A DNA stretch of 64,000 nucleotides from Ectobius pallidus (Eukaryota > Arthropoda > Insecta > Blattodea > Ectobiidae). The stretch spans positions 220,418,484-220,482,483 of the forward strand of contig CAXKWD010000001.1 of NCBI GenBank assembly GCA_964059195.1, written 5' to 3'. Each line of letters begins with the position of its first letter. Position 1 is the stretch's first letter. Under the pieces are notes generated by a model. It was not told the DNA's origin, searched no databases, and saw only the letters and a program-made list of their open reading frames with translations. This document shows, one piece after another, positions 1 to 64,000 of the stretch. The translations under genes were made by a program, and so were the position numbers.

Positions 1-188
1 CTTCTACGGCGCAGTGCGCGTGCGTCATGCCTCCTCCGCTGACGCCACTTCCGTCGTGGAACCAGCCACGGGTGGGGATTCGTCTGGCGTTTGTTTGGTT
101 CCCCTGGTGAACACGCCGCTCCTGTCATACATTGACGAAACTTACTTTCGGAATACCCCTCGTATTTGTATTCCAAATTCATTATAAC
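1..188. other. Relatively GC-rich flank, no gene seen
   Basis: This stretch is more GC-rich than the rest of the window, and no open frame of useful length or recognisable motif was found. It ends in the left 8-bp target-site duplication of the following element. It may be the edge of a gene or element lying outside the window. Confidence 0.4.
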
Positions 189-1546
189 TAGGATTCGGAT
201 GTTTATGACCCAAAAAGTGAAGAATATGACTGCAAACATGCCCTTAAAATGACTAAATATGACCCAAAAGCCCTAAATATGACCCAATAAAATAACGTAA
301 TTTAAAAAAATAAATGTTCTAATTTAAAACTTTAAAATACACTAAATTCTTACATCACACGAATTCAACCAGATAATAAAATCAGGTAAACTGATGTAAA
401 AAAGTGCCAGTATGTTTTTGTTTAATCAGTTATGACTGCAATTATGATATGCAGAATATGTTTTTAAAAAAAATTGATTTCCAAGTTAAGCTCCAGATTT
501 ATTCATTAAGCAGGGCTTACGGAAGAAGAAAGGTCTACCATCTCGGCCACCTGGGTCATTTTAACGGTCTAGTTGGATAAGCGCATGTAAAACAATAGTG
601 TTTTTGTCATAGCTACCTGTATTTTAATTCCCAAGGCCTTATAAGATCACAGTAAAACAATAGGCTATGTTGTCAAGATAACTGATTTTCATTTTTTTTT
701 ATAAATTCTTTCGAATATGTATATTGTCATAAAATAGGCACTAAATTGAGCATTACTCCGAAACAGATCAACCGATTTTATTCATTATGAATAGACGTCT
801 TCCCATGGACATTGTAAATGTGTATACCAAGTTTCATAAAAATCCGGTAAAGCGTATTTGAGTTACCGCGTCTTTAAAATATACACTAAATTGGGATTTA
901 CTCCGGTACCGGTCTACCGATTTGGTCCAATATCAGTAGACGTCTTTCCACGTACATTATAAATGGGTATACAAAATTTCAAGAAAATCCAATAAAGCAT
1001 ATTTGAGTTATCGCGACTTCTTATATATATTAACATAAAAACACTAAATTCAACCAGATAAAAACTTTTTAAAAAATATTGGTGATTTACAGTTTTACTT
1101 GTAATGAACTTCTATTTTTAAAGAATTTGTTCCTGTTTGCTCGTTTAATCACCTCAAAATACTCCTAATATCTTTTAGACCTTGCCTGTCCCAATAAAAT
1201 ATGAAAAATTGCATTAATTAAAAAATGTAAGTTACCTATTCATTTGGCATAACCTAAAGCAAAACATTATAGTGATGCAATAAATTTCAAACTTAATTCG
1301 ACCATGTAGTACAAATACACTGTATAATTGTGCTCTTTTACAGAATTTATGACTGAAATATGACGTTAAATTACAAATATGTCCAAAATATGACCAAGAC
1401 CCAAAAATTACGAAAATATGAATTTATATCCAAAATAAAAACGCTCCGATCAGGATAGTAAATGTGCAGATCGTGTTTAATTTGTGTTTGCAGCGAGAAT
1501 GGAGGTTAAGATAAATATATGACAAGTCATAAACATCCGAACCCTA
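189..1546. mobile_element. hAT-like non-autonomous element, family A, with nested insertion
   Basis: The ends are inverted repeats (left TAGGATTCGGATGTTTATGA; the right end is its complement with TAGGG). The flanks ATTATAAC (181-188) and ATTATGAC (1547-1554) form an 8-bp target duplication with one change, as expected for hAT-type transposition. The interior is AT-rich with repeated TATGAC words and no transposase. A second member with the same ends lies at 7116-8294. A 671-bp SINE-like repeat is nested at 376-1046. Confidence 0.8.
376..1046 (-). repeat. 5'-truncated copy of the GTGCCAG composite repeat, nested
   Basis: It is flanked by a 14-bp direct repeat, AATTCAACCAGATA (362-375 and 1047-1060), typical of target-primed retrotransposition. 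It contains a tRNA-like segment (GGTGGCCGAGATGGTAGA on the minus strand) and degenerate units of about 150 bp that include CTCCGGTACCGGTC. Fuller relatives occur at 43407-44291 and 54771-55941. Confidence 0.65.
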
Positions 1547-1934
1547 ATTATGACCGTAGCCCACCCTGATTTTGGGTTTGTAGAAAAGAAGAATTAGAAT
1601 AGATCAAATAATTGTGAAGATATGTAGACTCCACTATTTCACCTTAAAATTAAACACATTCCAGAAGAAGTAAATAATAGATGACAAGGTATAAAGATAG
1701 GCTATGTAAGAATTTTTATTAATTCCTCATAGTTCCTACCAATGTATTCTTGTCAGAAACGATTTTGATAAAATGCTATTAAACTCTTTTATGTCTTTAT
1801 TGCAATCTAATCACATTTTATATTCCATTGTTTTATAATGATTAAGTTGTAATACAATACACCAATAAATGTCCAGGTTAATTCGTTTTGATAACTGCAT
1901 AAAAGCCCCCAAGAACATTGAAACAATTTTGATT
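1547..1934. other. Array unit upstream spacer, copy 1
   Basis: AT-rich spacer with no gene. From about 1690 it is homologous to the upstream regions of the other array copies (segments resembling GTCTTTATTGCAATCTAATC and TTTGATAACTGCAT), so it marks the left end of the duplicated unit. Unlike most other copies it lacks a CTTATC GATA-type site. Confidence 0.6.
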
Positions 1935-2052
1935 TAATGATGAACTATGTGGCTTTGATTTAGTATAAATAAAAGACCGTGGTCTTGAACCTCACCACAG
2001 TTCCCCTGAATTCTCAAGTCTTCAGCGCCTACAGAAGAAGCAAAGCTTGAAG
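1935..2052 (+). promoter_or_regulatory. Copy 1 promoter and non-coding exon 1
   Basis: The TATA box TATAAATA is at 1964-1971, with an initiator-like CACAGTTC near 1996-2003. Exon 1 runs from about 1998 to 2052 and ends AAG before the donor GTGAGAG. In six other copies the last exon-1 triplet is ATG; here it is AAG, so translation should start at the ATG in exon 2. The promoter is strongly conserved between copies. Confidence 0.8.
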
Positions 2053-2175
2053 GTGAGAGAGAATTTTTCACAGCTATTTAAAAATTAATAGTTTCCATTT
2101 ATAAAACAGTTCCATTACGAAAATACAGAACTGTACATGAAAATATATTTTGGTTAAGTGTGGAATTAATTAAAA

Positions 2176-3418
2176 TCTATATTAATAAAAGGAAGTGTCT
2201 GTCTGTCTGTCTGTCCGCGATGCCCAGCAAAATCTACTCAACGCAGAGATCTGAAATTTCAAACATAGGTGGAGATAAGGGTCGGAAAATGCACCTCGAA
2301 GCAGGAATTTTAATTTTCGCTTTCGTTCGTGAGTTATGAGTGAAAAAGGGCAGAAAACGTGCATTTTTTTCGTTTTCGAAGCATTGGTTTTCAGTAATAC
2401 ATTTCAATGTCAAATCAATTACAGTTGGCTTTGGCTATTTTCGTCATACCTTGGACATAAAAGCATCGCGATCGCTTGAATGTTGTAAGCTCATGCTGGT
2501 CGATTCATTTGTTTATAATGTCAAGGCACCCAGACATATGAAATTTTCAACCTACACCGAACAGGGATAATCAATATAGGCCTAAATATGGTCAAACATC
2601 TTCGATTTCGACGAAACTCACTATACAGGGGTTTTCTGGGCCTAGGAACTCGAATCTGAGGTCGATTTTACCAGGCAACGCTATCTAATCGTGGTATGTA
2701 ATTCACGTGATTTAGGTGTTAATAAATATAATGATTTAACTATTATGCTCTTAATTTGTAATTTTTGAAATAATTATTGCGGGCGATCGCTTGATTTTGT
2801 AAGTATATCCGGGACGATTCATTTGTCTAGAATGACAAGGCCAGCAAACATGAAATTTTCAACCTACACGGAAGAGGGGTAATCAATATAGGCCTAAATA
2901 TGGTCAAACATTGTCGATTTGGACGAAACTCACTATACAGGGGTTTTCTGGGCCTAGGAACTCGAATCTGAGGTCGATTTTACCAGGCAACGCTATCTAT
3001 TCGTGGTATGTAATTCACGTGATTTAGGTGTTAATAAATATAATGATTTAACTATTATGCTCTTAATTTGTAATTTTTGAAATAATTATCGCGGGTGATC
3101 GCTTGATTTTGTAAGTATATCCGGGACGATTCATTTGTCTAGAATGACAAGGCCAGCAAACATGAAATTTTCAACCTACACGGAAGAGGGGTAATCAATA
3201 TAGGCCTAAATATGGTCAAACATTGTCGATTTGGACGAAACTCACTATACAGGGGTTTTCTGGGCCAAGGAACTCGAATCTGAGGTCGATTTTACCAGGC
3301 GACGCTATCTAATCGTGGTATGTAATTCACGTGATTTAGGTGTTAATAAATATAATGATTTAACTATTATGCTCTTAATTTTTAATTTTATGAAATAATT
3401 ATCGCGGGCACAAGCTAG
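2176..3418 (+). mobile_element. Non-autonomous Helitron in intron 1 of copy 1
   Basis: It starts TCTATATTAATA, ends with a GC-rich tail and AGCTAG, and lies between A and T with no target duplication, the Helitron signature. Right after the 5' end comes a (TCTG)n tract (about 2197-2218). The body has three tandem units of about 313 bp (phase markers at 2468, 2783 and 3095). No Rep/helicase ORF is present, so it depends on a partner. Confidence 0.75.
2468..3408 (+). repeat. Three tandem units of about 313 bp inside the Helitron
   Basis: Units begin at GCGATCGC or GTGATCGC at 2468, 2783 and 3095, giving periods of 315 and 312. Units two and three are almost identical, while unit one has diverged in its first 100 bp. 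Each contains ATATAGGCCTAAATATGG and a segment reading CACTATACAGGGGTTTTCTG. Confidence 0.85.
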
Positions 3419-3636
3419 TTTGTAATAAAGAAGAATTTTGCGCATTTGCTCTCTTAATATAACATCTTTTGTGATGTGTTCATGTATTTTCCCCAATTCA
3501 TTTGGTATGATGAGAATGTACTTTTAGTTACTCGCCGCATGGAGCGCTAGTGTCGTCCAGGTAACATGTTGTCATAGGACTTTTAACACACAGTTTCTCT
3601 TCTGTATTAATACCTGTGGTATTATTGTCATTGCAG

Positions 3637-3888
3637 ATGAAGTTGGCACTACTGCTCTTTGTTTTGGCAGTCTGCATGGCTACTGGATTCAGTAGTGACC
3701 GTAAGTTTGTAACTTTCTTAACAGTTGGTCACAATCTCTACATGCTCAGATGCTCAGATGTAAATTGAACTTTTTTTCTTGCAGCTGCTTTTAAGTTATG
3801 TACGAAAATGATTGACTGTTCTCCGGGAGAAATCTGCCACACTAAATGGCCACTTCCAGTTGGCTTCTGCAAGAAAATACCGGACTGA
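3637..3888 (+). CDS. Small secreted four-Cys peptide, array copy 1
   Basis: Exon 2 (3637-3700) starts at ATG after an AG acceptor and encodes M-K-L plus a hydrophobic signal peptide ending near C-M-A-T-G. Intron 2 is 3701-3784 (phase 1). Exon 3 (3785-3888) encodes the mature part with spacing C-x5-C-x5-C-x10-C; total 55 residues. The family function is unknown; the layout fits an exported disulfide-rich peptide. Oddity: compared with copy 2, a 5-bp deletion just after CCGGA moves the frame onto a TGA, so the usual P-P-Q-x-Y tail is lost, although its codons survive untranslated downstream. No Cys follows the G-F at the end of the signal region. Confidence 0.85.
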
Positions 3889-3955
3889 GCCACCACAACG
3901 GTATTAGTACCAAGGAGCAACGGAGCCGCCATATTGGTACTGAGACCACAATATG

Positions 3956-3961
3956 AATAAA
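3956..3961 (+). terminator. Copy 1 poly(A) signal
   Basis: AATAAA about 70 bp after the stop, followed by CACAGAGCAATGACA and a T-rich stretch, conserved in nearly all copies. Confidence 0.85.
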
Positions 3962-4067
3962 GTCTCCACAGAGCAATGACAATCCACTTGTTATCATTTC
4001 TTCACCACCCTAATCCATTTCTTCAAGTGGACATCATACTTAGCAAACACTCACCGCTGAGTTTGTT

Positions 4068-4202
4068 GCCAGGAGCAAAGATGACCGGTACGTAAGACTG
4101 AAAACCTTACAAATTCACATGCCGCATGTCATAAAACCTATGACCTCAACCTCATGGAACCCTAAGGGCCTCCATGGTTTGTATAGGAATTACTTTGCTT
4201 TT
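4068..4202 (+). repeat. 3' fragment of a tRNA-derived SINE
   Basis: The segment from GCCAGGAGCAAAGATG to GGCCTCCATGGTTTGTATAG matches, with decay, the 3' half of the better preserved SINE at 16060-16320 (GGCCTCCATGGCCTGTATAG). The tRNA-like head is missing. Confidence 0.6.
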
Positions 4203-4252
4203 ACTTGGTGGGTCAGTGACATGAAACTTTGTGTGTTGGGTTAGTACTCAAA

Positions 4253-4539
4253 AACTAAACTCCGTGGCGGTACATCCCTGGAGGGACTTGGCCTACCACC
4301 CGACCGCTGGATTGGGGGGCATGTGGTCAGCATGCCGACACCCACGGCCGTTAATGGTGGTTTTCTGGACCGGAGCCGCTACTTCTCAATCAAGTAGCTC
4401 CTCAATTTGGAATCACGAGGCTGAGTGCACCCCTACCAGACCTCCCTACCTCAGAAAAATTCGAGGAGGCACCGGGAATCGAACCCGGGCCGACGGATCT
4501 GTAGTCAGCGACGCTAACCACAAGACCACGCCGGCGGAC
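4253..4539 (-). mobile_element. tRNA-derived SINE
   Basis: It is flanked by an exact 11-bp duplication, TAGTACTCAAA (4242-4252 and 4540-4550). Read on the minus strand it begins with a tRNA-like head containing box A-like GTGGTCTTGTGGTTAGC and box B GGTTCGATTCC, followed by an unrelated body. It inserted into the 3' end of the LINE fragment next to it. Confidence 0.8.
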
Positions 4540-4550
4540 TAGTACTCAAA

Positions 4551-5530
4551 GACTTACTTATTTAGTTATTCAATGACAATAGACAGTTCCTAAGCAAGCT
4601 AAAGGAATATTACCTATTTTATGGAACCCGAAGGTTCATTGCCGCGCTTATCTGAATCCGCAATTCAACCCTATTCTGTGCTAACTCCATCCAATCATCC
4701 CCCACAAATCCTACTTCCCATAAATCCGTTCTAAGATTGTCCTCCCACCTACGTCTAGGTCTTCCACGTGGTCGTTTCCCTTCGGGTCTCCCAGTCAATA
4801 CTTTTGAGATATGTCTTTCCTCCCCATTGCGTGCAACATGTCCAGCCCATTTCATCCTTCGCGATTTAATTACCCTTACTATATGTGGTGATGCGTACAG
4901 GTCCTGAAGCTCATCGTTATGCAATTTTCTCCTGTCCCCATTTTCATCCCTCTTGGGCCCAAATATTTTTCGAAGCACCCTGTTTTCAAAAACTCTCAGA
5001 CTATGTTCTTCCTGATCAGTTAGCAGCCATGTCTCACATGCATATAATACAAAATATTAATTTTTAGATTTCTGGACAGAAGACGAGACGATAAGAGTTT
5101 CTGAACTGCATAAAAACAAGCATTTCCTGATTTGAGTCTACACTTAACTTCTGCCTTAATAATTATTATTTGTATCTGTAATTACTGTTCCCAGATATTT
5201 GAATTCCTCCACTTGTTCAAACGATTTACCAGCTATTCTAATATTTTGAGGAGCATTATTTTGACGTTCCATGATCATACACTTAGTTTTTTCTGTATTA
5301 ATTTTCAATCCAACATTCCAGCAGGCATCGAAAGAACTTTCTGCATTTCTCTCGATTATGTTTATTTCATCGCCCAACAAGCAAACGTCATCTGCATAAG
5401 CTAAAATCGGGTGACTACCATTTAATTCTAGGCCTACGTTGTTTTCCTGAACTTTCCTAATGGCATATTCCAAAGCGAAATTAAAAAGTAAAGGTTGCGT
5501 TGTCGAATTATTTTGTACATCCGGTTTAAC
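4551..5530 (-). mobile_element. 5'-truncated non-LTR retrotransposon (family RW)
   Basis: Minus-strand frames 5473-5156 and 4978-4619 belong to one reverse transcriptase with a frame break between them. The first carries the catalytic A-Y-A-D-D box followed by a KYLG motif. The second is the C-terminal region with HVARN, a basic GKRPRGRPRRRWEDN block and an end in AAMNLRVP. The 3' end carries TAAG-like repeats. Related fragments lie at 45390-45560, 48436-48600 and 50020-50745. Confidence 0.8.
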
Positions 5531-5559
5531 AGGAATTAACTCCTATTGCATTATTTCAA

Positions 5560-5990
5560 AATTGTATTATTTCAAAATATCATTATATTTTCGAATATTG
5601 CACAATAAGATATTTTTAGGAACTACGGGGGCTAATTTTTTCAACCTCCGATGTGGTGTAAAATGAAAACCAGAGTGAAGATCAAAACTTCTAGCTACTT
5701 CTCTACATAGTGGCAATCCGATTGAAACATTTGTCGTAGCGTGGTACCAACTTTCCAAAAAGTTCTTCATAGAAGATTGTCGTCAGCGTATTGAGAAGCG
5801 TCTTCACGGCATTTTGAAGTATTTTGAAATTCTTCGTTGGTGTGGAAGCGCTGTCCTCCCAGATCTTTCTTCAGCTACCAAAAAAGATAAAAGTTACTCG
5901 GCACGGGAACGTGTTTTTGAAATCGATCATGAGAGGGGATGAAACGTGGTTACGTTACGACAATCTAGATACTATAGTGGAGGCTAGACC
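5560..5990. pseudogene. Decayed DNA-transposon debris
   Basis: No intact frame. A + strand stretch near 5930-5970 reads R-G-D-E-T-W-L-R-Y, resembling the GDETW box of Tc1/mariner-type transposases, but it is surrounded by stops. Identification is weak. Confidence 0.3.
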
Positions 5991-6396
5991 TATGTAGACA
6001 GTCGGGACGCTTTGAGGATTAAGCCATTGTCTGGCACTTAAGGAGTGGTATATGGTACTGACTGAAGGCACTCGTCTGGTGCCCACGTGGAGTCATAGCT
6101 TAATGTCAAAAATTCAGAAATGAGCATTGATTGGTTGCACACGAAATTCTATTGGCTGTCAGGCAAGTTCAACATGCTGAAAATCCAGAATATACAACTC
6201 TATTGTCCAAGACACCCTCATTTCAAGTTATTTACTGCGGATTATGAGGGTCTGTTGAAGAAAGTTGTATATGTAGAAGTTGGCTCCACTATACCATTTT
6301 GTATATAATTCACTTCTGCAACTGGCAATGCCCGGTGTCAGAACAAAAAATTACTGTTAGAATTACAAAAGTATAACTTACAGTAAGCATAAGCAT

Positions 6397-6639
6397 GTCC
6401 GCCGCCGTGGGTGAGTCGGTAGCGCTCCTGCCTTCCACTCCGGCGGCCCGGGTTCGATTCCCGGCCGGGTTGGGGATTTTTCAGTAGTGAAAAATTTCTT
6501 TCCCGGGTTCAGGACTGGGTGTGTGTATGTGTCCTTAGGTTTAAGTAGGTAGGGGACTGGCGCACCCCGGTAACAAATCCGCTGTGAATATCCCCTTACG
6601 GGATCCCCAGGGGTCGCTTGCGACCCAGAGGAGTAACTA
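6397..6639 (+). mobile_element. tRNA-derived SINE with perfect target duplication
   Basis: A 243-bp element between 12-bp repeats AAGCATAAGCAT (6385-6396, 6640-6651). The head GCCGCCGTGGGTGAGTCGGT with CTGCCTTCCACTCC and box B GGGTTCGATTCCCGG resembles tRNA-Gly(TCC). The body contains GTAACAAATCCGCTGTGAAT. It is not a functional tRNA gene: the acceptor strands do not pair and no mature 3' end is present. Confidence 0.85.
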
Positions 6640-6792
6640 AAGCATAAGCATAGCTTACAGAACAACAGAAAGAAAGCAACACCAAAGAGAGGGAAAAGAA
6701 AACAAACAACAACAACAAAAAATCACTAATTCCTATCGTAGCTCATTACTGAGTAATTCCTAAATTCTTCTAAATTAACATCTAGCTACTAA

Positions 6793-6999
6793 TTAAATAT
6801 GTGTCAGCTTATTTTTAAATGATTTCACTCGTAGAGGACTGTCTTGAAAAACTTCTGCAGGTAGGTTATTCCAGTCTGTAATTGTGCGATTTACAAAGGA
6901 AAATTTTCCAGTATCAAAAGAAAAATGCAAACAATAGGTGCACACAGATTTCCCGAACAAACCCCAAGATTTGGCTCCCACACCAAAGAAGAATTTCAA
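6793..6999 (-). pseudogene. Non-LTR reverse transcriptase C-terminal fragment
   Basis: The 68-codon minus frame ends with a motif of the type F-V-N-R-T-I-T-D-W-N-N-L-P, then a short basic tail and stop. This is the usual C-terminus of Jockey/CR1-like reverse transcriptases. Upstream coding sequence is missing. Confidence 0.6.
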
Positions 7000-7115
7000 A
7001 ATGCCGTGAAGACCAGGTAATTTGTGATCAGGGTTGCCTTCCCTTAGCTAACTACTCACTGGTTTTGGTTCACCCTGGGTATTTTATTTCCCCAGTACCC
7101 ACCATATCTGATGAG

Positions 7116-8294
7116 TAGGGTTCGGATGTTTATGACATGTCATATTTTTATCCTGACCACCATTCTCGCCACAAATACATATTAAACACAAATTGCACTG
7201 TTGTTATATTTTTGGGACCGTTTTTATTTTGCATATAAAGTCATATTTTGGTCATTTTAATGATCTTTGTCATATTTCGGCCATATTTGTAAAGTAACGT
7301 CATATTAGAACCCAAATGTCTCACATCGGCAGGATTAAAGCATAGCATTAATTTTGGACCGCGCTTCTATAACTCAATTATCAGAAAATATCCTGATCTC
7401 TCAGCATACTCCACTGTTAAATTTAATAGATATGTAAAGAATTTTTTGTAATTTTTTAGCTTTTAAGTAATTTTTGTTTAATTCCTTTTATGTATTTATG
7501 TTTAATATTTATTACTTTCTTTTTTAGTTAAGCACATTATAAACTCTATTTCTTTGTCTCTCCTCTTTCTTCACTTTGATATTTTTGAAACGGCACCCGA
7601 GCACGAGCAGTCTTGCTCATTTGGGTGTATTACTAAATTTAATACTTCTTGTGAAGATATAGCCTATATTTCTTTTCCTCTTTTTAAATAGTAGTTGTAG
7701 TTAATTTTGAAATTTGAAAATTACTTTATTTTACTTGTATAAATATGTATTTGTATTTGTATTTGCAATTCTATGTAATAATGTAAATAAATAAAATAAA
7801 TAAATAAATAATTTTCAATAATAAATTCGGTAAAAGAGCACAACTATGCGACATGTGCACTAGATTATTGACTTTAAATTTTTCCGAAAAAGAGTCACGA
7901 ATATTTTGGTTTTACTGTAACTGAAATGCGAAGAGACAATAACAAGTAATAGCACAATTACCTCTTCCTCCTGTTGTTAACTTCCAATAGACATGTTTTA
8001 AAAAAATCTTCAGTTCACATTTGCAGTGGTATCTGGAAACATTAACATATTAGAAGTTCTTTACAAGTAAAACTGTAAATCACCTGTAAAATTGTTAAAA
8101 AGTGATTATCTGATTAAATTAATGTGATGTAATAATTTAGTGTCATTAAACGTTTTAAATTGAACATATATTTTTAGAAAATACGTCCATTTATGAGGAC
8201 ATATTTAGGATTTTTGGGTCATATTTAGTCATTTTTAAGGCCATATTTGCAGTCATATTTTCCACACTTTTAGGTCATAAACATCCAAACCCTA
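7116..8294. mobile_element. hAT-like non-autonomous element, family A (second copy)
   Basis: Terminal inverted repeats TAGGGTTCGGATGTTTATGA and its complement are flanked by an exact 8-bp duplication CTGATGAG (7108-7115, 8295-8302). The interior matches 189-1546 in reverse orientation, interrupted by a LINE 3' end at about 7307-7812. Confidence 0.85.
7307..7812 (+). mobile_element. LINE 3' end nested in hAT family A
   Basis: The frame 7308-7451 encodes the last 47 residues of a reverse transcriptase (INFGPRFYNS, ending NRYVKNFL, then stop). An AT-rich 3' UTR with GAGCACGAGCAGTCTTGCTC and a terminal AATAAATAAATA tail follows. It interrupts the hAT sequence after CGTCATATT. The same LINE end occurs reversed at 26920-27320. 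Confidence 0.75.
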
Positions 8295-8382
8295 CTGATG
8301 AGCTTTCCCCTATCCGCCACCTGGGGAAAGGCCTGATGGGAGACCAGCAACACCACTCAGTGATAATTGCAGATAGAGTGTG

Positions 8383-8539
8383 CTTATCTAAGCCTCCACG
8401 ACTATAACGAATTGTTTTAATGTTGAACTATGTGGCTTTGGTCTAGTTAGTATAAATAAAAGACTGTGGTCTTGAACGTCATCACAGTTCTCCTGAATTC
8501 TCAAGTCTTCAGCGCCTACAGAAGAAGCAAAGCTTGATG
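8383..8539 (+). promoter_or_regulatory. Copy 2 promoter and exon 1
   Basis: CTTATC (a GATAAG site on the minus strand) at 8383-8388 lies 68 bp before TATAAATA (8451-8458). An initiator-like ATCACAGTTC is at 8481-8490. Exon 1 ends with ATG (8537-8539) immediately before donor GTAAGAG; splicing to exon 2 gives ATG-ATG-AAG in frame, so either Met could start the protein. Confidence 0.8.
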
Positions 8540-8679
8540 GTAAGAGAGAATTTATCATAGCAATTTAAAACTTAATATTTTTCATTTACAAAAGAGCTGC
8601 ATTACGAAAATACAAAACTGTACACTGCGATCCACAAATCTAGAAATTAACCCTTATGTTATGAGTCACAAAAAAAGTT

Positions 8680-9883
8680 CCCACTTACAACCCCGCTCTT
8701 GTCTGCAATTTGTCTATGCAATTCTGTTCTCATTTCGAAACTAGATTAGACGAAATACGTTTAGGATATTCCTTTCAGGTAAAAGGTAGTGGCTCCCTCG
8801 TACCAGCGCTTCGTACTTAAAGAGTAAGGCAATTATTCCTTTAAGGATTATCACAACCTATTCTGACAAACACAGAGCACTAAACGTAAAGGACAACAAC
8901 TCATAACTAGAGACCGGATTTTAAAGGGAAAATTTTCCCCCAAAAAAGGACGAAAAAAGGGAAAATTATTGCCAAAAAAAGGTGGGGAAAAAAGGGAAAA
9001 TTATTGCCAAAAAAAGGTGGGAAAAAAGGGATATAAAAGTAAGAGAGTGTAAAAATTCAACAGAGAGATACATGTTTGTTTTATGTAAAGCCTTTGCTTG
9101 CTCTACAGCTGCTGATTCTGTCACATCTAATGACTTAAGAAATGTTTTGATCTTGTTGAAATTCTCACAGAGGAAAACAGCACACGAAATCCATGTTCCC
9201 CACCTTGTTATAATGAGAAACTTAGGCAATGCCAAGCCTGTGATTTCCCTGTAACGCTCTATTCTGCTGAGATGAATTATTTTTCCAATGGTGAATCAGT
9301 GAAAACAATTTTTAATGTTTCCATATTACCAAATACTGGGTAATTTACGAATTTTTCAAAATAAATTAGCAAAAAAGGTACTGGAAAGGGAAAGTTCATA
9401 AAAAAAGGGAAATGGGCCTAAAAAAGGGAAAAAAGGGACGTTAAAACCAGGTCATTTGCAGTTGAAAGTTACTCAGTAATGTCCTGTTCAATTTTATCAC
9501 GTTTTGTGATGAAATATAAAAAAAGGAATTCCCTTTAAAATCCGGTCTCTACTCATAACCGTACATGGTGTAATTCGTATCGCCTCTGTAACATGCACCC
9601 AACAACGAAACAACACCGGTGCACATTTACATGTACAAAGAATAACCTCAAGAAGTGAACGCCAATTTGCGAACACCCGGTATACCATTGAAATATATTT
9701 TCCGGTGTTCCTCTGAATATTTAGATTTAGGATGGTAAACCCTAAAAAATAGCGCAAGATCCGCGATTCAAGTCCCAGTTGTAGAAATGTACCCCATTTC
9801 TTTTTTATATACACGAAACCATTAGCCTAAATATCACGTAACGAACTAGGCAAAACTGGTGCAACGCCGGGTACACCAGCTGG
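8680..9883 (+). repeat. Helitron-like 3' segment in intron 1 of copy 2
   Basis: A block shared with copies 3 (about 17820-19164) and 6 (about 37665-38206), ending GCAACGCCGGGTACACCAGC then TGG|T. In the other copies the end is CTAG|T, a hairpin-plus-CTAG Helitron-type terminus. No 5' end was identified. It contains the hAT insertion at 8908-9551. Confidence 0.55.
8908..9551. mobile_element. hAT-like MITE, 644 bp
   Basis: Inverted ends TAGAGACCGGATTTTAAAGG and complement; exact 8-bp duplication CTCATAAC (8900-8907, 9552-9559). The interior is rich in GGGAAAA and AAAAAAGG words and has no transposase. Confidence 0.85.
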
Positions 9884-9983
9884 TAGAATGTAAAAAGAAA
9901 CAGTTGTAGTCGTAAACTGATTCCAGGGTTGGCGACCATGGAGTTTTGAACAGTCATGTCTTTTGGTTATTTTGCTTTCCAAA

Positions 9984-10760
9984 CAGGGACGTATCCAAAA
10001 TATTTTTTCGGGAGGGGCTATATAAGTCTAACACTGTTATCACTAGGGCCCGGAAATTTATGAAATTCATATTTTTAATAATGCAAATTATTACAAGGTG
10101 TCAAAGAAATATTAAGAAATTGATGGTTTAATTTTGCATATTTTGTTAGTTTTGCAATGATGCATCATATTTGCTCAATATTAAAATATTTGTGTATATT
10201 TAACCAATTTGTCACATTTATAACAGCATATTATGAGAGATGTCAAATATTGTGCATATCTCTGTTAATTAAAAAAAAAAGCTATTTGGCTAAGTGAATG
10301 TTTTGGAAACCGACTATAAAATTTATTGATAGTAAATAGACTATATTTTTTTGTAACCGATTATATAATATTAAAGCAACGTTATATACATTTTTTTTTT
10401 CAATTTACTAAAATTTATTGCAATAACTTAACCTTGTTTTATTTTAATTTTTATTATGTAATTCATAAGACTTATACTATCTTTTAAAATTCGTGATGTA
10501 ATTCAGCCAACAACAGAACGTCTAGTACAGTAATAAATTTACTTAAATAATAGAGCATACCTCATTTTTCCGGAGCATATTTCAGAAATTTCAGGTAAAA
10601 ATTCGATGTTAGGCTGAATATTGTAAGGATGTGCAATTAAACTGTCTACTAGACCTATTTGTCAAATTAAAATGTTCTTATGTGCAACATATTAGCATTA
10701 CTTAACGTTTCGGGGAGGGGGGGCTGTAGCCCCCTCAGCCCCCCTCTGAATACGCCCCTG
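9984..10760. mobile_element. hAT-like MITE, 777 bp
   Basis: Ends CAGGGACGTATCCAAAAT and, on the complement, CAGGGGCGTATTCAGAG. Flanks TTTCCAAA and TCTCCAGA form a degenerate 8-bp duplication of the TTTCCACA found at the same place in copy 3. It sits shortly before exon 2 of copy 2. Confidence 0.75.
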
Positions 10761-10850
10761 TCTCCAGAAATAACTAATAGCCATTGAGATCGCGGTTTGG
10801 GTATTTCCAATGATCAAATAATAATAGACATTGTATTACTGTTATTACAG

Positions 10851-11112
10851 ATGAAGTTGGTACTACTGCTCTTTGTTTTGGTCGCCTGCATGGCTACTGG
10901 CTTCTGTTGGCGTAAGTTTGTATTTTTCTTAACAGTTGGTCACAATCTGCAGATTTCATGCTAAGATGTAATTGGACTGTTTTCTTGCAGCTACCTTCTG
11001 TAGGGAAGACTCTAGTTGTCCTCCCGGGCACTCCTGCAAGAAGATCTGGCCAATTCCATTTGGTGTCTGCAGGCCAATGCCGGAACCAACTAAGCCACCA
11101 CAATGGTATTAG
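10851..11112 (+). CDS. Small secreted four-Cys peptide, array copy 2
   Basis: Exon 2 (10851-10911) encodes the signal peptide, ending G-F-C-W. Intron 2 is 10912-10990, phase 1. Exon 3 (10991-11112) encodes C-x5-C-x5-C-x10-C, with a P-P-G motif after the second Cys and G-V before the last, then a Pro-rich tail ending P-P-Q-W-Y before TAG; 60 residues (61 if exon 1 supplies Met). A fifth Cys lies in G-F-C at the signal border; whether it is in the mature peptide depends on the cleavage site. Compared with paralogs, the downstream poly(A) hexamer is destroyed. Confidence 0.88.
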
Positions 11113-11312
11113 TGCCAAGGACCAACTGAGAAGAAAAATGGCATTGAGTTCACAATATGAAAACAGTCTCCACAGAGCAATGACATCCACTTGTTATCAT
11201 TTATTCACCACCCTAGTCCATTCCTTCAAGTGGACATCATACTTAGCAAACACTCACCGCTGAATATTGATATTCACTCCCTGTGGAATTGTGCTCTTCC
11301 AGGGCCATATTT

Positions 11313-11318
11313 AATAAA
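11313..11318 (+). terminator. Possible substitute poly(A) signal, copy 2
   Basis: At the conserved site (about 11157-11165) the usual ATGAATAAAGTC reads ATGAAAACAGTC, so the canonical hexamer is lost. The next AATAAA is here, about 200 bp after the stop codon, in sequence outside the conserved 3' unit. Confidence 0.5.
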
Positions 11319-11319
11319 A

Positions 11320-12060
11320 GTTAAAATTTTACAGGTGACAGGTATCAGTAAATTGTTTTACAGGTTTAAATTTTGACAATTGTGTTTTTCATAAAAGCTC
11401 ACAACTTTACATAAATGCCATGACAATTTTGTTTATTGTATGAGAATTTTACATATTGTTCTTTCTCAAAACTTTTGAGTTTACAGGCAAAACTCTGGCA
11501 AATATGTCAAATTTTACGATACCTACCATTTATAAAACATTAATTTTTGTTGAGATATTTACAAGTTTACAAAGAAATGTAGAATTGTCATTACAGAAGT
11601 GACAGACAATCTCTCATATAGGCCAAGTAGATGTAAATGTAGATGTAGATATCTCGTTCTGTAGATCCCTTGTTGAATGTGACTCAAGGATACAGAACAC
11701 GTCATAAGTAGGTTAGGCCTATGTAAATGTGTGGCATAACTTGGCAAACTGTTTTTTGTGATTTAAACTTTCTTGTTAATAAACTTGCTGAATTGTCTTG
11801 TTAAAAATGAGCATTAGTATTAATATTAATATCACTTCTTAGCTGCTTGTTTCACTGGTGTGTCTCGTCCTGTGTGTTCGTGTTGAATTGGAGGTGGCCC
11901 CCGCATTGGGATGATCACTTCTCCGGGAGGCCCTCCATGTCTAGGATTTCAGACGCCCGGATTTCGTCTTTGTTCGGTTTCCAGCCAGGCATTGTAGATG
12001 TCCTGCGTTTTAATGCTACTGAACATATTAATATTAATTTTCATGTAAGTTAAAATATGT
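11320..12060. other. AT-rich spacer without gene
   Basis: Only short chance frames are present. It begins where the conserved 3' flank of copy 2 is cut off after CTCTTCCAGG, so it is a non-array insertion or a rearrangement junction. Confidence 0.4.
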
Positions 12061-12164
12061 TTTTGCGTAAGTGACGCTTTACACTTCATCCTAAATAGAT
12101 TTCAAATCTACACATAAACACGTATGACCATAGACTATCATTTGAAAATCTTGGCGGGCACAGC

Positions 12165-12660
12165 AAATAAAGCCGCGATCGGTGTAGTGATTAAGGTCCT
12201 CATATTTACAGTTGGAATTAAAATGAAAATAACCATGTACCTCATCACAGAGATGTTGAAAATGTTCTCCTCTTGCATCCACACAATACTGGCACCATTT
12301 TAGGAAATTTTCTTTCATGCGCATAAGTTCAGCTTCCGAGTTAATTTCTCTTGTGATATTGTCTCTAAGTTCTTCTAAGTTCAGTATGTCACTGTTAATT
12401 ATGGGAAACTTAAAAAATAAAAGTGTATAGGTCAATTTCCCATACATTATAAGTACTTAAAACAAAATATCACAAGAGAAATTAACTCTGTCTCGGAAGC
12501 TGAACTTATGCGCATGAAAGAAAATTTCCTAAAATGGTGCCAGTGTTGTGTGGATGCAAGAGGAGAACATTTTCAAAATCTCTTGTGATGAGGTACGTGG
12601 TTATTTGCATTGCAATTTTAGCTGTAAATGTGAGAACCTGATCATTACACCAATCGCGGC
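12165..12660. mobile_element. Foldback of two transposase 3' ends
   Basis: The minus frame (12447-12091) and the plus strand from about 12465 encode the same peptide region (AELMRMKENFLKWCQ, then VDARGEHFQ) in opposite directions around a centre near 12440. The W-x2-C-x-D-A-x-G-x-H-F string resembles C-termini of Tc1/mariner-type transposases. Outer arms include GATCGGTGTAGTGATTAAGG and its decayed complement. No terminal duplication was identified. Confidence 0.6.
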
Positions 12661-13151
12661 TTTATTAGCGTAGATATTTCACCCGATCGCCAGGAGTTGG
12701 AGTTGTGTCCACCGCAATGCAGAAACCCGCGTAATTGGCCAACTCTTGTGTGGGACTCACTGTATTACTTGTATTAGAGGTTCTGTCAGCTGTTTAGCAG
12801 CGCTCCAAATTGCAAACATGACAAGGTGTTGAACATAATTTTATGGAATACAGTTGTTGGACATGTCCCGTCCGTCACATATAATTAATTTGAATCTTAA
12901 ATTTGTTAATGATCCTACATTAAAACGTACTCTGTGAAATTATTAGGGTTTTAATTTCATGTGTAAGTTACATTTGGTTTTATATGCATACATTACCCAC
13001 AGAAATAATGTCATGTTCTGTACTCTCCAACATTTAAGGCTCAATCTTTATATGTGTGGTTGGTATCTACACCATATTACAACATTCAAGATTTCCTAAA
13101 TAACAAGATCAGTCTTTCTAATGTTACTGGTAATTTGTGAGGAGAAACTTG

Positions 13152-14293
13152 TATATGGGTCATTCTTCAAACAGGCTACGGGAAAATTTGGAGTGTGTAA
13201 AATCCAAATTTTTTACTTTGTTTTTAAAATCTCAAAAAAATTACTAAAATACTTCAGGAGTTACTTGATTATAATAAGACACCAGCAGAGTTTAAATGTT
13301 TATATTTTTATGTGGTTTCATAGTTTTCTCAGTGTGCTTCAGTTGATTTTGCACCAAATTTGTGTGCATACTCCGAAATCAATGTAATTTTAACTAGACT
13401 GTTTTTATGGTTTGGGGGGGGGGGAATCGAGCAGAAATTCATTTAATCAGTTTTAAGATTTTAAGTACAGGTCACAGACACCACAAACACAATAGTACCC
13501 TACATTTATCATCTAAGTTATATGACTTGAGAGTCATCCACATACCCCTTTATGAGGCATGTGGATGACGAAAAAGGAGTTTAAGTGGTCTCAGCTAGCC
13601 ATTTCCAAACCTCTGTAGGCTCAACTTCAGTCAGGTACTTTGAATTGGTAGGTTTATCATAGTGCATAACCAAAATTAATTAATATTCACTTTCTGCCTA
13701 CTTTCTAGAAGTCATGTTAATGACGGGGAAAAAAACGCTTTCCTTGAAAATGATGCAAAGTCCTTTGTTAATCCCAAACTGTTTGTAAGCAAGCAAAATT
13801 CAACCTTACAATTCAACCACAAGCTGCCCTGTTGGCTTTCTAACACTGTTGCCAGTTATACAAATTTCTCATTTCTGCAGAAAAAATTCCATTCTTTTCA
13901 GCCATGTGGATGACCAAAAACCCTTGGGACATTCTTTATGTTCATTAGGTGGCGTGACTATTTTATTTCATTTTATTTTTTAGTGGATAATATTCTTCAC
14001 ACGTTCATACACATTGACAGGAAACAAGTTGAAAAGGAAATAACATTTTGTTTTGTGGAAAAATGCATTAGAATATACAAAACCGGGGTATGGGACAGGG
14101 CATGTGGATGACATTTCATTGAATTAAATTTGGTTTTGGAATATCAGAATTTAAAGTTAGTGAAATTTCAGAGTGATAGTTGTAGTATGGAAGTAGTAGA
14201 AGCAAACTTTTTAAATTTTTTTTTATGTTGAATTTGTAGGGAAATATCACTCCGGAACACAAATTTTCCCGTATTTGAAGAATCACCCATATG
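13152..14293. mobile_element. Decayed inverted-repeat DNA transposon
   Basis: Left ATATGGGTCATTCTTCAAAC then ACGGGAAAATTTG; right complement ATATGGGTGATTCTTCAAAT then ACGGGAAAATTTG. The interior has no intact transposase. It carries a repeated GCATGTGGATGAC word, with one hairpin at about 13533-13570 where GTCATCCACAT pairs with ATGTGGATGAC. Confidence 0.55.
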
Positions 14294-14439
14294 TAAATTT
14301 CTAAGTGATGGTATATGGTAAATGTACAATTACCCAACTATCTCTGTTACCTGACTTATAATTTTAAATTTATATGTATTCCTATATTTCTTGACGTTGT
14401 CTATAGCTTTGTAAGCTCAATGGCAATAAAATATTGTTA

Positions 14440-14500
<61 letters not shown>
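14440..14500 (+). repeat. (TTA)n microsatellite
   Basis: About 19 uninterrupted TTA/ATT triplets. The frame across it encodes a Tyr run and is not a gene. Confidence 0.95.
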
Positions 14501-14501
<1 letters not shown>

Positions 14502-14724
14502 ATTTGTTCCGTCCGTTAAGTAATTATTTTTCTGAATTGGAGGGAGAAATGCTGGTGGATTAATAAAATTGCACGTTATTCTTATTTACCAAATAACAAA
14601 ACTTTGTGATGTGAAACACTCACATAACTTCCTCAAACTGTAATACAATTCCAGCATAAAATACTCGGCTGCATTGCGATAGTTCACATTCAGTTACCTA
14701 GCCTCATTCAATGTCGCATAATTG

Positions 14725-15445
14725 GCGAGGCAAAACCTAAAACCCAGATCTGAGTATGAAATTATATGGAAGATAAAAGATAGCTCGAATATATATATAA
14801 ATGTGTAGCGTGAAATAATTGATTAAATAAAGGCAATTTGTTTTTGCATTTTTTGCTCTATTTTGCATTTTTCAGCATTTTCAAGAGATTTCATTTTGGA
14901 AATTTTTAGGTTATTTTCGGCATTTTTGAGTCATGTTTCAGTGGATGTAGAGAGGAGCTTTACCATGTACAAATCGTTACTTTCAGACAACAGACAACAG
15001 ACAATCGTTTTTATTTGAGAATTTCCGCCAAGTGTTCATAATTAATTTTAATTCAGGGTTATTGTAAACACCACAGCAGTTTGTCTTGTAGCAGTAAAGA
15101 TTTTTTTCTTTCTTCTTAAATGACACATATTTGCTAGGGGTAATTTGATGGGCATGCCAGTTCAGAAATATATATTTTTTTTCGCTAAGGGTGTCCAAGT
15201 AGTATAAATTTACTTACTCCTTTAGTAATAAAATAAGTGTGTTTTATATTGTAAATTCATATACTGTATAACACATTGTCACTCGTTAAATTGCTTTTAG
15301 CAATTCATTACTTAAAAAAAATTAATATAAGTAATAATGGAAAATTTATTGCTTTTTTTTTTTTTAATTTTGTGTAATTTTTTCACTATTTTTAGGTCAT
15401 AAATGCATTTTTAATTTTGCATTTTTTCACTATTTTATGGTCATG
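14725..15445. repeat. TTTTGCATTTTT-rich repeat, copy a
   Basis: An AT-rich dispersed element with repeated TTTTGCATTTTT words. It matches 24590-25290 in inverse orientation (shared ACAATCGTTTTTATTTGAGA region). Ends and target duplication could not be fixed. Confidence 0.5.
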
Positions 15446-15671
15446 GAAATTAGTAAAAAGACTCGTAATCATTCGCAATATACTATCAAGTTCTTACCAA
15501 TGTATCTTAACATAAATGTTGCTAATCAAATACTTCTATTCTCTCGTTAAATCTTAATTTATCTAATCATAATTTATATTTCATTGTTTTTTTAATGACC
15601 AAGTATTATTACAGTACGCTTCATTAATTTATCCTGTTTAATTTGTTTTTGATAACTGCATACAGGGTTTA

Positions 15672-15814
15672 CTTATCAAAGCCTCCAAGAATTTAAAAAT
15701 TGTTTTATTGTGAACTATGTGGCTTTGGTTTAGTAAGTCTGTCGCCTTGAACATCACCACAGTTCCCCTGAATTCTCAAGTCTTCAGCGCCTACAGAAGA
15801 AGCAATACTTGATG
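15672..15814 (+). promoter_or_regulatory. Copy 3 promoter region lacking TATA; exon 1
   Basis: CTTATC is present at 15672-15677, but the stretch that holds TATAAAA in paralogs is deleted (GGTTTAG runs directly into TAAGTCTGTCGCC). The initiator-like ATCACCACAGTTC and exon 1 are intact. Exon 1 ends with ATG (15812-15814) before GTGAGAG. Transcription may be reduced or depend on the initiator. Confidence 0.75.
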
Positions 15815-16059
15815 GTGAGAGACAGTTTATCATAGTTTTTTAAAACTCAACAGTTTCCATTTATAAAATAGTTCCATTACGAAAATACAGAACTGTACAT
15901 GAATATATATTTACAATTAGTGTAGAATGTAAGTATTTCTTCATGACCAACTCTATTTTAATCCAGCTTGTTTCTGTACTCCCTATAAACATCTTGCTAT
16001 AGCAAATTCGAGCTTTCAAAATGCTATAAGAGAAATCAAATACGTATTAAGAGACATAA

Positions 16060-16320
16060 CGCGGGTTCGATTCCCGATGAGGTCGTTGAGACTTTTCAAC
16101 TGGCCTAATCCTTCTGGTGGCACTAAGGCCCTGGGGTCGACTCAGCCTCTAACAGAAATGAGTACCAGGAGCAATCCTGGGGGTAAAGGCGGCCGGTTCA
16201 TAAGGCTGACAACCTTACCAACCTTCACGTGCCAAATGTCCTAATTTGGGATCCTCAACCTCCTGGAACCCTCTGGGCCTCCATGGCCTGTATAGGGATC
16301 ACTTTACCTTTTAAGACACA
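16060..16320 (+). mobile_element. SINE with box B-like head
   Basis: It begins within GCGGGTTCGATTCCCG (tRNA T-arm/box B) and continues through CCTCAACCTCCTGGAACC to GGCCTCCATGGCCTGTATAG. Box A is absent, so it is 5'-truncated. A 3' fragment of the same family is at 4068-4202. Confidence 0.65.
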
Positions 16321-16384
16321 TAAGCGTAGACTACCTACCCTGACTCTGCTATTCAGTACTATAACTATGAATAATAAATTATCT

Positions 16385-16440
16385 GACCCGCATAGAGCAT
16401 TGCAATAATAATAATATTAATAATAGTAATAATAACAACT
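16385..16440 (+). repeat. AAT-rich microsatellite after CGCATAGAGCATT
   Basis: An interrupted (AAT)n tract following GACCCGCATAGAGCATTG. The same anchor precedes AAT tracts at 30774 and 37523, so it was present before array duplication. Confidence 0.8.
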
Positions 16441-16882
16441 TTTCTCGAACATTACGAACCATACGTCTACAAGAAAAAATCTGATGTGAAAGTCACATAA
16501 CTTCCTCTGCCCAAATAAAAGTTAGCAGTATTCACATATCCTTGTACAGAATCGCAAGACACAATTTTACGATAATTATCATATAAATACCTCTTCTTTC
16601 AATGATGCGACTAAAAGCGCAGGCTGTACTTAAAAAAAAGAAAAGAAAAAAGAACAGGTGACTGCAGACGTTTATTGAACTTTCCGCCGTAAAATATAAT
16701 TTCTGAAATTTATCGAATATTTCCCTCAGATACTTCTTTACTCTATGCATGGCCAACAAAACATCTTTCTCACTTCACATTCTTATATAGAATAAGAGGC
16801 CGTGAAAGAGCGCGTATTCAGTTGTTCATCACGCAAGACAAACGTTCTACAAACAGTGGGTGAACAGTGGGTGGCTTGTAAC

Positions 16883-17383
16883 CATAGGCGTACCGAGGGG
16901 GGGGTTTTAGGGGTTTGAACCCCCCCATTGATTAAAAAAAGGAAAATTGTATAATTTTTTTAAGTCTGCCCATAAATTACTTAATACAAGTATAAAGCGT
17001 GGGAAGCTTAAAACTCGTTATTTTGCGTCTTAATAATTAAAATTTTCCGGGGGTTACCCCCGGAAGCATAAAACTCGTTATTTTGCGTCTCAATAATTAA
17101 AATTTTCCGGGGGTGACCCCCGGAAGCTTAAAAGTCGTTATTTTGCGTCTTAATTTTTAAAATTTTCCGGGGGAGCCCCGGAAGCTTAAAACTCGTTATT
17201 TTGAGTCTTAATTTTTAAAATTCTCCGGAGGAGGGCCCCCGGAAGCTTAAGACTCTTTATTTTGCATCTTAATTTTTAAAATTTTCCGGGGGAGGACCCC
17301 CGGACCCCCCTCTCCCTGGGGGGTATTCCATACCCCCCAGACGTTATAACCCCCCCCATATGGTCGGCCTGGTTACGCCTATG
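16883..17383. mobile_element. hAT-like MITE, family CATAGGCGTA, with 60-bp tandem units
   Basis: Ends CATAGGCGTACCGAGG and complement of CATAGGCGTAACCAGG; exact duplication CTTGTAAC (16875-16882, 17384-17391). Inside are five units of about 60-63 bp, each with AAAACTCGTTATTTTGCGTC and a GGGGG/CCCCC hairpin. A second copy lies reversed at 51356-51753. Confidence 0.85.
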
Positions 17384-17391
17384 CTTGTAAC

Positions 17392-17816
17392 TACCCTCAG
17401 AGAATTTTTTCCAAAAAAAGTTTCAAATAAAAATTTTAGCTCTCAGTAAAAGGAACACATGTGCAAATTTTAAAGAAAATCGTTAGAGCCGTTTTCGAGA
17501 AAATCACGAAAAACGAAAATTCCTTCATGTAAAGTCCCCTCAAAAACAAGAGAAAATAGTCGCCAATCTTATCCACACATCTTCAGAAGGTACTTGACCC
17601 AAATGCGAAATTTCGTTTTCATACGATTTTCCGTTTTGGAGCTAGAGTGTTCACAGACAGACAGACAGACACACAGACATGTTTCCAAAAATAGTATTTT
17701 TGGATTCAGGGGGCCTTGAAACGTGTATACATGCTAAAAACTCAACTTCGAATTTTGGGGTCGAAAACAATACTTCCTCTACCTATAGTACCTATGGTAC
17801 GGACAGAGGAAGTAAA
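17392..17816 (+). repeat. GACA-tract repeat, copy a (intron 1 of copy 3)
   Basis: Conserved blocks AAAATCGTTAGAGCCGTTTT, then (ACAG)n at 17653-17678, then GTTTCCAAAAATAGTATTTT, then a hairpin in which TACTTCCTCT pairs with AGAGGAAGTA. A longer copy is in intron 1 of copy 4 (about 23640-24345). Confidence 0.65.
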
Positions 17817-18102
17817 AAAATCAATCCCGCTCCCTCCTGCAATTCTGTCCTCACTTCGAAGCTAGTTTACAGGAAATACGTTCCCTTCAGGTAAAAGCTA
17901 GTGGTTCTTTCGTTTCAGGGCTTCATAGTACAAGATTAAGGCAACGATGATCGTTAATTATTCCTACAAGGATCATCCCACGCTATTATGACAAACACAC
18001 ACCATTACACTTCAAGCGTACCAACTCATAACCGTACATGATATAATTCGTACCGCCCCTGTAACATGCACCCAACAATACCGGTGCACGATGCCCATTT
18101 AC

Positions 18103-18904
18103 TACCCGCGCGCGATTTCTTGAGCGCTCGGCTCCCTAGTCCTCATTCGGTAGGTTTCGTTCAACTTCGTAGGTTAGGCTGACAACATTGAAACACGAAG
18201 TACGCTATACACCCTGACATCTAGTGACTTCAATACTAAGCTTTCATTCTGTCTCAGGATTCTTATTTATTTATTGACATTATCTTTTCTGACGCATCGA
18301 GTTATGGGGAAAAATACAATCTTTCGAACTGCTGATTTCACAAACACTTCATTGTACATCCAACACTTTCCTCACCTCTTTAAGAATTCCGTATGTGCTA
18401 ATTTCTGACGATCCCGTGAACTCTGATGTCAATTTCATGGACTGAAAGTTGAGCGAACTTTTCACAATTTGTATTAAATACGTTTAAAATCAGGCCTAAA
18501 GTTTTCTCTACTTTTAGATGCCTTACCTCTCTTACGATTTAAAACACGAAATGGTGAAGCATGTTCTGCTAAGACTCTTCTTTATGCTTAAAATTAGTAA
18601 TCCAGTGTAAAAATATTGAGCCTATATTATGCATAATATTCTTATTCGATGACTTATTTGATAACCAAACCCTATGACGTGTAATTAATTGTTACGCAAT
18701 ACCGTCACCACGTTATATTATTGGACTGCATTAAAATCGTTGTATATTAAAGTCACTACATAAAATACCATACGCACGATTCTGCTGAAACGTTATTTCT
18801 TTGGTTGACAACACTGCAGAAAGACTGGCGGAATAGCTATGTTTTGTTCCCCCCGACCCTCACTTCCCCGTAAATCCAGCGCCCAAGAAGTGGCGTGCGG
18901 ATAG
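18103..18904. mobile_element. Inverted-repeat element with 3-bp duplication TAC
   Basis: It interrupts a block that is continuous in copy 6 (GATGCCC-TTTTACATATAC). Ends TACCCGCGCGCGATTTCTTG and, on the complement, CTATCCGCACGCCACTTCTT; flanking TAC at 18100-18102 and 18905-18907. No coding capacity; superfamily not assigned. Confidence 0.65.
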
Positions 18905-19349
18905 TACATATACAATGAGTAACCTCAAGAAGTGAACGCCAATTCGCGAACACCCGGTATAGCCTACTATTGAAATATTTTTTTCCGGTGTTCTCCTGAG
19001 TAGGCTATTTAGATATAGGATTATAAACCCTGTAAAGTAGGGAAAGGTCTGCGATTCAAGTCCCAGTACCATAAATATAACATTTTCTTTTATGATAGGC
19101 CTACACGACACAATGTCATGTGAATACTAGCCAGAACTCATGCAATGCCGGGTACACCAGCTAGTAGAATATACATGGAACTTTGTTGTAGTCACAAACT
19201 GATCCCAGGGTTGGCCATAATGGAGTTTTGAACAGTCACGTCTCTGGTACTTATTTTGCTTTCCACAAATAACTAACAGCTTTTGAGATTGCGGTTTGGG
19301 TATTTACAATGTTGTGATAATAATACACATTGTATTACTGTTATTGCAG

Positions 19350-19656
19350 ATGAAGTTGGTACTACTGTTCTTCGTTTTGGTCGCCTTCGTGGCTACTGGC
19401 TTCTGTTGGCGTAAGTTTGTAATTTTCTTAACAGTTGGTCACAATCTGCAGATTTCATGGTAACATGTAATAGGACTGTTTTCTTGCAGCTCAGATCTGT
19501 TGGAAACACACTGACTGTTCTCCCGGGTACTACTGCAAGAAGATCTGGCCAATTCCAATTGGTGTGTGCATGGTATATTGGGAGACAAGGAGGTACGGAC
19601 CAGAGGACTTCCAAGAAGGAGATATGGGGGCTTACGTTGGTCCGGTGCCATATTAG
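19350..19656 (+). CDS. Small secreted four-Cys peptide, array copy 3
   Basis: Exon 2 (19350-19410) encodes the signal peptide, with a C-to-F and M-to-V change relative to the usual A-C-M-A-T motif. Intron 2 is 19411-19489; exon 3 (19490-19656) encodes C-x5-C-x5-C-x10-C (S-P-G-Y-Y between the second and third Cys), then an unusually long, partly acidic tail ending G-P-V-P-Y before TAG; 75 residues plus an optional exon-1 Met. The reading frame is intact although the promoter has lost its TATA box, so it may be young or weakly expressed. Confidence 0.85.
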
Positions 19657-19674
19657 TATTGAGAACGCAATATG

Positions 19675-19680
19675 AATAAA
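19675..19680 (+). terminator. Copy 3 poly(A) signal
   Basis: AATAAA 19 bp after the stop, shorter than in copies that retain the full 3' UTR segment. Confidence 0.85.
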
Positions 19681-20009
19681 ATCTCCTCAGAGCAATGACA
19701 ATCCACTTGTTATCATTTCTTCACCACCCTAGTCCATTCCTTCAAGTGGACATCATACTTAGCAAACACTCACCGCTGAATTGATGTTCACTCCCTGGGG
19801 AATTGTGCTCTTCCAGATCCTTCAAGATGTTATGCAGGCTTTGCAATATCCAATCCCCTGTTTTTTTTGTCTAATATAGGCCTACCTTGCAATTATGTTT
19901 GCACACTCGGAACACAATGCTTCCTCTATCTATGTTACGGGTTAAAAAAAGTAAATATCACATGTGATACGATCAGATTACTTTCCCTATCCTAAGCGTA
20001 TCTGTATCT

Positions 20010-20310
20010 GTATCTGGTACCCTATTATCCCCTATGTTGGGGCGAAGGGCCTCCAAGTGGAAGTTTCTGTTACCTATGTGAATTTTGTTATGCTTATTTT
20101 CTGAGAGAGAGCAGAGGGACAGGTGGTAAGCCCATCGCCTCGCAACCCCCCTCTGGAAACTAAGTATTTCTTGGACGTGAAAGGGCCGAGAAATTTTGTC
20201 CAGAGGCTCTAATTTAGGCTTGGAGTTCTTTTACGTGCCGTAAATCTACGACACGGGACCCCCCAGCTTAAAGTCCCTCCCGGAGGACTCCGTGCCCAGG
20301 ATTTTTACTA
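20010..20310 (-). mobile_element. SINE-like repeat downstream of copy 3
   Basis: Contains GGTGGTAAGCCCATCGCCTC and CATTTAGGCTTGG-type sequence shared with the intron-1 SINEs of copies 6-8. Imperfect direct repeats TCCTAAGCGT (near 19993) and TTCTAAGCGT (near 20311) suggest a target duplication, so this is an independent insertion. Confidence 0.55.
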
Positions 20311-20334
20311 TTCTAAGCGTGGACAGTCGGCCGC

Positions 20335-20402
20335 GGTGGTCTAGAGGTAGCGTGCCCGCCTCTAGATCCGCAGGGCGCGGGATCAAACCCGGCCGCGGTA
20401 GA
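20335..20402 (+). repeat. tRNA-like SINE head
   Basis: The segment GGCCGCGGTGGTCTAGAGGT to GATCAAACCCGGCCGCGG has box A-like and box B-like blocks and a partial cloverleaf. The B box is non-standard (GGATCAAACCC). It is judged a SINE head rather than a functional tRNA. Confidence 0.55.
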
Positions 20403-20436
20403 TGGATTTTTCAGGACGTCAAAATATTTTTTTGCA

Positions 20437-20950
20437 TCAGAAACCCACCAACAACCACATGACAAGTAGTATTGACACGCACAACATCAGTCGTAGTAGA
20501 AAATAAGTAATAAAATACTGACTTGCGGGTCTTACGCAGTCCTCCTTCATCAAAGAGTGACAATGGAAAAGGAGCCAACTCAAATTCGAAATATTTCTGT
20601 AACTCTGCATCGACTTTTTCAGTAGGGAGATTCTTCTGAAAATTGTATCACGATTTACAGGTATAAATTCATCATGAACTTTCACCTTGGAACTGGAACC
20701 ACGAATAGGCATTACTTGGTTTTTCCTTTTAAATTTAACATCGGCAAAGTTATTACCAACAATTTTTACAAAGAATCAATTCCAATTTTGTGAGCATTGT
20801 GACAATTTATGCTTTCATCTGCCACAATATCACTTGATATTGACATGAGATGTTCACAACTTGGAAATTGGTCATGGGATGAGAACCAGTTCACTAGTTT
20901 CTGTACATCTGCCTTGTCGCTTGCGATTCTTGAATCCCTAGCATCCACAT
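20437..20950 (-). pseudogene. GCDYT-family nuclease-like protein, N-terminal part, broken
   Basis: Minus frames 20948-20766 and 20712-20437 plus a third frame (about 20625-20520, with Y-F-E-F-E-L-A-P-F-P-L-S-L-F-D-E) form one protein interrupted by frameshifts. D-S-R-I-A-S-D-K-A-D-V-Q-K-L and S-I-N-C-H-N-A are, from memory, typical of an arthropod repeat-associated family whose C-terminal half carries an H-A-F-T-G-C-D box like FEN/XPG nucleases. That half is seen at 52823-54238. Function is inferred by resemblance only. Confidence 0.5.
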
Positions 20951-20999
20951 GCTGGTCAGTTTCTACAAATGTAACCTAGGTCCGAAATAAGTTAGTCCG

Positions 21000-22187
21000 T
21001 GACAAGGTACTATAAAGTTAAAAATATCTGCGCACATAAATGTTAGAGAATTGTAAGATTGTTCGTAATTAATTTAGTTGTTTATATGTTGATGTGCATA
21101 TGTCAATTTATTTTGTGTTTAATACATGTTGGTGTAATGACTGACAAAAACATTGTGAAGGTCTCAATAAATGAAATATATAATGATATATGGTTATATA
21201 TAATCATATATAATTACCTATATATTTATAACAGCACCGGTAATTATATATAGTTATATATAATATATACATGGTTATATATAATATATACACAAATATT
21301 ATAATTGGTCACAAGGTGGACTGGTAACTTGGTACGTTCTGTCTCGGAACGCATGATTAGCAATTTAAGCGAAACTTTAAAAAAGAGTTGTGACCTTAAT
21401 TTTCAACGAAGGTATTAAGTGTGGGTAGTCATTTTATTCAGAATTTCAAGCTCTACAAAATGTGTATGGTCAATGGTTTTGATAGCGTTGATTGTTTTTG
21501 AGATATTGTTTTGTTAGTTTAAAAAACTTGTTTTCCGACTATAAATCACTATGCTACAGCTAAAGCTCACCTAGCAGGAGGGGGAAAACTTAGTATGTTC
21601 ATTCCTGACCTAAACTGAAGGGATTAAAACAATTTCCAGCTTTCCCCCTAATTAATTCCGAATTCAACACCCCAACCACTGGGCTATATGTGTTTTAAGA
21701 AAAACTGACTAACGTAAAAGCGCTATGATGATGGTATATGTACAGAATTTGTAGGAAAGAAATATTCACAACAAATTTATTCTCTAAAATATCTCGACTT
21801 TTCTACTCCACATGAAAATGAAACACAATCCAGAAGAATAACATGTAAGAGACAAACTAAAGCCTTGTAAGAATTCTTAAATAATGTAGATAAAATATTT
21901 TAAGGCTCTCATTGTGTCTTTATTGTTATCTAATCACATTTTATATTACATTACAATACACATAATTAATTTTTTAGTGTAATTTGTTTTTGATAATTCC
22001 GTAAAAGATTGTGACTAATAAAATATTGTTCTTAACAATGCTCCTTTGTTATAAACAATGTGGATAAAAATAATAAGGCTCTCGTATGTCTTTATTATAA
22101 TTTAATCACATTTTATATTCCACTAAAATACACTCCATTAAATTTTTAATTCAATTTGTTTTTGATAATTCCGTAAAAGGTTGTGAC
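21000..22187. other. AT-rich spacer; palindromic AT tract; upstream tandem duplication
   Basis: No gene. 21178-21292 is rich in self-complementary TATATAATCATATATAAT words. Further on, about 100 bp of upstream array sequence (GTCTTTATT to CCGTAAAAGATTGTGACT, from 21917) recurs about 171 bp downstream from 22088, a local duplication just before the copy 4 promoter. Confidence 0.6.
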
Positions 22188-22337
22188 TATCTAAGCCTCC
22201 AATAGTAACAAAATGTTTTATTGATGAACTATGTGGCTCTGATTTCGTATAAAACAGGAGTCTGAAGTCTTGAACCTCACCACAGTTCTCCAGAATTCTT
22301 AAGTCTTCAGCAGCTACAGAAGAAACAAAGCTTGATG
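22188..22337 (+). promoter_or_regulatory. Copy 4 promoter and exon 1
   Basis: TATAAAA at 22248-22254; the upstream GATA-type site is altered (GACTATC instead of CTTATC). Exon 1 ends CTTGATG with ATG at 22335-22337, donor GTGAGAG. Confidence 0.8.
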
Positions 22338-23639
22338 GTGAGAGAAAATTTATTACAACTATTTCCATTTACAAAATAATTTGCAGAAAAATTGTACATG
22401 AAAATATATTTAGGATTAGTGTGAAATATAATTATTTTTGTCATGACCAACTCTGAAATTTTAATTGAGTTTGCTTCTATGCATCTATAGACTTCTTGTT
22501 ATAGTAAATTCGAACTGTCAAAATGTGATTTCGAAAAATTAATCACATATTAAGAGTATGTAATCATACGAACACATTCCTAGAGACTGGATTATTGATG
22601 TGGATTATGCACATATTCTTAGCATTATTGAATCTCCCTAGAGTTTGATTTCTATTGCTAAAATGTTACGTGTAGTTTTCATGAAATTATTTAATTTTTT
22701 TTTTAAGGCAGTTAACTCGAGGCCATTTTCAATTTTCTAGGCTCTGTAGTAAGCTGTACTAAACTTCGAAGAGACGATCTAAATTAACATTTTTTTCTCT
22801 ATGTTTAAAAAAGAACAATTAATTACACAGACCAACAGCCATTTTGGTGCCTTAGAATTTATACCTATTCTTGGGTATATTTAGGTCGTTCATGTCAAAT
22901 GTGCCATTAGTTTTGACCTATCGGATTTAGTTTTTGAAATATGTATTACCATTATGCATATTATCCCTTTTTACCTTTGATATAAATAAAAAAGTTCCTA
23001 TTTTTAGCTTCTAAATCACATGAAGAAAAAAGCAACACACTAACATTACATTAACATTACAATGACAATATAACATGGGGTCTTTCGAAAAATTGATATT
23101 ATCACATACTGTACGGTCGTTTATGACTTATGAGCTGTCAATTTGAGGGCCAAAAGATAATCCAGCATTTAGTTTTTCTGTACTACGTACAGTTTTCGTC
23201 CTACGTGTCCAAAGTATGGTCAAGAACCTTCACTAGCAAGATTTTGTTTCGCTAGACTAAGAGATCACGAATAAAACCTACATAAAAGTAGAGCTGATAT
23301 AGAAAAATCTGATGTGAAAGTCACATAACTTCCTCTGCCCAAATAAAAGTTTGCAGCATTTACGCTAATTATGCTATAAATATCTTATAGCCCCTTCTTT
23401 GAATGTTGCGACTAAAAACGCAGGCTATGGGGAAAAAAAAAAAAAAAAACAAGCGACTGCAAACGTTTATTGAACTTTCTGCTGTTAAGAATAATTTCCG
23501 AAATTTATCAAATATTCCCCTCAGACATTTATTTACTGTAAGCAGGGCCACCAGTACATTTTTCTCTCTTTACGTGCTTATATAGAATAAAATGCCTTAA
23601 ATATCCGCGTATTGAGTTGTTCACCAGGCAAGTTGGTAG

Positions 23640-24345
23640 GTTATAACCACCCTTCAGAGAATGTTTTTGAAATGGTATAAGCAATCCATGTACAAAATTT
23701 AAAGGACATTTTTAGAGCCGTTTATGAGAAAATAGCAAAAAACAAAATATTCTTCATGTAAAGTCCCCTTAAATATAAGAAAAGGTTGTAGTCAATCTTC
23801 ACAGCCTCAGAAGGTACCTAACCCAAATACAAAATTTTGTTTTCGTACGATTTACAAGAAGCCGTATTGCAAAAAGCACGCATTCACAGTGGGTAGCTTA
23901 TAACTACCCTTCAGAGAATTTGTTCGAAAAAATGTTTCAAATAAAAGTTTTAGCTCTTGGTACAAGCAATCCATGCGCAAAATTTAAAGAAAATCGTTAG
24001 AGCCGTTTTCGAGAAAATCGCGAAAAACGAAAATTTCTTCATGTAAAGTCCCCTTAAAAATAAGGGAAATTTGTCGCCAATCTTCGAATCACGTCTTCAG
24101 AAGGTACCTGACCCAAATACGAAATTTTGTTTTCATACGATTCTCCGTTTCGGAGGTAGCCTGTTCACAAACTTCCACACAGACAGACACACACACAGAC
24201 ACACACACAGACATGTTTCCAAAAATAGTATTTTTGGATTCAGGGGGCCTTGAAACGTGTATATATGCTAAAAACTCAACTTCGAATTTTAGGGTCGAAA
24301 ACAATACTTCCTCTACCTATAGTACCTATGGTACGGGCAGAGGAA
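23640..24345 (+). repeat. GACA-tract repeat, copy b (intron 1 of copy 4)
   Basis: Two tandem half-units (from about 23640 and 23880) share GTTAGAGCCG-type blocks, followed by an (ACAC/ACAG)n tract at 24177-24211, GTTTCCAAAAATAGTATTTT and the TACTTCCTCT/AGAGGAAGTA hairpin. Homologous to 17392-17816. Confidence 0.7.
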
Positions 24346-24589
24346 GTAAAAACTGTTTACATATTTGGAATAAGCACTAAAACATCTGAGACACCAAACG
24401 AAAAGTTCTTTTTTGTGGGGCTGTGTTATCGGTCAGAAATTGAACAAGTAGGCCTATGACTTAAATGTACATTACGTCTTATACCAATATCCGTATTCTT
24501 TTATAGCCCAAGTTTGGAGAAAATTGAGTTTTGAAAAGTTACGTCTGTAGTTACTTTGCTTTCCACAAATAACTAAAAATTAGGGCAAG

Positions 24590-25290
24590 GCATTTAATGA
24601 CCACAAAATAGTGAAAAATGCAAAATAAAAAATGCATTTAGCCTATGACCTAAAATAGTAAAAAAAAAATCAAGATTTTAAAAATGAACAATAAATTTAC
24701 TATTATTACTCATAATTGGTTTTTTTAAGTAATGAATTGCTGAAAATAATTTAATGGCTGACAGTGCACTATATATGAATTTACAATATAAAACACACTT
24801 ATTTCGTTACTAAAGAAGTAAGTAAATTAATACTACTTGGATATCCTTAGCGAAAAAAAATTCTTTGTGAACTGGCATGCCCATCAAATTGCCCCTAGCA
24901 CATATGTGTAATTTAAAAGGAAAGAAAAAATATGTATTGCTACAAGACAAACTGCTACGATGTTTACAACAAACCTGAATTAACATGAACTATGAACACT
25001 TGCCGGGGATTCTCAAATAAAAACGATTGTCTGTTGTCTGAAAATAACGATCTGTATTTGAAAATCTCTTCTCTAACTCCACTAAAACATGACCTAAAAA
25101 TAAAAATAAAAAGATACTTATCTCTTGAAAATAACGAAAAATGCAAAATAAAACAAAAAATGAAAAAACAAACTGCCCTTATTTAATCAATTATTCATTA
25201 TACACATTTATATAAATATTGGAGCTATCTTTTAACATTCATATAAGAAAGATGTAAAATCATCAATTAATTATTAATTATAATTATTAT
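24590..25290. repeat. TTTTGCATTTTT-rich repeat, copy b
   Basis: Reverse-orientation relative of 14725-15445, with AAAAATGCAAAATAAAAAAT at its left edge. Non-coding. Confidence 0.5.
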
Positions 25291-25338
25291 ATTTCCAATG
25301 TTGTGATAATAATACACATTGTATTAATGATATTTCAG

Positions 25339-25657
25339 ATGAAGTTGGCACTACTGCTCTTCGTTTTAGTCGCCTGCATGGCTACCAGCTTCTGCTTTAC
25401 CAGTAAGTTTGTCATTTCCTTAAAGGTTGGTCAGAATCTGTCGATTTCGTACTAACGTTTTGTCGCATTGTTTTCTTGCAGCTTATGGAAGGTGTAAGAC
25501 GAGCATGGATTGTCCACTCGGGTACCACTGCGTGAAGAATTACCCTGACAGGTATGGCGAATGTTACAGGAACATTAAGAGCAATTTTTACTACCCACAA
25601 GAAGTACCTCTTTCACTACAACATTATTACGAACAAGAAGAAGTTGTGCCGTATTAG
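25339..25657 (+). CDS. Small secreted four-Cys peptide, array copy 4
   Basis: Exon 2 (25339-25402) encodes the signal peptide, ending T-S-F-C-F-T. Intron 2 is 25403-25481 (phase 1). Exon 3 (25482-25657) encodes C-x5-C-x5-C-x10-C with D-C-P-L-G before the third Cys and G-E before the fourth, then a long Tyr/Glu-rich tail ending E-E-V-V-P-Y before TAG; 79 residues, the longest member, with the exon-1 ATG as an alternative start. The acidic tail is unlike the short Pro-rich tails of copies 2, 5, 6 and 8. Confidence 0.88.
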
Positions 25658-25705
25658 TACCAATGAGCAACTGAGCCGCCATATTGGTATTGAGACCTCA
25701 AGATG

Positions 25706-25711
25706 AATAAA
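25706..25711 (+). terminator. Copy 4 poly(A) signal
   Basis: AATAAA in the conserved 3' unit, about 50 bp after the stop. Confidence 0.85.
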
Positions 25712-25940
25712 ATCTCCACAGAGCAATGACAATCCACTTGTTATAATTTCTTCACCACCCTAGTCCATTCCTTCAAGTGGACATCATACTTAGCAAACAC
25801 TCACCGCTGAATTGATGTTCACTCCCTGGGAATTGTCCTTCATGATGTTATGCAGGCTTTGCAATACTCAGCCCTCTGGTTTTTGTTTAATATACCTTGC
25901 AACCAGCAGAAGTGACCATACCCTAAATACATTTAATAAT

Positions 25941-26470
25941 ACGAGGGTCATTTCAAAAGTTCTGCACATTGTAAGATAATTTATTTTGCAAAATACCTTT
26001 ACAGGCCTCCAATATAATCATCATTCTTGATTATGACAGCTTCCCAACGTTTTGGCAAATTCTGTATTCCGGATAGGGCACCTTCATTGTTGAGCTGTCT
26101 GATTACTCAGGTCTCCTCACTGGAAGCTTCATCAATTGTAACAAAACGTTTTCCACGCCTATGGATGGGAAAGACTTCCCCACCTATCATACAGTCCTCA
26201 TTTGGGCCCACCAGACTTTGATTTGTTTCCCAAATTGAAGGAACCACTCCGTGGAAAACGTTTTTTTACAATTGATGAAGCTTCCAGTGAGGTGATCTGA
26301 GTAATCAGACAGCTCAACAATGAAGGTGCCCTATCCGGAATACAGAATTTGCCAAAACGTTGGGAAGCTGTCATAAGCAAGAATGAAGATTATATTGAGG
26401 TATTTTGTGAAATAAATTATTTTCTTTAATCTTATCTTACAGTGTGCAGAACTTTTGAAATGACCCTCGT
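25941..26470. mobile_element. Palindromic mariner derivative
   Basis: Ends ACGAGGGTCATTTCAAAAGT and exact complement. The whole element is a foldback around about 26215: both halves encode the same stretch (CIPDRAPSLLSC in antisense; in sense, P-K-R-W-E-A-V-I) that matches the C-terminal end of mariner transposases. It therefore consists of two inverted 3' ends with no 5' end. A TA lies at the left junction; the right is TT. Confidence 0.8.
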
Positions 26471-26684
26471 TTCTCCTTTTATGCACATTTTGATAAGGAA
26501 CAGACTATATTCAGTATTATTTGCTTATGATTGCATGGATAAAAGCTTATGTAAATTAAGGCACTGTAAGAAATTTTGTCATAAACGATGTTCGTAACAC
26601 GTGACGGGTCTAATCACATTTAAAAATCCGTAACAATAGGCTACACTTCATTAATTTTCAATTTAATTTGTTTCTGATAATTCC

Positions 26685-26750
26685 GTAAAAGATCGTGACT
26701 ATCTAAGCCCCCGAGACTATTAAAATGTTGCTTTAATAAGGAACTATGTG
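26685..26750 (+). promoter_or_regulatory. Orphan promoter fragment a
   Basis: CTATCTAAGCC to GGAACTATGTG matches the array upstream region, but the homology stops before the TATA box and continues into unrelated TTGAATATAGACAGGAACAT. No exon 1 follows. The same truncated junction is at 34434-34495. Confidence 0.6.
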
Positions 26751-26919
26751 TTGAATATAGACAGGAACATAATACAGTTTTTACCGCAAACCAATAAAAC
26801 GACCAACATCTTGTAACCGCCATGGCCCTATGTTTCTGTAAAACTCTTTCAACCGTGTTCTTTCGTGAAAGAATTGCAGACAGAAACATATTATCATTAT
26901 TACATAGAATTGGAAATAC

Positions 26920-27320
26920 AAAATACAAAAACATATTTATACAAGTAAAATAAAACTATTTTCAAATTACAAAATTAACTACAACTACTATTATAAAAGA
27001 GGAAAAGAAAAATAGGCTATATCTTCACAAGAAGTATTAAATTAAGTAATACACCCGAATGAGCAAGACTGCTCGTGCTCGGGTGCCGTTTCAAAAATAT
27101 CAAAGTGAAGAAAGAGGAGAGACAAAGAAATAGAGTGTACAATGTGCTTAAATAAAAAAGAAAGTAAAAAATATTAAACATAAATACATAAAAGGAGTGA
27201 AACAAAAATTACTTAAAAGCTAAAAAATTACAAAAAATTCTTTACATATCTATTAAATTTAACAGTGGAGTATGCTGTGAGATCAGGATATTTTCTGATA
27301 ATTGAGTTATAGAAGCGAGA
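26920..27320 (-). mobile_element. LINE 3' end, reversed copy
   Basis: Complement of the LINE tail at 7307-7812, including GAGCACGAGCAGTCTTGCTC and the last codons of the reverse transcriptase (near 27200-27315). 5'-truncated. Confidence 0.7.
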
Positions 27321-28090
27321 ATAGAATTGAGAAGTTACAAGAAGACCATACTTGTAATAGCAACGCTCAAAAAAGTCATGACCACACACGTCATCTACAC
27401 ACCATTAAAGCTAGAAGAAGAACAAGGGCTAAATACCAAGAACATAGGGTCACATTTCTTGGAAGTGGAACCAGATTTAGATGAGTCTGGATACAGGGCA
27501 GCTTAATTGTTTGGCAGTTTGGGGCACCAAAAATAAGATCTTTGTATAATACATAATAGAATTATGTTATGCATATTAGGCAGTTTGTGTAAGAAAATTG
27601 TAAAAAAAAAAAGTTAGAGTCGTATACGAGGAAATCATGATATGTAAAGCGGCAGTAAAAATAAAAGGAAATCGTAGCCAATATTCGTTTCAAAATCCCA
27701 CAGGATATCAGATCCGAATACATTTTCTGAATTCATCGATTTTTCTTTCTCGAACACACACATACACACACACAGCCATGTTTCTGGAAATTGAATTTCT
27801 GGATTCGGAGGACCACAAAACGTGTATTTAAGGTATATAAAAAAACGCAACATGGAATTACAGACTCGTGCACAATACTTTCTCTAACAATAATATGAGT
27901 ATCAAGTTCTTAAAAATGCAATGTATCAACATAAATGATGATAATTTTTTTTTTATTCTCTCGTTAAACCATTATTTATCTTATCATGATTTATATTCCA
28001 TCGTTTCTTTAATGTTTAACATTTATTACATTACCGGCACATTACAATTATTCAGTTTAATTTATTTTTGATAATTGCAGATAGGGTGTG

Positions 28091-28244
28091 CTTATCTCAG
28101 CCTCCAATACTATTGAAGTATTGTTTTATTGTGAACTATGTGGCTTTGGATTTGTATAAAACAGCAGTCTGTCGTCTTGAACCTCACCAGAGTTCCCCTG
28201 AATTCTCAAGTCTTCAGCGCCTACAGAAGAAGCAAAGCTTGATG
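28091..28244 (+). promoter_or_regulatory. Copy 5 promoter and exon 1
   Basis: CTTATC at 28091-28096, TATAAAA 64 bp later at 28155-28161; exon 1 ends with ATG (28242-28244) before donor GTGAGAG. Confidence 0.82.
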
Positions 28245-28724
28245 GTGAGAGAGAATTTATCACAGATATTTAAGACTGAATAGTTTCCATTTATAAAACA
28301 GTTCCATTACGAAAATACAGAACTGTACATGAAAATATATTTAGCATTATATTAATTAAGTTTGTTTCCATAATCCATAGACTTTTTACTATTGTAAACT
28401 TAAGCTTTCAAAATGAATTAGAGAATTCAAGTTTTTCAGCCTTACGCACTAGTATATAGTAAGAATCTAACGGATACTTGAGCTGCTTACGTAGAAAGTT
28501 TATAGATTATTTATTTTACTGCCAGTACCATAGGCCTATAATGATACAGTTTATAACTGTTTATAGATTATTTATTTTTTATTTTTCTGCCAATATCATA
28601 TGATACAGTTTATAACTGACTTGTTATACAATATATTTGCAAGAATAAATTATATTATATCATAATATACACAGTTACTATCTTGCTTCAAATCTGTCCC
28701 TGTTATATGGTAACGTCATATGTA

Positions 28725-29694
28725 CAGGGTGGACCAAAAGTCGCGATCGGATATTTTGTATGTTAGTTTATGCACTAATAAAATGCCACAATTGACGTAA
28801 TAACTTTATTTATTGAAGTAGCAAGTATTAAGGGATGGAAATATGGTAAAATAAAGTTCCCTGGGCCTGTCAGTGTCGTTTTTAAACGTTCAAAGTTTCG
28901 GCATGTGCACCATCGTTTTCCGCGCACAGTCGAATGCGCCGCCATGTCCTTCTGCTTGCCCGCCTCAGCATCTCGGGAGTGATCGTTCTGAAGATACGGA
29001 TGATCTCTCTCTTAAGTTGTTCGACAGAATCCATCCGAATCATTCCAACCCAAGATTTTCTTCTAAGGAGGACCAGAGCCAGTTGTCGCACAACGAAGTT
29101 CTTGGGATCTGCATTTCTGCCTTGTTACACGATTTCTTTCTTTCCTTGTTGATTTCATCGGTGAACCCTCCAATGATTCACTCAGTCGATTATTGACATC
29201 ATCGCCGCAATTTTTTTTAGGTCTTCCGCTGCGTTTTGCATCCAATAAGAGCCTTTTGAGAAAGTCTTCTTTTCCAGTTTCCGTAGTTTGGCTTCAGTGG
29301 GAGCTGCTTTATTGAAACGAAGAAAGAAGTTATCTCTGATTTCTGCGTACGCTTAGCCAGTTTGTTCTTTTTCATGAACCCACACTAACAATGAGACGTT
29401 CCTCAATCGTATATCTGCTTGTATCCGCCATTACTTACAACACAAACATAACACAGCGCTTCACATCGACAACAATCGCCTAATAAACCCGCGCGGAAGA
29501 AAACTCTGGCTTGTCACTAAAACATAACAATGTCCTTGCTCCATCGGAAAATCGACAAACTAATCCTACAAAACGTATATGAAGGGGGTAAATATTCCTC
29601 TCAGCCTATGAATAGTTTGTAATTAGTTTTCGGTTTCGGAAAATGAGTTATTACAATATAAACATTATCCGATCGTGACTTTTGGCCCACTCTG
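28725..29694 (-). mobile_element. Mariner/Tc1-like element with transposase remnants
   Basis: Ends CAGGGTGGACCAAAAGTCGC and near-complement (CAGAGTGGGCCAAAAGTCAC), flanked by TA on both sides (28723-28724, 29695-29696). Minus frames 29245-29063 and 29091-28882 encode disrupted transposase sequence ending W-R-R-I-R-L-C-A-E-N-D-G-A-H. It lies in intron 1 of copy 5. Confidence 0.8.
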
Positions 29695-29699
29695 TACAT

Positions 29700-30300
29700 T
29701 CTTTAAAATCACAATATCATTAGTTGAGTATTAATTCGTCATAAGAAGCTTATTACATTGATAAAATATATTAAATATTTATATCAATAAGTCATATATT
29801 ACAATTTCTTTAAAAAATTTACAATCATATACACTTAATCACAATTAATTATAATTTGTCAAAAGGGAGTTGCTAATACATACAATCATATACACTTAAT
29901 CACAATTAATTATAATTTGTCAAAAGGTAGTTGCTAAACAATTAATTACTGAAAAACTTGAATTCTCTAATTATCATACAGCACTAGTAGAAATGAAATT
30001 CATTACCGGTAATTTCAAAATGAAGTTTACAGGGAAATTATATTATGCAAAATTGAATAGTCGAAATATTTAGCACATTTTAAATATTTAAGTATTAAGT
30101 ATTTAAACTATATTATGTAAAATTCATTATAAGTCGAAATAATAGGACATTTTAAAGATATACCGGATGTTCCTCAAATGCCGTCCACTGGAATAGACAA
30201 CACAAATAACAATACTAGAAGCGGTAAGAAACGGCTATTGTTGTATCCTTACGTTAAGTAGAACTAGTATCTGCCGTTTCAGTTTTATTTTAAAGTTTTC
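29700..30300. other. AT-rich intron sequence with a 61-bp direct duplication
   Basis: No gene. The segment starting ACAATCATATACACTTAATC at 29821 is repeated at 29882 with one or two changes. From about 30165 it is homologous to intron 1 of copy 6 (from 37195). Confidence 0.65.
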
Positions 30301-30315
30301 TGCTATAGCTAACAC

Positions 30316-30606
30316 TATAATGAATAGTTCATTATGCTATTATCGCCTCGCTCATTTCGTTGACAGTTAACATGAAAGAAGTCGCCGCCGCTTAGAGTAG
30401 TTGCCACACTGCACAGTGTTAGTAAACAGAGCGGGAAGATGTAGATGCAGCAAAACACTTACGTGGCAATGACATTGAGCAATGAGAGAATTGGCAACAC
30501 GAATTCAGTCAGCGGTTTCTTTTGAGAAAACCTTTTACAGTAACAACAAGCATTGTAATATGAGAACAAAGTGAGCCGCCCGTCAACGTTATGAGCGAGG
30601 CGATAA
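30316..30606. mobile_element. Short MITE, 291 bp
   Basis: Present here but absent from the homologous place in copy 6 (GCTAACAATGTCCACACG). Flanked by TAACAC (30310-30315, 30607-30612). Carries inverted ATTATCGCCTCGCTCAT and ATGAGCGAGGCGATAAT near its ends. Confidence 0.65.
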
Positions 30607-30773
30607 TAACACTGTCCACACGTACGAGACAAGTGTATTTGCTGTACTGACTTTCAGATTTGTTATAGCGACCTAACAGACACGCGGTATGTTTATTGTT
30701 AAATGTTTAATAAGTGCACCCCAGTACTAGCCTATACCTATGGATACTAAATATACTGACCCGCATAGAGCAT

Positions 30774-30825
<52 letters not shown>

Positions 30826-30851
30826 GCCTAATAATAATAATAATAATAATA
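30774..30851 (+). repeat. (AAT)n microsatellite
   Basis: AAT/ATA repeats after the anchor CGCATAGAGCATTATAAT, interrupted once by AGCCTA. Orthologous in position to tracts in copies 3 and 6. Confidence 0.9.
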
Positions 30852-30992
30852 TTAAGTTGGCGAAAATGGAGTTTTGAAAAGTCACGTCTCTGGATATTTT
30901 GCTTTCCACAAATAACTAATAGTTATTGAGGACGCAGTTTGGGTATTTCCTATGTTGTGATAATAATACACATTGTATTACTGTTATTGCAG

Positions 30993-31286
30993 ATGAAGTT
31001 GGTACTACTGCTCTTTGTTTTAGTCACCTGCATGGCTACTGGCTTCTGTCGTTGGCGTAAGTTGGTAATATCCATAATAGCGGTCACAATATGCAGATTT
31101 CATGGTAACGTGTAATCGGACTGTTTTCTTGCAGCTTACATCAGATGTTGGAACGACTCTGACTGTCCTCCTGGGTACTACTGCTACAAACCTGGGGGGT
31201 CAAGAGGCATCTGTAGACCGAAGACATTCCTTTATTACGACGCAGACAACTACCAAGAACCTCCTGCACCACAACAATGGTATTAG
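30993..31286 (+). CDS. Small secreted four-Cys peptide, array copy 5
   Basis: Exon 2 (30993-31056) encodes the signal peptide, ending G-F-C-R-W. Intron 2 is 31057-31134; exon 3 (31135-31286) encodes C-x5-C-x5-C-x9-C with D-S-D-C-P-P-G-Y-Y-C, then a Tyr/Asp tail and P-P-A-P-Q-Q-W-Y before TAG; 71 residues. Closest to copy 6 by the tail and by Cys spacing of nine. The stop codon lies within the 8-bp target duplication of a hAT-like element, so the frame survived the insertion but the 3' UTR was split. Confidence 0.88.
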
Positions 31287-31287
31287 T

Positions 31288-33290
31288 TAGTGATGGGAAC
31301 CATTCGAATGAATTCATTCGAAATATTCGATTGTTAAAATCATTCGAAATGTTCGAGATGTTAAAAAAATCATTCGAATGATTTTGCTCTGCTCCAGACT
31401 AGGGTTAGAGCGCTTCGCTTACTGAACTGAAGTGTGAAAGCGAATGAATTCATTCGAATGCTTCTTCAACCTCTCGGAATCTGGCTTTTCGGCTCGTTCT
31501 CTCGTTCATTCGATTGTTTTCGTGTTCCATCGTGTCCCAGTTAGCAAAGCGTTCGGTAACTTCCATCTCTCCCATTCCAAGTGGGGATGGCATGACGCAG
31601 AGCTAGTTTCAACCCCAGGCTAGAAAATATATTTTGACAATAAAATAGCCGTTCTCTCGAATATTAAAAAGTTCAATTTTTCACAGATTGTTCCTATTTT
31701 ACATCCATCATTAGCTTCTACATGAAACATATGCATTTTCAAATGGATTATTTATTTGATTAATTACCGTATGCTATGAATTATGATATTAAATACAGCC
31801 ATTCAATTTTTATATTTGATGAATTTATAAGATTTTTAAGCAGTACCAACATTAGCTATTTACATAAATGCATATCTTCAACAACCTAAGCTATGAGTAT
31901 TTACAATCTTACAAAGTTAATTATACCAGTCAAAAGTAATATTCTAAGTTATACTTTAATTATCGACTCGAGATCAGATTACTTAATCAGGAGGCAACAT
32001 TGCAACATGTTGTTTAGAGTCCATTTAGATATCAATCATAATTAATAATACTATACCACATTGAACTGTTGAATTAGTTAACTGAGACATGTTCCAATTA
32101 CCTTCATATTTTATAAATTATCTAAGTAAGAGCATATTTTCCGCGACAAACTATAATATGGGTATACTAATTTAACCTTTTCACTTCTATTGTTTCTACT
32201 ATTTTTGTCTAAAGATCTGCAGTGTTCCAACATGTCAGAGAACTGGCAACATCTAATTTATTTTAATGGTAATGCCACCAAAGTGGGAATGCTTGCATTT
32301 TTTCCCTTTTAAAATAAAAAAAAAATCATCCACCCCAAAAGGGTTGTGTTCAGAAGGTGAATGAACTTGCAGTCTTTTCAATTTCCACATCCTAATAAAG
32401 GGGAAAAAATTAGGAAGAAAGGAAGGAAAAAAACCAGACCCCATCGCCAACCTACATGTGCTCAATCACGGCTCAGTTTACTCAGGCGGAAATACTCTTC
32501 GGCCAGGCTTTGCAGAGACCTTGAATTGCTTTTGTCGGTTCCTAATTATACAAGAAAATTATATATAAAACAACAAACATACTTCTTTATAAAATTAATA
32601 ATTATTGAGATACAGATTAAAGAGTCACGACCTATAGTACATGAAAATAGCATTGTACTAAACTTTATTCTACTGTTTATTAACTGAAATGTTCGTGTTA
32701 TTTCTTGTCTTGTTTTGATTCGTTGTCTTTGAAAAGTTATGTCTGCATTTATGCAAAAATACTGCAATATGACGTAACACTACCTTCAGTATGCTATTAT
32801 AACACAGTAATAAAATAAATAGTACTAAATTTGTTTCACATATGCTCTCACATACGTGTTATTGAATTTCTTAGTTAAACGAACGATGTCTACCCTATTA
32901 AATAATAATTTGAAATCTTCAGATTTAAATAGATTTGGAGATCTTATCGAATTATAGATATAATTACTTTACAGCATCGCATATAACTGACAATATAGTT
33001 ATTCGGATTTCCGAACGTAATAAAATAAACTGAAGAATACACTGTACATAATCAATTTAATAACTTATTTACCTTAATTACTATTTATTAAACATGAAAA
33101 TTTGAATGGACCTAATACTAAAATTAGATACATTTCATTTCGTTGTATTCAAATTTGGTCGTGAAAATATATTTATCTATTTTAGGCCTACTATTGTCTT
33201 TTTGTGTATTATATTTATCCTTCCATGCTTTAACTTCATATTACTTATTACATCGCTTAATTAGGAGCTTAGGGTATACCAATAAGCCGT

Positions 33291-33329
<39 letters not shown>

Positions 33330-34217
33330 TAATCTGTTTCTGTTGTCGTTATGTTCTCTATTCATTGGGATTGATAGGCCTATACAGTTATAATGATTAT
33401 GATAATATTATTAGGTGAATAGTAACGATAAGTCGTGATAAGTAAATATTCAATCCTTTGTGAATGGGATATTAAAATTAACCTACGGCAAATGATTTTT
33501 TATAGTCAAAGATAATGATGCAAACTTATTTTTGTTATTAGGAAAGTCATATGAGCTTTTATTGCAAGAAAAAAGGATTGACTGGTATTTTATTTAAAAT
33601 TGTAAGTCCAAAGAGAAAACTAATATGAACAGATTTTTTGTTATTTATGATTGATTTAAAGCTTTAAGAACGTGTCTTGAAATTACATAATTTTTACTTT
33701 TTCGTAAATTGAAAAGTTATATTATTTTGTACTTGATTGTATTATGCTTGTTATTATTAAACACCACAGATATGCAAATGCAAATAATAACTACGAAGTT
33801 GCCTTAATTGCTGCATTAAGCAATTTATATTTGTAAGACTTCAAGAAATTTCATGTTAGGCCTAATTTACTGTAGGCCTATTTACTACAGCACTTGTTCG
33901 AGACTACATGACTAAAATAATAAACATCTCTGGAGGCCGTGTTTGTTGTAAGCTGGCCGCATTGTTCTCTGCCGGAAATGTGCGCACTAAATTTAAATCT
34001 ACCCGCTTTCGAATGCCAATGAAGTGAAGTGAGAACGGAAGATTTCATTCGAAAAATATTGAAGCTAGCGAATGAACATTTCGTAGGTTGCATGTAACTA
34101 TCCCTCTATGAATAAAACACTTCGAATGAATTCATTCGAAATATTCATTCGAAATGTTTAGTTCTGCAATCGAATGATCATTCGATTGTTAAAATCATTC
34201 GATTTTTCCCATCACTA
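31288..34217. mobile_element. 2.93-kb hAT-like element in the 3' UTR of copy 5
   Basis: Terminal inverted repeat TAGTGATGGGAA and complement; exact 8-bp duplication GTATTAGT (31280-31287, 34218-34225). Subterminal regions are packed with the palindrome ATTCGAATGAATTCATTCGA at both ends. The interior is AT-rich and shows no transposase frame, so it is non-autonomous. An internal AATAAA at 31639-31644 could end the host transcript early. Confidence 0.9.
33292..33329 (+). repeat. (AAT)n microsatellite
   Basis: Twelve or so AAT units inside the hAT-like element. Confidence 0.9.
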
Positions 34218-34272
34218 GTATTAGTACCAAGGAGCAGATGAGCTGCCATATTGGTATTGATTCCACAAGATG

Positions 34273-34278
34273 AATAAA
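34273..34278 (+). terminator. Copy 5 original poly(A) signal, displaced
   Basis: The conserved AATAAA now lies almost 3 kb after the stop codon because of the hAT insertion. Confidence 0.75.
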
Positions 34279-34433
34279 GTCTCCACAGAGCAATGACAAT
34301 CCACTTGTTATCATTTCTTCACCACCCTAGTCCATTCCTTCATACTTAGCAAACACTCACCGCTGAATTGATATTCACTCCCTGGGGAATTGTGCTCTTC
34401 CAGGTGATGCCATGCTTTCCATGATGCCATGAC

Positions 34434-34495
34434 TATCTAAGCCTCCAACACTATTAAAAATGTTGCTTTAATAAGGAACTATCTGTTGAATATAG
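34434..34495 (+). promoter_or_regulatory. Orphan promoter fragment b
   Basis: CTATCTAAGCCTCCAACACT to GGAACTATCTG, then TTGAATATAGACAGGAACAT: the same truncated promoter junction as 26685-26750. It was duplicated with the intergenic block between copies 4/5 and 5/6. Confidence 0.6.
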
Positions 34496-34519
34496 ACAGG
34501 AACATAATACAGTTATTAC

Positions 34520-35689
34520 TAGGGACTGGATTTTTAGGTTTTTAAAAACACTGTTTTATGTTTTCCATTGGGTGAAATAGTTTTTTTTTAGGTTTTTTGT
34601 CCAAAATATCGTTTTCGGGTAGAATAATTGGTTTAATGAATTTGAATGTGCTACATAGGATTGAATACATAATACTTGTAAAGTTTAACTTCACAAAATT
34701 GACTTAAATTTGTGTAAACTTGCTTTAAGACAATATTATACAATTGAAGAAAGAATGCATAAACAATCAAAAGAAGCAGTGAAAATAAGATTGCCTCACA
34801 TTTACTGGTTATAGTTTATCACTAAATATCTTTCAAGATTCTCACCAGTGAAGTTCTTCCTGTTATCTCTTACAATTGGTTAATAGTTAATACTGTATCT
34901 AGACACTACCCTTCTCAGGATTCGAATCCGATGCTTCTAATTTAGTGAGTAAAATACTTTATGGTTGGATGTGGATAATGTGAAACTGATTATTTTCCTT
35001 TTTTCGGTTGTTACGCATGCTAACCGCACAACAGATCAACTAGGGACGAAAACTTCCCCCTTTTCTAGAAAGGTAAATAATACTTGTTTCTGGCAGGCTT
35101 GACAAAATATTACTTTGCCATCTGTCGCGAAATTCAGATCGTCGCCAAACCACTGCCGTTACAAACTCGATTTCATTTGTTTCGGCATAATTAACACGTC
35201 TTCTTAAAACTCACAGTATGACCACTCAGTATGAATAATAGGGAAGTACTAAAGGCAAACAAAAAACAATCGCTTTAAAACACAGAAATCTATATCCTTG
35301 TTCATACACGGCAACAATCGTTGTTCGTACGAACATTTTAAATGCCGGTAATCTTTTCCTCTCTTGATACTGTCCAAACTAGACGACAATGGGTTGAATG
35401 AAACGCTGGTGGTATTAATTTCTACCCGACAAAAATTATTCTCTCCCTGCAAAATGTCGATTTCTCAACTGACAAACAAAAAAGACAAAAAAAGGAACCT
35501 AAATTAGATATTTTAGGTTTTATATCCCGTTTAAGTATATTTAGGTTTTTATACCCCATTTAGGTATTTTTAGGTGCCACAGAATTTATGTGGGTGAATC
35601 CTATGGACATGATTCGAAAAAGTGTATGAGCGCTTTTTGTTTTGAAAGTAAGGGAAAAAATAGGTAAAAACCTACGAATCCTGTCCCTA
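34520..35689. mobile_element. hAT-like element, 1170 bp
   Basis: Ends TAGGGACTGGATTTTTAGGT and near-complement; exact duplication GTTATTAC (34512-34519, 35690-35697). The uninterrupted version of the site is seen in the paralogous spacer at about 26775-26790. Repeated TTTTTAGGTTTT words; no transposase. Confidence 0.85.
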
Positions 35690-36418
35690 GTTATTACCGC
35701 AAATCAATAAAATAGCCACCAACTTGAAGTCGTTATGGTCCTATGTTTCTATTAAACTCTTTCAGCCGAGTTCTTTCGCTAAAGAGTTAGACATATAAGA
35801 CCACTTTTGTAATAGCAACGCTTAAAAGAGTCATGACCACACACGTCATCTACACACCATCAGCAGAGTTAAGGGCTAAATACCAAGAACCTAGGGTCAC
35901 ATTTCTTGGAAATGGAACCAGATTTCCATGAGTCTGGAGAAGGGGAAGCTTAACTGCTTGGCAGTTTGGGGTACCAAAAATAAGATCTTATGTCCGGTTA
36001 TGCATTTAAGGCAATGTGTGTAGAAAATTTAAACAAAATCGTCGCCAATTTTCGTTTCACAATCCAAATATCATTATTTGTGATTTCATACGATTTTTCG
36101 TTCTCGAACACTGACAGACACACACACACAGAGACATGTTTCTGGAAATTGCATTTCTGGATTCAGTGGACCCCAAAACGTGTATTTATGTTAAAAACTC
36201 GACAAGGAATTACAGTGTCGTACACATTACTTTCTCTACCTATGGAATGAATATCAAATTCTTAACAATGTAACTTATCAACATAAATGATAATAAAATA
36301 TATTCATTCTTTTCTTACATATTTATCCAACCATAATTTATATTCCATTGTATTATTACAGTACGATTCATTGATTTATTCAGTTGAATTTATTTTTGAT
36401 AATTGCAGATAGGGTGTT

Positions 36419-36571
36419 CTTATCTCAGCCTAGAATATTATTAAGGTATTGTTTTATTGTGAACAATGTGACTTTGGATTTGTATAAAACAGCAGTCTGC
36501 CTCTTGAACCTCACCACAGTTCTCCTGAATTCTCAAGTCTTCAGCGCCTACAGAAGAAGCAAAGCTTGATG
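36419..36571 (+). promoter_or_regulatory. Copy 6 promoter and exon 1
   Basis: CTTATC at 36419-36424, TATAAAA 64 bp on at 36483-36489; exon 1 ends with ATG (36569-36571) before donor GTAAGAG. Confidence 0.82.
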
Positions 36572-36699
36572 GTAAGAGAGAATTTATCTGAGTTATTTAA
36601 AACTTAATAGTTTCCACTTACAAATAAGTTGCATTACGATAACACAGAACTGTACATGCAAATATATTTAGCATTAGTGTATCATATTTCATATAGCTC

Positions 36700-37060
36700 C
36701 CAGTGTTGAAGCATAGGGGCTGGAAGAGGAAGTTACTGTAACCTATTTGAATTTTGTTACGTTTATTTTTCAAAAGAGGGCAGAGTGGCAGGTGGTAAGC
36801 CCATCGCCTCACAACCCCCCCCCCGGAAACGAAGGTATTACTTGGACATAAAAGGGACGAGGAATTTTGTCTAGAAACTCTCATTTAGGCTTGGTATTCT
36901 TCTATGTGCCATAAATCTACTAGTTTTGCCCCCAGCTTAAAGTCCATAACGCAGGACTTTTAAATTCAGGGTTTTTACATCCTAAAAAATCAACTGACCG
37001 CGGCCGGGTTTGATCTACAGGCTGGAACGCTACCAACTTTAGCATGAGAGTTGAATGAAA
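36700..37060 (-). mobile_element. SINE in intron 1 of copy 6
   Basis: The minus strand has a tRNA-like head (TTGGTAGCGTTCCAGCCTGT, then GATCAAACCCGGCCGCGG) followed by a body with GATGGGCTTACCAC-type sequence. It lies about 130 bp after exon 1, the same relative place as in copies 7 (42745-43100) and 8 (56575-56925). Confidence 0.7.
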
Positions 37061-37520
37061 TTATTTCTCTCATAAAGAACTCTGATAGACTTCTTGCTAT
37101 AGTAAATTTAAGCTTTCAAAATGCAGTTTAAAGGGAATCTATATTATGTATAATTGGATATAAGCCGAAATATTAAGCACATTTTAAAGATATACCGGAT
37201 GTTCCCGAAATGCCGTCCATTGGAATAGGCAACACAAACGACTATACTAGGAGCGGTGTGAAACCACTATTATTGTATCGTTACTAACTAAAAAGTAGAA
37301 CTAGTTTTTGCCGTTCCATTTTTATTTAAAAGTTCAGGATTGCTAACAATGTCCACACGTACGAGACAAGTGTATTTGCTGTAGGGCCTACTGACATTCA
37401 GATTTGTTATAGCGATCTGACAGACACACGGTATGTTTATTGGTAAATGTTTAATAAGTGTACCCTAGTAATTATTACTATACCTAGGAGTACTAAATAT
37501 ATTGACCCGCATAGAGCATT

Positions 37521-37522
<2 letters not shown>

Positions 37523-37563
<41 letters not shown>

Positions 37564-37580
37564 TAATAATAACAATAATA
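37523..37580 (+). repeat. (AAT)n microsatellite
   Basis: AAT repeats after CGCATAGAGCATTGT, shared position with copies 3 and 5. Confidence 0.9.
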
Positions 37581-37664
37581 CAAATAACAATGCTTCTGGA
37601 ACATTACGATCCAAAACATCTGGATACATCTGTTATGTACGGCTATGATCTACAACAGTTCCGA

Positions 37665-38206
37665 TTTCAAATCCCGTACCTGTCTGGAATTCTGTCCTCA
37701 TTTCGAAGCTACTCTCCACGAAATGTGGTCCTAGGATGTTCCTTTCAGGTAAAAGATAGTGGTTCCCTCGTACTAGGGCTTCCTACGTAAAGAGTAAGGC
37801 AACGATGGTTCGATTAGTTATGCCTTTAAGGATTATCACAACCTATTCTGACAAACACACACCACTAAACGTAAAGGCAACAACTCATAACTTACATGAT
37901 ATAATTCGTACCGCCCCTGTAATATGCACCCAACAATACCGGCGCAAGATGCCCTTTTACATATACAATGAGTAACCTCAAGATGCGAACGCCAATTTGC
38001 GAACACCCGGTATACCATTGAAATATTTTCCGGTGTTCTCCTGAGTATTTACATTTAGGATTGTAAACCCTAAAAAATAGAGCAAGGTCCGCAATTCAAG
38101 TCCCAGATACAGAAACATACCCCATTCCTTTATATATATATGAAACAATTAAATATCAAGGTAACGAACTACGCAAAACTCGTGCAACGCCGGGTATACC
38201 AGCTAG
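37665..38206 (+). repeat. Helitron-like 3' segment in intron 1 of copy 6
   Basis: Shortest and least interrupted version of the block also in copies 2 and 3, ending CGCCGGGTATACCAGCTAG followed by T. The uninterrupted sequence serves as the reference for insertions in the other two. Confidence 0.55.
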
Positions 38207-38371
38207 TAGAATATAAATGGAAATAGTTGTACTCACAAACTGATCGGAGGGTTGGCGAACATGGAGTTTTGAAAAGTCACGTCTCTGGCTTTCCATGAAA
38301 AACTAATAGCTATTGAGATCGCGGTTTGGGTATTTCCAATGTTGTGGTAATAAAATACATTGTATTACAAT

Positions 38372-39662
38372 CAAGGGCGCCCATACCCGGGGGCAGGGGG
38401 GGGCCGCGGCCCCCCCCTAGCTCTCAGGGAAAGGAAAAAATTCAATATTAATAATTATAGTCTGTTTTTTTCTTTTAAGACAATTATTTGAAAGTCAGTA
38501 GAGACATAAGTTTGCAGAAGTTTTACCATATCGACACCATGGAAGCAGAATCCACACTGGATTAGAAAAGGGGATCCTGGGGGTTTGGACCCCCAAAAAT
38601 CAAAACCTAAAATTCTATTTTTGTATTTAAAAAAAATTAATAAATTAAACAATTTTTGTGGGTGTGTCAAATATGATATAGCAGTTATTTTGTTTCCATA
38701 ACATAATGAGTAGGCCTGTTATTTCCATTGTTCTTTGTGTTATTTAACTTTTCTTATAAATGAGTATTATAACTTAGGTTTGTTTAAGTTCGCATGTCTA
38801 GAGTATGGTAAACAAATTTCCTAACTAGTTTTTCAGAGCTAAAATAGCGTAAAATGTTATTTTAATTAGTTCAATATTTAAAAATTTTCCGGGGGTGGAC
38901 CCCCGACTTAGGTAATGATGTCTTGTTTACGTTGGTATGTCTTAGGGTATGGTAAATAAATTTCTTAACTAGCTTTCAGGGCTAAAATAGCATAAAATGT
39001 GATTTTCATTAGTTCAGTATTTAAAAATCTTCCGGGGGTGAACCCCCGACTTAGGTAACAATTTCTCGTTTAAGTTGGCATATCTTAGAGTATGGCAAAT
39101 AAATTTCCTAACAAGCTTTCAGGCCTAAAATAGCATAAAATGTGATTTTCATTAGTTCAGTATTTAAAAATTTTCCAGGGCTAACCCCTGACTTAGGTAA
39201 CAATTTCTTGTTTAAGTTGGCATATCTTAAAGTATGGTAAACAAATTTAATAACTTGTTTTTCAGAGCTAAAATAGCGTAAAATGTGATTTCAACTAGTT
39301 CATTATTTAAAAATTTTCCAGGGGTGGACCCCCGACTTAGGTAACGATTTCTTGTTTACATTGGCACGTAAACAAATTTCCTAACTAGTTTTTCAGTGCT
39401 AAAATAGCGTAAAAAGTGATTTTAATTAGTTGAATATTTTAAATTTTTCTGGGGATGGACCCACGACCCCCTTGCTTGAGGGGTATTCCAAATCCCCTGC
39501 CACTTCCAATCCTCCCCGAAATTATTTTCTGGCTACTTCATTGTTGCACTTACATTATTATATTATTAATGTAATGTTACAAACTAACCCAAGAAGTTAA
39601 AGGGATAATAAATTAACTAAAAATTTGGCCCCCCCCTAGAAAATATCATATGGGCGCCCTTG
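38372..39662. mobile_element. hAT-like element with 143-bp internal tandem repeats
   Basis: Ends CAAGGGCGCCCATA and complement TATGGGCGCCCTTG; exact duplication ATTACAAT (38364-38371, 39663-39670). Five degenerate units of about 143 bp (from roughly 38780 to 39440), each with a hairpin GGGGGTGGACCCCC and AGCTAAAATAGCGTAAAATG. No transposase. It lies 0.45 kb before exon 2 of copy 6. Confidence 0.88.
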
Positions 39663-40108
39663 ATTACAATATATACCGACTATACAATCAGTTGCACAAA
39701 ATGGACAATATAGATATTTTTAATACTAACAATAAGCGGTTTAAAAATATATGTGAAAAAAATTTGAAAATTTTAAAATAATAATTAATAAATTTTGCTC
39801 CATGTCATTTTCTTTACTTGAATCTTTCTGACATGTATATTTTCCTCCAAAACTATTATATTATTATTTGTTTTTTTCATATTATGTTCCCTTGTGTAAT
39901 AGTCATATTGTTTTGTGTTTGTGTTTTTCTTTTCTGTGTGTTTTTTTTCTTCTTATTGTTGTAGCATTAGCTTAATTATTTTGAATGTCACTTGAATTTT
40001 TGAATCTGGTGTATTATGTAAGCGAGAATATTGTAATTGGGCATTAGCCTGTAATATTCTTAGTACAATAAATAAATAAATAAATACATTGTATTACTGT
40101 TATTACAG

Positions 40109-40406
40109 ATGAAGTTGGCACTACTGCTGTTTGTTTTGGCCGCCTGCATGGCTGCTGGCTTTTGTACTATAACCCGTAAGTTTTTAATTTCCTTATAAGT
40201 TGGTCACAATCTGTAGATTTCATGCCAACGTGTCATCGGACTGTTTTCTTGCAGCTTATATGAGGTGCAGGTACGACTCCGACTGTCCTCGTGGGTACTA
40301 CTGCCATAAAAGTGGGGGGCCAATTGGCGTCTGTAGAAAGAATGGATACTTGTATTACGACGCATACGACTACCAAGGACCACCTGCACCACAAGAGTGG
40401 TATTAG
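40109..40406 (+). CDS. Small secreted four-Cys peptide, array copy 6
   Basis: Exon 2 (40109-40175) encodes the signal peptide, ending A-G-F-C-T-I-T. Intron 2 is 40176-40254; exon 3 (40255-40406) encodes C-x5-C-x5-C-x9-C with D-S-D-C-P-R-G-Y-Y-C and G-V-C, then a Tyr-rich tail ending P-A-P-Q-E-W-Y before TAG; 72 residues. It is the best preserved member: intact CTTATC and TATA sites, exon-1 ATG, consensus splice sites and poly(A) signal. Function unknown; features fit a secreted disulfide-bonded peptide. Confidence 0.9.
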
Positions 40407-40454
40407 TACCATGGGGCAGATGAGCCGCCATATTGGCATTGAGACCACAATATG

Positions 40455-40460
40455 AATAAA
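40455..40460 (+). terminator. Copy 6 poly(A) signal
   Basis: AATAAA about 50 bp after the stop, in the conserved 3' unit. Confidence 0.88.
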
Positions 40461-40861
40461 GTCTCCACAGAGCAATGACAATCCACTTGTTATCATTTCT
40501 TCACCACCCTAGCCCTTTCCTTCAAGTGGACATCATATTTAGCAAACACTCACCGCTGAATTATTGATATTCACTCCCTGGGCAATTGTGCTCTTCCAGG
40601 TCCTTCATGATGTTATGCAGGCTTTGCAATACTAAGCCCTCTGGTTTTATACTCTGCAACGAGCAGAAGTGATTTTATCCACCCGCCATCACACAAGACT
40701 ATTGACAACTTTACGCTTAATAATATCTACTATTATCTTTATAACTGTAAAGGAAGAGACTGTATTCAGTAATACTTTCTTATGAATTCACACTGTTGCA
40801 CATAATTGCAAGAAAACAGTAAAACCAGTGAACAAAGTAAGTAAACGTACAATTACAAATA

Positions 40862-42290
40862 AGTTTTCATCAATTCGAGTTCTTGTTTTTAAACAATTTA
40901 TTGTTTAGTGGTATCAGATAAGGGTTTCTTTTTGTAAAATTGTTATATAACCTTGGTCTGAAATGTGTACAATGTTTTTGACCTGCTTCTGTAGCACACT
41001 TTGGTTTCAAAAGAGGGGAGGTATTATACCTCCTTGTATTATACAGGGTGCGGCAAAACATCCTCCCTATTTTAAAGTTCAAATAAAAAACAGATGGATC
41101 AAAATAAAGAAGCTGTATTAACACGAATGATTCTATACAGTGGGAAGTTTCATGTTTTGAACAATGTGTCACTCAAGTGGTGCCTTTCACTTTCAGTGCA
41201 TTGTTAAATGCGACTTCGGAAATTCTCCATCGTTCTAACCAACATTTCTTGAGGAATAAGACCAATCTCTTCGTGTATTGCATTTCTTAGGGCTGGCAAA
41301 GTCCTCGACCGATGTTTAAACACCTCAGCCTTAAGATATTCCCACAGAAAGTAATCGCAGGGTTTAAGGTCTGGTGATCGTGCTGGCCAGGGAATATCGC
41401 CATGTAAAGAAATTAAGCGTCCGGAAAACATCTGTCTCAGCACTAGGAGAGAAATCCGAGCTGTGTGAGAGGTAGCATCGTCCTGCTGAAACTATACCTC
41501 TTCAGTCGGCAGTGCATTGAGTCTTGGCGAAAAAAATGTGTTGATCATGTGAGTGTATCTTTCAGAATTTACTGTCACAGTAGCACCGTCCTCTTAAAAA
41601 AAGTAAAGACCAATTATCCCGACTCTTCCAACTGTGCACCATACAGTAACACGGTCGCTATGCAGAGGTTTTTCATGAAGCTCACGAGGGTTCTGTCCAC
41701 TCCAATAACTGAAATTTTGCTTATTAACACATCCAGATAAGTAAAAATGTGCTTCAAACTAAAAAGGACCACAGCATCTTCTGGTACAGCTTCAGGGATG
41801 TTTGCACATGACCTCACACGATTTTCATAATCACGTTGACGCAATTGATATGATGAACCTTGCTATGAGAGCACGGAGACAGTATTAAGGTCTATTTACA
41901 CTTAGTAGTGAGGTGAACTAATGTAATATACTGAAAACCCTAAATTCCCACTGTGTAGATATCATTAACATTAAAACAGTTTCTTTATTTTGATCCATTT
42001 GTTTTTTTATTTGGAATTTAAAATAGGGAGGATGTTTTGCCGCACCCTTTAGTAGTGATGTTGGGTTATGAATTTTTCATGATGTTTATGGAAATAATTT
42101 AATAAAGTGTAGGAGTTAATTGTTTTATATTCAATACGCCAAAATCTACCATATACAGTATAAACTTTTAGATGGATAGTCGATTGATCTCTTTAAACAT
42201 ATATTGATTATTCTTTTCTGTAACAAGGACAGTGGGCGGAGTGCAGTCTGACATATCCCACCCCATTCTATTATATTCCATATTGAGTAT
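40862..42290 (-). mobile_element. Non-LTR retrotransposon 3' fragment (family NN) split by a transposon
   Basis: The minus strand encodes reverse transcriptase C-terminal pieces with R-R-Y-N-T-S, P-K-C-A-T-E-A-G and P-L-N-N-K-L-F-K, matching the + strand copy at 48780-49282 and the fragment at 58234-58490. A 1-kb mariner-like element (41044-42049) interrupts it. Confidence 0.75.
41044..42049 (-). mobile_element. Mariner-like element with transposase remnant
   Basis: Ends CAGGGTGCGGCAAAACATCC and complement, with flanking TA. The paralogous LINE at 58400-58425 reads TTGTATTATAGTAGTG across the site, giving a clean empty site with one TA. The minus frame 41443-41204 encodes P-W-P-A-R-S-P-D-L-K-P-C-D-Y-F-L-W, the box holding the last catalytic Asp region of mariner-type DDE/D transposases. 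The N-terminal half is degraded. Confidence 0.88.
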
Positions 42291-42473
42291 GAGTATCAAG
42301 TTCTTAACAATGTAACTTATCAGCATAAATGATGATAATGAAATATTTTTGATATTTCCTTATGTCTTTATTTATCCAACCGTAATTTATATTTAAATGT
42401 ATTATTACAGTACGCTACATTAATTTATAGGCCTACTGTTTAGTTTGTTTCTGATAATTGCAGGTAGGGTGTT

Positions 42474-42628
42474 CTTATCTAAGCCTCCCATACAATTAAA
42501 GTATTTTTTTATTGTGAACTATGTGGCTTTGATTTTGTATAAAACAGGAGTCTGAAGTCTTGAACATCACCATAGTTCTCCTGAATTCTCAAGTCTTCAG
42601 CTCGTACAGAAGAAGCAAAACTTTGATG
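42474..42628 (+). promoter_or_regulatory. Copy 7 promoter and exon 1
   Basis: CTTATC at 42474-42479, TATAAAA 64 bp on at 42538-42544; exon 1 ends with ATG (42626-42628), donor GTGAGAG. A TAGGCCTA micro-insertion lies upstream at 42428-42435. Confidence 0.82.
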
Positions 42629-42744
42629 GTGAGAGAAAATTTATCACAGCTAATAGTTTACATTTACAAATAAGCTGCATTACGAAAACACAGAACTGTT
42701 AATTAATGTATTTTTAGCATTAGTGTATGATATTACATATTGCT

Positions 42745-43100
42745 CCCAGTGATGAAGCATAGGGCCTAGAAGTGGAGGTTAGAGTAACCTATTTGAATTT
42801 TGTTACGTTTACTTTTCAAGAAAGGGCAGAGTGACAGGTGGTAAGCCCATCGCCTCACAACCCCCTCCCCCCGGAAACTAAGGTATTACTTGGATGTGAA
42901 AGGGACGAGGAATTTTGTCTAGAAACTCTCATTTAGGCTTGGTGTTCTTCTATGTGCCGTAAATCTACGACTCGGGGCCCCCCCGGATTAAAATCTTTCC
43001 CGTAGGACTTTTAAATGCAGGATTTTTACGTCCTGAAAAATCGACCGCGGCCGGATTTGATTAGGCTGATATGCTACCAACTTTTGCATGAGAGTGGAAT
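42745..43100 (-). mobile_element. SINE in intron 1 of copy 7
   Basis: Same family, strand and relative position as 36700-37060, so inherited with the duplicated unit. Confidence 0.7.
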
Positions 43101-43406
43101 GAAATTATTTCTCTCATAAAAAAAACTCTTACATTTTAATTCTGCTTGTTTCTATACCCCATAGACTTCTTGCTATACTAAAGGGTTTTAAAAAATGCAG
43201 CTTAAATGCGGTTTGTATTATGTGAATTTGAATATAAGTTGATATATTAAATAAATATTCAAAATATACAGAATGTTCCCGAAATGCGAACATGGAGTTT
43301 TGTAAAGTCACGTCTCTGGCTTTCCATGAAAAACTAATAGCTATTGAGATCGCGGTTTGGTTATTTCCAATGTTGTGATGATAATGTACATTGTATTACT
43401 GTTATT

Positions 43407-44291
43407 AAGTGCCAGTATGGTACTTTATGAGATTGTGTGTGCGGGACGAAAAATGTCTGTCCGTCTGTCTGTCCGTCCGTCCGTCCGTGTGTCTGTACGC
43501 GCCATAACTCAAATACGCTTTATCGGATTTTCATGAAACTTGGTATACACATTTATAATGTCCATGGGAAGACCCCTATTGTTATTGAACCAAATCGGTT
43601 CACCGGTACCGGCATAAAACCCAATTTAGTGTTTTTATTTAAAAGCGCCATAACTCAAATACGCTTTATCAGATTTTCATGAAACTAGGTATTCGCATTT
43701 ATAATGTCCATGGAAAGATGTCTGTTGATATTGGACCGAATCGGTTGGCCGGTACCGGAATAATGCGAAATTTAGTGCATTTTTATGGCATTATATAACA
43801 AAAGGCCCCATAACTCAAATATACTTTGTCGGATTTTCATGAAACTTGGTATACGCATTTATAACGTCCGTGGAAAGAAGCCTATTAATTTTGGACCTTA
43901 TCGGTTGACCGGTACCAGAGTAACGACTAATTAAAGGTCACATGTTTTTTAATTTTTTTCTACCGGTATAATTTGACAGTTAACACTATTCCTTCACTTA
44001 TGCTTATCAAACGAGACCGTCAAACTGACTGAGTTGGCAAATGGTAACGCCTTGGACTCGTATTCTGGAGGTCCCCGGACCAAATTCCGGTGCCGGCCGA
44101 TTTGACATGGATTGTTTTAATTTAATTTTTATGTGAGTACGCGATTGTCAAGGTAGCACAGATCTGTAGTTCTGCTGACGCTGGTCGATTTTAATCTGAA
44201 TAGAAAAACTTATTTTCTGCATATCATAATTGCAATTATAATTGATTCAACAAAAACATACTGGCACTTTGTTATATCAGTTTACCTGATT
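43407..44291 (+). repeat. GTGCCAG composite repeat in intron 1 of copy 7
   Basis: Starts AAGTGCCAGTATGG, has a (TCTG/TCCG)n tract at about 43453-43497, three degenerate units of about 150 bp containing CGCCATAACTCAAATACGC and CGGTTCACCGGTACCGG, a tRNA-like block near 44035-44100, and an end with CATACTGGCACTT then CAGTTTACCTGATTTT. TTATT flanks both ends. Its right edge lies 9 bp before exon 2 and supplies the polypyrimidine region of the acceptor. Confidence 0.7.
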
Positions 44292-44300
44292 TTATTGCAG

Positions 44301-44559
44301 ATGAAGTTGGTAGGCCTACTACTGCTCTTTGTTTTGGCCGTCTGCATGGCTACTGGCTTCAATAGATTCCGTATGTTTATAATTTTCGGACACAATTATT
44401 GGTCACAGTCATTAGATTCCTTGCACAGATGTAATCGGAAGGTTTTCTTTTGCAGCTCGTCGACCATGTAATCATAACTGGAACTGTTCTCCATGGTTCT
44501 ACTGCCACAAGAAGCCAGGACAACAAAGTGGCGAATGTCGAGAAATAGGGAATGGTTGA
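44301..44559 (+). CDS. Small secreted four-Cys peptide, array copy 7
   Basis: Exon 2 (44301-44370) encodes the signal peptide, with a 6-bp insertion (TAGGCCTA in place of TA) that adds two residues in the hydrophobic core, ending G-F-N-R-F. Donor is GTATGT. Intron 2 is 44371-44455; exon 3 (44456-44559) encodes C-x5-C-x5-C-x10-C, but the conserved Gly after the second Cys is Trp. The C-terminus is short (R-E-I-G-N-G, TGA): the usual tail and TAG are missing, apparently through a deletion joining two GGT-containing words. 57 residues; divergent, possibly under relaxed or altered selection. Confidence 0.83.
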
Positions 44560-44571
44560 GACCGCAATATA

Positions 44572-44577
44572 AATAAA
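44572..44577 (+). terminator. Copy 7 poly(A) signal
   Basis: AATAAA only 13 bp after the stop; the intervening 3' UTR is deleted. The conserved 3' flank ends at about 44637. Confidence 0.82.
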
Positions 44578-44770
44578 GTCTCCACAGAGCAATGACAATC
44601 CACTTGTTATCATTTCTTCACCACCCTAGTCCATTCCTATAAATAAATTACTGATAAACAATACAATTAAGAATAAGACTGTGCAGTTCATGCAATTTAT
44701 TTGTAAACGATGGGTTAACAAACATTATGTTTTAATTAATTTTTATCAAATATAGTATTTTGCGATACAA

Positions 44771-44873
44771 GTGCCGTAAGCGATGCATACGGATCGAGGA
44801 AAGAGTTTGAAAAAACGAGGCGCTCGCGCCGAGTTTTTTCAATTTTCCGAGATCCGTTATGCGCTTACGGCAC
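44771..44873. repeat. Strong 103-bp hairpin
   Basis: GTGCCGTAAGCG and its complement at the outer ends, GATCC/GGATC steps, and an inner AAAAAACGAGGCGC paired with GCGCCGAGTTTTTT around the loop. Probably the core of a MITE: TTTTTTGCACGA (44892-44903) and its complement at 45178-45190 may be further parts. Confidence 0.7.
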
Positions 44874-45389
44874 GAGTATTGCATGGTATTTTTTTGCACG
44901 ATGATTATTTATATCAATTCAATTATATTAATTATGATATTACCTGAAAATATTATGTAAATACATTCTTGAAAATAGATGTTTATTTCAGAAAGTGATT
45001 CGCATGTGTTTTTTGTTATGGGAACCGAATATTTGTCCTGGGGGGCCATGTCCATAAAGGCTTGTATTATGATGTGCCGTAAGTAAATTCTTACCGCACA
45101 TAGCAACAAGATTGCGTGTGGGAATGTCAACTTACGATCCACGGCAACAACACTCGTAAGTACTACTAATTAGTTATGTCGTGCAAAAAATTATTTAAGG
45201 AAGCATTCACACCGAAGTAACGTAGCATGCGAGTCGCAAACTTGGATGCACGCTGCACGTTACTCATTTTAAATCCCAAATAAACAAGTTCAAGTCTTTA
45301 CACCGAAATAGCGTGCCAATAATGAATCTCACAAAGTGCGACATTCATTTCTTCAGATAGATCTGGACTTAGTTCATGCGACGCTACTC

Positions 45390-45560
45390 GGGATGACGGC
45401 TGGGAGATCCAAAGGAAAAAGACCAATTGGAATACCTAGAAGTAGGTGGGAGGACAATATTAGAATAGAAGGGAAGTAGGATTTGCAAGGGATGGTTGGA
45501 ATTAGAACAGAATGGGGTTGGATGGTGGGCACATGTAAGCCCATAAAGTAGATAATATAC
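45390..45560 (+). pseudogene. LINE family RW C-terminal fragment
   Basis: Encodes a decayed G-K-R-P-I-G-I-P-R block followed by R-W-E-D-N, then frame breaks, matching the C-terminus at 4619-4978. 5'-truncated. Confidence 0.6.
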
Positions 45561-45582
45561 CTTAAGCTTGATTGAGAATTAT

Positions 45583-46966
45583 TTATTTTCCTTGAGTAAG
45601 TAAGGAAGTATGTGTAAGTAGATGAGTTTTCAAATAAGTACTTCGAGAAAATGCTTTGCTACAAACGTCACACTTGAAAGGTTTTTCTTCCGTATGAGTA
45701 AGCAGATGTCTTTTGAGATCAAATCTGCGAGAATATGCTTTGTTACAGACATCACACTTAAAAGGTTTTTCTCCTGTATGTGTAAGCAGATGTATTTTGA
45801 GATCACAACTGAATGAAAATTCTTTGTTACAAACGTCACACTTGAATGGTTTTTCTCCTGTATGTGTATACAGATGTTTTTTTACCTGGGTACTTCGAGA
45901 AAATGCTTGGTTACAAACATCACACTTGAAGAGTTTTCTTTTCTCCTTATGTGTCAACAGATGTCTTTTGTGAGCGCCGTGTTTCCAAAATGCTTGGTTA
46001 CACACATCACACTTGAAAGGTTTTTCTCTTGTATGTGTAAACAGATGTCTTTTGAGACAATTACTTTGATAAAATGTTTTGTTACAAAAGTCACACTTGA
46101 AAGGTTTTTCTCCTGTATGTGTAACCAGATGTCTTTTGAGTTCACAACTGCGAGAATATGCTTTGTTACAGACATCACACTTAAAAGGTTTTTCTGCTGC
46201 ATGTGCCAACAGATGTGTTTTGTGAGCGCTATGTTTCCAAAATGCTTTGTTACATACATCGCACTTGAAAGGGGTTTCACTTGTATGTGTAAACCGGTGT
46301 TTTTTGAGATGAATACTTCGAGAAAATGGTTTGTTACAAACATCACATTTCAAAGCTTTATCTCTTGTATGTGTAAGAAGATGTGTTTTGAGATTCTTAA
46401 ATCGTGCAAATCTTTTATTACAAACATTACACTTGAAAGGTTTTAAATCTTTATATGTAAGCAGACGAGTAACGAGATTTTCTTCTGTTCGGGTGTCACA
46501 ATCACTTGTTTTGAAATTCGTTTTTATAAGAGAATCATATGATTGGAACTTTTTTTCACTAAGTATATGCTGAGTTTCTTTTTTTTATTTCAGAATATTC
46601 GGAAATATTTTTGTCCGAATCCAGTATATCTGAACTTCGAATTGTGTTGGATAACTGATAATCATTGTGTTCACACAGGGCATCAGAAGTCAGAGGCCTA
46701 ATTTCATCATATTCATTATTTTCTTCATGAAAAGTTTCTGGAATTTTGCTGCACAACGTCGATGTTTCTGACTTCGGGATTTGGTGATCTGTTGCAATAT
46801 CATCTGGATCTATATTCTCGCTTTTAATTTGGCGTATCTCCACGAAATTGAACTCCCCTACCTTATCTTCACTCTTAACAGCACATTCGTGTTTTACACA
46901 TTCTGACTGGAAGTCTTCTTGTTTTATTTCTACTTCATCACATTTTGATGTTAGCTGAGTCTCCAT
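45583..46966 (-). CDS. C2H2 zinc-finger protein, ten fingers, one frameshift
   Basis: An intronless minus-strand gene. The N-terminal frame (46966-46559, 135 residues) is acidic, with V-E-I-K-Q-E and Q-I-K-S-E that look like SUMO-consensus sites. The second frame (about 46557-45583) begins in a linker and encodes ten C-x2-C-x12-H-x3-H fingers, most joined by T-G-E-K-P-F type linkers, ending L-L-T-Q-G-K. The frames are offset by one base at an A8 run near 46580; one A fewer would join them. It is probably a nuclear DNA-binding regulator. No KRAB or ZAD domain is seen. Either assembly error or pseudogene; the intact fingers favour recent loss or error. Confidence 0.85.
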
Positions 46967-47299
46967 TATGCAAAGTATTGTATTGATCTACACACGGAAC
47001 TGATCTTCGACCTATTGAAACAGGGTTGCCAGATCAGAAACGTTATAATAGTCGTACCAATATTCGAAAATAGTCGTATGCTAGTTAAAACTGTCGTATC
47101 TACTTTCACGCTATGCTATTCTGAAGGAGTTCCATTTGTTAGTAATAATAATAATAATTTTATTATTGTCTATGTATTATAGTTTCAGACATTGTCCCAT
47201 GGATGAAATAATAACATTAAATTACATCATAAAAATTCAGCATGATTAAAAAATAAATACAAGACTTATAATATCAATATAATATCAATACGAGTACAG

Positions 47300-47995
47300 G
47301 TATTTATTGATCAAGAAATGTTTGAGACTTTTCTTAAATTGTAAGAGAGAAGAGCCGCTTCAAATTATCATGGGAAATCAAGAATTAGAGAACGTGAACC
47401 AGTTCAAATACTTAGGAAGTGTACTGACGAAAGATGCCTATTGCACCAAGGAGATAAGATCAAGAATTGCCATGGCCAAGAAAGCATTTATGAAGAAGAG
47501 AACTCTGCTAACTAGTAGTCTGAACCTAGAGCTACGTAAAAACCTGGTGAAGTGTTATATTTGGAGTATTGCTTTGTATGGATCAGAGACATGGACTTTG
47601 AGGAAATTAGAGAAGAAATATTTAGAAAGTTTTGAAATGGGGTGCTGGAGACAGATACAAAATATAAAGTGGATGGACATGGTGACAAACGAAGAGGTTC
47701 TGAGTAGAGTGGGTGAGAAGAAGTCAATCATACACACAATTCGTCAGAGGAAAGCAAACTGGGTTGGGAACATTCTCAGAAGGAACTGCTTATTACATGA
47801 TGTCGTAGAAGGAAGATTGGAAGGTACAACTAGACTTGGAAGAAGAAGAATTCAGCTGTTGGACGATTTAAGGGAAAAGCGGAAATATTGGATGCTGAAG
47901 GAGGAAGCAGAGGATAGACAGTTTTGGAAAACAAAATTCGCGTACCAAGTTTGAAAACCTGCCGGAAGGCAGAATACTTACTACTACTACTACTT
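47300..47995 (+). mobile_element. Non-LTR retrotransposon C-terminal fragment (family RN)
   Basis: The 215-codon frame (47307-47954) starts near the end of the reverse transcriptase (N-Q-F-K-Y-L-G-S-V-L), then a thumb-like region (L-Y-G-S-E-T-W-T-L) and a basic C-terminus. It ends shortly before a (CTA)n tract at about 47980-47996, a likely 3' microsatellite terminus. The catalytic YxDD region is missing. Confidence 0.75.
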
Positions 47996-48047
47996 CTAAA
48001 GGTAATTTGTTATACCAGTATATTCCACTATTGAGAGGAAAATTTTG

Positions 48048-48128
48048 TTTAATTTTCAGCTGAACATGGCATCTATTCATGTTGTTACAAGTCCTGGTTT
48101 GATGGGTAAGAATTACACTATTGAATTT
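48048..48128 (+). other. Duplicated exon-like segment, copy a
   Basis: TTTTCAG then CTGAACATGGCATC to GGTTTGATGG, then GTAAGAAT: an acceptor, a 46-nt block beginning M-A-S-I-H-V-V-T-S-P-G and a donor. A near copy lies at 48605-48690. Source gene not recognised. Confidence 0.35.
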
Positions 48129-48435
48129 TATTTTATTTCCATTATTTCTAGCCAAAAGAATTACATTAAATATATATAAACCAAATACAACTTCTACGCA
48201 TAAAAATATCCGCTCTTTCTGGTTGCTTGATGATCCAAATGTTGCATTCTTTTCATTCTTAAATATATTTAATCAAAGTCTTGATATTTGCTGTCCAAAG
48301 CGTACAATTAATTTGAAAGATTTTAAAAGTTCTTGTTTTAACTGGTAAACACCCTACTTGAAAGATCTGCATATTAAAATTAGGGCTGCTCACACCATAT
48401 GGAAACGTACCAACTCCGATGCAGCTTTTAATGTG

Positions 48436-48600
48436 TACAGTTTACTTACTTACTCAATGGCAATAGACAATTCCTCAGCAAGTTAAATGAATATTATCCG
48501 TTTTATGGAATCCGAAAGTTCATTGCCGCGCTTACCTGAGCCCGACATTCAACCCTATTCTGTGTTAACTCCATCCAATCATCCCTCGCAAATCGTACTT
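48436..48600 (-). pseudogene. LINE family RW 3' fragment
   Basis: Complement of the 3' end seen at 4551-4740, with a TAAG-type tail at 48440-48452 on the minus strand. Confidence 0.65.
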
Positions 48601-48604
48601 TTTT

Positions 48605-48690
48605 TGTTTAATTTTCAGCTGAACATGACTTCTATCATGCATGTTGTTACAAGTCCTGGTTTGATGGGTATGAATTTCTCTGTTGGATTT
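48605..48690 (+). other. Duplicated exon-like segment, copy b
   Basis: Second copy of the acceptor-ATG-donor block (TTTTCAGCTGAACATGACTT), with GTATGAAT at the donor position. Confidence 0.35.
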
Positions 48691-48779
48691 TATTTTATTT
48701 TGTTTTAACTGCATGAACCGCATTTAGGCTACGGCTCAGTGCGTATTCGCTTATTACGACATTTCGCATAAAACAACGA

Positions 48780-49680
48780 ATTTTTACAACTTTTCGGAGA
48801 AATGGCAAGATCCTACGCTACAGGGGAATTTAATATATCTAAGTTTAGTCCAATCAGTTATACAATATGGAATAATAGGATGGGGTGGGATATGTCAGAC
48901 TGCACTTCGCCCATTGTCGTTGTTGCAGAAAAGAATAATCAAGATATGTTTAAAAAAATCAATGGACTATCCATCTAAAAGCTTATATAAAGATTTTGAC
49001 GTATTGAATATTAAACAATTATACTCCTACACTTTATTAAATTATTTCCATAAACATCATGAAAAGTTCATAACACGAAATCACTACTATAATACAAGGA
49101 GGTATAATATATCTTGTCCTCTTTTCGAACCAAAGTGTGCTACAGAAGTAGGTCTAAGGCATAGTATAAATTTCGGACCAAGGCTGTACAACAATTTTAC
49201 TAGAAGAAACCCAAATATGATACCACTAAACAATAAATTGTTTAAAAAAAGAGTACTCGATTTGATTAAATCTAACTTGTAATTGTACTTTTACCACTTT
49301 TTTATGTTAATCATTTACAACTGTAAATTTTTAATTTTTAACATTGGGTATTTTGTTTGTAACTCTGTTATGTTACTGTAATTTATTTTTTCGTATCTTT
49401 GTTCATGCATTTATTTCATATAAGCAATCTTATTTATTTTTATTCTTATTTTTTACCTAAAACTATAATATGTATGTTTTTTTAATATAATTTTCAAAAT
49501 ATAATTTTAGTATGACTGAACTGACCCCGAACACGAGCTATGCTCATGCGGGACAAATAATACTCTTTTCAAATTGTACAAATTGTGTGTATATTATTTG
49601 TATTTGTAATAATTTTGTATCAATTTGTATTTTTTAATTTGTAATAAACTTAATTTGTAATTTGTAAAAAATCTTGAATG
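48780..49680 (+). mobile_element. Non-LTR retrotransposon 3' end (family NN)
   Basis: From about 48870 an open stretch encodes G-I-I-G-W-G-G-I-C-Q-T-A-L and then the frame 48914-49282, with Y-N-T-R-R-Y, P-K-C-A-T-E-V-G, I-N-F-G-P-R-L-Y-N-N and P-L-N-N-K-L-F-K, then stop. An AT-rich 3' UTR ends in TTTGTAATTTGTAAAAAA. 5'-truncated. Confidence 0.75.
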
Positions 49681-49949
49681 ATAATATTTTACTATCGGTT
49701 CCCAACAAGAAGACATTAAATTATCATGTGTAATTAAAAATGCCCAACCAAAATAAATACCTCACCTTTTACATACATTTAATCTTTCTATAACGTTACA
49801 AACAAACGAATCAAACAAAGCGTGGTGATTAAATTCGAAGCGTTCAACAAACATTGGATGTGTTCTGTTTTTATCTTTCTCCTCCTGCAGATGTTTTTCT
49901 TTGGCACAGTAACAGGCGGGCTAGTTCCGTAATAGGCCTACCTGCTCGC

Positions 49950-49983
49950 AAAAAAAAAAAAAAAAAAAAAAAAAATATATATA

Positions 49984-50012
<29 letters not shown>
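49950..50012 (+). repeat. Poly(A) and (AAT)n tract
   Basis: More than 20 A residues followed by ATATAT and AAT repeats. Confidence 0.9.
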
Positions 50013-50014
<2 letters not shown>

Positions 50015-50019
50015 AATAA

Positions 50020-50745
50020 TAAATCCTAATACTAAGTATATGGTCATGAAACGTCAAAATAATGCTCTACGAAATATTAGAATAGCCTATAAATTGTTTG
50101 AACAAGTGGATAACGATACAAATAATATTAAGGCCGAAGTTAAGTGTCGACTAAAATCAGGAAAAGCCTCCTTTTTCCAGTTCAGAAACTCTCATCTTCT
50201 CGTCTTCTGTCCAGAAATCTAAAAATAAAAATGTATAAGACAATTATTCTGCCAGTTGTATTACATAAATGTGAGACACGGTCGCTTACTCTTGGGAAGA
50301 ACATGATCTGTGTTCGAAAACAGGGGGCTTAGGAAAATATTTGGACCTAAGAGAGATGAAAATGCGGACCGGAAAAAAAAAAAAAACTGCATAACGACGA
50401 GCTTCGTAACATAACCCGCCACTGAATATAGGAGGGAAATTAAATCACAGATAATGAAATGAGCTGGACATGGGGGAGGAAAGACATATCTCAAAGATAT
50501 TGAAGGAGAGACCCGAAGGCAAAAGACCGTTTGGAAGACCTAGACCCAAGTGGGAGGTCAATATTAGGGAACATTTAAGAGAAGTAAGATCTGCGAGAGA
50601 TGATTGGTTGGAGTTAGCACAGAATAGGATGGAATGGCGGGCTCAGGTAAGCGCGGCAATGAACCTTGGGGTTCCATAAAATAGATAATATTCCTTAACT
50701 TGCTAAAGAATTGTCTATTGACATTGAATATGAGCAACTTAAATT
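50020..50745 (+). mobile_element. LINE family RW 3' end, plus strand
   Basis: Decayed version of the 4551-5530 fragment: K-R-Q-N-N-A near 50046, then G-E-E-R-H-I-S-K-I-L and the GKRPFGRPRPKWE block (50470-50679), ending A-A-M-N-L-G-V-P. Frames are broken at an A-rich run near 50371. Confidence 0.75.
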
Positions 50746-51355
50746 GTACTTCTGGATTCGGACGACTTCAAAATGTGTATTTGCCCGTATATTAAAAACG
50801 CGACATGGAATTACTTAGTCGTACACAATACTTTCTCTACCTATAGTACATATGGTATGAGTATCAAGTTCTTAACAATGTAGCTTATCAACATAAATGA
50901 AGATAATAAAATATTTTTATTATTTTCTTATATCTTTATTTATCCAACCGTAATTTATATTTCAATGTATTATTACGGTACGCTACATTAATTTATTCTC
51001 TTTATAGTCTAAGATCCGGTATAAGAAATATATACCCTCATCTGTTATTTAATGATGATATTGAATTTTTGTTAGATAATATATACATCGATACATCGCA
51101 AATGGGTTGCCTAGCCAAATTGCGTACCGATGCTGTTAAATAATAACAATTCTAATTAAATTTTTTCGATAAACTTCCCCCATTTGTTATTTATAAAAAT
51201 CGAGCATTAGCTGAGAGAATATGCCCCAAGGAATTGAAAAAATAAAGGTTGCCTACTTTTCCCTCTGCCCAACTACGGAGTTGTCAGGTACAAACAGGTG
51301 AGTAAGCGTTGTTAATATACCCTCATCAGTTATTTAAATTATTATTACATCAAAT

Positions 51356-51753
51356 CATAGGCGTAACCAGGCCGACCATATGGGGGGGGGTTATAACATC
51401 GGCGGGGTCTGGGGGGTATAAAATACCCCCAGGGAGGGGGGGTCCGGGGGTCCTCCCCCGGAAAAATTTGAAAATTAAGATGCAAAATAACGAGTTTTAA
51501 GCTTCCGGGGATCCACCCGCGGAAAATTTTAAAAATTAAGATGCAAAATAACGAGTTTTAAGCTTCCGGGGTTTCCCCGGAATATTTTAAAAATTAAGAC
51601 GCAAAATAACGAGTTTTAAGCTTCCCACGCTTTATACATGTATTAAGTAATTTATGGGCAGACTTAAAAACGTTATACAATTTTCCTTTTTTTAATCAAT
51701 GGGGGGGGGGGGTTCAAACCCCCAAACCCCCCCCCCCCCTCGGTACGCCTATG
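51356..51753. mobile_element. hAT-like MITE, family CATAGGCGTA, nested in the left TIR
   Basis: Ends CATAGGCGTAACCAGG and complement of CATAGGCGTACCGAGG; exact duplication CATCAAAT (51348-51355, 51754-51761). The right TIR arm at 54730-54750 carries the uninserted site. Opposite orientation to 16883-17383. Confidence 0.9.
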
Positions 51754-52058
51754 CATCAAATGAAAGGTTATTTTATTCTCAATCCAACCGTATTAGGTTG
51801 CCTTAGCAAAAGATGTATCAAATCCATGGTTGCCTAGATTTTAGATGTAAAGTTTTCAGCGCGACCATAGAGACTGACAGTAAGAAAAGAGTTACGACAG
51901 ACAAAAATGTAGCGAGTCAGGAGTGCGCCCGCCCGTTGTAAATAAACATGCTCTTGCGTACAACGGTATCGATATTGAAATAATAGACGGTTTTTACTAC
52001 TCGTATGTCATCTATGCCGCAGACATTTGACAATGTTGCTGAATCGTAGTGCCGATTT

Positions 52059-52315
52059 TAGAAAAAAGCGAAGGAATTCTTCCGAGAACTGCAAATATAC
52101 CAGTACGATTGGGTTGGACCATCAATCTTTATACGTCCCGATTTCCTCATACAGCCAGCCAGTAAGCATAACGACTTGATAGGGTTTGTAGCTAATACTG
52201 TATACTACATCATAAAAAATCACGGGAACATCGACCTAGAAATGTACCATGATTTTATGAGGAGAGCGAGGTGGAAGGAATTGAGGACACGCAGACAGAA
52301 AAGGAAGGATTAAGT
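52059..52315 (+). pseudogene. Unrecognised ORF fragment in the long-TIR element
   Basis: An open stretch between stops, about 84 codons, reading W-V-G-P-S-I-F-I-R-P-D-F, then N-T-V-Y-Y-I-I-K-N-H-G and a very basic end (R-T-R-R-Q-K-R-K-D, stop). Composition looks protein-coding. No family recognised; it has no good ATG start. Confidence 0.4.
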
Positions 52316-52822
52316 GAATATAAGTAATAGAACGCAAAAAAAAAAAGTGTATTATTCAGTGTTTACGTTTGGACTCTGTTGATGACACGGACATGGAATT
52401 TTGCTGTTTGACAAATAGAGTTTAGTTCATGTGTACTGTGGCAGCTATTATTTACCTTAAGGACACAAAAAAAAACTATAAAAGATTGAGCTCTAAATAA
52501 TTATATTATATTCTTTAATGTGAATTGTAGTGACATATTGTCGCAATAAAAAAAATAGATTGGTAAAAAAAAAAAAAAAAAAAAAAAATCTTAATAATAT
52601 TTTGCTGAACTAATGCCTCTGATGTACACATAATTTCTGATAGGCACATAATACCCTCTATCAAAGACTGTGAACGTCAAAGTCGGCTGGAGCCTATGTC
52701 ATCCAAGGACTTGTTCAACCAAGACCTAGCGATTTTCTAGGAAATCTAAAAAATTACCGTTTCAAAAAGCCCTGGTACAATTCTTGGCTAGATACTGGGC
52801 AAATGATAATTTTTTATAACGG

Positions 52823-54238
52823 TTGGAGAACACTGTTTTTTCTTACCATACAGTCAGAAATCACGTCGTGAAACGTGAAGAAGATTATTTATGTCAACGT
52901 GAAGAGGCAGATGTATTAAAAGCGCCACCTAGTTCGAAAATATTGGTCAAAGCGAATTATACCGATGTCTTGGTAATTTTACTGGCCAATATTCAGAAAG
53001 TTCCGCAGACTCAATTTTGGTTGGCGGGTTCATCGTCAAAGAAAAACAATAAGGAAGATCTTGATTGCGTTAACTGTACTGAGCCGGCAATGAAATAGGG
53101 TCCTACTTTATGCCTGGGTCTGCCAGCTTTCCACGCATTTACGGGCTGTGATTACACAGCTACGTTTTATAACAAAGGGAGTCAAGCCTTTTCAAACATT
53201 TTCAAGAAGAACGGATTTCCAGAAATATTCGCATCATTGACGGACCCAGTAGATGTACTCGTCGAAGAGAAAATTCAACGTGTTCAGGAGTTTACTGCCC
53301 TTCTTTATGGGATCAAGCAATGTTTTATTAGGTTTGTTCGCAAAGCAAATCCGTGACTGCTTGAGAATTGGTTGTACTGCGCATGTCCAGTCTGTAACTT
53401 ACCCGTGATTTGCACTTTGCGAACGGTTACAAGAATTTGGAATCGATAGTTTCTGCGTTTAATCGATATGATATGCAAATAAAATACATATTTCCCTTTA
53501 ACATGTTGTACATGCAATATACATCGGCAATATAAACTATATTTTGGGAAACTTTTAATTATCTTCCATTATTCATACATATAAGTAGCCTATGCTTATA
53601 AATTTGGAGCAAGGATTTGGAGGGAGGAGTCAGGCGCGTGAAAATAGGTTACTGCGCATGTCTCTGATAACAATTCATGGTAGAGCCTGCAAATTTTTCT
53701 TATAGTACAGAAACTGTCCGTGAGAGCTTTGCGAACAGAAGATTGAAATCAGAATCACGGATTCTCGCTTTGCGAACGCGTGTGGAGAAAGAGCGCATGC
53801 GCGAACGATTTGTTCCTTGTTTCTGACTGCTTTGCGAACAAACCTAATATCAAAGACGCTAGATATCAGCTGTTCAAAAGAAAGAAAAAAAAATATATGA
53901 AACGAACAAACACCAAGAGCTTTTTATGAAGAAGATTATGGGCATCAACTCCAATCTTATCCCATGTATGCTGGCTGGATCTCACTCAAACATAAAACTT
54001 TGCGCACAATCTATGTAAATTCAATGTGGCTTCATGCAATTGATGCATGCTGCGTCAAACTAAATCCTGAAGGTTGCGGTTGGTTTTTGGATAGCTATTT
54101 GTAGTCACCGTGGATCGTAGGGGAACCAACACCCTTACACGTTGAGGATATACTCAGAGAGTCAAAACAAAAAGAAAACGATGAAAAATTAGAATTAGAT
54201 TGTGACATAGGCACTTCTGACGAGTCAGAATCAGAATA
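52823..54238 (+). pseudogene. GCDYT-family (FEN/PIN-like) protein, C-terminal part, broken
   Basis: T-D-V-L-V-I-L-L-A (near 52968) and F-W-L-A-G-S-S, an in-frame TAG at 53096-53098, then L-P-A-F-H-A-F-T-G-C-D-Y-T (about 53125-53165). After the nested 520-bp insertion the frame resumes I-K-D-A-R-Y-Q-L-F, then C-G-W-F-L, a TAG, and an acidic end D-E-S-E-S-E, stop. T-D-x-D and G-C-D boxes recall the acidic metal sites of flap-endonuclease/PIN proteins; this is resemblance only. Same family as 20437-20950. Confidence 0.6.
53328..53847. mobile_element. TA-flanked MITE, 520 bp, inside the nuclease-like ORF
   Basis: Ends TTAGGTTTGTTCGCAAAGCA and TGCTTTGCGAACAAACCTAA, flanked by TA (53326-53327, 53848-53849). 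Removing it and one TA restores a continuous coding frame across the junction, showing that the ORF existed before the insertion. Confidence 0.85.
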
Positions 54239-54770
54239 ATTTTTTTATATAAAACCTTTTCACTAACATATTTCGCTATTGATAAATTTATGTATGAATA
54301 AAAAAAATGTTGGTATCATTATGTGATATTTAATCTGACTTTCGCCAGTATTTAATCCGCGCTTACACGATCGGAAAATTCGCCCCTTGAAAGATGTACC
54401 TTTTGAACAGAAAAACGTATTATTTCATAATTATGTATAGTCGCTGATAAATAAATGTGTGAGTGAAAATAATTTGATATCATTGTTAATATTTAATCTG
54501 ACTTGATTCCAATATTTGATCAATGGAACGCGCTTACACTATCGGGAAAATCTTCTTTGAAAAGAACTCTCTGCATCTTGGTCTGTCGCATGGAGTTACG
54601 CGCGCACCGCTTCTCTGTCACTCTCTACGCTCGCGCTGAAAACTTTACATTTAAAATCTAGGCAACCATAGATTTGATACACCTTTTGCTAAGGCAACCT
54701 AATACGGTTGGATTGAGAATAAAATAACCTTTCATTTGATGTAATAATAATTTAAATAAAATCAGGTAAA

Positions 54771-55941
54771 CTGATGTAAAAAAGTGCCAGTATGTTTTTG
54801 TTTAATCAGTTATGACTGCAATTATGATATGCAGAATATGTTTTTTTTAAAATTGATTTCCAAGTTAAGCTCCAGATTTATTCATTAAGCAGGGCTTACG
54901 GAAGAAGAAAGGGCTACAATCTCGGCCACCTGGGTCATTTTAACGGTCTAGTTGGATAAGCGCATGTAAATCAATATGTTTTTTGTCATAGCTACCTGTA
55001 TTTTAATTTCCAAGGCCTTATAAGATCACAGTAAAACAATAGGCTATGTTGTCAAGATAACTGATTTTCATTTTTTAAAATAAATTCTTTCGAATACGTA
55101 TATTACCATAAAATAGGCACTAAATTGAGCATTACTCCGAAACAGGTCAACCGATTTTATCCATTATGAATAGACGTCTTCCCATGGACATTATAAATGT
55201 GCATACCAAGTTTCATAAAAATCCGGTAAACCGTATTTGAGTTACCGCGTCTTTAAAATATACACTAAATTGGGTTTTACTCCGGTACCGGTCTACCGAT
55301 TTGGTCCAATATCAGTAGACGTCTTTCCACGTACATTATAAATGGGTATACAAAATTTCAGGAAAATCAATAAAGCATATTTGAGTTATCGCGACTTCTT
55401 ATATATTAACATAAAAACACTAAATTGGGCATTATTCCGGTACTGGCCAACCGATTTGGTCCAATATCAATTCCCATGGACATTATAAATACGTATACGA
55501 AGTTTCATAAATATCCGATAAAGTGTAGGCCTATTTGAGTTATTGCGCCTTTAAAGTAGACACTAAATTGGGTTTTACTCCGGTACCGGTCAACAGATTA
55601 GGTTCAAATTCAATAGAGCAATTCTCATGGACGTCATAAATGGGTATACCAAGTTTCATGGAAATCCGATACAGCGTATTTGAGTGATGGCGCCTTTCTA
55701 TTAGAAAGGCGCCATAATCTATTAAAATAGGCACTAAATTGGGCATTACTCCGGTACCGGTGAACCGATTTGGTTCAATATCAATAGGGTTTTTCCCATG
55801 GACATTATAAATGTGTTTTCCAAGTTTCATGAAAATCCGAAAAAGCGTATTTGAGTTATGGTGCGTACAGACACACGGACAGAAGGACAGACATTTTTTC
55901 GTCCACCACACAATCTCATAAAGTACCATACTGGCACTTAA
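54771..55941 (-). repeat. GTGCCAG composite repeat nested in the right TIR
   Basis: Begins AATCAGGTAAACTGATG and ends CATACTGGCACTTA; ATAA flanks both sides, and the left TIR arm shows the uninserted sequence. Contains five degenerate units of about 150 bp with CTCCGGTACCGGT and, at 55867-55895, an ACAGACACACGGACAGAAGG tract. Reverse of 43407-44291. Confidence 0.75.
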
Positions 55942-56303
55942 TAACTGATGAGGGTATATTAACAACGCTTACTCACCTGTTTGTACCTGACAACTCCGTA
56001 GTTGGGCAGAGGGAAAAGTAGGCAACCTTTATTTTTTCAATTCCTTGGGGCATATTCTCTCAGCTAATGCTCGATTTTTATAAATAACAAATGGGGGAAG
56101 TTTATCGAAAAAATTTAATTAGAATTGTTATTATTTAACAGCATCGGTACGCGTTTTAGCTAGGCAACCCATTTGCGATGTATCAATGTATATATTATCT
56201 AACAAAAATTCATTATCATCATTAAATAACAGATGAGGGTATATATTTCTTATACCGGATCTCGCACTATTAATTTGTTTCTGATAATTTCAGATAGGGT
56301 ATT

Positions 56304-56456
56304 CTTATCTAAGCCCCCATACAATCAAAGTGTTGTTTTATTGTGGACTATGTAGCTTTGGTTTTGTATAAAACAGGAGCCTGAAGTCTTGAACCTCACC
56401 ACAGTTCCCCTGAATTCTTAAGTCTTCAGCGCCTACAGAAGAAGCAAAACTTGTTG
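56304..56456 (+). promoter_or_regulatory. Copy 8 promoter and exon 1
   Basis: CTTATC at 56304-56309, TATAAAA 63 bp on at 56367-56373. Exon 1 ends CTTGTTG, so the terminal ATG of other copies is TTG; translation should begin at exon 2. The long-TIR element ends only about 40 bp upstream of the GATA-type site. Confidence 0.8.
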
Positions 56457-56574
56457 GTGAGAGAGAATAAATTTATTTTAATAGTTTCCATTTATAAATA
56501 AGTTGCAGTACGAAAATACAGAACTGTTCATTAATATATTTCTAGCATTAGTGTATCATATTTCATATAACTCC

Positions 56575-56925
56575 CAGTGATAAAGCATAGGGCCTTGAAG
56601 TGGAGGTTACTGTAGCCTAACCTATTTTAATTTTGTTACGTTTATTTTTCAAGAGAAGGCAGAGTGGTAAGCCCATCGCCTCACAACCCCCCCGCATAAA
56701 CTAAGGTATTACTTGGACGTGAAAGGGACGAGGAATTTTGTCTAGAAACTCTCATTTAGGCTTGGTGTTCTTTTATGTGCCGTAAATCTACGACTCGGGC
56801 CCCCCAGATTAAAATCCCTCCCGATAGAACATTTAAATACAGGATTTTTACGTCCTGAAAAATCCATCGACCGCGGCCGGGTTTGATCTATAGGCTGGCA
56901 CGCTAGCGACTTTATCATGAGAGTG
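56575..56925 (-). mobile_element. SINE in intron 1 of copy 8
   Basis: Third member of the family at the same relative intron position as in copies 6 and 7. Confidence 0.7.
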
Positions 56926-57253
56926 GAATGTAATATTATTTCTCTCATAACTAACTCTGATATTTTAATTCTACCACTTTCTATACCCTATAAACTTCTT
57001 GCCACAGTAAAGCATTTTAAGAAATGCAGCTTAAATACGGTATATATTATTAGAATTTGAATATAAGTTGATATATTAAGCATATATTCTAAATATACCT
57101 AATGTTCCCGAAATGGGAACATGGAGTTTCGAAAAGTCACGTCTCTGGCTACTTTGCTTTAAACAAATAACTAATAGCTATTGAGATCGCGGTTCGGGTA
57201 TTTCCAATGTTGTGATAATAATAATAATACACATTGTATTACTGTTATTGCAG

Positions 57254-57521
57254 ATGAAGTTGGTACTACTGCTCTTTGTTTTGGTCCCCTGCATGGCTAC
57301 TGGCTTCTGGAGACATCGTAAGTTTGTAATTTTCTTAACAGTTGGTCACAATCTGTAGTTTTCATGTTAAGATGTAATCGAACTGTTATCTTTCAGCTTT
57401 TCGGCCTATAAAATGCCTCGATAACGCTGACTGTCCTATCGGGCAATTCTGCACCGGGCAGCCTCCATTTGGCATCTGCACGACACCTGAAGGGTTCCCT
57501 GTACCACCACAATGGTATTAG
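57254..57521 (+). CDS. Small secreted four-Cys peptide, array copy 8
   Basis: Exon 2 (57254-57317) encodes the signal peptide (V-P-C-M-A-T-G-F-W-R-H at its end). Intron 2 is 57318-57396; exon 3 (57397-57521) encodes C-x5-C-x5-C-x8-C, the shortest last loop in the array, with D-C-P-I-G between Cys 1 and 3 and G-I-C at the end, then a tail ending V-P-P-Q-W-Y before TAG; 62 residues. Intron 1 is only 797 bp, the shortest, since it lacks the larger transposon insertions. Confidence 0.88.
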
Positions 57522-57569
57522 TACCAAGGAATAACTGAGCCGCCAAAATGGTATTGAGACCACAATATG

Positions 57570-57575
57570 AATAAA
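57570..57575 (+). terminator. Copy 8 poly(A) signal
   Basis: AATAAA about 50 bp after the stop, conserved context. Confidence 0.87.
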
Positions 57576-57995
57576 GTCTCCACAGAGAAAAGGCAATCCA
57601 CTTGTTATCATTTCTTCACCACCCTAGTCCATTCCTTCAAGTGGACATCATACTTAGCAAACACTCACCGCTGAATTGATATTCTCTCCCTGGGGAAGTC
57701 TGCTCTTCCAGATCCTTAATGATGTTATGCAGGCTTTGCAATACTCAGCCCTCTGGTTTTTGGTTAATATACTTTGCAACGAGCAGAAGTGATTTCATCC
57801 ACCCGCCATCACACATGACTATTGTCAACATGTAATGCATAATAATATCTACGCTTATGTTTTTAACATGTAAAGGAAGAGGCTGTATTCACTAATACTT
57901 GCTTATGAAATCAGACCTTTGCATATAATTTCAAGAAAACAGTAAAACCAGTGAACAAAGTGAGCAAACGTACAATTACATATAAGTTTTCATTA

Positions 57996-58221
57996 GAAGA
58001 GTGAAGTTTTCTCGGGCAGTCAGCCAGGTGTTTGCGTCAATTAAACCCGACGTTTCGGAGGCCAACGATGCCTCCATCTTCAAAGGCGTTGAAGATGGAG
58101 GCGCCTTTGAAGATGGAGGCAGCGTTTGCCTCCGAAACGTCGGGTTTAATTGACGCAAACACCTGGCTGACTGCCCGAGAAAACTTCACTCAGCTTTTGC
58201 GCCAGGAAAACCTCAGATCTT
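57996..58221. mobile_element. Foldback insertion with 64-bp arms
   Basis: Arms 57999-58062 and 58128-58191 are essentially perfect inverted repeats (GAGTGAAGTTTTCTCGGGCA outward). The loop contains a second palindrome, GCCTCCATCTTCAAAGGCG against CGCCTTTGAAGATGGAGGC. A 12-bp direct repeat AAGTTTTCATTA (57984-57995, 58222-58233) flanks it, and the homologous spacer after copy 6 (near 40862-40873) is uninserted. Confidence 0.88.
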
Positions 58222-58233
58222 AAGTTTTCATTA

Positions 58234-58490
58234 ATTCGAGTACATGTTTTTTTAAACAATTTATTGTTTAGTGGTATCACATTAGGGTTTCTGTTTGTAA
58301 AATTGTTATATAACCTTGATCGGAAATTTATACATTGTTTTTGACCTGCTTCTGTAGCACACTTTGGTTTCAAAAGAGGGCAAGTGATATTATACCTCCT
58401 TGTATTATAGTAGTGATGTTGGGTTATGAATTTTTCATGAAGTTTATGGAAATGATTGAATAAAGTGTAGGAGTTAATTGTTTTTATACT
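58234..58490 (-). mobile_element. LINE family NN 3' fragment
   Basis: Minus frame with R-R-Y-N-I-T-C-P, P-K-C-A-T-E-A-G and P-L-N-N-K-L-F-K; homologous to 40862-41043 plus 42050-42120 and serving as the empty site for the mariner-like element there. Its 5' edge at about 58488 abuts (CTA)n and the exon-3 remnant of copy 9. Confidence 0.75.
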
Positions 58491-58499
58491 ACTACTACT

Positions 58500-58582
58500 A
58501 CTACCAAGAACCACCAAAATGGAATTAGTACCAAGGAGAACCTGAGTGGCCATATTGATATTGAGACCACAAGATGAATAAA
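58500..58582 (+). pseudogene. Array copy 9: 3' remnant only
   Basis: Begins inside the exon-3 tail (Y-Q-E-P-P-K-W-N, TAG at 58528-58530), followed by the conserved 3' UTR with AATAAA at 58577-58582. No promoter, signal exon or Cys codons remain; the LINE insertion or a linked deletion removed them. The conserved 3' flank continues to about 58850, the right end of the array. Confidence 0.8.
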
Positions 58583-58846
58583 GTCTCCACAGAGCAATGA
58601 CAATCCACTTGTTATCATTTCTTCACCACCCTAGTCCATTCCTTCAAGTGGACATCATACTTAGCAAACACTCACCGCTGAATTGATATTCACTCCCTGG
58701 GGAATTGTGCTCTTCCAGGTCCTTCATGATGTTATGCAGGCTTTGCAATACTAAGCCCTCTGGTTTTGTTTAATATAGCTACCTTGCAACTAGCAGAAGT
58801 GATTTTATTCACCCGCCTTCACACATGACTATCGCCAACTTGTACG

Positions 58847-58885
58847 ATTAATAAGATCAAGTAAACTGATATAACAAAGTGACAT
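58847..58885 (-). repeat. Short remnant of the GTGCCAG repeat end
   Basis: AATAAGATCAAGTAAACTGA then TATAACAAAGTGACATATGG resembles the end of the repeat at 43407-44291. It lies at the array border. Confidence 0.45.
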
Positions 58886-58969
58886 ATGGAGTTAATAGGC
58901 CATATTTATATAAATTACGATTAAACACAATGTGTACACTCAAAAGTTTTCGTCATTTGCGTAGTATGA

Positions 58970-59015
58970 GAGTGGTAGAGGTAAATCATTTCCGTAACAT
59001 CTCTGGGATCTGTTA
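58970..59015 (+). repeat. LINE 3'-end-like fragment
   Basis: GAGGTAAATCATTTCCGTAA followed by CATCTCTGGG matches the last codons of the LINE ORF at 62183-63694. It could be a 5'-truncated copy or a SINE sharing that 3' end. Confidence 0.45.
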
Positions 59016-59610
59016 TGGGTAGGTTGAGTGCGAGTCTGGAGTCTAGCACCCAGCTGACTCCCCGCCCCTTCCTCCAAACACTTCGCCAACGAACAGGCGA
59101 GACCATCGGAACAGGTTTCAGAGCACAAGAGGCGCCTTTTTCAAATAGCAATGGTCAATCTACAATACTTATTTCTCATACCGTATTTAATTTTTTGTCG
59201 TAACTGAAATAAAACTGTCGTCTTTACTAGCTGTTGTTCAAATAGTTTTCACCTCTGTTTATGCCGTGAGCCTATCTATTCGTATTTCTGAAGTGCCAAC
59301 AGCCAGCCACCTTTTACCGGTGTAAGGGGTTTTAAGCCGAAAATACGAAGTATGAAAGAAAGAAAAAATCATAAAATCGTATACGATACTTACTAAATTA
59401 ATTCATTAAAGTTTCTTTAATAGTAATGCCCAGATAGTGCAATGCTTCTTCTTAATAACTGAACATCAGCTTAAAAAATAGCATAAAACAAAGTTTTGTA
59501 AGGAAAATATATTTTCGTACTTTCATCTTAAATATTTGGTATTTTTAATGAACATAACATGCATTATTGTGGTAGATGTTAAATCTATTTCATTACAGCT
59601 TATACAACAA

Positions 59611-60957
59611 CTCGCTTCGCTCATTGGGGGCTGCGCCCCCAAACCCCTGCTGAGGTTCTCGGGAAAGGTTTTTTAAAAGATCAATGGAGATAGAGTGCGT
59701 GTATTTAGTAGGCCTATGCTGTATTGGCTATTACCTTTTTTGCCACAATAAACCTGAAAAAATAAATGTGGGAAGACTTTGGGGTTTTTTTTCGGAATTT
59801 TCCCATCGGTTGCAAGCTAAAAGGTATCAGTTTGCCAAGTGTAGTTTTCTAGATCAACTGGCAGTGTACATACATTTATGGTGTATTTTATGGAGTAAAT
59901 TTCAACTGAAATGGACATGATACAAGATGAAATAGCGACTAAGATTCATGGTTTGTAAAGTATTCAATTTGGCATTTGCCTTTACGACCACGGAAATCAT
60001 AGAAAAATACAAGTAAAATTGGTTGTAATATGTTGTAAAGAATGCGGGATTTCATCTCCGAGTTATTATTAAAGAATATAAATTATGAAATTTCTTTAAC
60101 AGATAGAAGAAACTTTTGTTAGTTCTGGACAAAAATATGTTAATTGGATTTAATTGTTATGAACCTGAGACTTCAGAACGCAAGTCCAAGACGTTACTAT
60201 CTCGACCACCCCGTTAGGTTTACGGAAATAATTATTTCTAAACTTTCAGAGCCATATGTGAACACAGTTTGATAATATCGTTGCCATGGAAACCGAGCCC
60301 TTTTTCGGGGGTTTTTAGGGCTAAAAATTTAAAAAATTAACTTTTTGGAATTTTCCTGTGAGTTACAGCCTAAGAGCTATAAGTGTACCAAATTTCAAGT
60401 TTCTAGCTCATCTGGAAGTGGACAAACATTAATGTCAGTGAGCCGAGCCGAGCACTTTTTCGGGGGTTTTTAGGGCTACAAATTTAAAAAAAATATTTTT
60501 GGGGGGAATTTTCCTGTGATTTAACTTACAGCCTAAAAGCTATACGTGTACCAAACTTCAAGTTTCTAGCTCATCTGGAATTAGGCAAACATTAATGTCG
60601 GTCAGCCGAGCCGAGCCTTTTTAAGGGAGTTTTTAGGGCTAATAATAAAAAAAATAACTGTTTGGAATTTTCCTGTGAGTTACAGCCTAAGAGCTATAAG
60701 TATAACAAATTTCAAGTTTCTAGCTCATCTGGAAGTGGACAAACATTAATGTCAGTGAGCCGAGTCGAGCCCTTTTTCGGGGGGTTTTAGGGCTAAAAAA
60801 TAAAAAACTTATGTTTTAGGAATTTTCCTGTGGTTTACAGCCTAAAAGCTATATGTGTAGCAAATTTCAATTTTCTAGCTCATCTGGAAGTGGGCAAACA
60901 TTAATGTCAGTGAGTGAGTGAGTGAGTGAGTCAGTCAGTCAGCCGTGTGGCTTTACA
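59611..60957 (+). repeat. Tandem-repeat element ending in (GTGA)n(GTCA)n
   Basis: Flanked by an 11-bp direct repeat TTATACAACAA (59600-59610, 60958-60968). Starts with CTCGCTTCGCTC and a GGGGGCTGCGCCCCC hairpin. From 60298 there are four units of about 155 bp containing TTCAAGTTTCTAGCTCATCT and AGTGGACAAACATTAATGTC, ending in GTGAGTGAGTGAGTGAGT then CAGTCAGTCAG. Non-coding. Confidence 0.7.
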
Positions 60958-60969
60958 TTATACAACAAA

Positions 60970-62170
60970 TTAAAATATCAACATTTTAAGGAGTAAACCT
61001 ATTCACGAAATAGCTTAAATGAAGATTTGAATTATTGTTATAAACATGTTCTATTGAAACGAACACGTTAAAATTGTTTACACTCGATATTTATATTTAT
61101 AATATTAAAAACACTGTTAATGAAATTAAAATAAAGGCATCCTCAGGAAATGAAAGTTATGCATGAGTACACGCACTTATGGGGACCGATCTGTGAAATA
61201 TTTATAATTTCTACATTTTTCATTCCATTTTCTTCATTTGATTTACCTGACCCCGGAAGCATTTAGGATAATCCCTAAAATTTTGAGAGCTGTTAGTTTA
61301 TTTAATCTTGAAAAAATATACTTATATTTTGTGATTTTATTGGGTTTCATGGTAAAAGATCCTTGGAGTTCAATTTTCAAAATTTTGGAACCGAATTGCA
61401 AATTTGCATATTTCATATTTACACACGTCAAAACCAAAAAGCTGATAGTTTACTATTTCTTTTAGAAATTAAAGTTAACGTTATTTTACTTAATTTTGTC
61501 GAGTTTAAATCATAAACTATATATTATAAAGGCATAAATAGCTAATTGTTTTTAATTAACTATTCGTTGAGTTAATTTTACCACTGATAAGTCTAAGAAC
61601 TTGGTTGAACATTTCAAAGCAATTGATTAAATATTGCTACGCAAGGAATAATTTAAAGTATTTATTCACATAATTTGAGCAGTTTTTTAATACAGTTTAG
61701 GTCACCGAAAAAAATAACAAATGCATGCTTAAAATATGCGGACTTTTCGTTTCTCAGTTCTACAAACTAAAGTAGAAGCTATTCATCTCCTATAGTGAGA
61801 TATTTCCCACCTTCCAGACCACGAAATGCCCTACTGTAAGTTTTTGCATTTTTAGGGCGCCTTTATGTTTTCTCCAATAACGTACTAAAATGCGAACTGT
61901 TCTGCGAAACATTAAACTTTTACTCTGTATTTTTGTGCTTTTCATTTGTACAACGCTGTGTAATTATTCTTCTTCACTATCTTGAAATTTCAGCACAAGT
62001 GCACTGTATTGTTAAAAATCAACTGTAATACCATAGTGCCATCCCCTTCTTTTGTGAAGCAGGTAGAGCAGTTTTGCGAATGAACAATACCTATCATGGA
62101 ATGCGAGACTACTGACTACTGAGCAGCTAGCCCTGCACATCCCCCACCCTTCGCTGCATTGCTAGGATCG
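60970..62170. other. AT-rich spacer, no gene seen
   Basis: Only short chance frames (for example 61238-61465, hydrophobic and AT-driven). From about 62090 the sequence is probably the 3' UTR of the following minus-strand LINE. Confidence 0.5.
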
Positions 62171-62182
62171 CTCACTGTCCAG

Positions 62183-64000
62183 CTAGAGAAACCCAGAGAT
62201 GTTACGAAAATGATTTACCTCTAACACTCTCTCTTTACAGTCAATGATGTGATAAACACTGCATGTTAAACCACACAGTTTGCATATGCACTGATCGGTG
62301 GCGTCGTGAAATCGGCTTTGATTACATATGCGGTGGTGAAATCCATGGGCCGCTACTCTTGTGTAAAGGTGGCGCAGGTCAAAGTTGGCTCCTTTCCACT
62401 GCTGGTCATTCATGGCTGGGGTTCTGTAGAAGTCTGGGTCTATATTGTCTGCTTTTTGCCGCCTCTCGTCTAGGAATCTGCTGCAGGCTGGAGTGACTTC
62501 GAGGTCATTTGTACGGAGAAGATCCTCTATGAAAGAATTTGTGTTGGTCAAGGCATAGGCGATTCTATTCTTCGTGAATTTCGAGAGACAGAGCGTTCTT
62601 TTCAGATATGATGTCTTGATTCTATCCAGTTTCTTCATGTTACTGTATGTTAGGTGTGTCCAAAAGAGCTGGATTGCGTAAGAGGCAATGGGTGCAATTT
62701 TCAGATGGAAGAGGCTGATCGCAGTTTTTACTGACAGTTTTCCAAGTTTTGGGATGTCGAGGGTTGCCTTAATCGCTGCTACTGATTTTTCTTCCACATG
62801 TTTGGAAAAGGTATGGCCCGTAGTCTGGAGCGTTATTCCGAGGTACTTGTAGGATTTGACAATTTCTAATTCCTGGTCTGTACATGTGAATCTATCCGAC
62901 TGTGTTAATCTTCCGCCTTTCCGAAATTTCATTATTTTTGTTTTGTCTCTATTTATAGTGAGATCGTTTTCCTGGGACCATGTTTGCAAGCTGTTGATCG
63001 CCTTTTGGAGTTCCTCCCTTTTCTTTGCTAGGATGACCATATCGTCGGCATAAAGATGCATAGTCACGCGCTCTGTTTGGACTCTTCTTATGACATCATG
63101 TGTGAGTACGTTGAAGATTATGGGGCTCAACGGGTCACCTTGTAGGACGCAGTTGGTCTGCTTGATTTCCTTGGATTCAGTCAGGCCGTCGGTGATGGTT
63201 ATGGTGTTTTCTTGTAGCATGTTCTGGATTAGCATGAATATTTCGTTGTCAGCTCCGAGGACTGTTTGTAATTTGCGGATGGTGATTTTCCTGTTCACTC
63301 CGTCAAATGCCTGTTTGTAGTCTATGAAAGCTGCATATGCATGTCCTTTGGGTGTGTCTAGTGCGTTGTGTATGTAGTGAAGAACTTTCTCTATTGCCTG
63401 TGTCGTGGATCTTCCTGGGATGAACCCATACTGTTCGTCGGGGATCACGGTCATCAGTTTGTCGTGGATCTTTTTCAGGAGGATGTTATTGAGTGCTTTA
63501 AATGCAACACATTCCAAGGCGATTCCTCTGTAAGCTTGTGGGGCGTCGTGGTTTCCTTTTCCCTTGTAGAAAACTTTGATCAGTGATTTTCTCCATAGAG
63601 AGGGGATAGTTTTACTTTCCAAGCATTTATTATATAATGCTGTCCATATGTTCAGGGTGTAAGGGAGCGCTCCTTTGATCAATTCACTGGCCACGTTATC
63701 GGGGCCGGCTGATTTTCGGGGCTTGCTCTTCCCAATGACATACTGGACTTCATCGGGTGTTATTACATATTTTTCTCCTGGTGAGTCTTACTCGTTCTTT
63801 GTCGGCGCGTCTTTCTTCTGGAGTAGATTTGTAAAGTGCGTCTCCCATGTATCCATGGTTATGGATGGTGTTATGCGCGATTTCCTTGTGCCGAGTGCTC
63901 TGTATGGTTTGTTCTCCGCCTCCTTTATAAGTTCTTCTTCCAGGGTGTGTGTATATGCTAGTCTTTTTTCTTTCAGTAGGGTTCTATATCTTTGTCTTTC
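62183..64000 (-). CDS. Non-LTR retrotransposon reverse transcriptase ORF, partial
   Basis: The frame extends from the window edge (C-terminal part of the upstream linker) to a stop at 62183, with one nonsense codon (TAA at 63788-63790). In the 503 residues after that stop: Q-Y-G-F-I-P-G-R (88-95), F-I-D-Y-K-Q-A-F-D (123-131), Q-G-D-P-L-S-P (185-191), catalytic Y-A-D-D (215-218), a KYLG-like motif, and a C-x2-C-x7-H-x3-C knuckle (471-486) near the end. It copies RNA into DNA during retrotransposition. The endonuclease domain lies beyond the window. Best-preserved LINE here, but the stop makes this copy probably inactive. Confidence 0.85.

Follow-up and report, generated by a model that had tools for sequence, protein, structure and literature searches.

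TA-duplicating G/C micro-insertions throughout the Ectobius pallidus genome that may be transposon excision footprints

Introduction

How does a short G/C core, bounded by two copies of TA, come to lie at positions where related sequences read plain TA? The question is raised by a stretch of 64,000 nucleotides of Ectobius pallidus (contig CAXKWD010000001.1; the window), in which a first-pass annotation had listed such sites and had given equal standing to excision footprints of a TA-targeting element and to end joining or fill-in.

Results

Self-alignment of the window yielded 13 sites at which a micro-insertion faces a paralogue lacking it, including one added here (24639). At 11 of them at least one paralogue reads a clean TA (9823, 18960, 19001, 19877, 24639, 26637, 37382, 44311, 55526, 56613 and 58776), the sites at 19096 and 42428 being less clean. 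The motif positions listed earlier were confirmed, except that the TAGCCTA given at 56623 actually lies at 56613; the empty paralogue claimed for 28531 was not recovered, as this TAGGCCTA has no paralogue in the window at E<=1e-6. The features are as follows (no strand assigned).

9823..9829, TAGCCTA, 3-nt core (1 G, 2 C): the paralogue at 38150 reads TA (flank identity 0.80/0.90); a second, at 19112, has a larger gap.
18960..18966, TAGCCTA, 3-nt core: GGTATACCATTG in the paralogues at 9683 and 38013.
19001..19007, TAGGCTA, 3-nt core: TA at 38046, ATA at 9717.
19096..19103, TAGGCCTA, 4-nt core, 2-bp alignment ambiguity: TATA in the paralogues at 9808 and 38135.
19877..19884, TAGGCCTA, three-state family position: in a five-copy MAFFT alignment, TA in two copies (57.8 and 25.9 kb), TAGCTA at 58776, one deletion.
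24639..24645, TAGCCTA, 3-nt core, absent from the earlier list: the sole paralogue, 15401 (minus strand), reads TA (flanks 0.93/0.78).
26637..26643, TAGGCTA, 3-nt core: TA in two paralogues (within 21929-22017 and 22103-22235).
37382..37390, TAGGGCCTA, 5-nt core (3 G, 2 C): the sole paralogue, within 30607-30847, reads TA (86.8% identity).
42428..42435, TAGGCCTA, 4-nt core, presumed TA target: three paralogues lack 6 bp, the target reading TT, TT and TC.
44311..44318, TAGGCCTA, 4-nt core, best-supported insertion: seven alignments lack 6 bp; of the six displayed, four read TA and two CA.
55526..55533, TAGGCCTA, 4-nt core, in a 145-bp tandem family: eight HSPs; six distinct places without the core, four with a clean TA and two with a shifted gap.
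56613..56619, TAGCCTA, 3-nt core (formerly 56623): TA at 36739 and 42785, TT in a third paralogue (20.0-20.3 kb).
58776..58781, TAGCTA, 2-nt core, same family position as 19877: TA in the copies at 57.8 and 25.9 kb.
2577..3208, three TAGGCCTA in register (2577, 2889, 3201): 312-bp tandem array 2468-3409, near-identical context.
5429..5436, TAGGCCTA with no alignable paralogue in the window; likewise at 11714, 24449, 28531, 33183, 33375, 33857, 33873, 49933 and 59709.

Two sites, 44311 and 55526, have a single filled copy facing several without the core, so that the change there was an insertion; the empty state is the commoner at these two multi-copy sites, from which insertion polarity was read, and this speaks against an ancestral octamer. 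The coexistence of three states at one repeat-family position, also reported in the first-pass annotation, was recovered (TAGGCCTA at 19877, TAGCTA at 58776, TA in two copies), the copy at 40.6 kb carrying a deletion there. No duplication beyond TA was seen across the filled/empty alignments of the window.

Within the window alone, TAGGCCTA is far above chance, with 18 copies against a mean of 0.62 (maximum 4) in 200 shuffles, these 18 being partly non-independent in that the copies at 2577, 2889 and 3201 share one tandem array. On the same shuffles, the 3-nt forms are elevated, yet within the shuffle range (16 TAGCCTA plus TAGGCTA; mean 6.05, maximum 17), the 5-nt form is too scarce for judgement (2 TAGGGCCTA/TAGGCCCTA; mean 0.24, maximum 4), and TAGCTA is not raised (16; mean 13.65, maximum 23). 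Word counts over the 2.12-Gb assembly gave 520,230 TAGGCCTA against 14,707 in the reversed control, 640,131 TAGCCTA/TAGGCTA against 142,758, and 33,659 of the 5-nt-core forms against 4,416. The micro-insertion observation is real and genome-wide in extent, the counts lying not at expectation but at some 25 to 35 times it. By our model, all forms together would come to about 1.1-1.2 million copies, or one per 1.8-1.9 kb, copies shared by descent included. Since some copies are common by descent (the 2577-3201 array, a satellite monomer at nine loci, and the pairs 661/55040 and 7660/27013), the genome counts are of copies and not of events. Twenty 10-kb stretches of C1 hold 58 TAGGCCTA. In the satellite with which C1 begins, the filled monomer has one exact empty counterpart, located in L009; L001-L008 yielded none.

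Further counts were made in a sample of 243,149 bases from 27 sequences, the window included, with tandem arrays (38,899 bases) masked and L001 and L003 left out owing to overlap. The 70 TAGGCCTA copies of this masked sample lie in 70 different contexts. The 24 single substitutions of TAGGCCTA total 104 there against 62 expected, which roughly suggests a mean scar age near 8% divergence, calculated as (104-62)/68/8. Decay of TAGGCCTA was considered as the source of the 3-nt forms and rejected, the 1-bp-short form alone being too frequent (77 versus 20-24).

That TA is always duplicated, as claimed at the outset, agrees with the paralogue alignments and with the direct repeats flanking GGCC, among which only TA stands out (70 versus 2.4; the next dinucleotide reaches 4). 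When the spacing between TAGG and CCTA was varied from 0 to 30, an excess appeared solely at 0 (70, the others 0-5), and longer end remnants were not in excess in the sample. R-TA-Y flanks accompany 275,671 of the 520,230 genomic TAGGCCTA copies, where the background predicts about 26%, the bias being clear only at -1/+1. Nested TAGGCCTAGGCCTA occurs 1,262 times genome-wide against 0, and the scar itself therefore serves as a target.

Cores range over G1-3C1-3. A model fitted to three classes, in which each end keeps 1 nt (0.31-0.32), 2 nt (0.66-0.67) or 3 nt (0.02), forecasts 315-423 copies in the 3+3 class, where two backgrounds put the observed figure at 142-538. Applied to the 13 filled/empty sites, it gives 5.6-5.9, 5.4-5.5, 1.3-1.4 and 0.3, and the observed numbers are 5, 6, 1 and 1; by the same frequencies TAGGCCTA, the 3-nt, the 2-nt and the 5-nt forms would stand at about 0.44 : 0.42 : 0.10 : 0.02. 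The rarity of TAGGGCCCTA (1,016 versus 478) was discarded as evidence against independent ends, since ends drawn independently, with 3 nt seldom kept, would show just such rarity. The earlier description of the core as always G then C holds for these forms but not for a rarer CCGG core, TACCGGTA, which is also in excess (by 59,331 genome-wide, versus 505,523 for the GGCC class) and for which one filled site has two empty paralogues (L019:8535). A G or C chosen independently at each end would predict about 350,000 mixed TAGGGGTA/TACCCCTA cores (twice the geometric mean of 505,523 and 59,331); these show no excess genome-wide (35,311 versus 43,541 in the control), nor do the one-sided TAGGTA/TACCTA in the 243 kb (103 versus 110-123). 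The two ends therefore match in the nucleotides that they contribute, and it is rare for an end to contribute none; inverted termini would give this pattern.

The first-pass annotation had found no intact source element in the window, and terminal inverted repeat (TIR) scans of the 243-kb sample, window included, agree: in the TA-flanked scans of the masked sequence, no TA-duplicated element with GG...CC ends was accepted. The scan criteria returned 187 hits against 4 in the control, so that most are genuine inverted repeats of some kind. The GG-starting candidates L010:541, L023:2525, W:7116, W:8908 and W:34520 proved to be hAT elements with 8-bp duplications, as did W:189 (8 bp, one mismatch), and visual inspection showed 8-bp duplications at two TAGGCG elements (16885 and 51358), which are thus hAT-like. 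L014:3328-3822, with TA only, arms matching at 15/20 and no second copy among the sampled loci, was judged a chance occurrence; it presumably resembles part of a LINE reading frame. No inverted pair was noticed by eye among 68 occurrences of TAGGCC without a following TA, and no pair with TA duplication and GG ends was seen among the 35 of a large-gap scan. A satellite trap returned 36 places, of which the four read all belong to one unrelated long-inverted-repeat family, and a search for related loci found no relative in the viral and genome contigs searched. Among the matches listed for the reverse transcriptase (at least 120), the five that carry names are insects; those of the zinc finger are mixed, a crab and a skink leading and Periplaneta americana appearing many times.

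A first look at candidate transposases gave 6,151 DDE_3, 5,222 Transposase_1 and 1,354 DDE_1 (pogo-type) matches, 150 of each being scored; Tc1/mariner superfamily transposases occur in this genome, as candidates from these first-look matches, any tie to the motif being conjectural. Ends could be read at 18 of 29 transposase loci (mariner and DDE_3 loci), and none was GG...CC: 11 of the 14 mariner loci have CGAGG-like ends, the other three being unread, and the 7 of 15 DDE_3 ends that were read are TACC (4), CACTGG (1), GAGGG (1) and, weakly, CATAG (1). The CGAGG mariners, though numerous, show no comparable scars (TACGTA, 42 versus 44, unmasked; TACGATA, 29 versus 21-23). The three main forms of the micro-insertion occur 0 times inside 12 transposase-bearing elements (16.1 kb) and 4 times in 8.6 kb of their flanks, a count that covers 12 of the 29 loci and in which intact frames select against insertions. 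Absence within the elements and presence in the flanks suggest that scars accrue with age, and ORF selection may contribute.

Discussion

On balance we lean towards reading the micro-insertions as end-joined excision footprints of cut-and-paste elements that target TA and have GG...CC termini, a second family having CC...GG termini. The initial parity between footprints and an end-joining or fill-in process has gone, as mixed and one-sided products show no excess, and the earlier interpretation is partly supported. DNA transposons whose inverted termini start with GG would insert at TA, preferably R-TA-Y, and duplicate it; excision would leave TA with the outermost two nucleotides of each end (sometimes one, rarely three), and non-homologous end joining would fuse the flanks, TA-GG and CC-TA giving TAGGCCTA. 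Loss of one nucleotide would produce TAGGCTA or TAGCCTA, retention of three TAGGGCCTA, and a less active family with CC-starting ends TACCGGTA. As cut-and-paste keeps copy number about constant while scars pile up, few source copies could leave very many scars. We observe the TA duplication, the core spectrum, the matching ends, the flank preference, the polarity at two multi-copy sites and the genome-wide scale; from these we infer the element, its transposase and the end joining, the element in this manner because its source copy is still missing.

The missing source would be accounted for by a host-encoded or domesticated cutter, such as a captured transposase, which makes staggered breaks at R-TA-Y in the absence of any element, two G's being added to each 3' end by the enzyme or a dedicated polymerase before joining. 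This scheme, which we hold to be unlikely though credible, also accommodates the abundance, the strict TA and the fixed core without longer remnants, but it would have to work in two modes, one for GGCC and one for CCGG, without yielding mixed cores, and, given that TAGGTA is not in excess, to add nucleotides to almost all ends. That the genome has, or recently had, such an element-free TA-cutting mutator, writing GGCC(TA) at R-TA-Y to the extent of about a million inserted copies, seems to us decidedly doubtful. A mariner-type element with 3-nt GGC overhangs, whose GC:GC annealing would give GGCC and whose full overlap with a G-G mismatch would give GGC/GCC, would account for the similar frequencies of the two main classes and, given an analogous CCG end, for CCGG. 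It does not, however, yield TAGCTA (58776) or TAGGGCCTA (within the 33,659 above), and TACCGTA, which should accompany CCGG, is found only 20 times against 15-16, and we rate this variant of the footprint reading as improbable.

Insects carry TTAGG telomeres, and telomerase can insert at breaks, leaving interstitial telomeric repeats. Addition of GG to TA-ended breaks, in phase with TTAGG, followed by joining of the extended ends would make of each scar a miniature TTAGG/CCTAA fusion; in the sample TAGGTTAGG occurs 8 times against 1.0-1.5 and TAGGTTAGGCCTA once against 0.00, three of the seven listed places lying in TTAGG runs of L012. With a TTAGG repeat, telomerase would indeed extend TA by GG, but the micro-insertions are symmetrical, neither partial extensions (TAGGTCCTA, 1 versus 1.0-1.3; TAGGTTCCTA, 0) nor one-sided products are in excess, CCGG cores find no explanation, and at 56624 the empty copies already hold the second repeat unit; we therefore find this origin very improbable. 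Untemplated addition of G or C at random double-strand breaks before end joining would agree with run lengths that resemble independent draws at the two ends, but the lack of excess mixed cores, the strict TA target, the flank preference and the rarity of 0-nt ends leave it scarcely credible. We give equally little credence to an ancestral octamer shortened by deletion, or to a motif spread only as a passenger in repeats and satellites. The copies shared by descent listed above fit this account, but the core is missing in the seven alignments at 44311 and the six distinct places at 55526, the 70 masked copies have 70 contexts, and recurrent exact deletions leaving TA would call for a separate explanation.

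If the micro-insertions are footprints, they constitute a record of past excisions by a transposon far outnumbered by its own scars. Footprints would then contribute heavily to the small insertions of an animal genome, and scar ages, unlike copy counts, could gauge excision rate through time. The alternative is a germline mutator whose product is fixed. On either reading, the motif can be mapped by simple word counts, which makes comparative and population tests easy.

Comparison with known systems

A Blattella germanica primer contains the octamer (PMC7650587), and among the matches listed in a literature search of titles and abstract openings there was no description of such micro-insertions. 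The hAT elements of this genome (TAGGG...CCCTA) share the outer four bases TAGG and CCTA but duplicate 8 bp of target; in the micro-insertions the duplication is confined to TA, which the empty copies contain as well. In cell assays, Passer excision leaves footprints of 0-4 bp and ZB excision footprints of 0-3 bp (PMC9976928, PMC7913693), a point of likeness, and the ZB target is a palindromic AT repeat (PMC7913693); the micro-insertions have only R-TA-Y flanks, with no palindromic AT repeat, a ZB trait that may not be universal. Tc1/mariner excision is described as leaving 2- or 3-nt 3' overhangs whose sequence is kept between the target duplications by end joining (PMC3878927; also PMC2874221), the Sleeping Beauty footprint being C(A/T)GTA (PMC3878927, Table 1). 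The likeness lies in the duplicated TA, the few terminal nucleotides between the TAs, the small variation in length and the end joining. Here, by contrast, the GGCC core derives from both ends, the flanks are R-TA-Y, copies number hundreds of thousands in a single genome, and no element with matching ends was found in the 243 kb or at the 18 transposase loci, out of 29, whose ends were read. The micro-insertions show the Tc1/mariner-type traits of a TA-only duplicated target, the same inverted nucleotides at both ends and, by the fitted model, a 2-3-nt overhang with small losses. Most likely, they are a variant on this known type of footprint, left by an element that would have carried GG...CC ends.

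Abundance of the micro-insertion forms

The octamer TAGGCCTA, in which TA, the core GGCC and a second TA follow one another, is present 18 times in the window (C1:220,418,484-220,482,483, C1 being contig CAXKWD010000001.1), against a mean of 0.62 and a maximum of 4 in 200 shuffles, and 520,230 times in the whole assembly (2,124,618,226 bases, 410 contigs), against 14,707 for its reversed-letter control. The 3-nt forms TAGCCTA and TAGGCTA were counted 321,427 and 318,704 times (controls, 71,271 and 71,487), the 5-nt form TAGGGCCTA with its complement 33,659 times (control, 4,416), and TAGGGCCCTA, the 3+3 class, 1,016 times (control, 478). These genome counts are of copies, part of which are common by descent (tandem arrays, satellite). 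One satellite, with a period of about 50 bp, lies at the start of C1 (locus L009, C1:500-10000, and loci L001-L008), the first eight listed TAGGCCTA places falling in one monomer type; its filled monomer has 1 exact empty counterpart in L009 and 0 in L001-L008.

As the reversed-letter controls differ in CpG content, Markov expectations were added from a masked 243-kb sample (27 sequences, window included). This sample holds 70 copies of TAGGCCTA (2.4 expected), 14 in the window and 56 in other loci, all in different contexts, together with 77 of the 3-nt forms (20-24 expected) and 3 of TAGGGCCTA (1.0 expected). No demonstrable excess was seen there for TAGCTA (54; 44-59 expected), and the one-sided TAGGTA/TACCTA numbered 103 (110-123 expected). 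Over the window, the sample and the genome, the octamer is enriched about 25-35-fold, far above chance.

Reverse transcriptases, a C2H2 zinc-finger gene and transposons indicate an animal genome. The named reverse transcriptase matches (five among the 120 matches listed) are insects, at 34-45% identity; those of the zinc-finger gene are of mixed origin.
Window 45583-46987 (-): C2H2 zinc-finger gene, its fingers in an 84-bp repeat array

Filled and empty sites

Self-alignment showed, at 13 window sites, a core in one copy that is absent from paralogues; 28531 of the initial reading had no alignable paralogue. The core is missing from seven alignments at 44311 and from 6 distinct places at 55526, which marks the filled copy as the exception at both and the core there as an insertion. 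At 24639 and 37382, each with a single paralogue, the core may be a gain in one copy or a loss in the other, the alignments at 19096 and 42428 are less clean, and 19877 and 58776 represent one position of one repeat family.

The dinucleotide directly repeated around GGCC is TA in 70 cases (2.4 expected), the next-highest count being 4, and when TAGG-to-CCTA spacings of 0-30 were scanned, the excess occurred at 0 only (70; other spacings, 0-5). Over the two flanks of 70 contexts, base -1 of TAGGCCTA is A at 0.40 and G at 0.38, where TA dinucleotides in general have 0.33 and 0.18 (chi-square 53, 3 df, flanks taken as independent), and 275,671 of the 520,230 copies have R...Y flanks. Nested TAGGCCTAGGCCTA occurs 1,262 times genome-wide (control, 0). 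A second core, CCGG, gives TACCGGTA, with 84,139 copies (control, 24,808), 13 of them in the 243-kb sample (1.6 expected) in 13 different contexts; at L019:8535, in another sampled locus, it forms a filled site with two empty paralogues.

The three main forms are absent from 16.1 kb of 12 transposase-bearing elements and occur 4 times in 8.6 kb of their flanks. Single-substitution neighbours of TAGGCCTA are in modest excess (104 versus 62, 243-kb sample), which suggests, as a rough figure, about 8% divergence for the average copy.

Origin of the cores

We modelled the cores as 1, 2 or 3 nt from each end, independently, with frequencies set by three classes. The fitted per-end frequencies are 0.31-0.32 (1 nt), 0.66-0.67 (2 nt) and 0.02 (3 nt); no more than about 0.08 of the ends would have 0 nt, a rare class. 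From these frequencies an excess of 315-423 TAGGGCCCTA is predicted, with 142-538 seen (two backgrounds), and for classes 2+2/2+1/1+1/3+2 at the 13 aligned sites 5.6-5.9/5.4-5.5/1.3-1.4/0.3, with 5/6/1/1 seen. For TAGCTA the model predicts an excess of 12-14 per 243 kb, which background masks. Total copies would amount to 1.1-1.2 million, one per 1.8-1.9 kb.

Independent base addition at each end is disfavoured, as the mixed core TAGGGGTA/TACCCCTA shows no excess genome-wide (35,311; control, 43,541). Manufacture of the insertions by telomerase is likewise disfavoured: TAGGTTAGG is in excess in the 243-kb sample (8 versus 1.0-1.5), partly from TTAGG runs in locus L012, but partial extensions are not, and the CCGG class does not fit. 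The TAGGTTAGG places include:
L012 near 2787-2797 and at 3931
Window 11709, 18170 and 56624

The leading reading is that of end-joined excision footprints. A TA-specific cut-and-paste transposase would leave two GG 3' overhangs on excision, and both would be end-joined without pairing, the ends being mostly 2 nt and sometimes nibbled, between duplicated TA flanks. The observed cores have matching ends, mostly of 2 nt and sometimes nibbled, sit at a duplicated TA and are joined with no pairing, together the product expected from such a process.

Search for the source element

Inverted-repeat scans of the 243-kb sample yielded no acceptable TA-flanked element with GG...CC ends. First-look transposase candidates comprised 6,151 DDE_3, 5,222 Transposase_1 and 1,354 DDE_1 (150 scored each); one match has identical coordinates on two contigs (C5:55721-56230 and C371:55721-56230), which would fit C371 being a second copy of the beginning of C5. 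GG...CC ends were not found at the readable termini of mariner-type (11 of 14 loci) and Tc1-type (DDE_3; 7 of 15) loci. The mariner ends are CGAGG-like, and these elements, though numerous, have no comparable scar class; the DDE_3 ends read TACC in 4 loci and CACTGG, GAGGG and CATAG (weak) in one each. In five Tc1-type loci (L029, L030, L036, L037, L038), tandem repeats spaced by about 21 bp lie immediately internal to each end. TACAGTA, the form expected of CAG-ended Tc1 elements, is raised in the 243-kb sample (77; 37-52 expected). A long-inverted-repeat family (L041-L044) has copies mostly 96-99% identical, several pairs lying about 2.4 kb apart.

The hAT elements of this genome, which start with TAGGG and end with CCCTA, were a tempting match and were ruled out as source by their 8-bp duplications. 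The hAT-type and hAT-like elements noted are:
Window 16883-17383 and 51356-51753: both non-autonomous and hAT-like, with the ends CATAGGCGTA...TACGCCTATG and the 8-bp duplications CTTGTAAC and CATCAAAT (by-eye reading); each carries a tandem array of 60-bp period that contains CCGGGGG/CCCCCGG stems
Window 189-1546, 7116-8294, 8908-9551 and 34520-35689: hAT-type, TAGGG-like ends, 8-bp duplications (that of 189-1546 with one mismatch)
L010:541-1560 and L023:2525-3882 (other sampled loci): hAT-type, TAGGG-like ends, 8-bp duplications

For the footprint reading, a source missing from so small a sample is not fatal: the number of copies in a cut-and-paste family stays steady, and neutral scars go to fixation as fast as they arise. 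On assumed figures, a million fixed scars in 20 million generations would call for some 0.05 excisions per gamete. A family of 500 copies, with one excision per copy in 10,000 generations, would supply that rate, and it would contribute an expected 0.06 copies to 243 kb.

Comparison with known systems

Octamer searches of 5.39 million open-access papers, together with topical searches, showed no description of such micro-insertions among the titles and abstract openings listed; within that scope they are provisionally new. The hAT elements of this genome resemble the motif in their TAGG/CCTA ends and differ in duplicating 8 bp, the micro-insertions duplicating TA only. Tc1/mariner excision is described, in the parts of the sources consulted, as leaving 2- or 3-nt 3' overhangs and a footprint of overhang sequence between target duplications (PMC2874221, PMC3878927). 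With their duplicated TA and short overhang-like core, the micro-insertions work like a Tc1/mariner-type footprint; they are a candidate for one, because a source element with GG...CC ends was sought here, in the 243-kb sample and at the readable ends of Tc1- and mariner-type loci, and not found.
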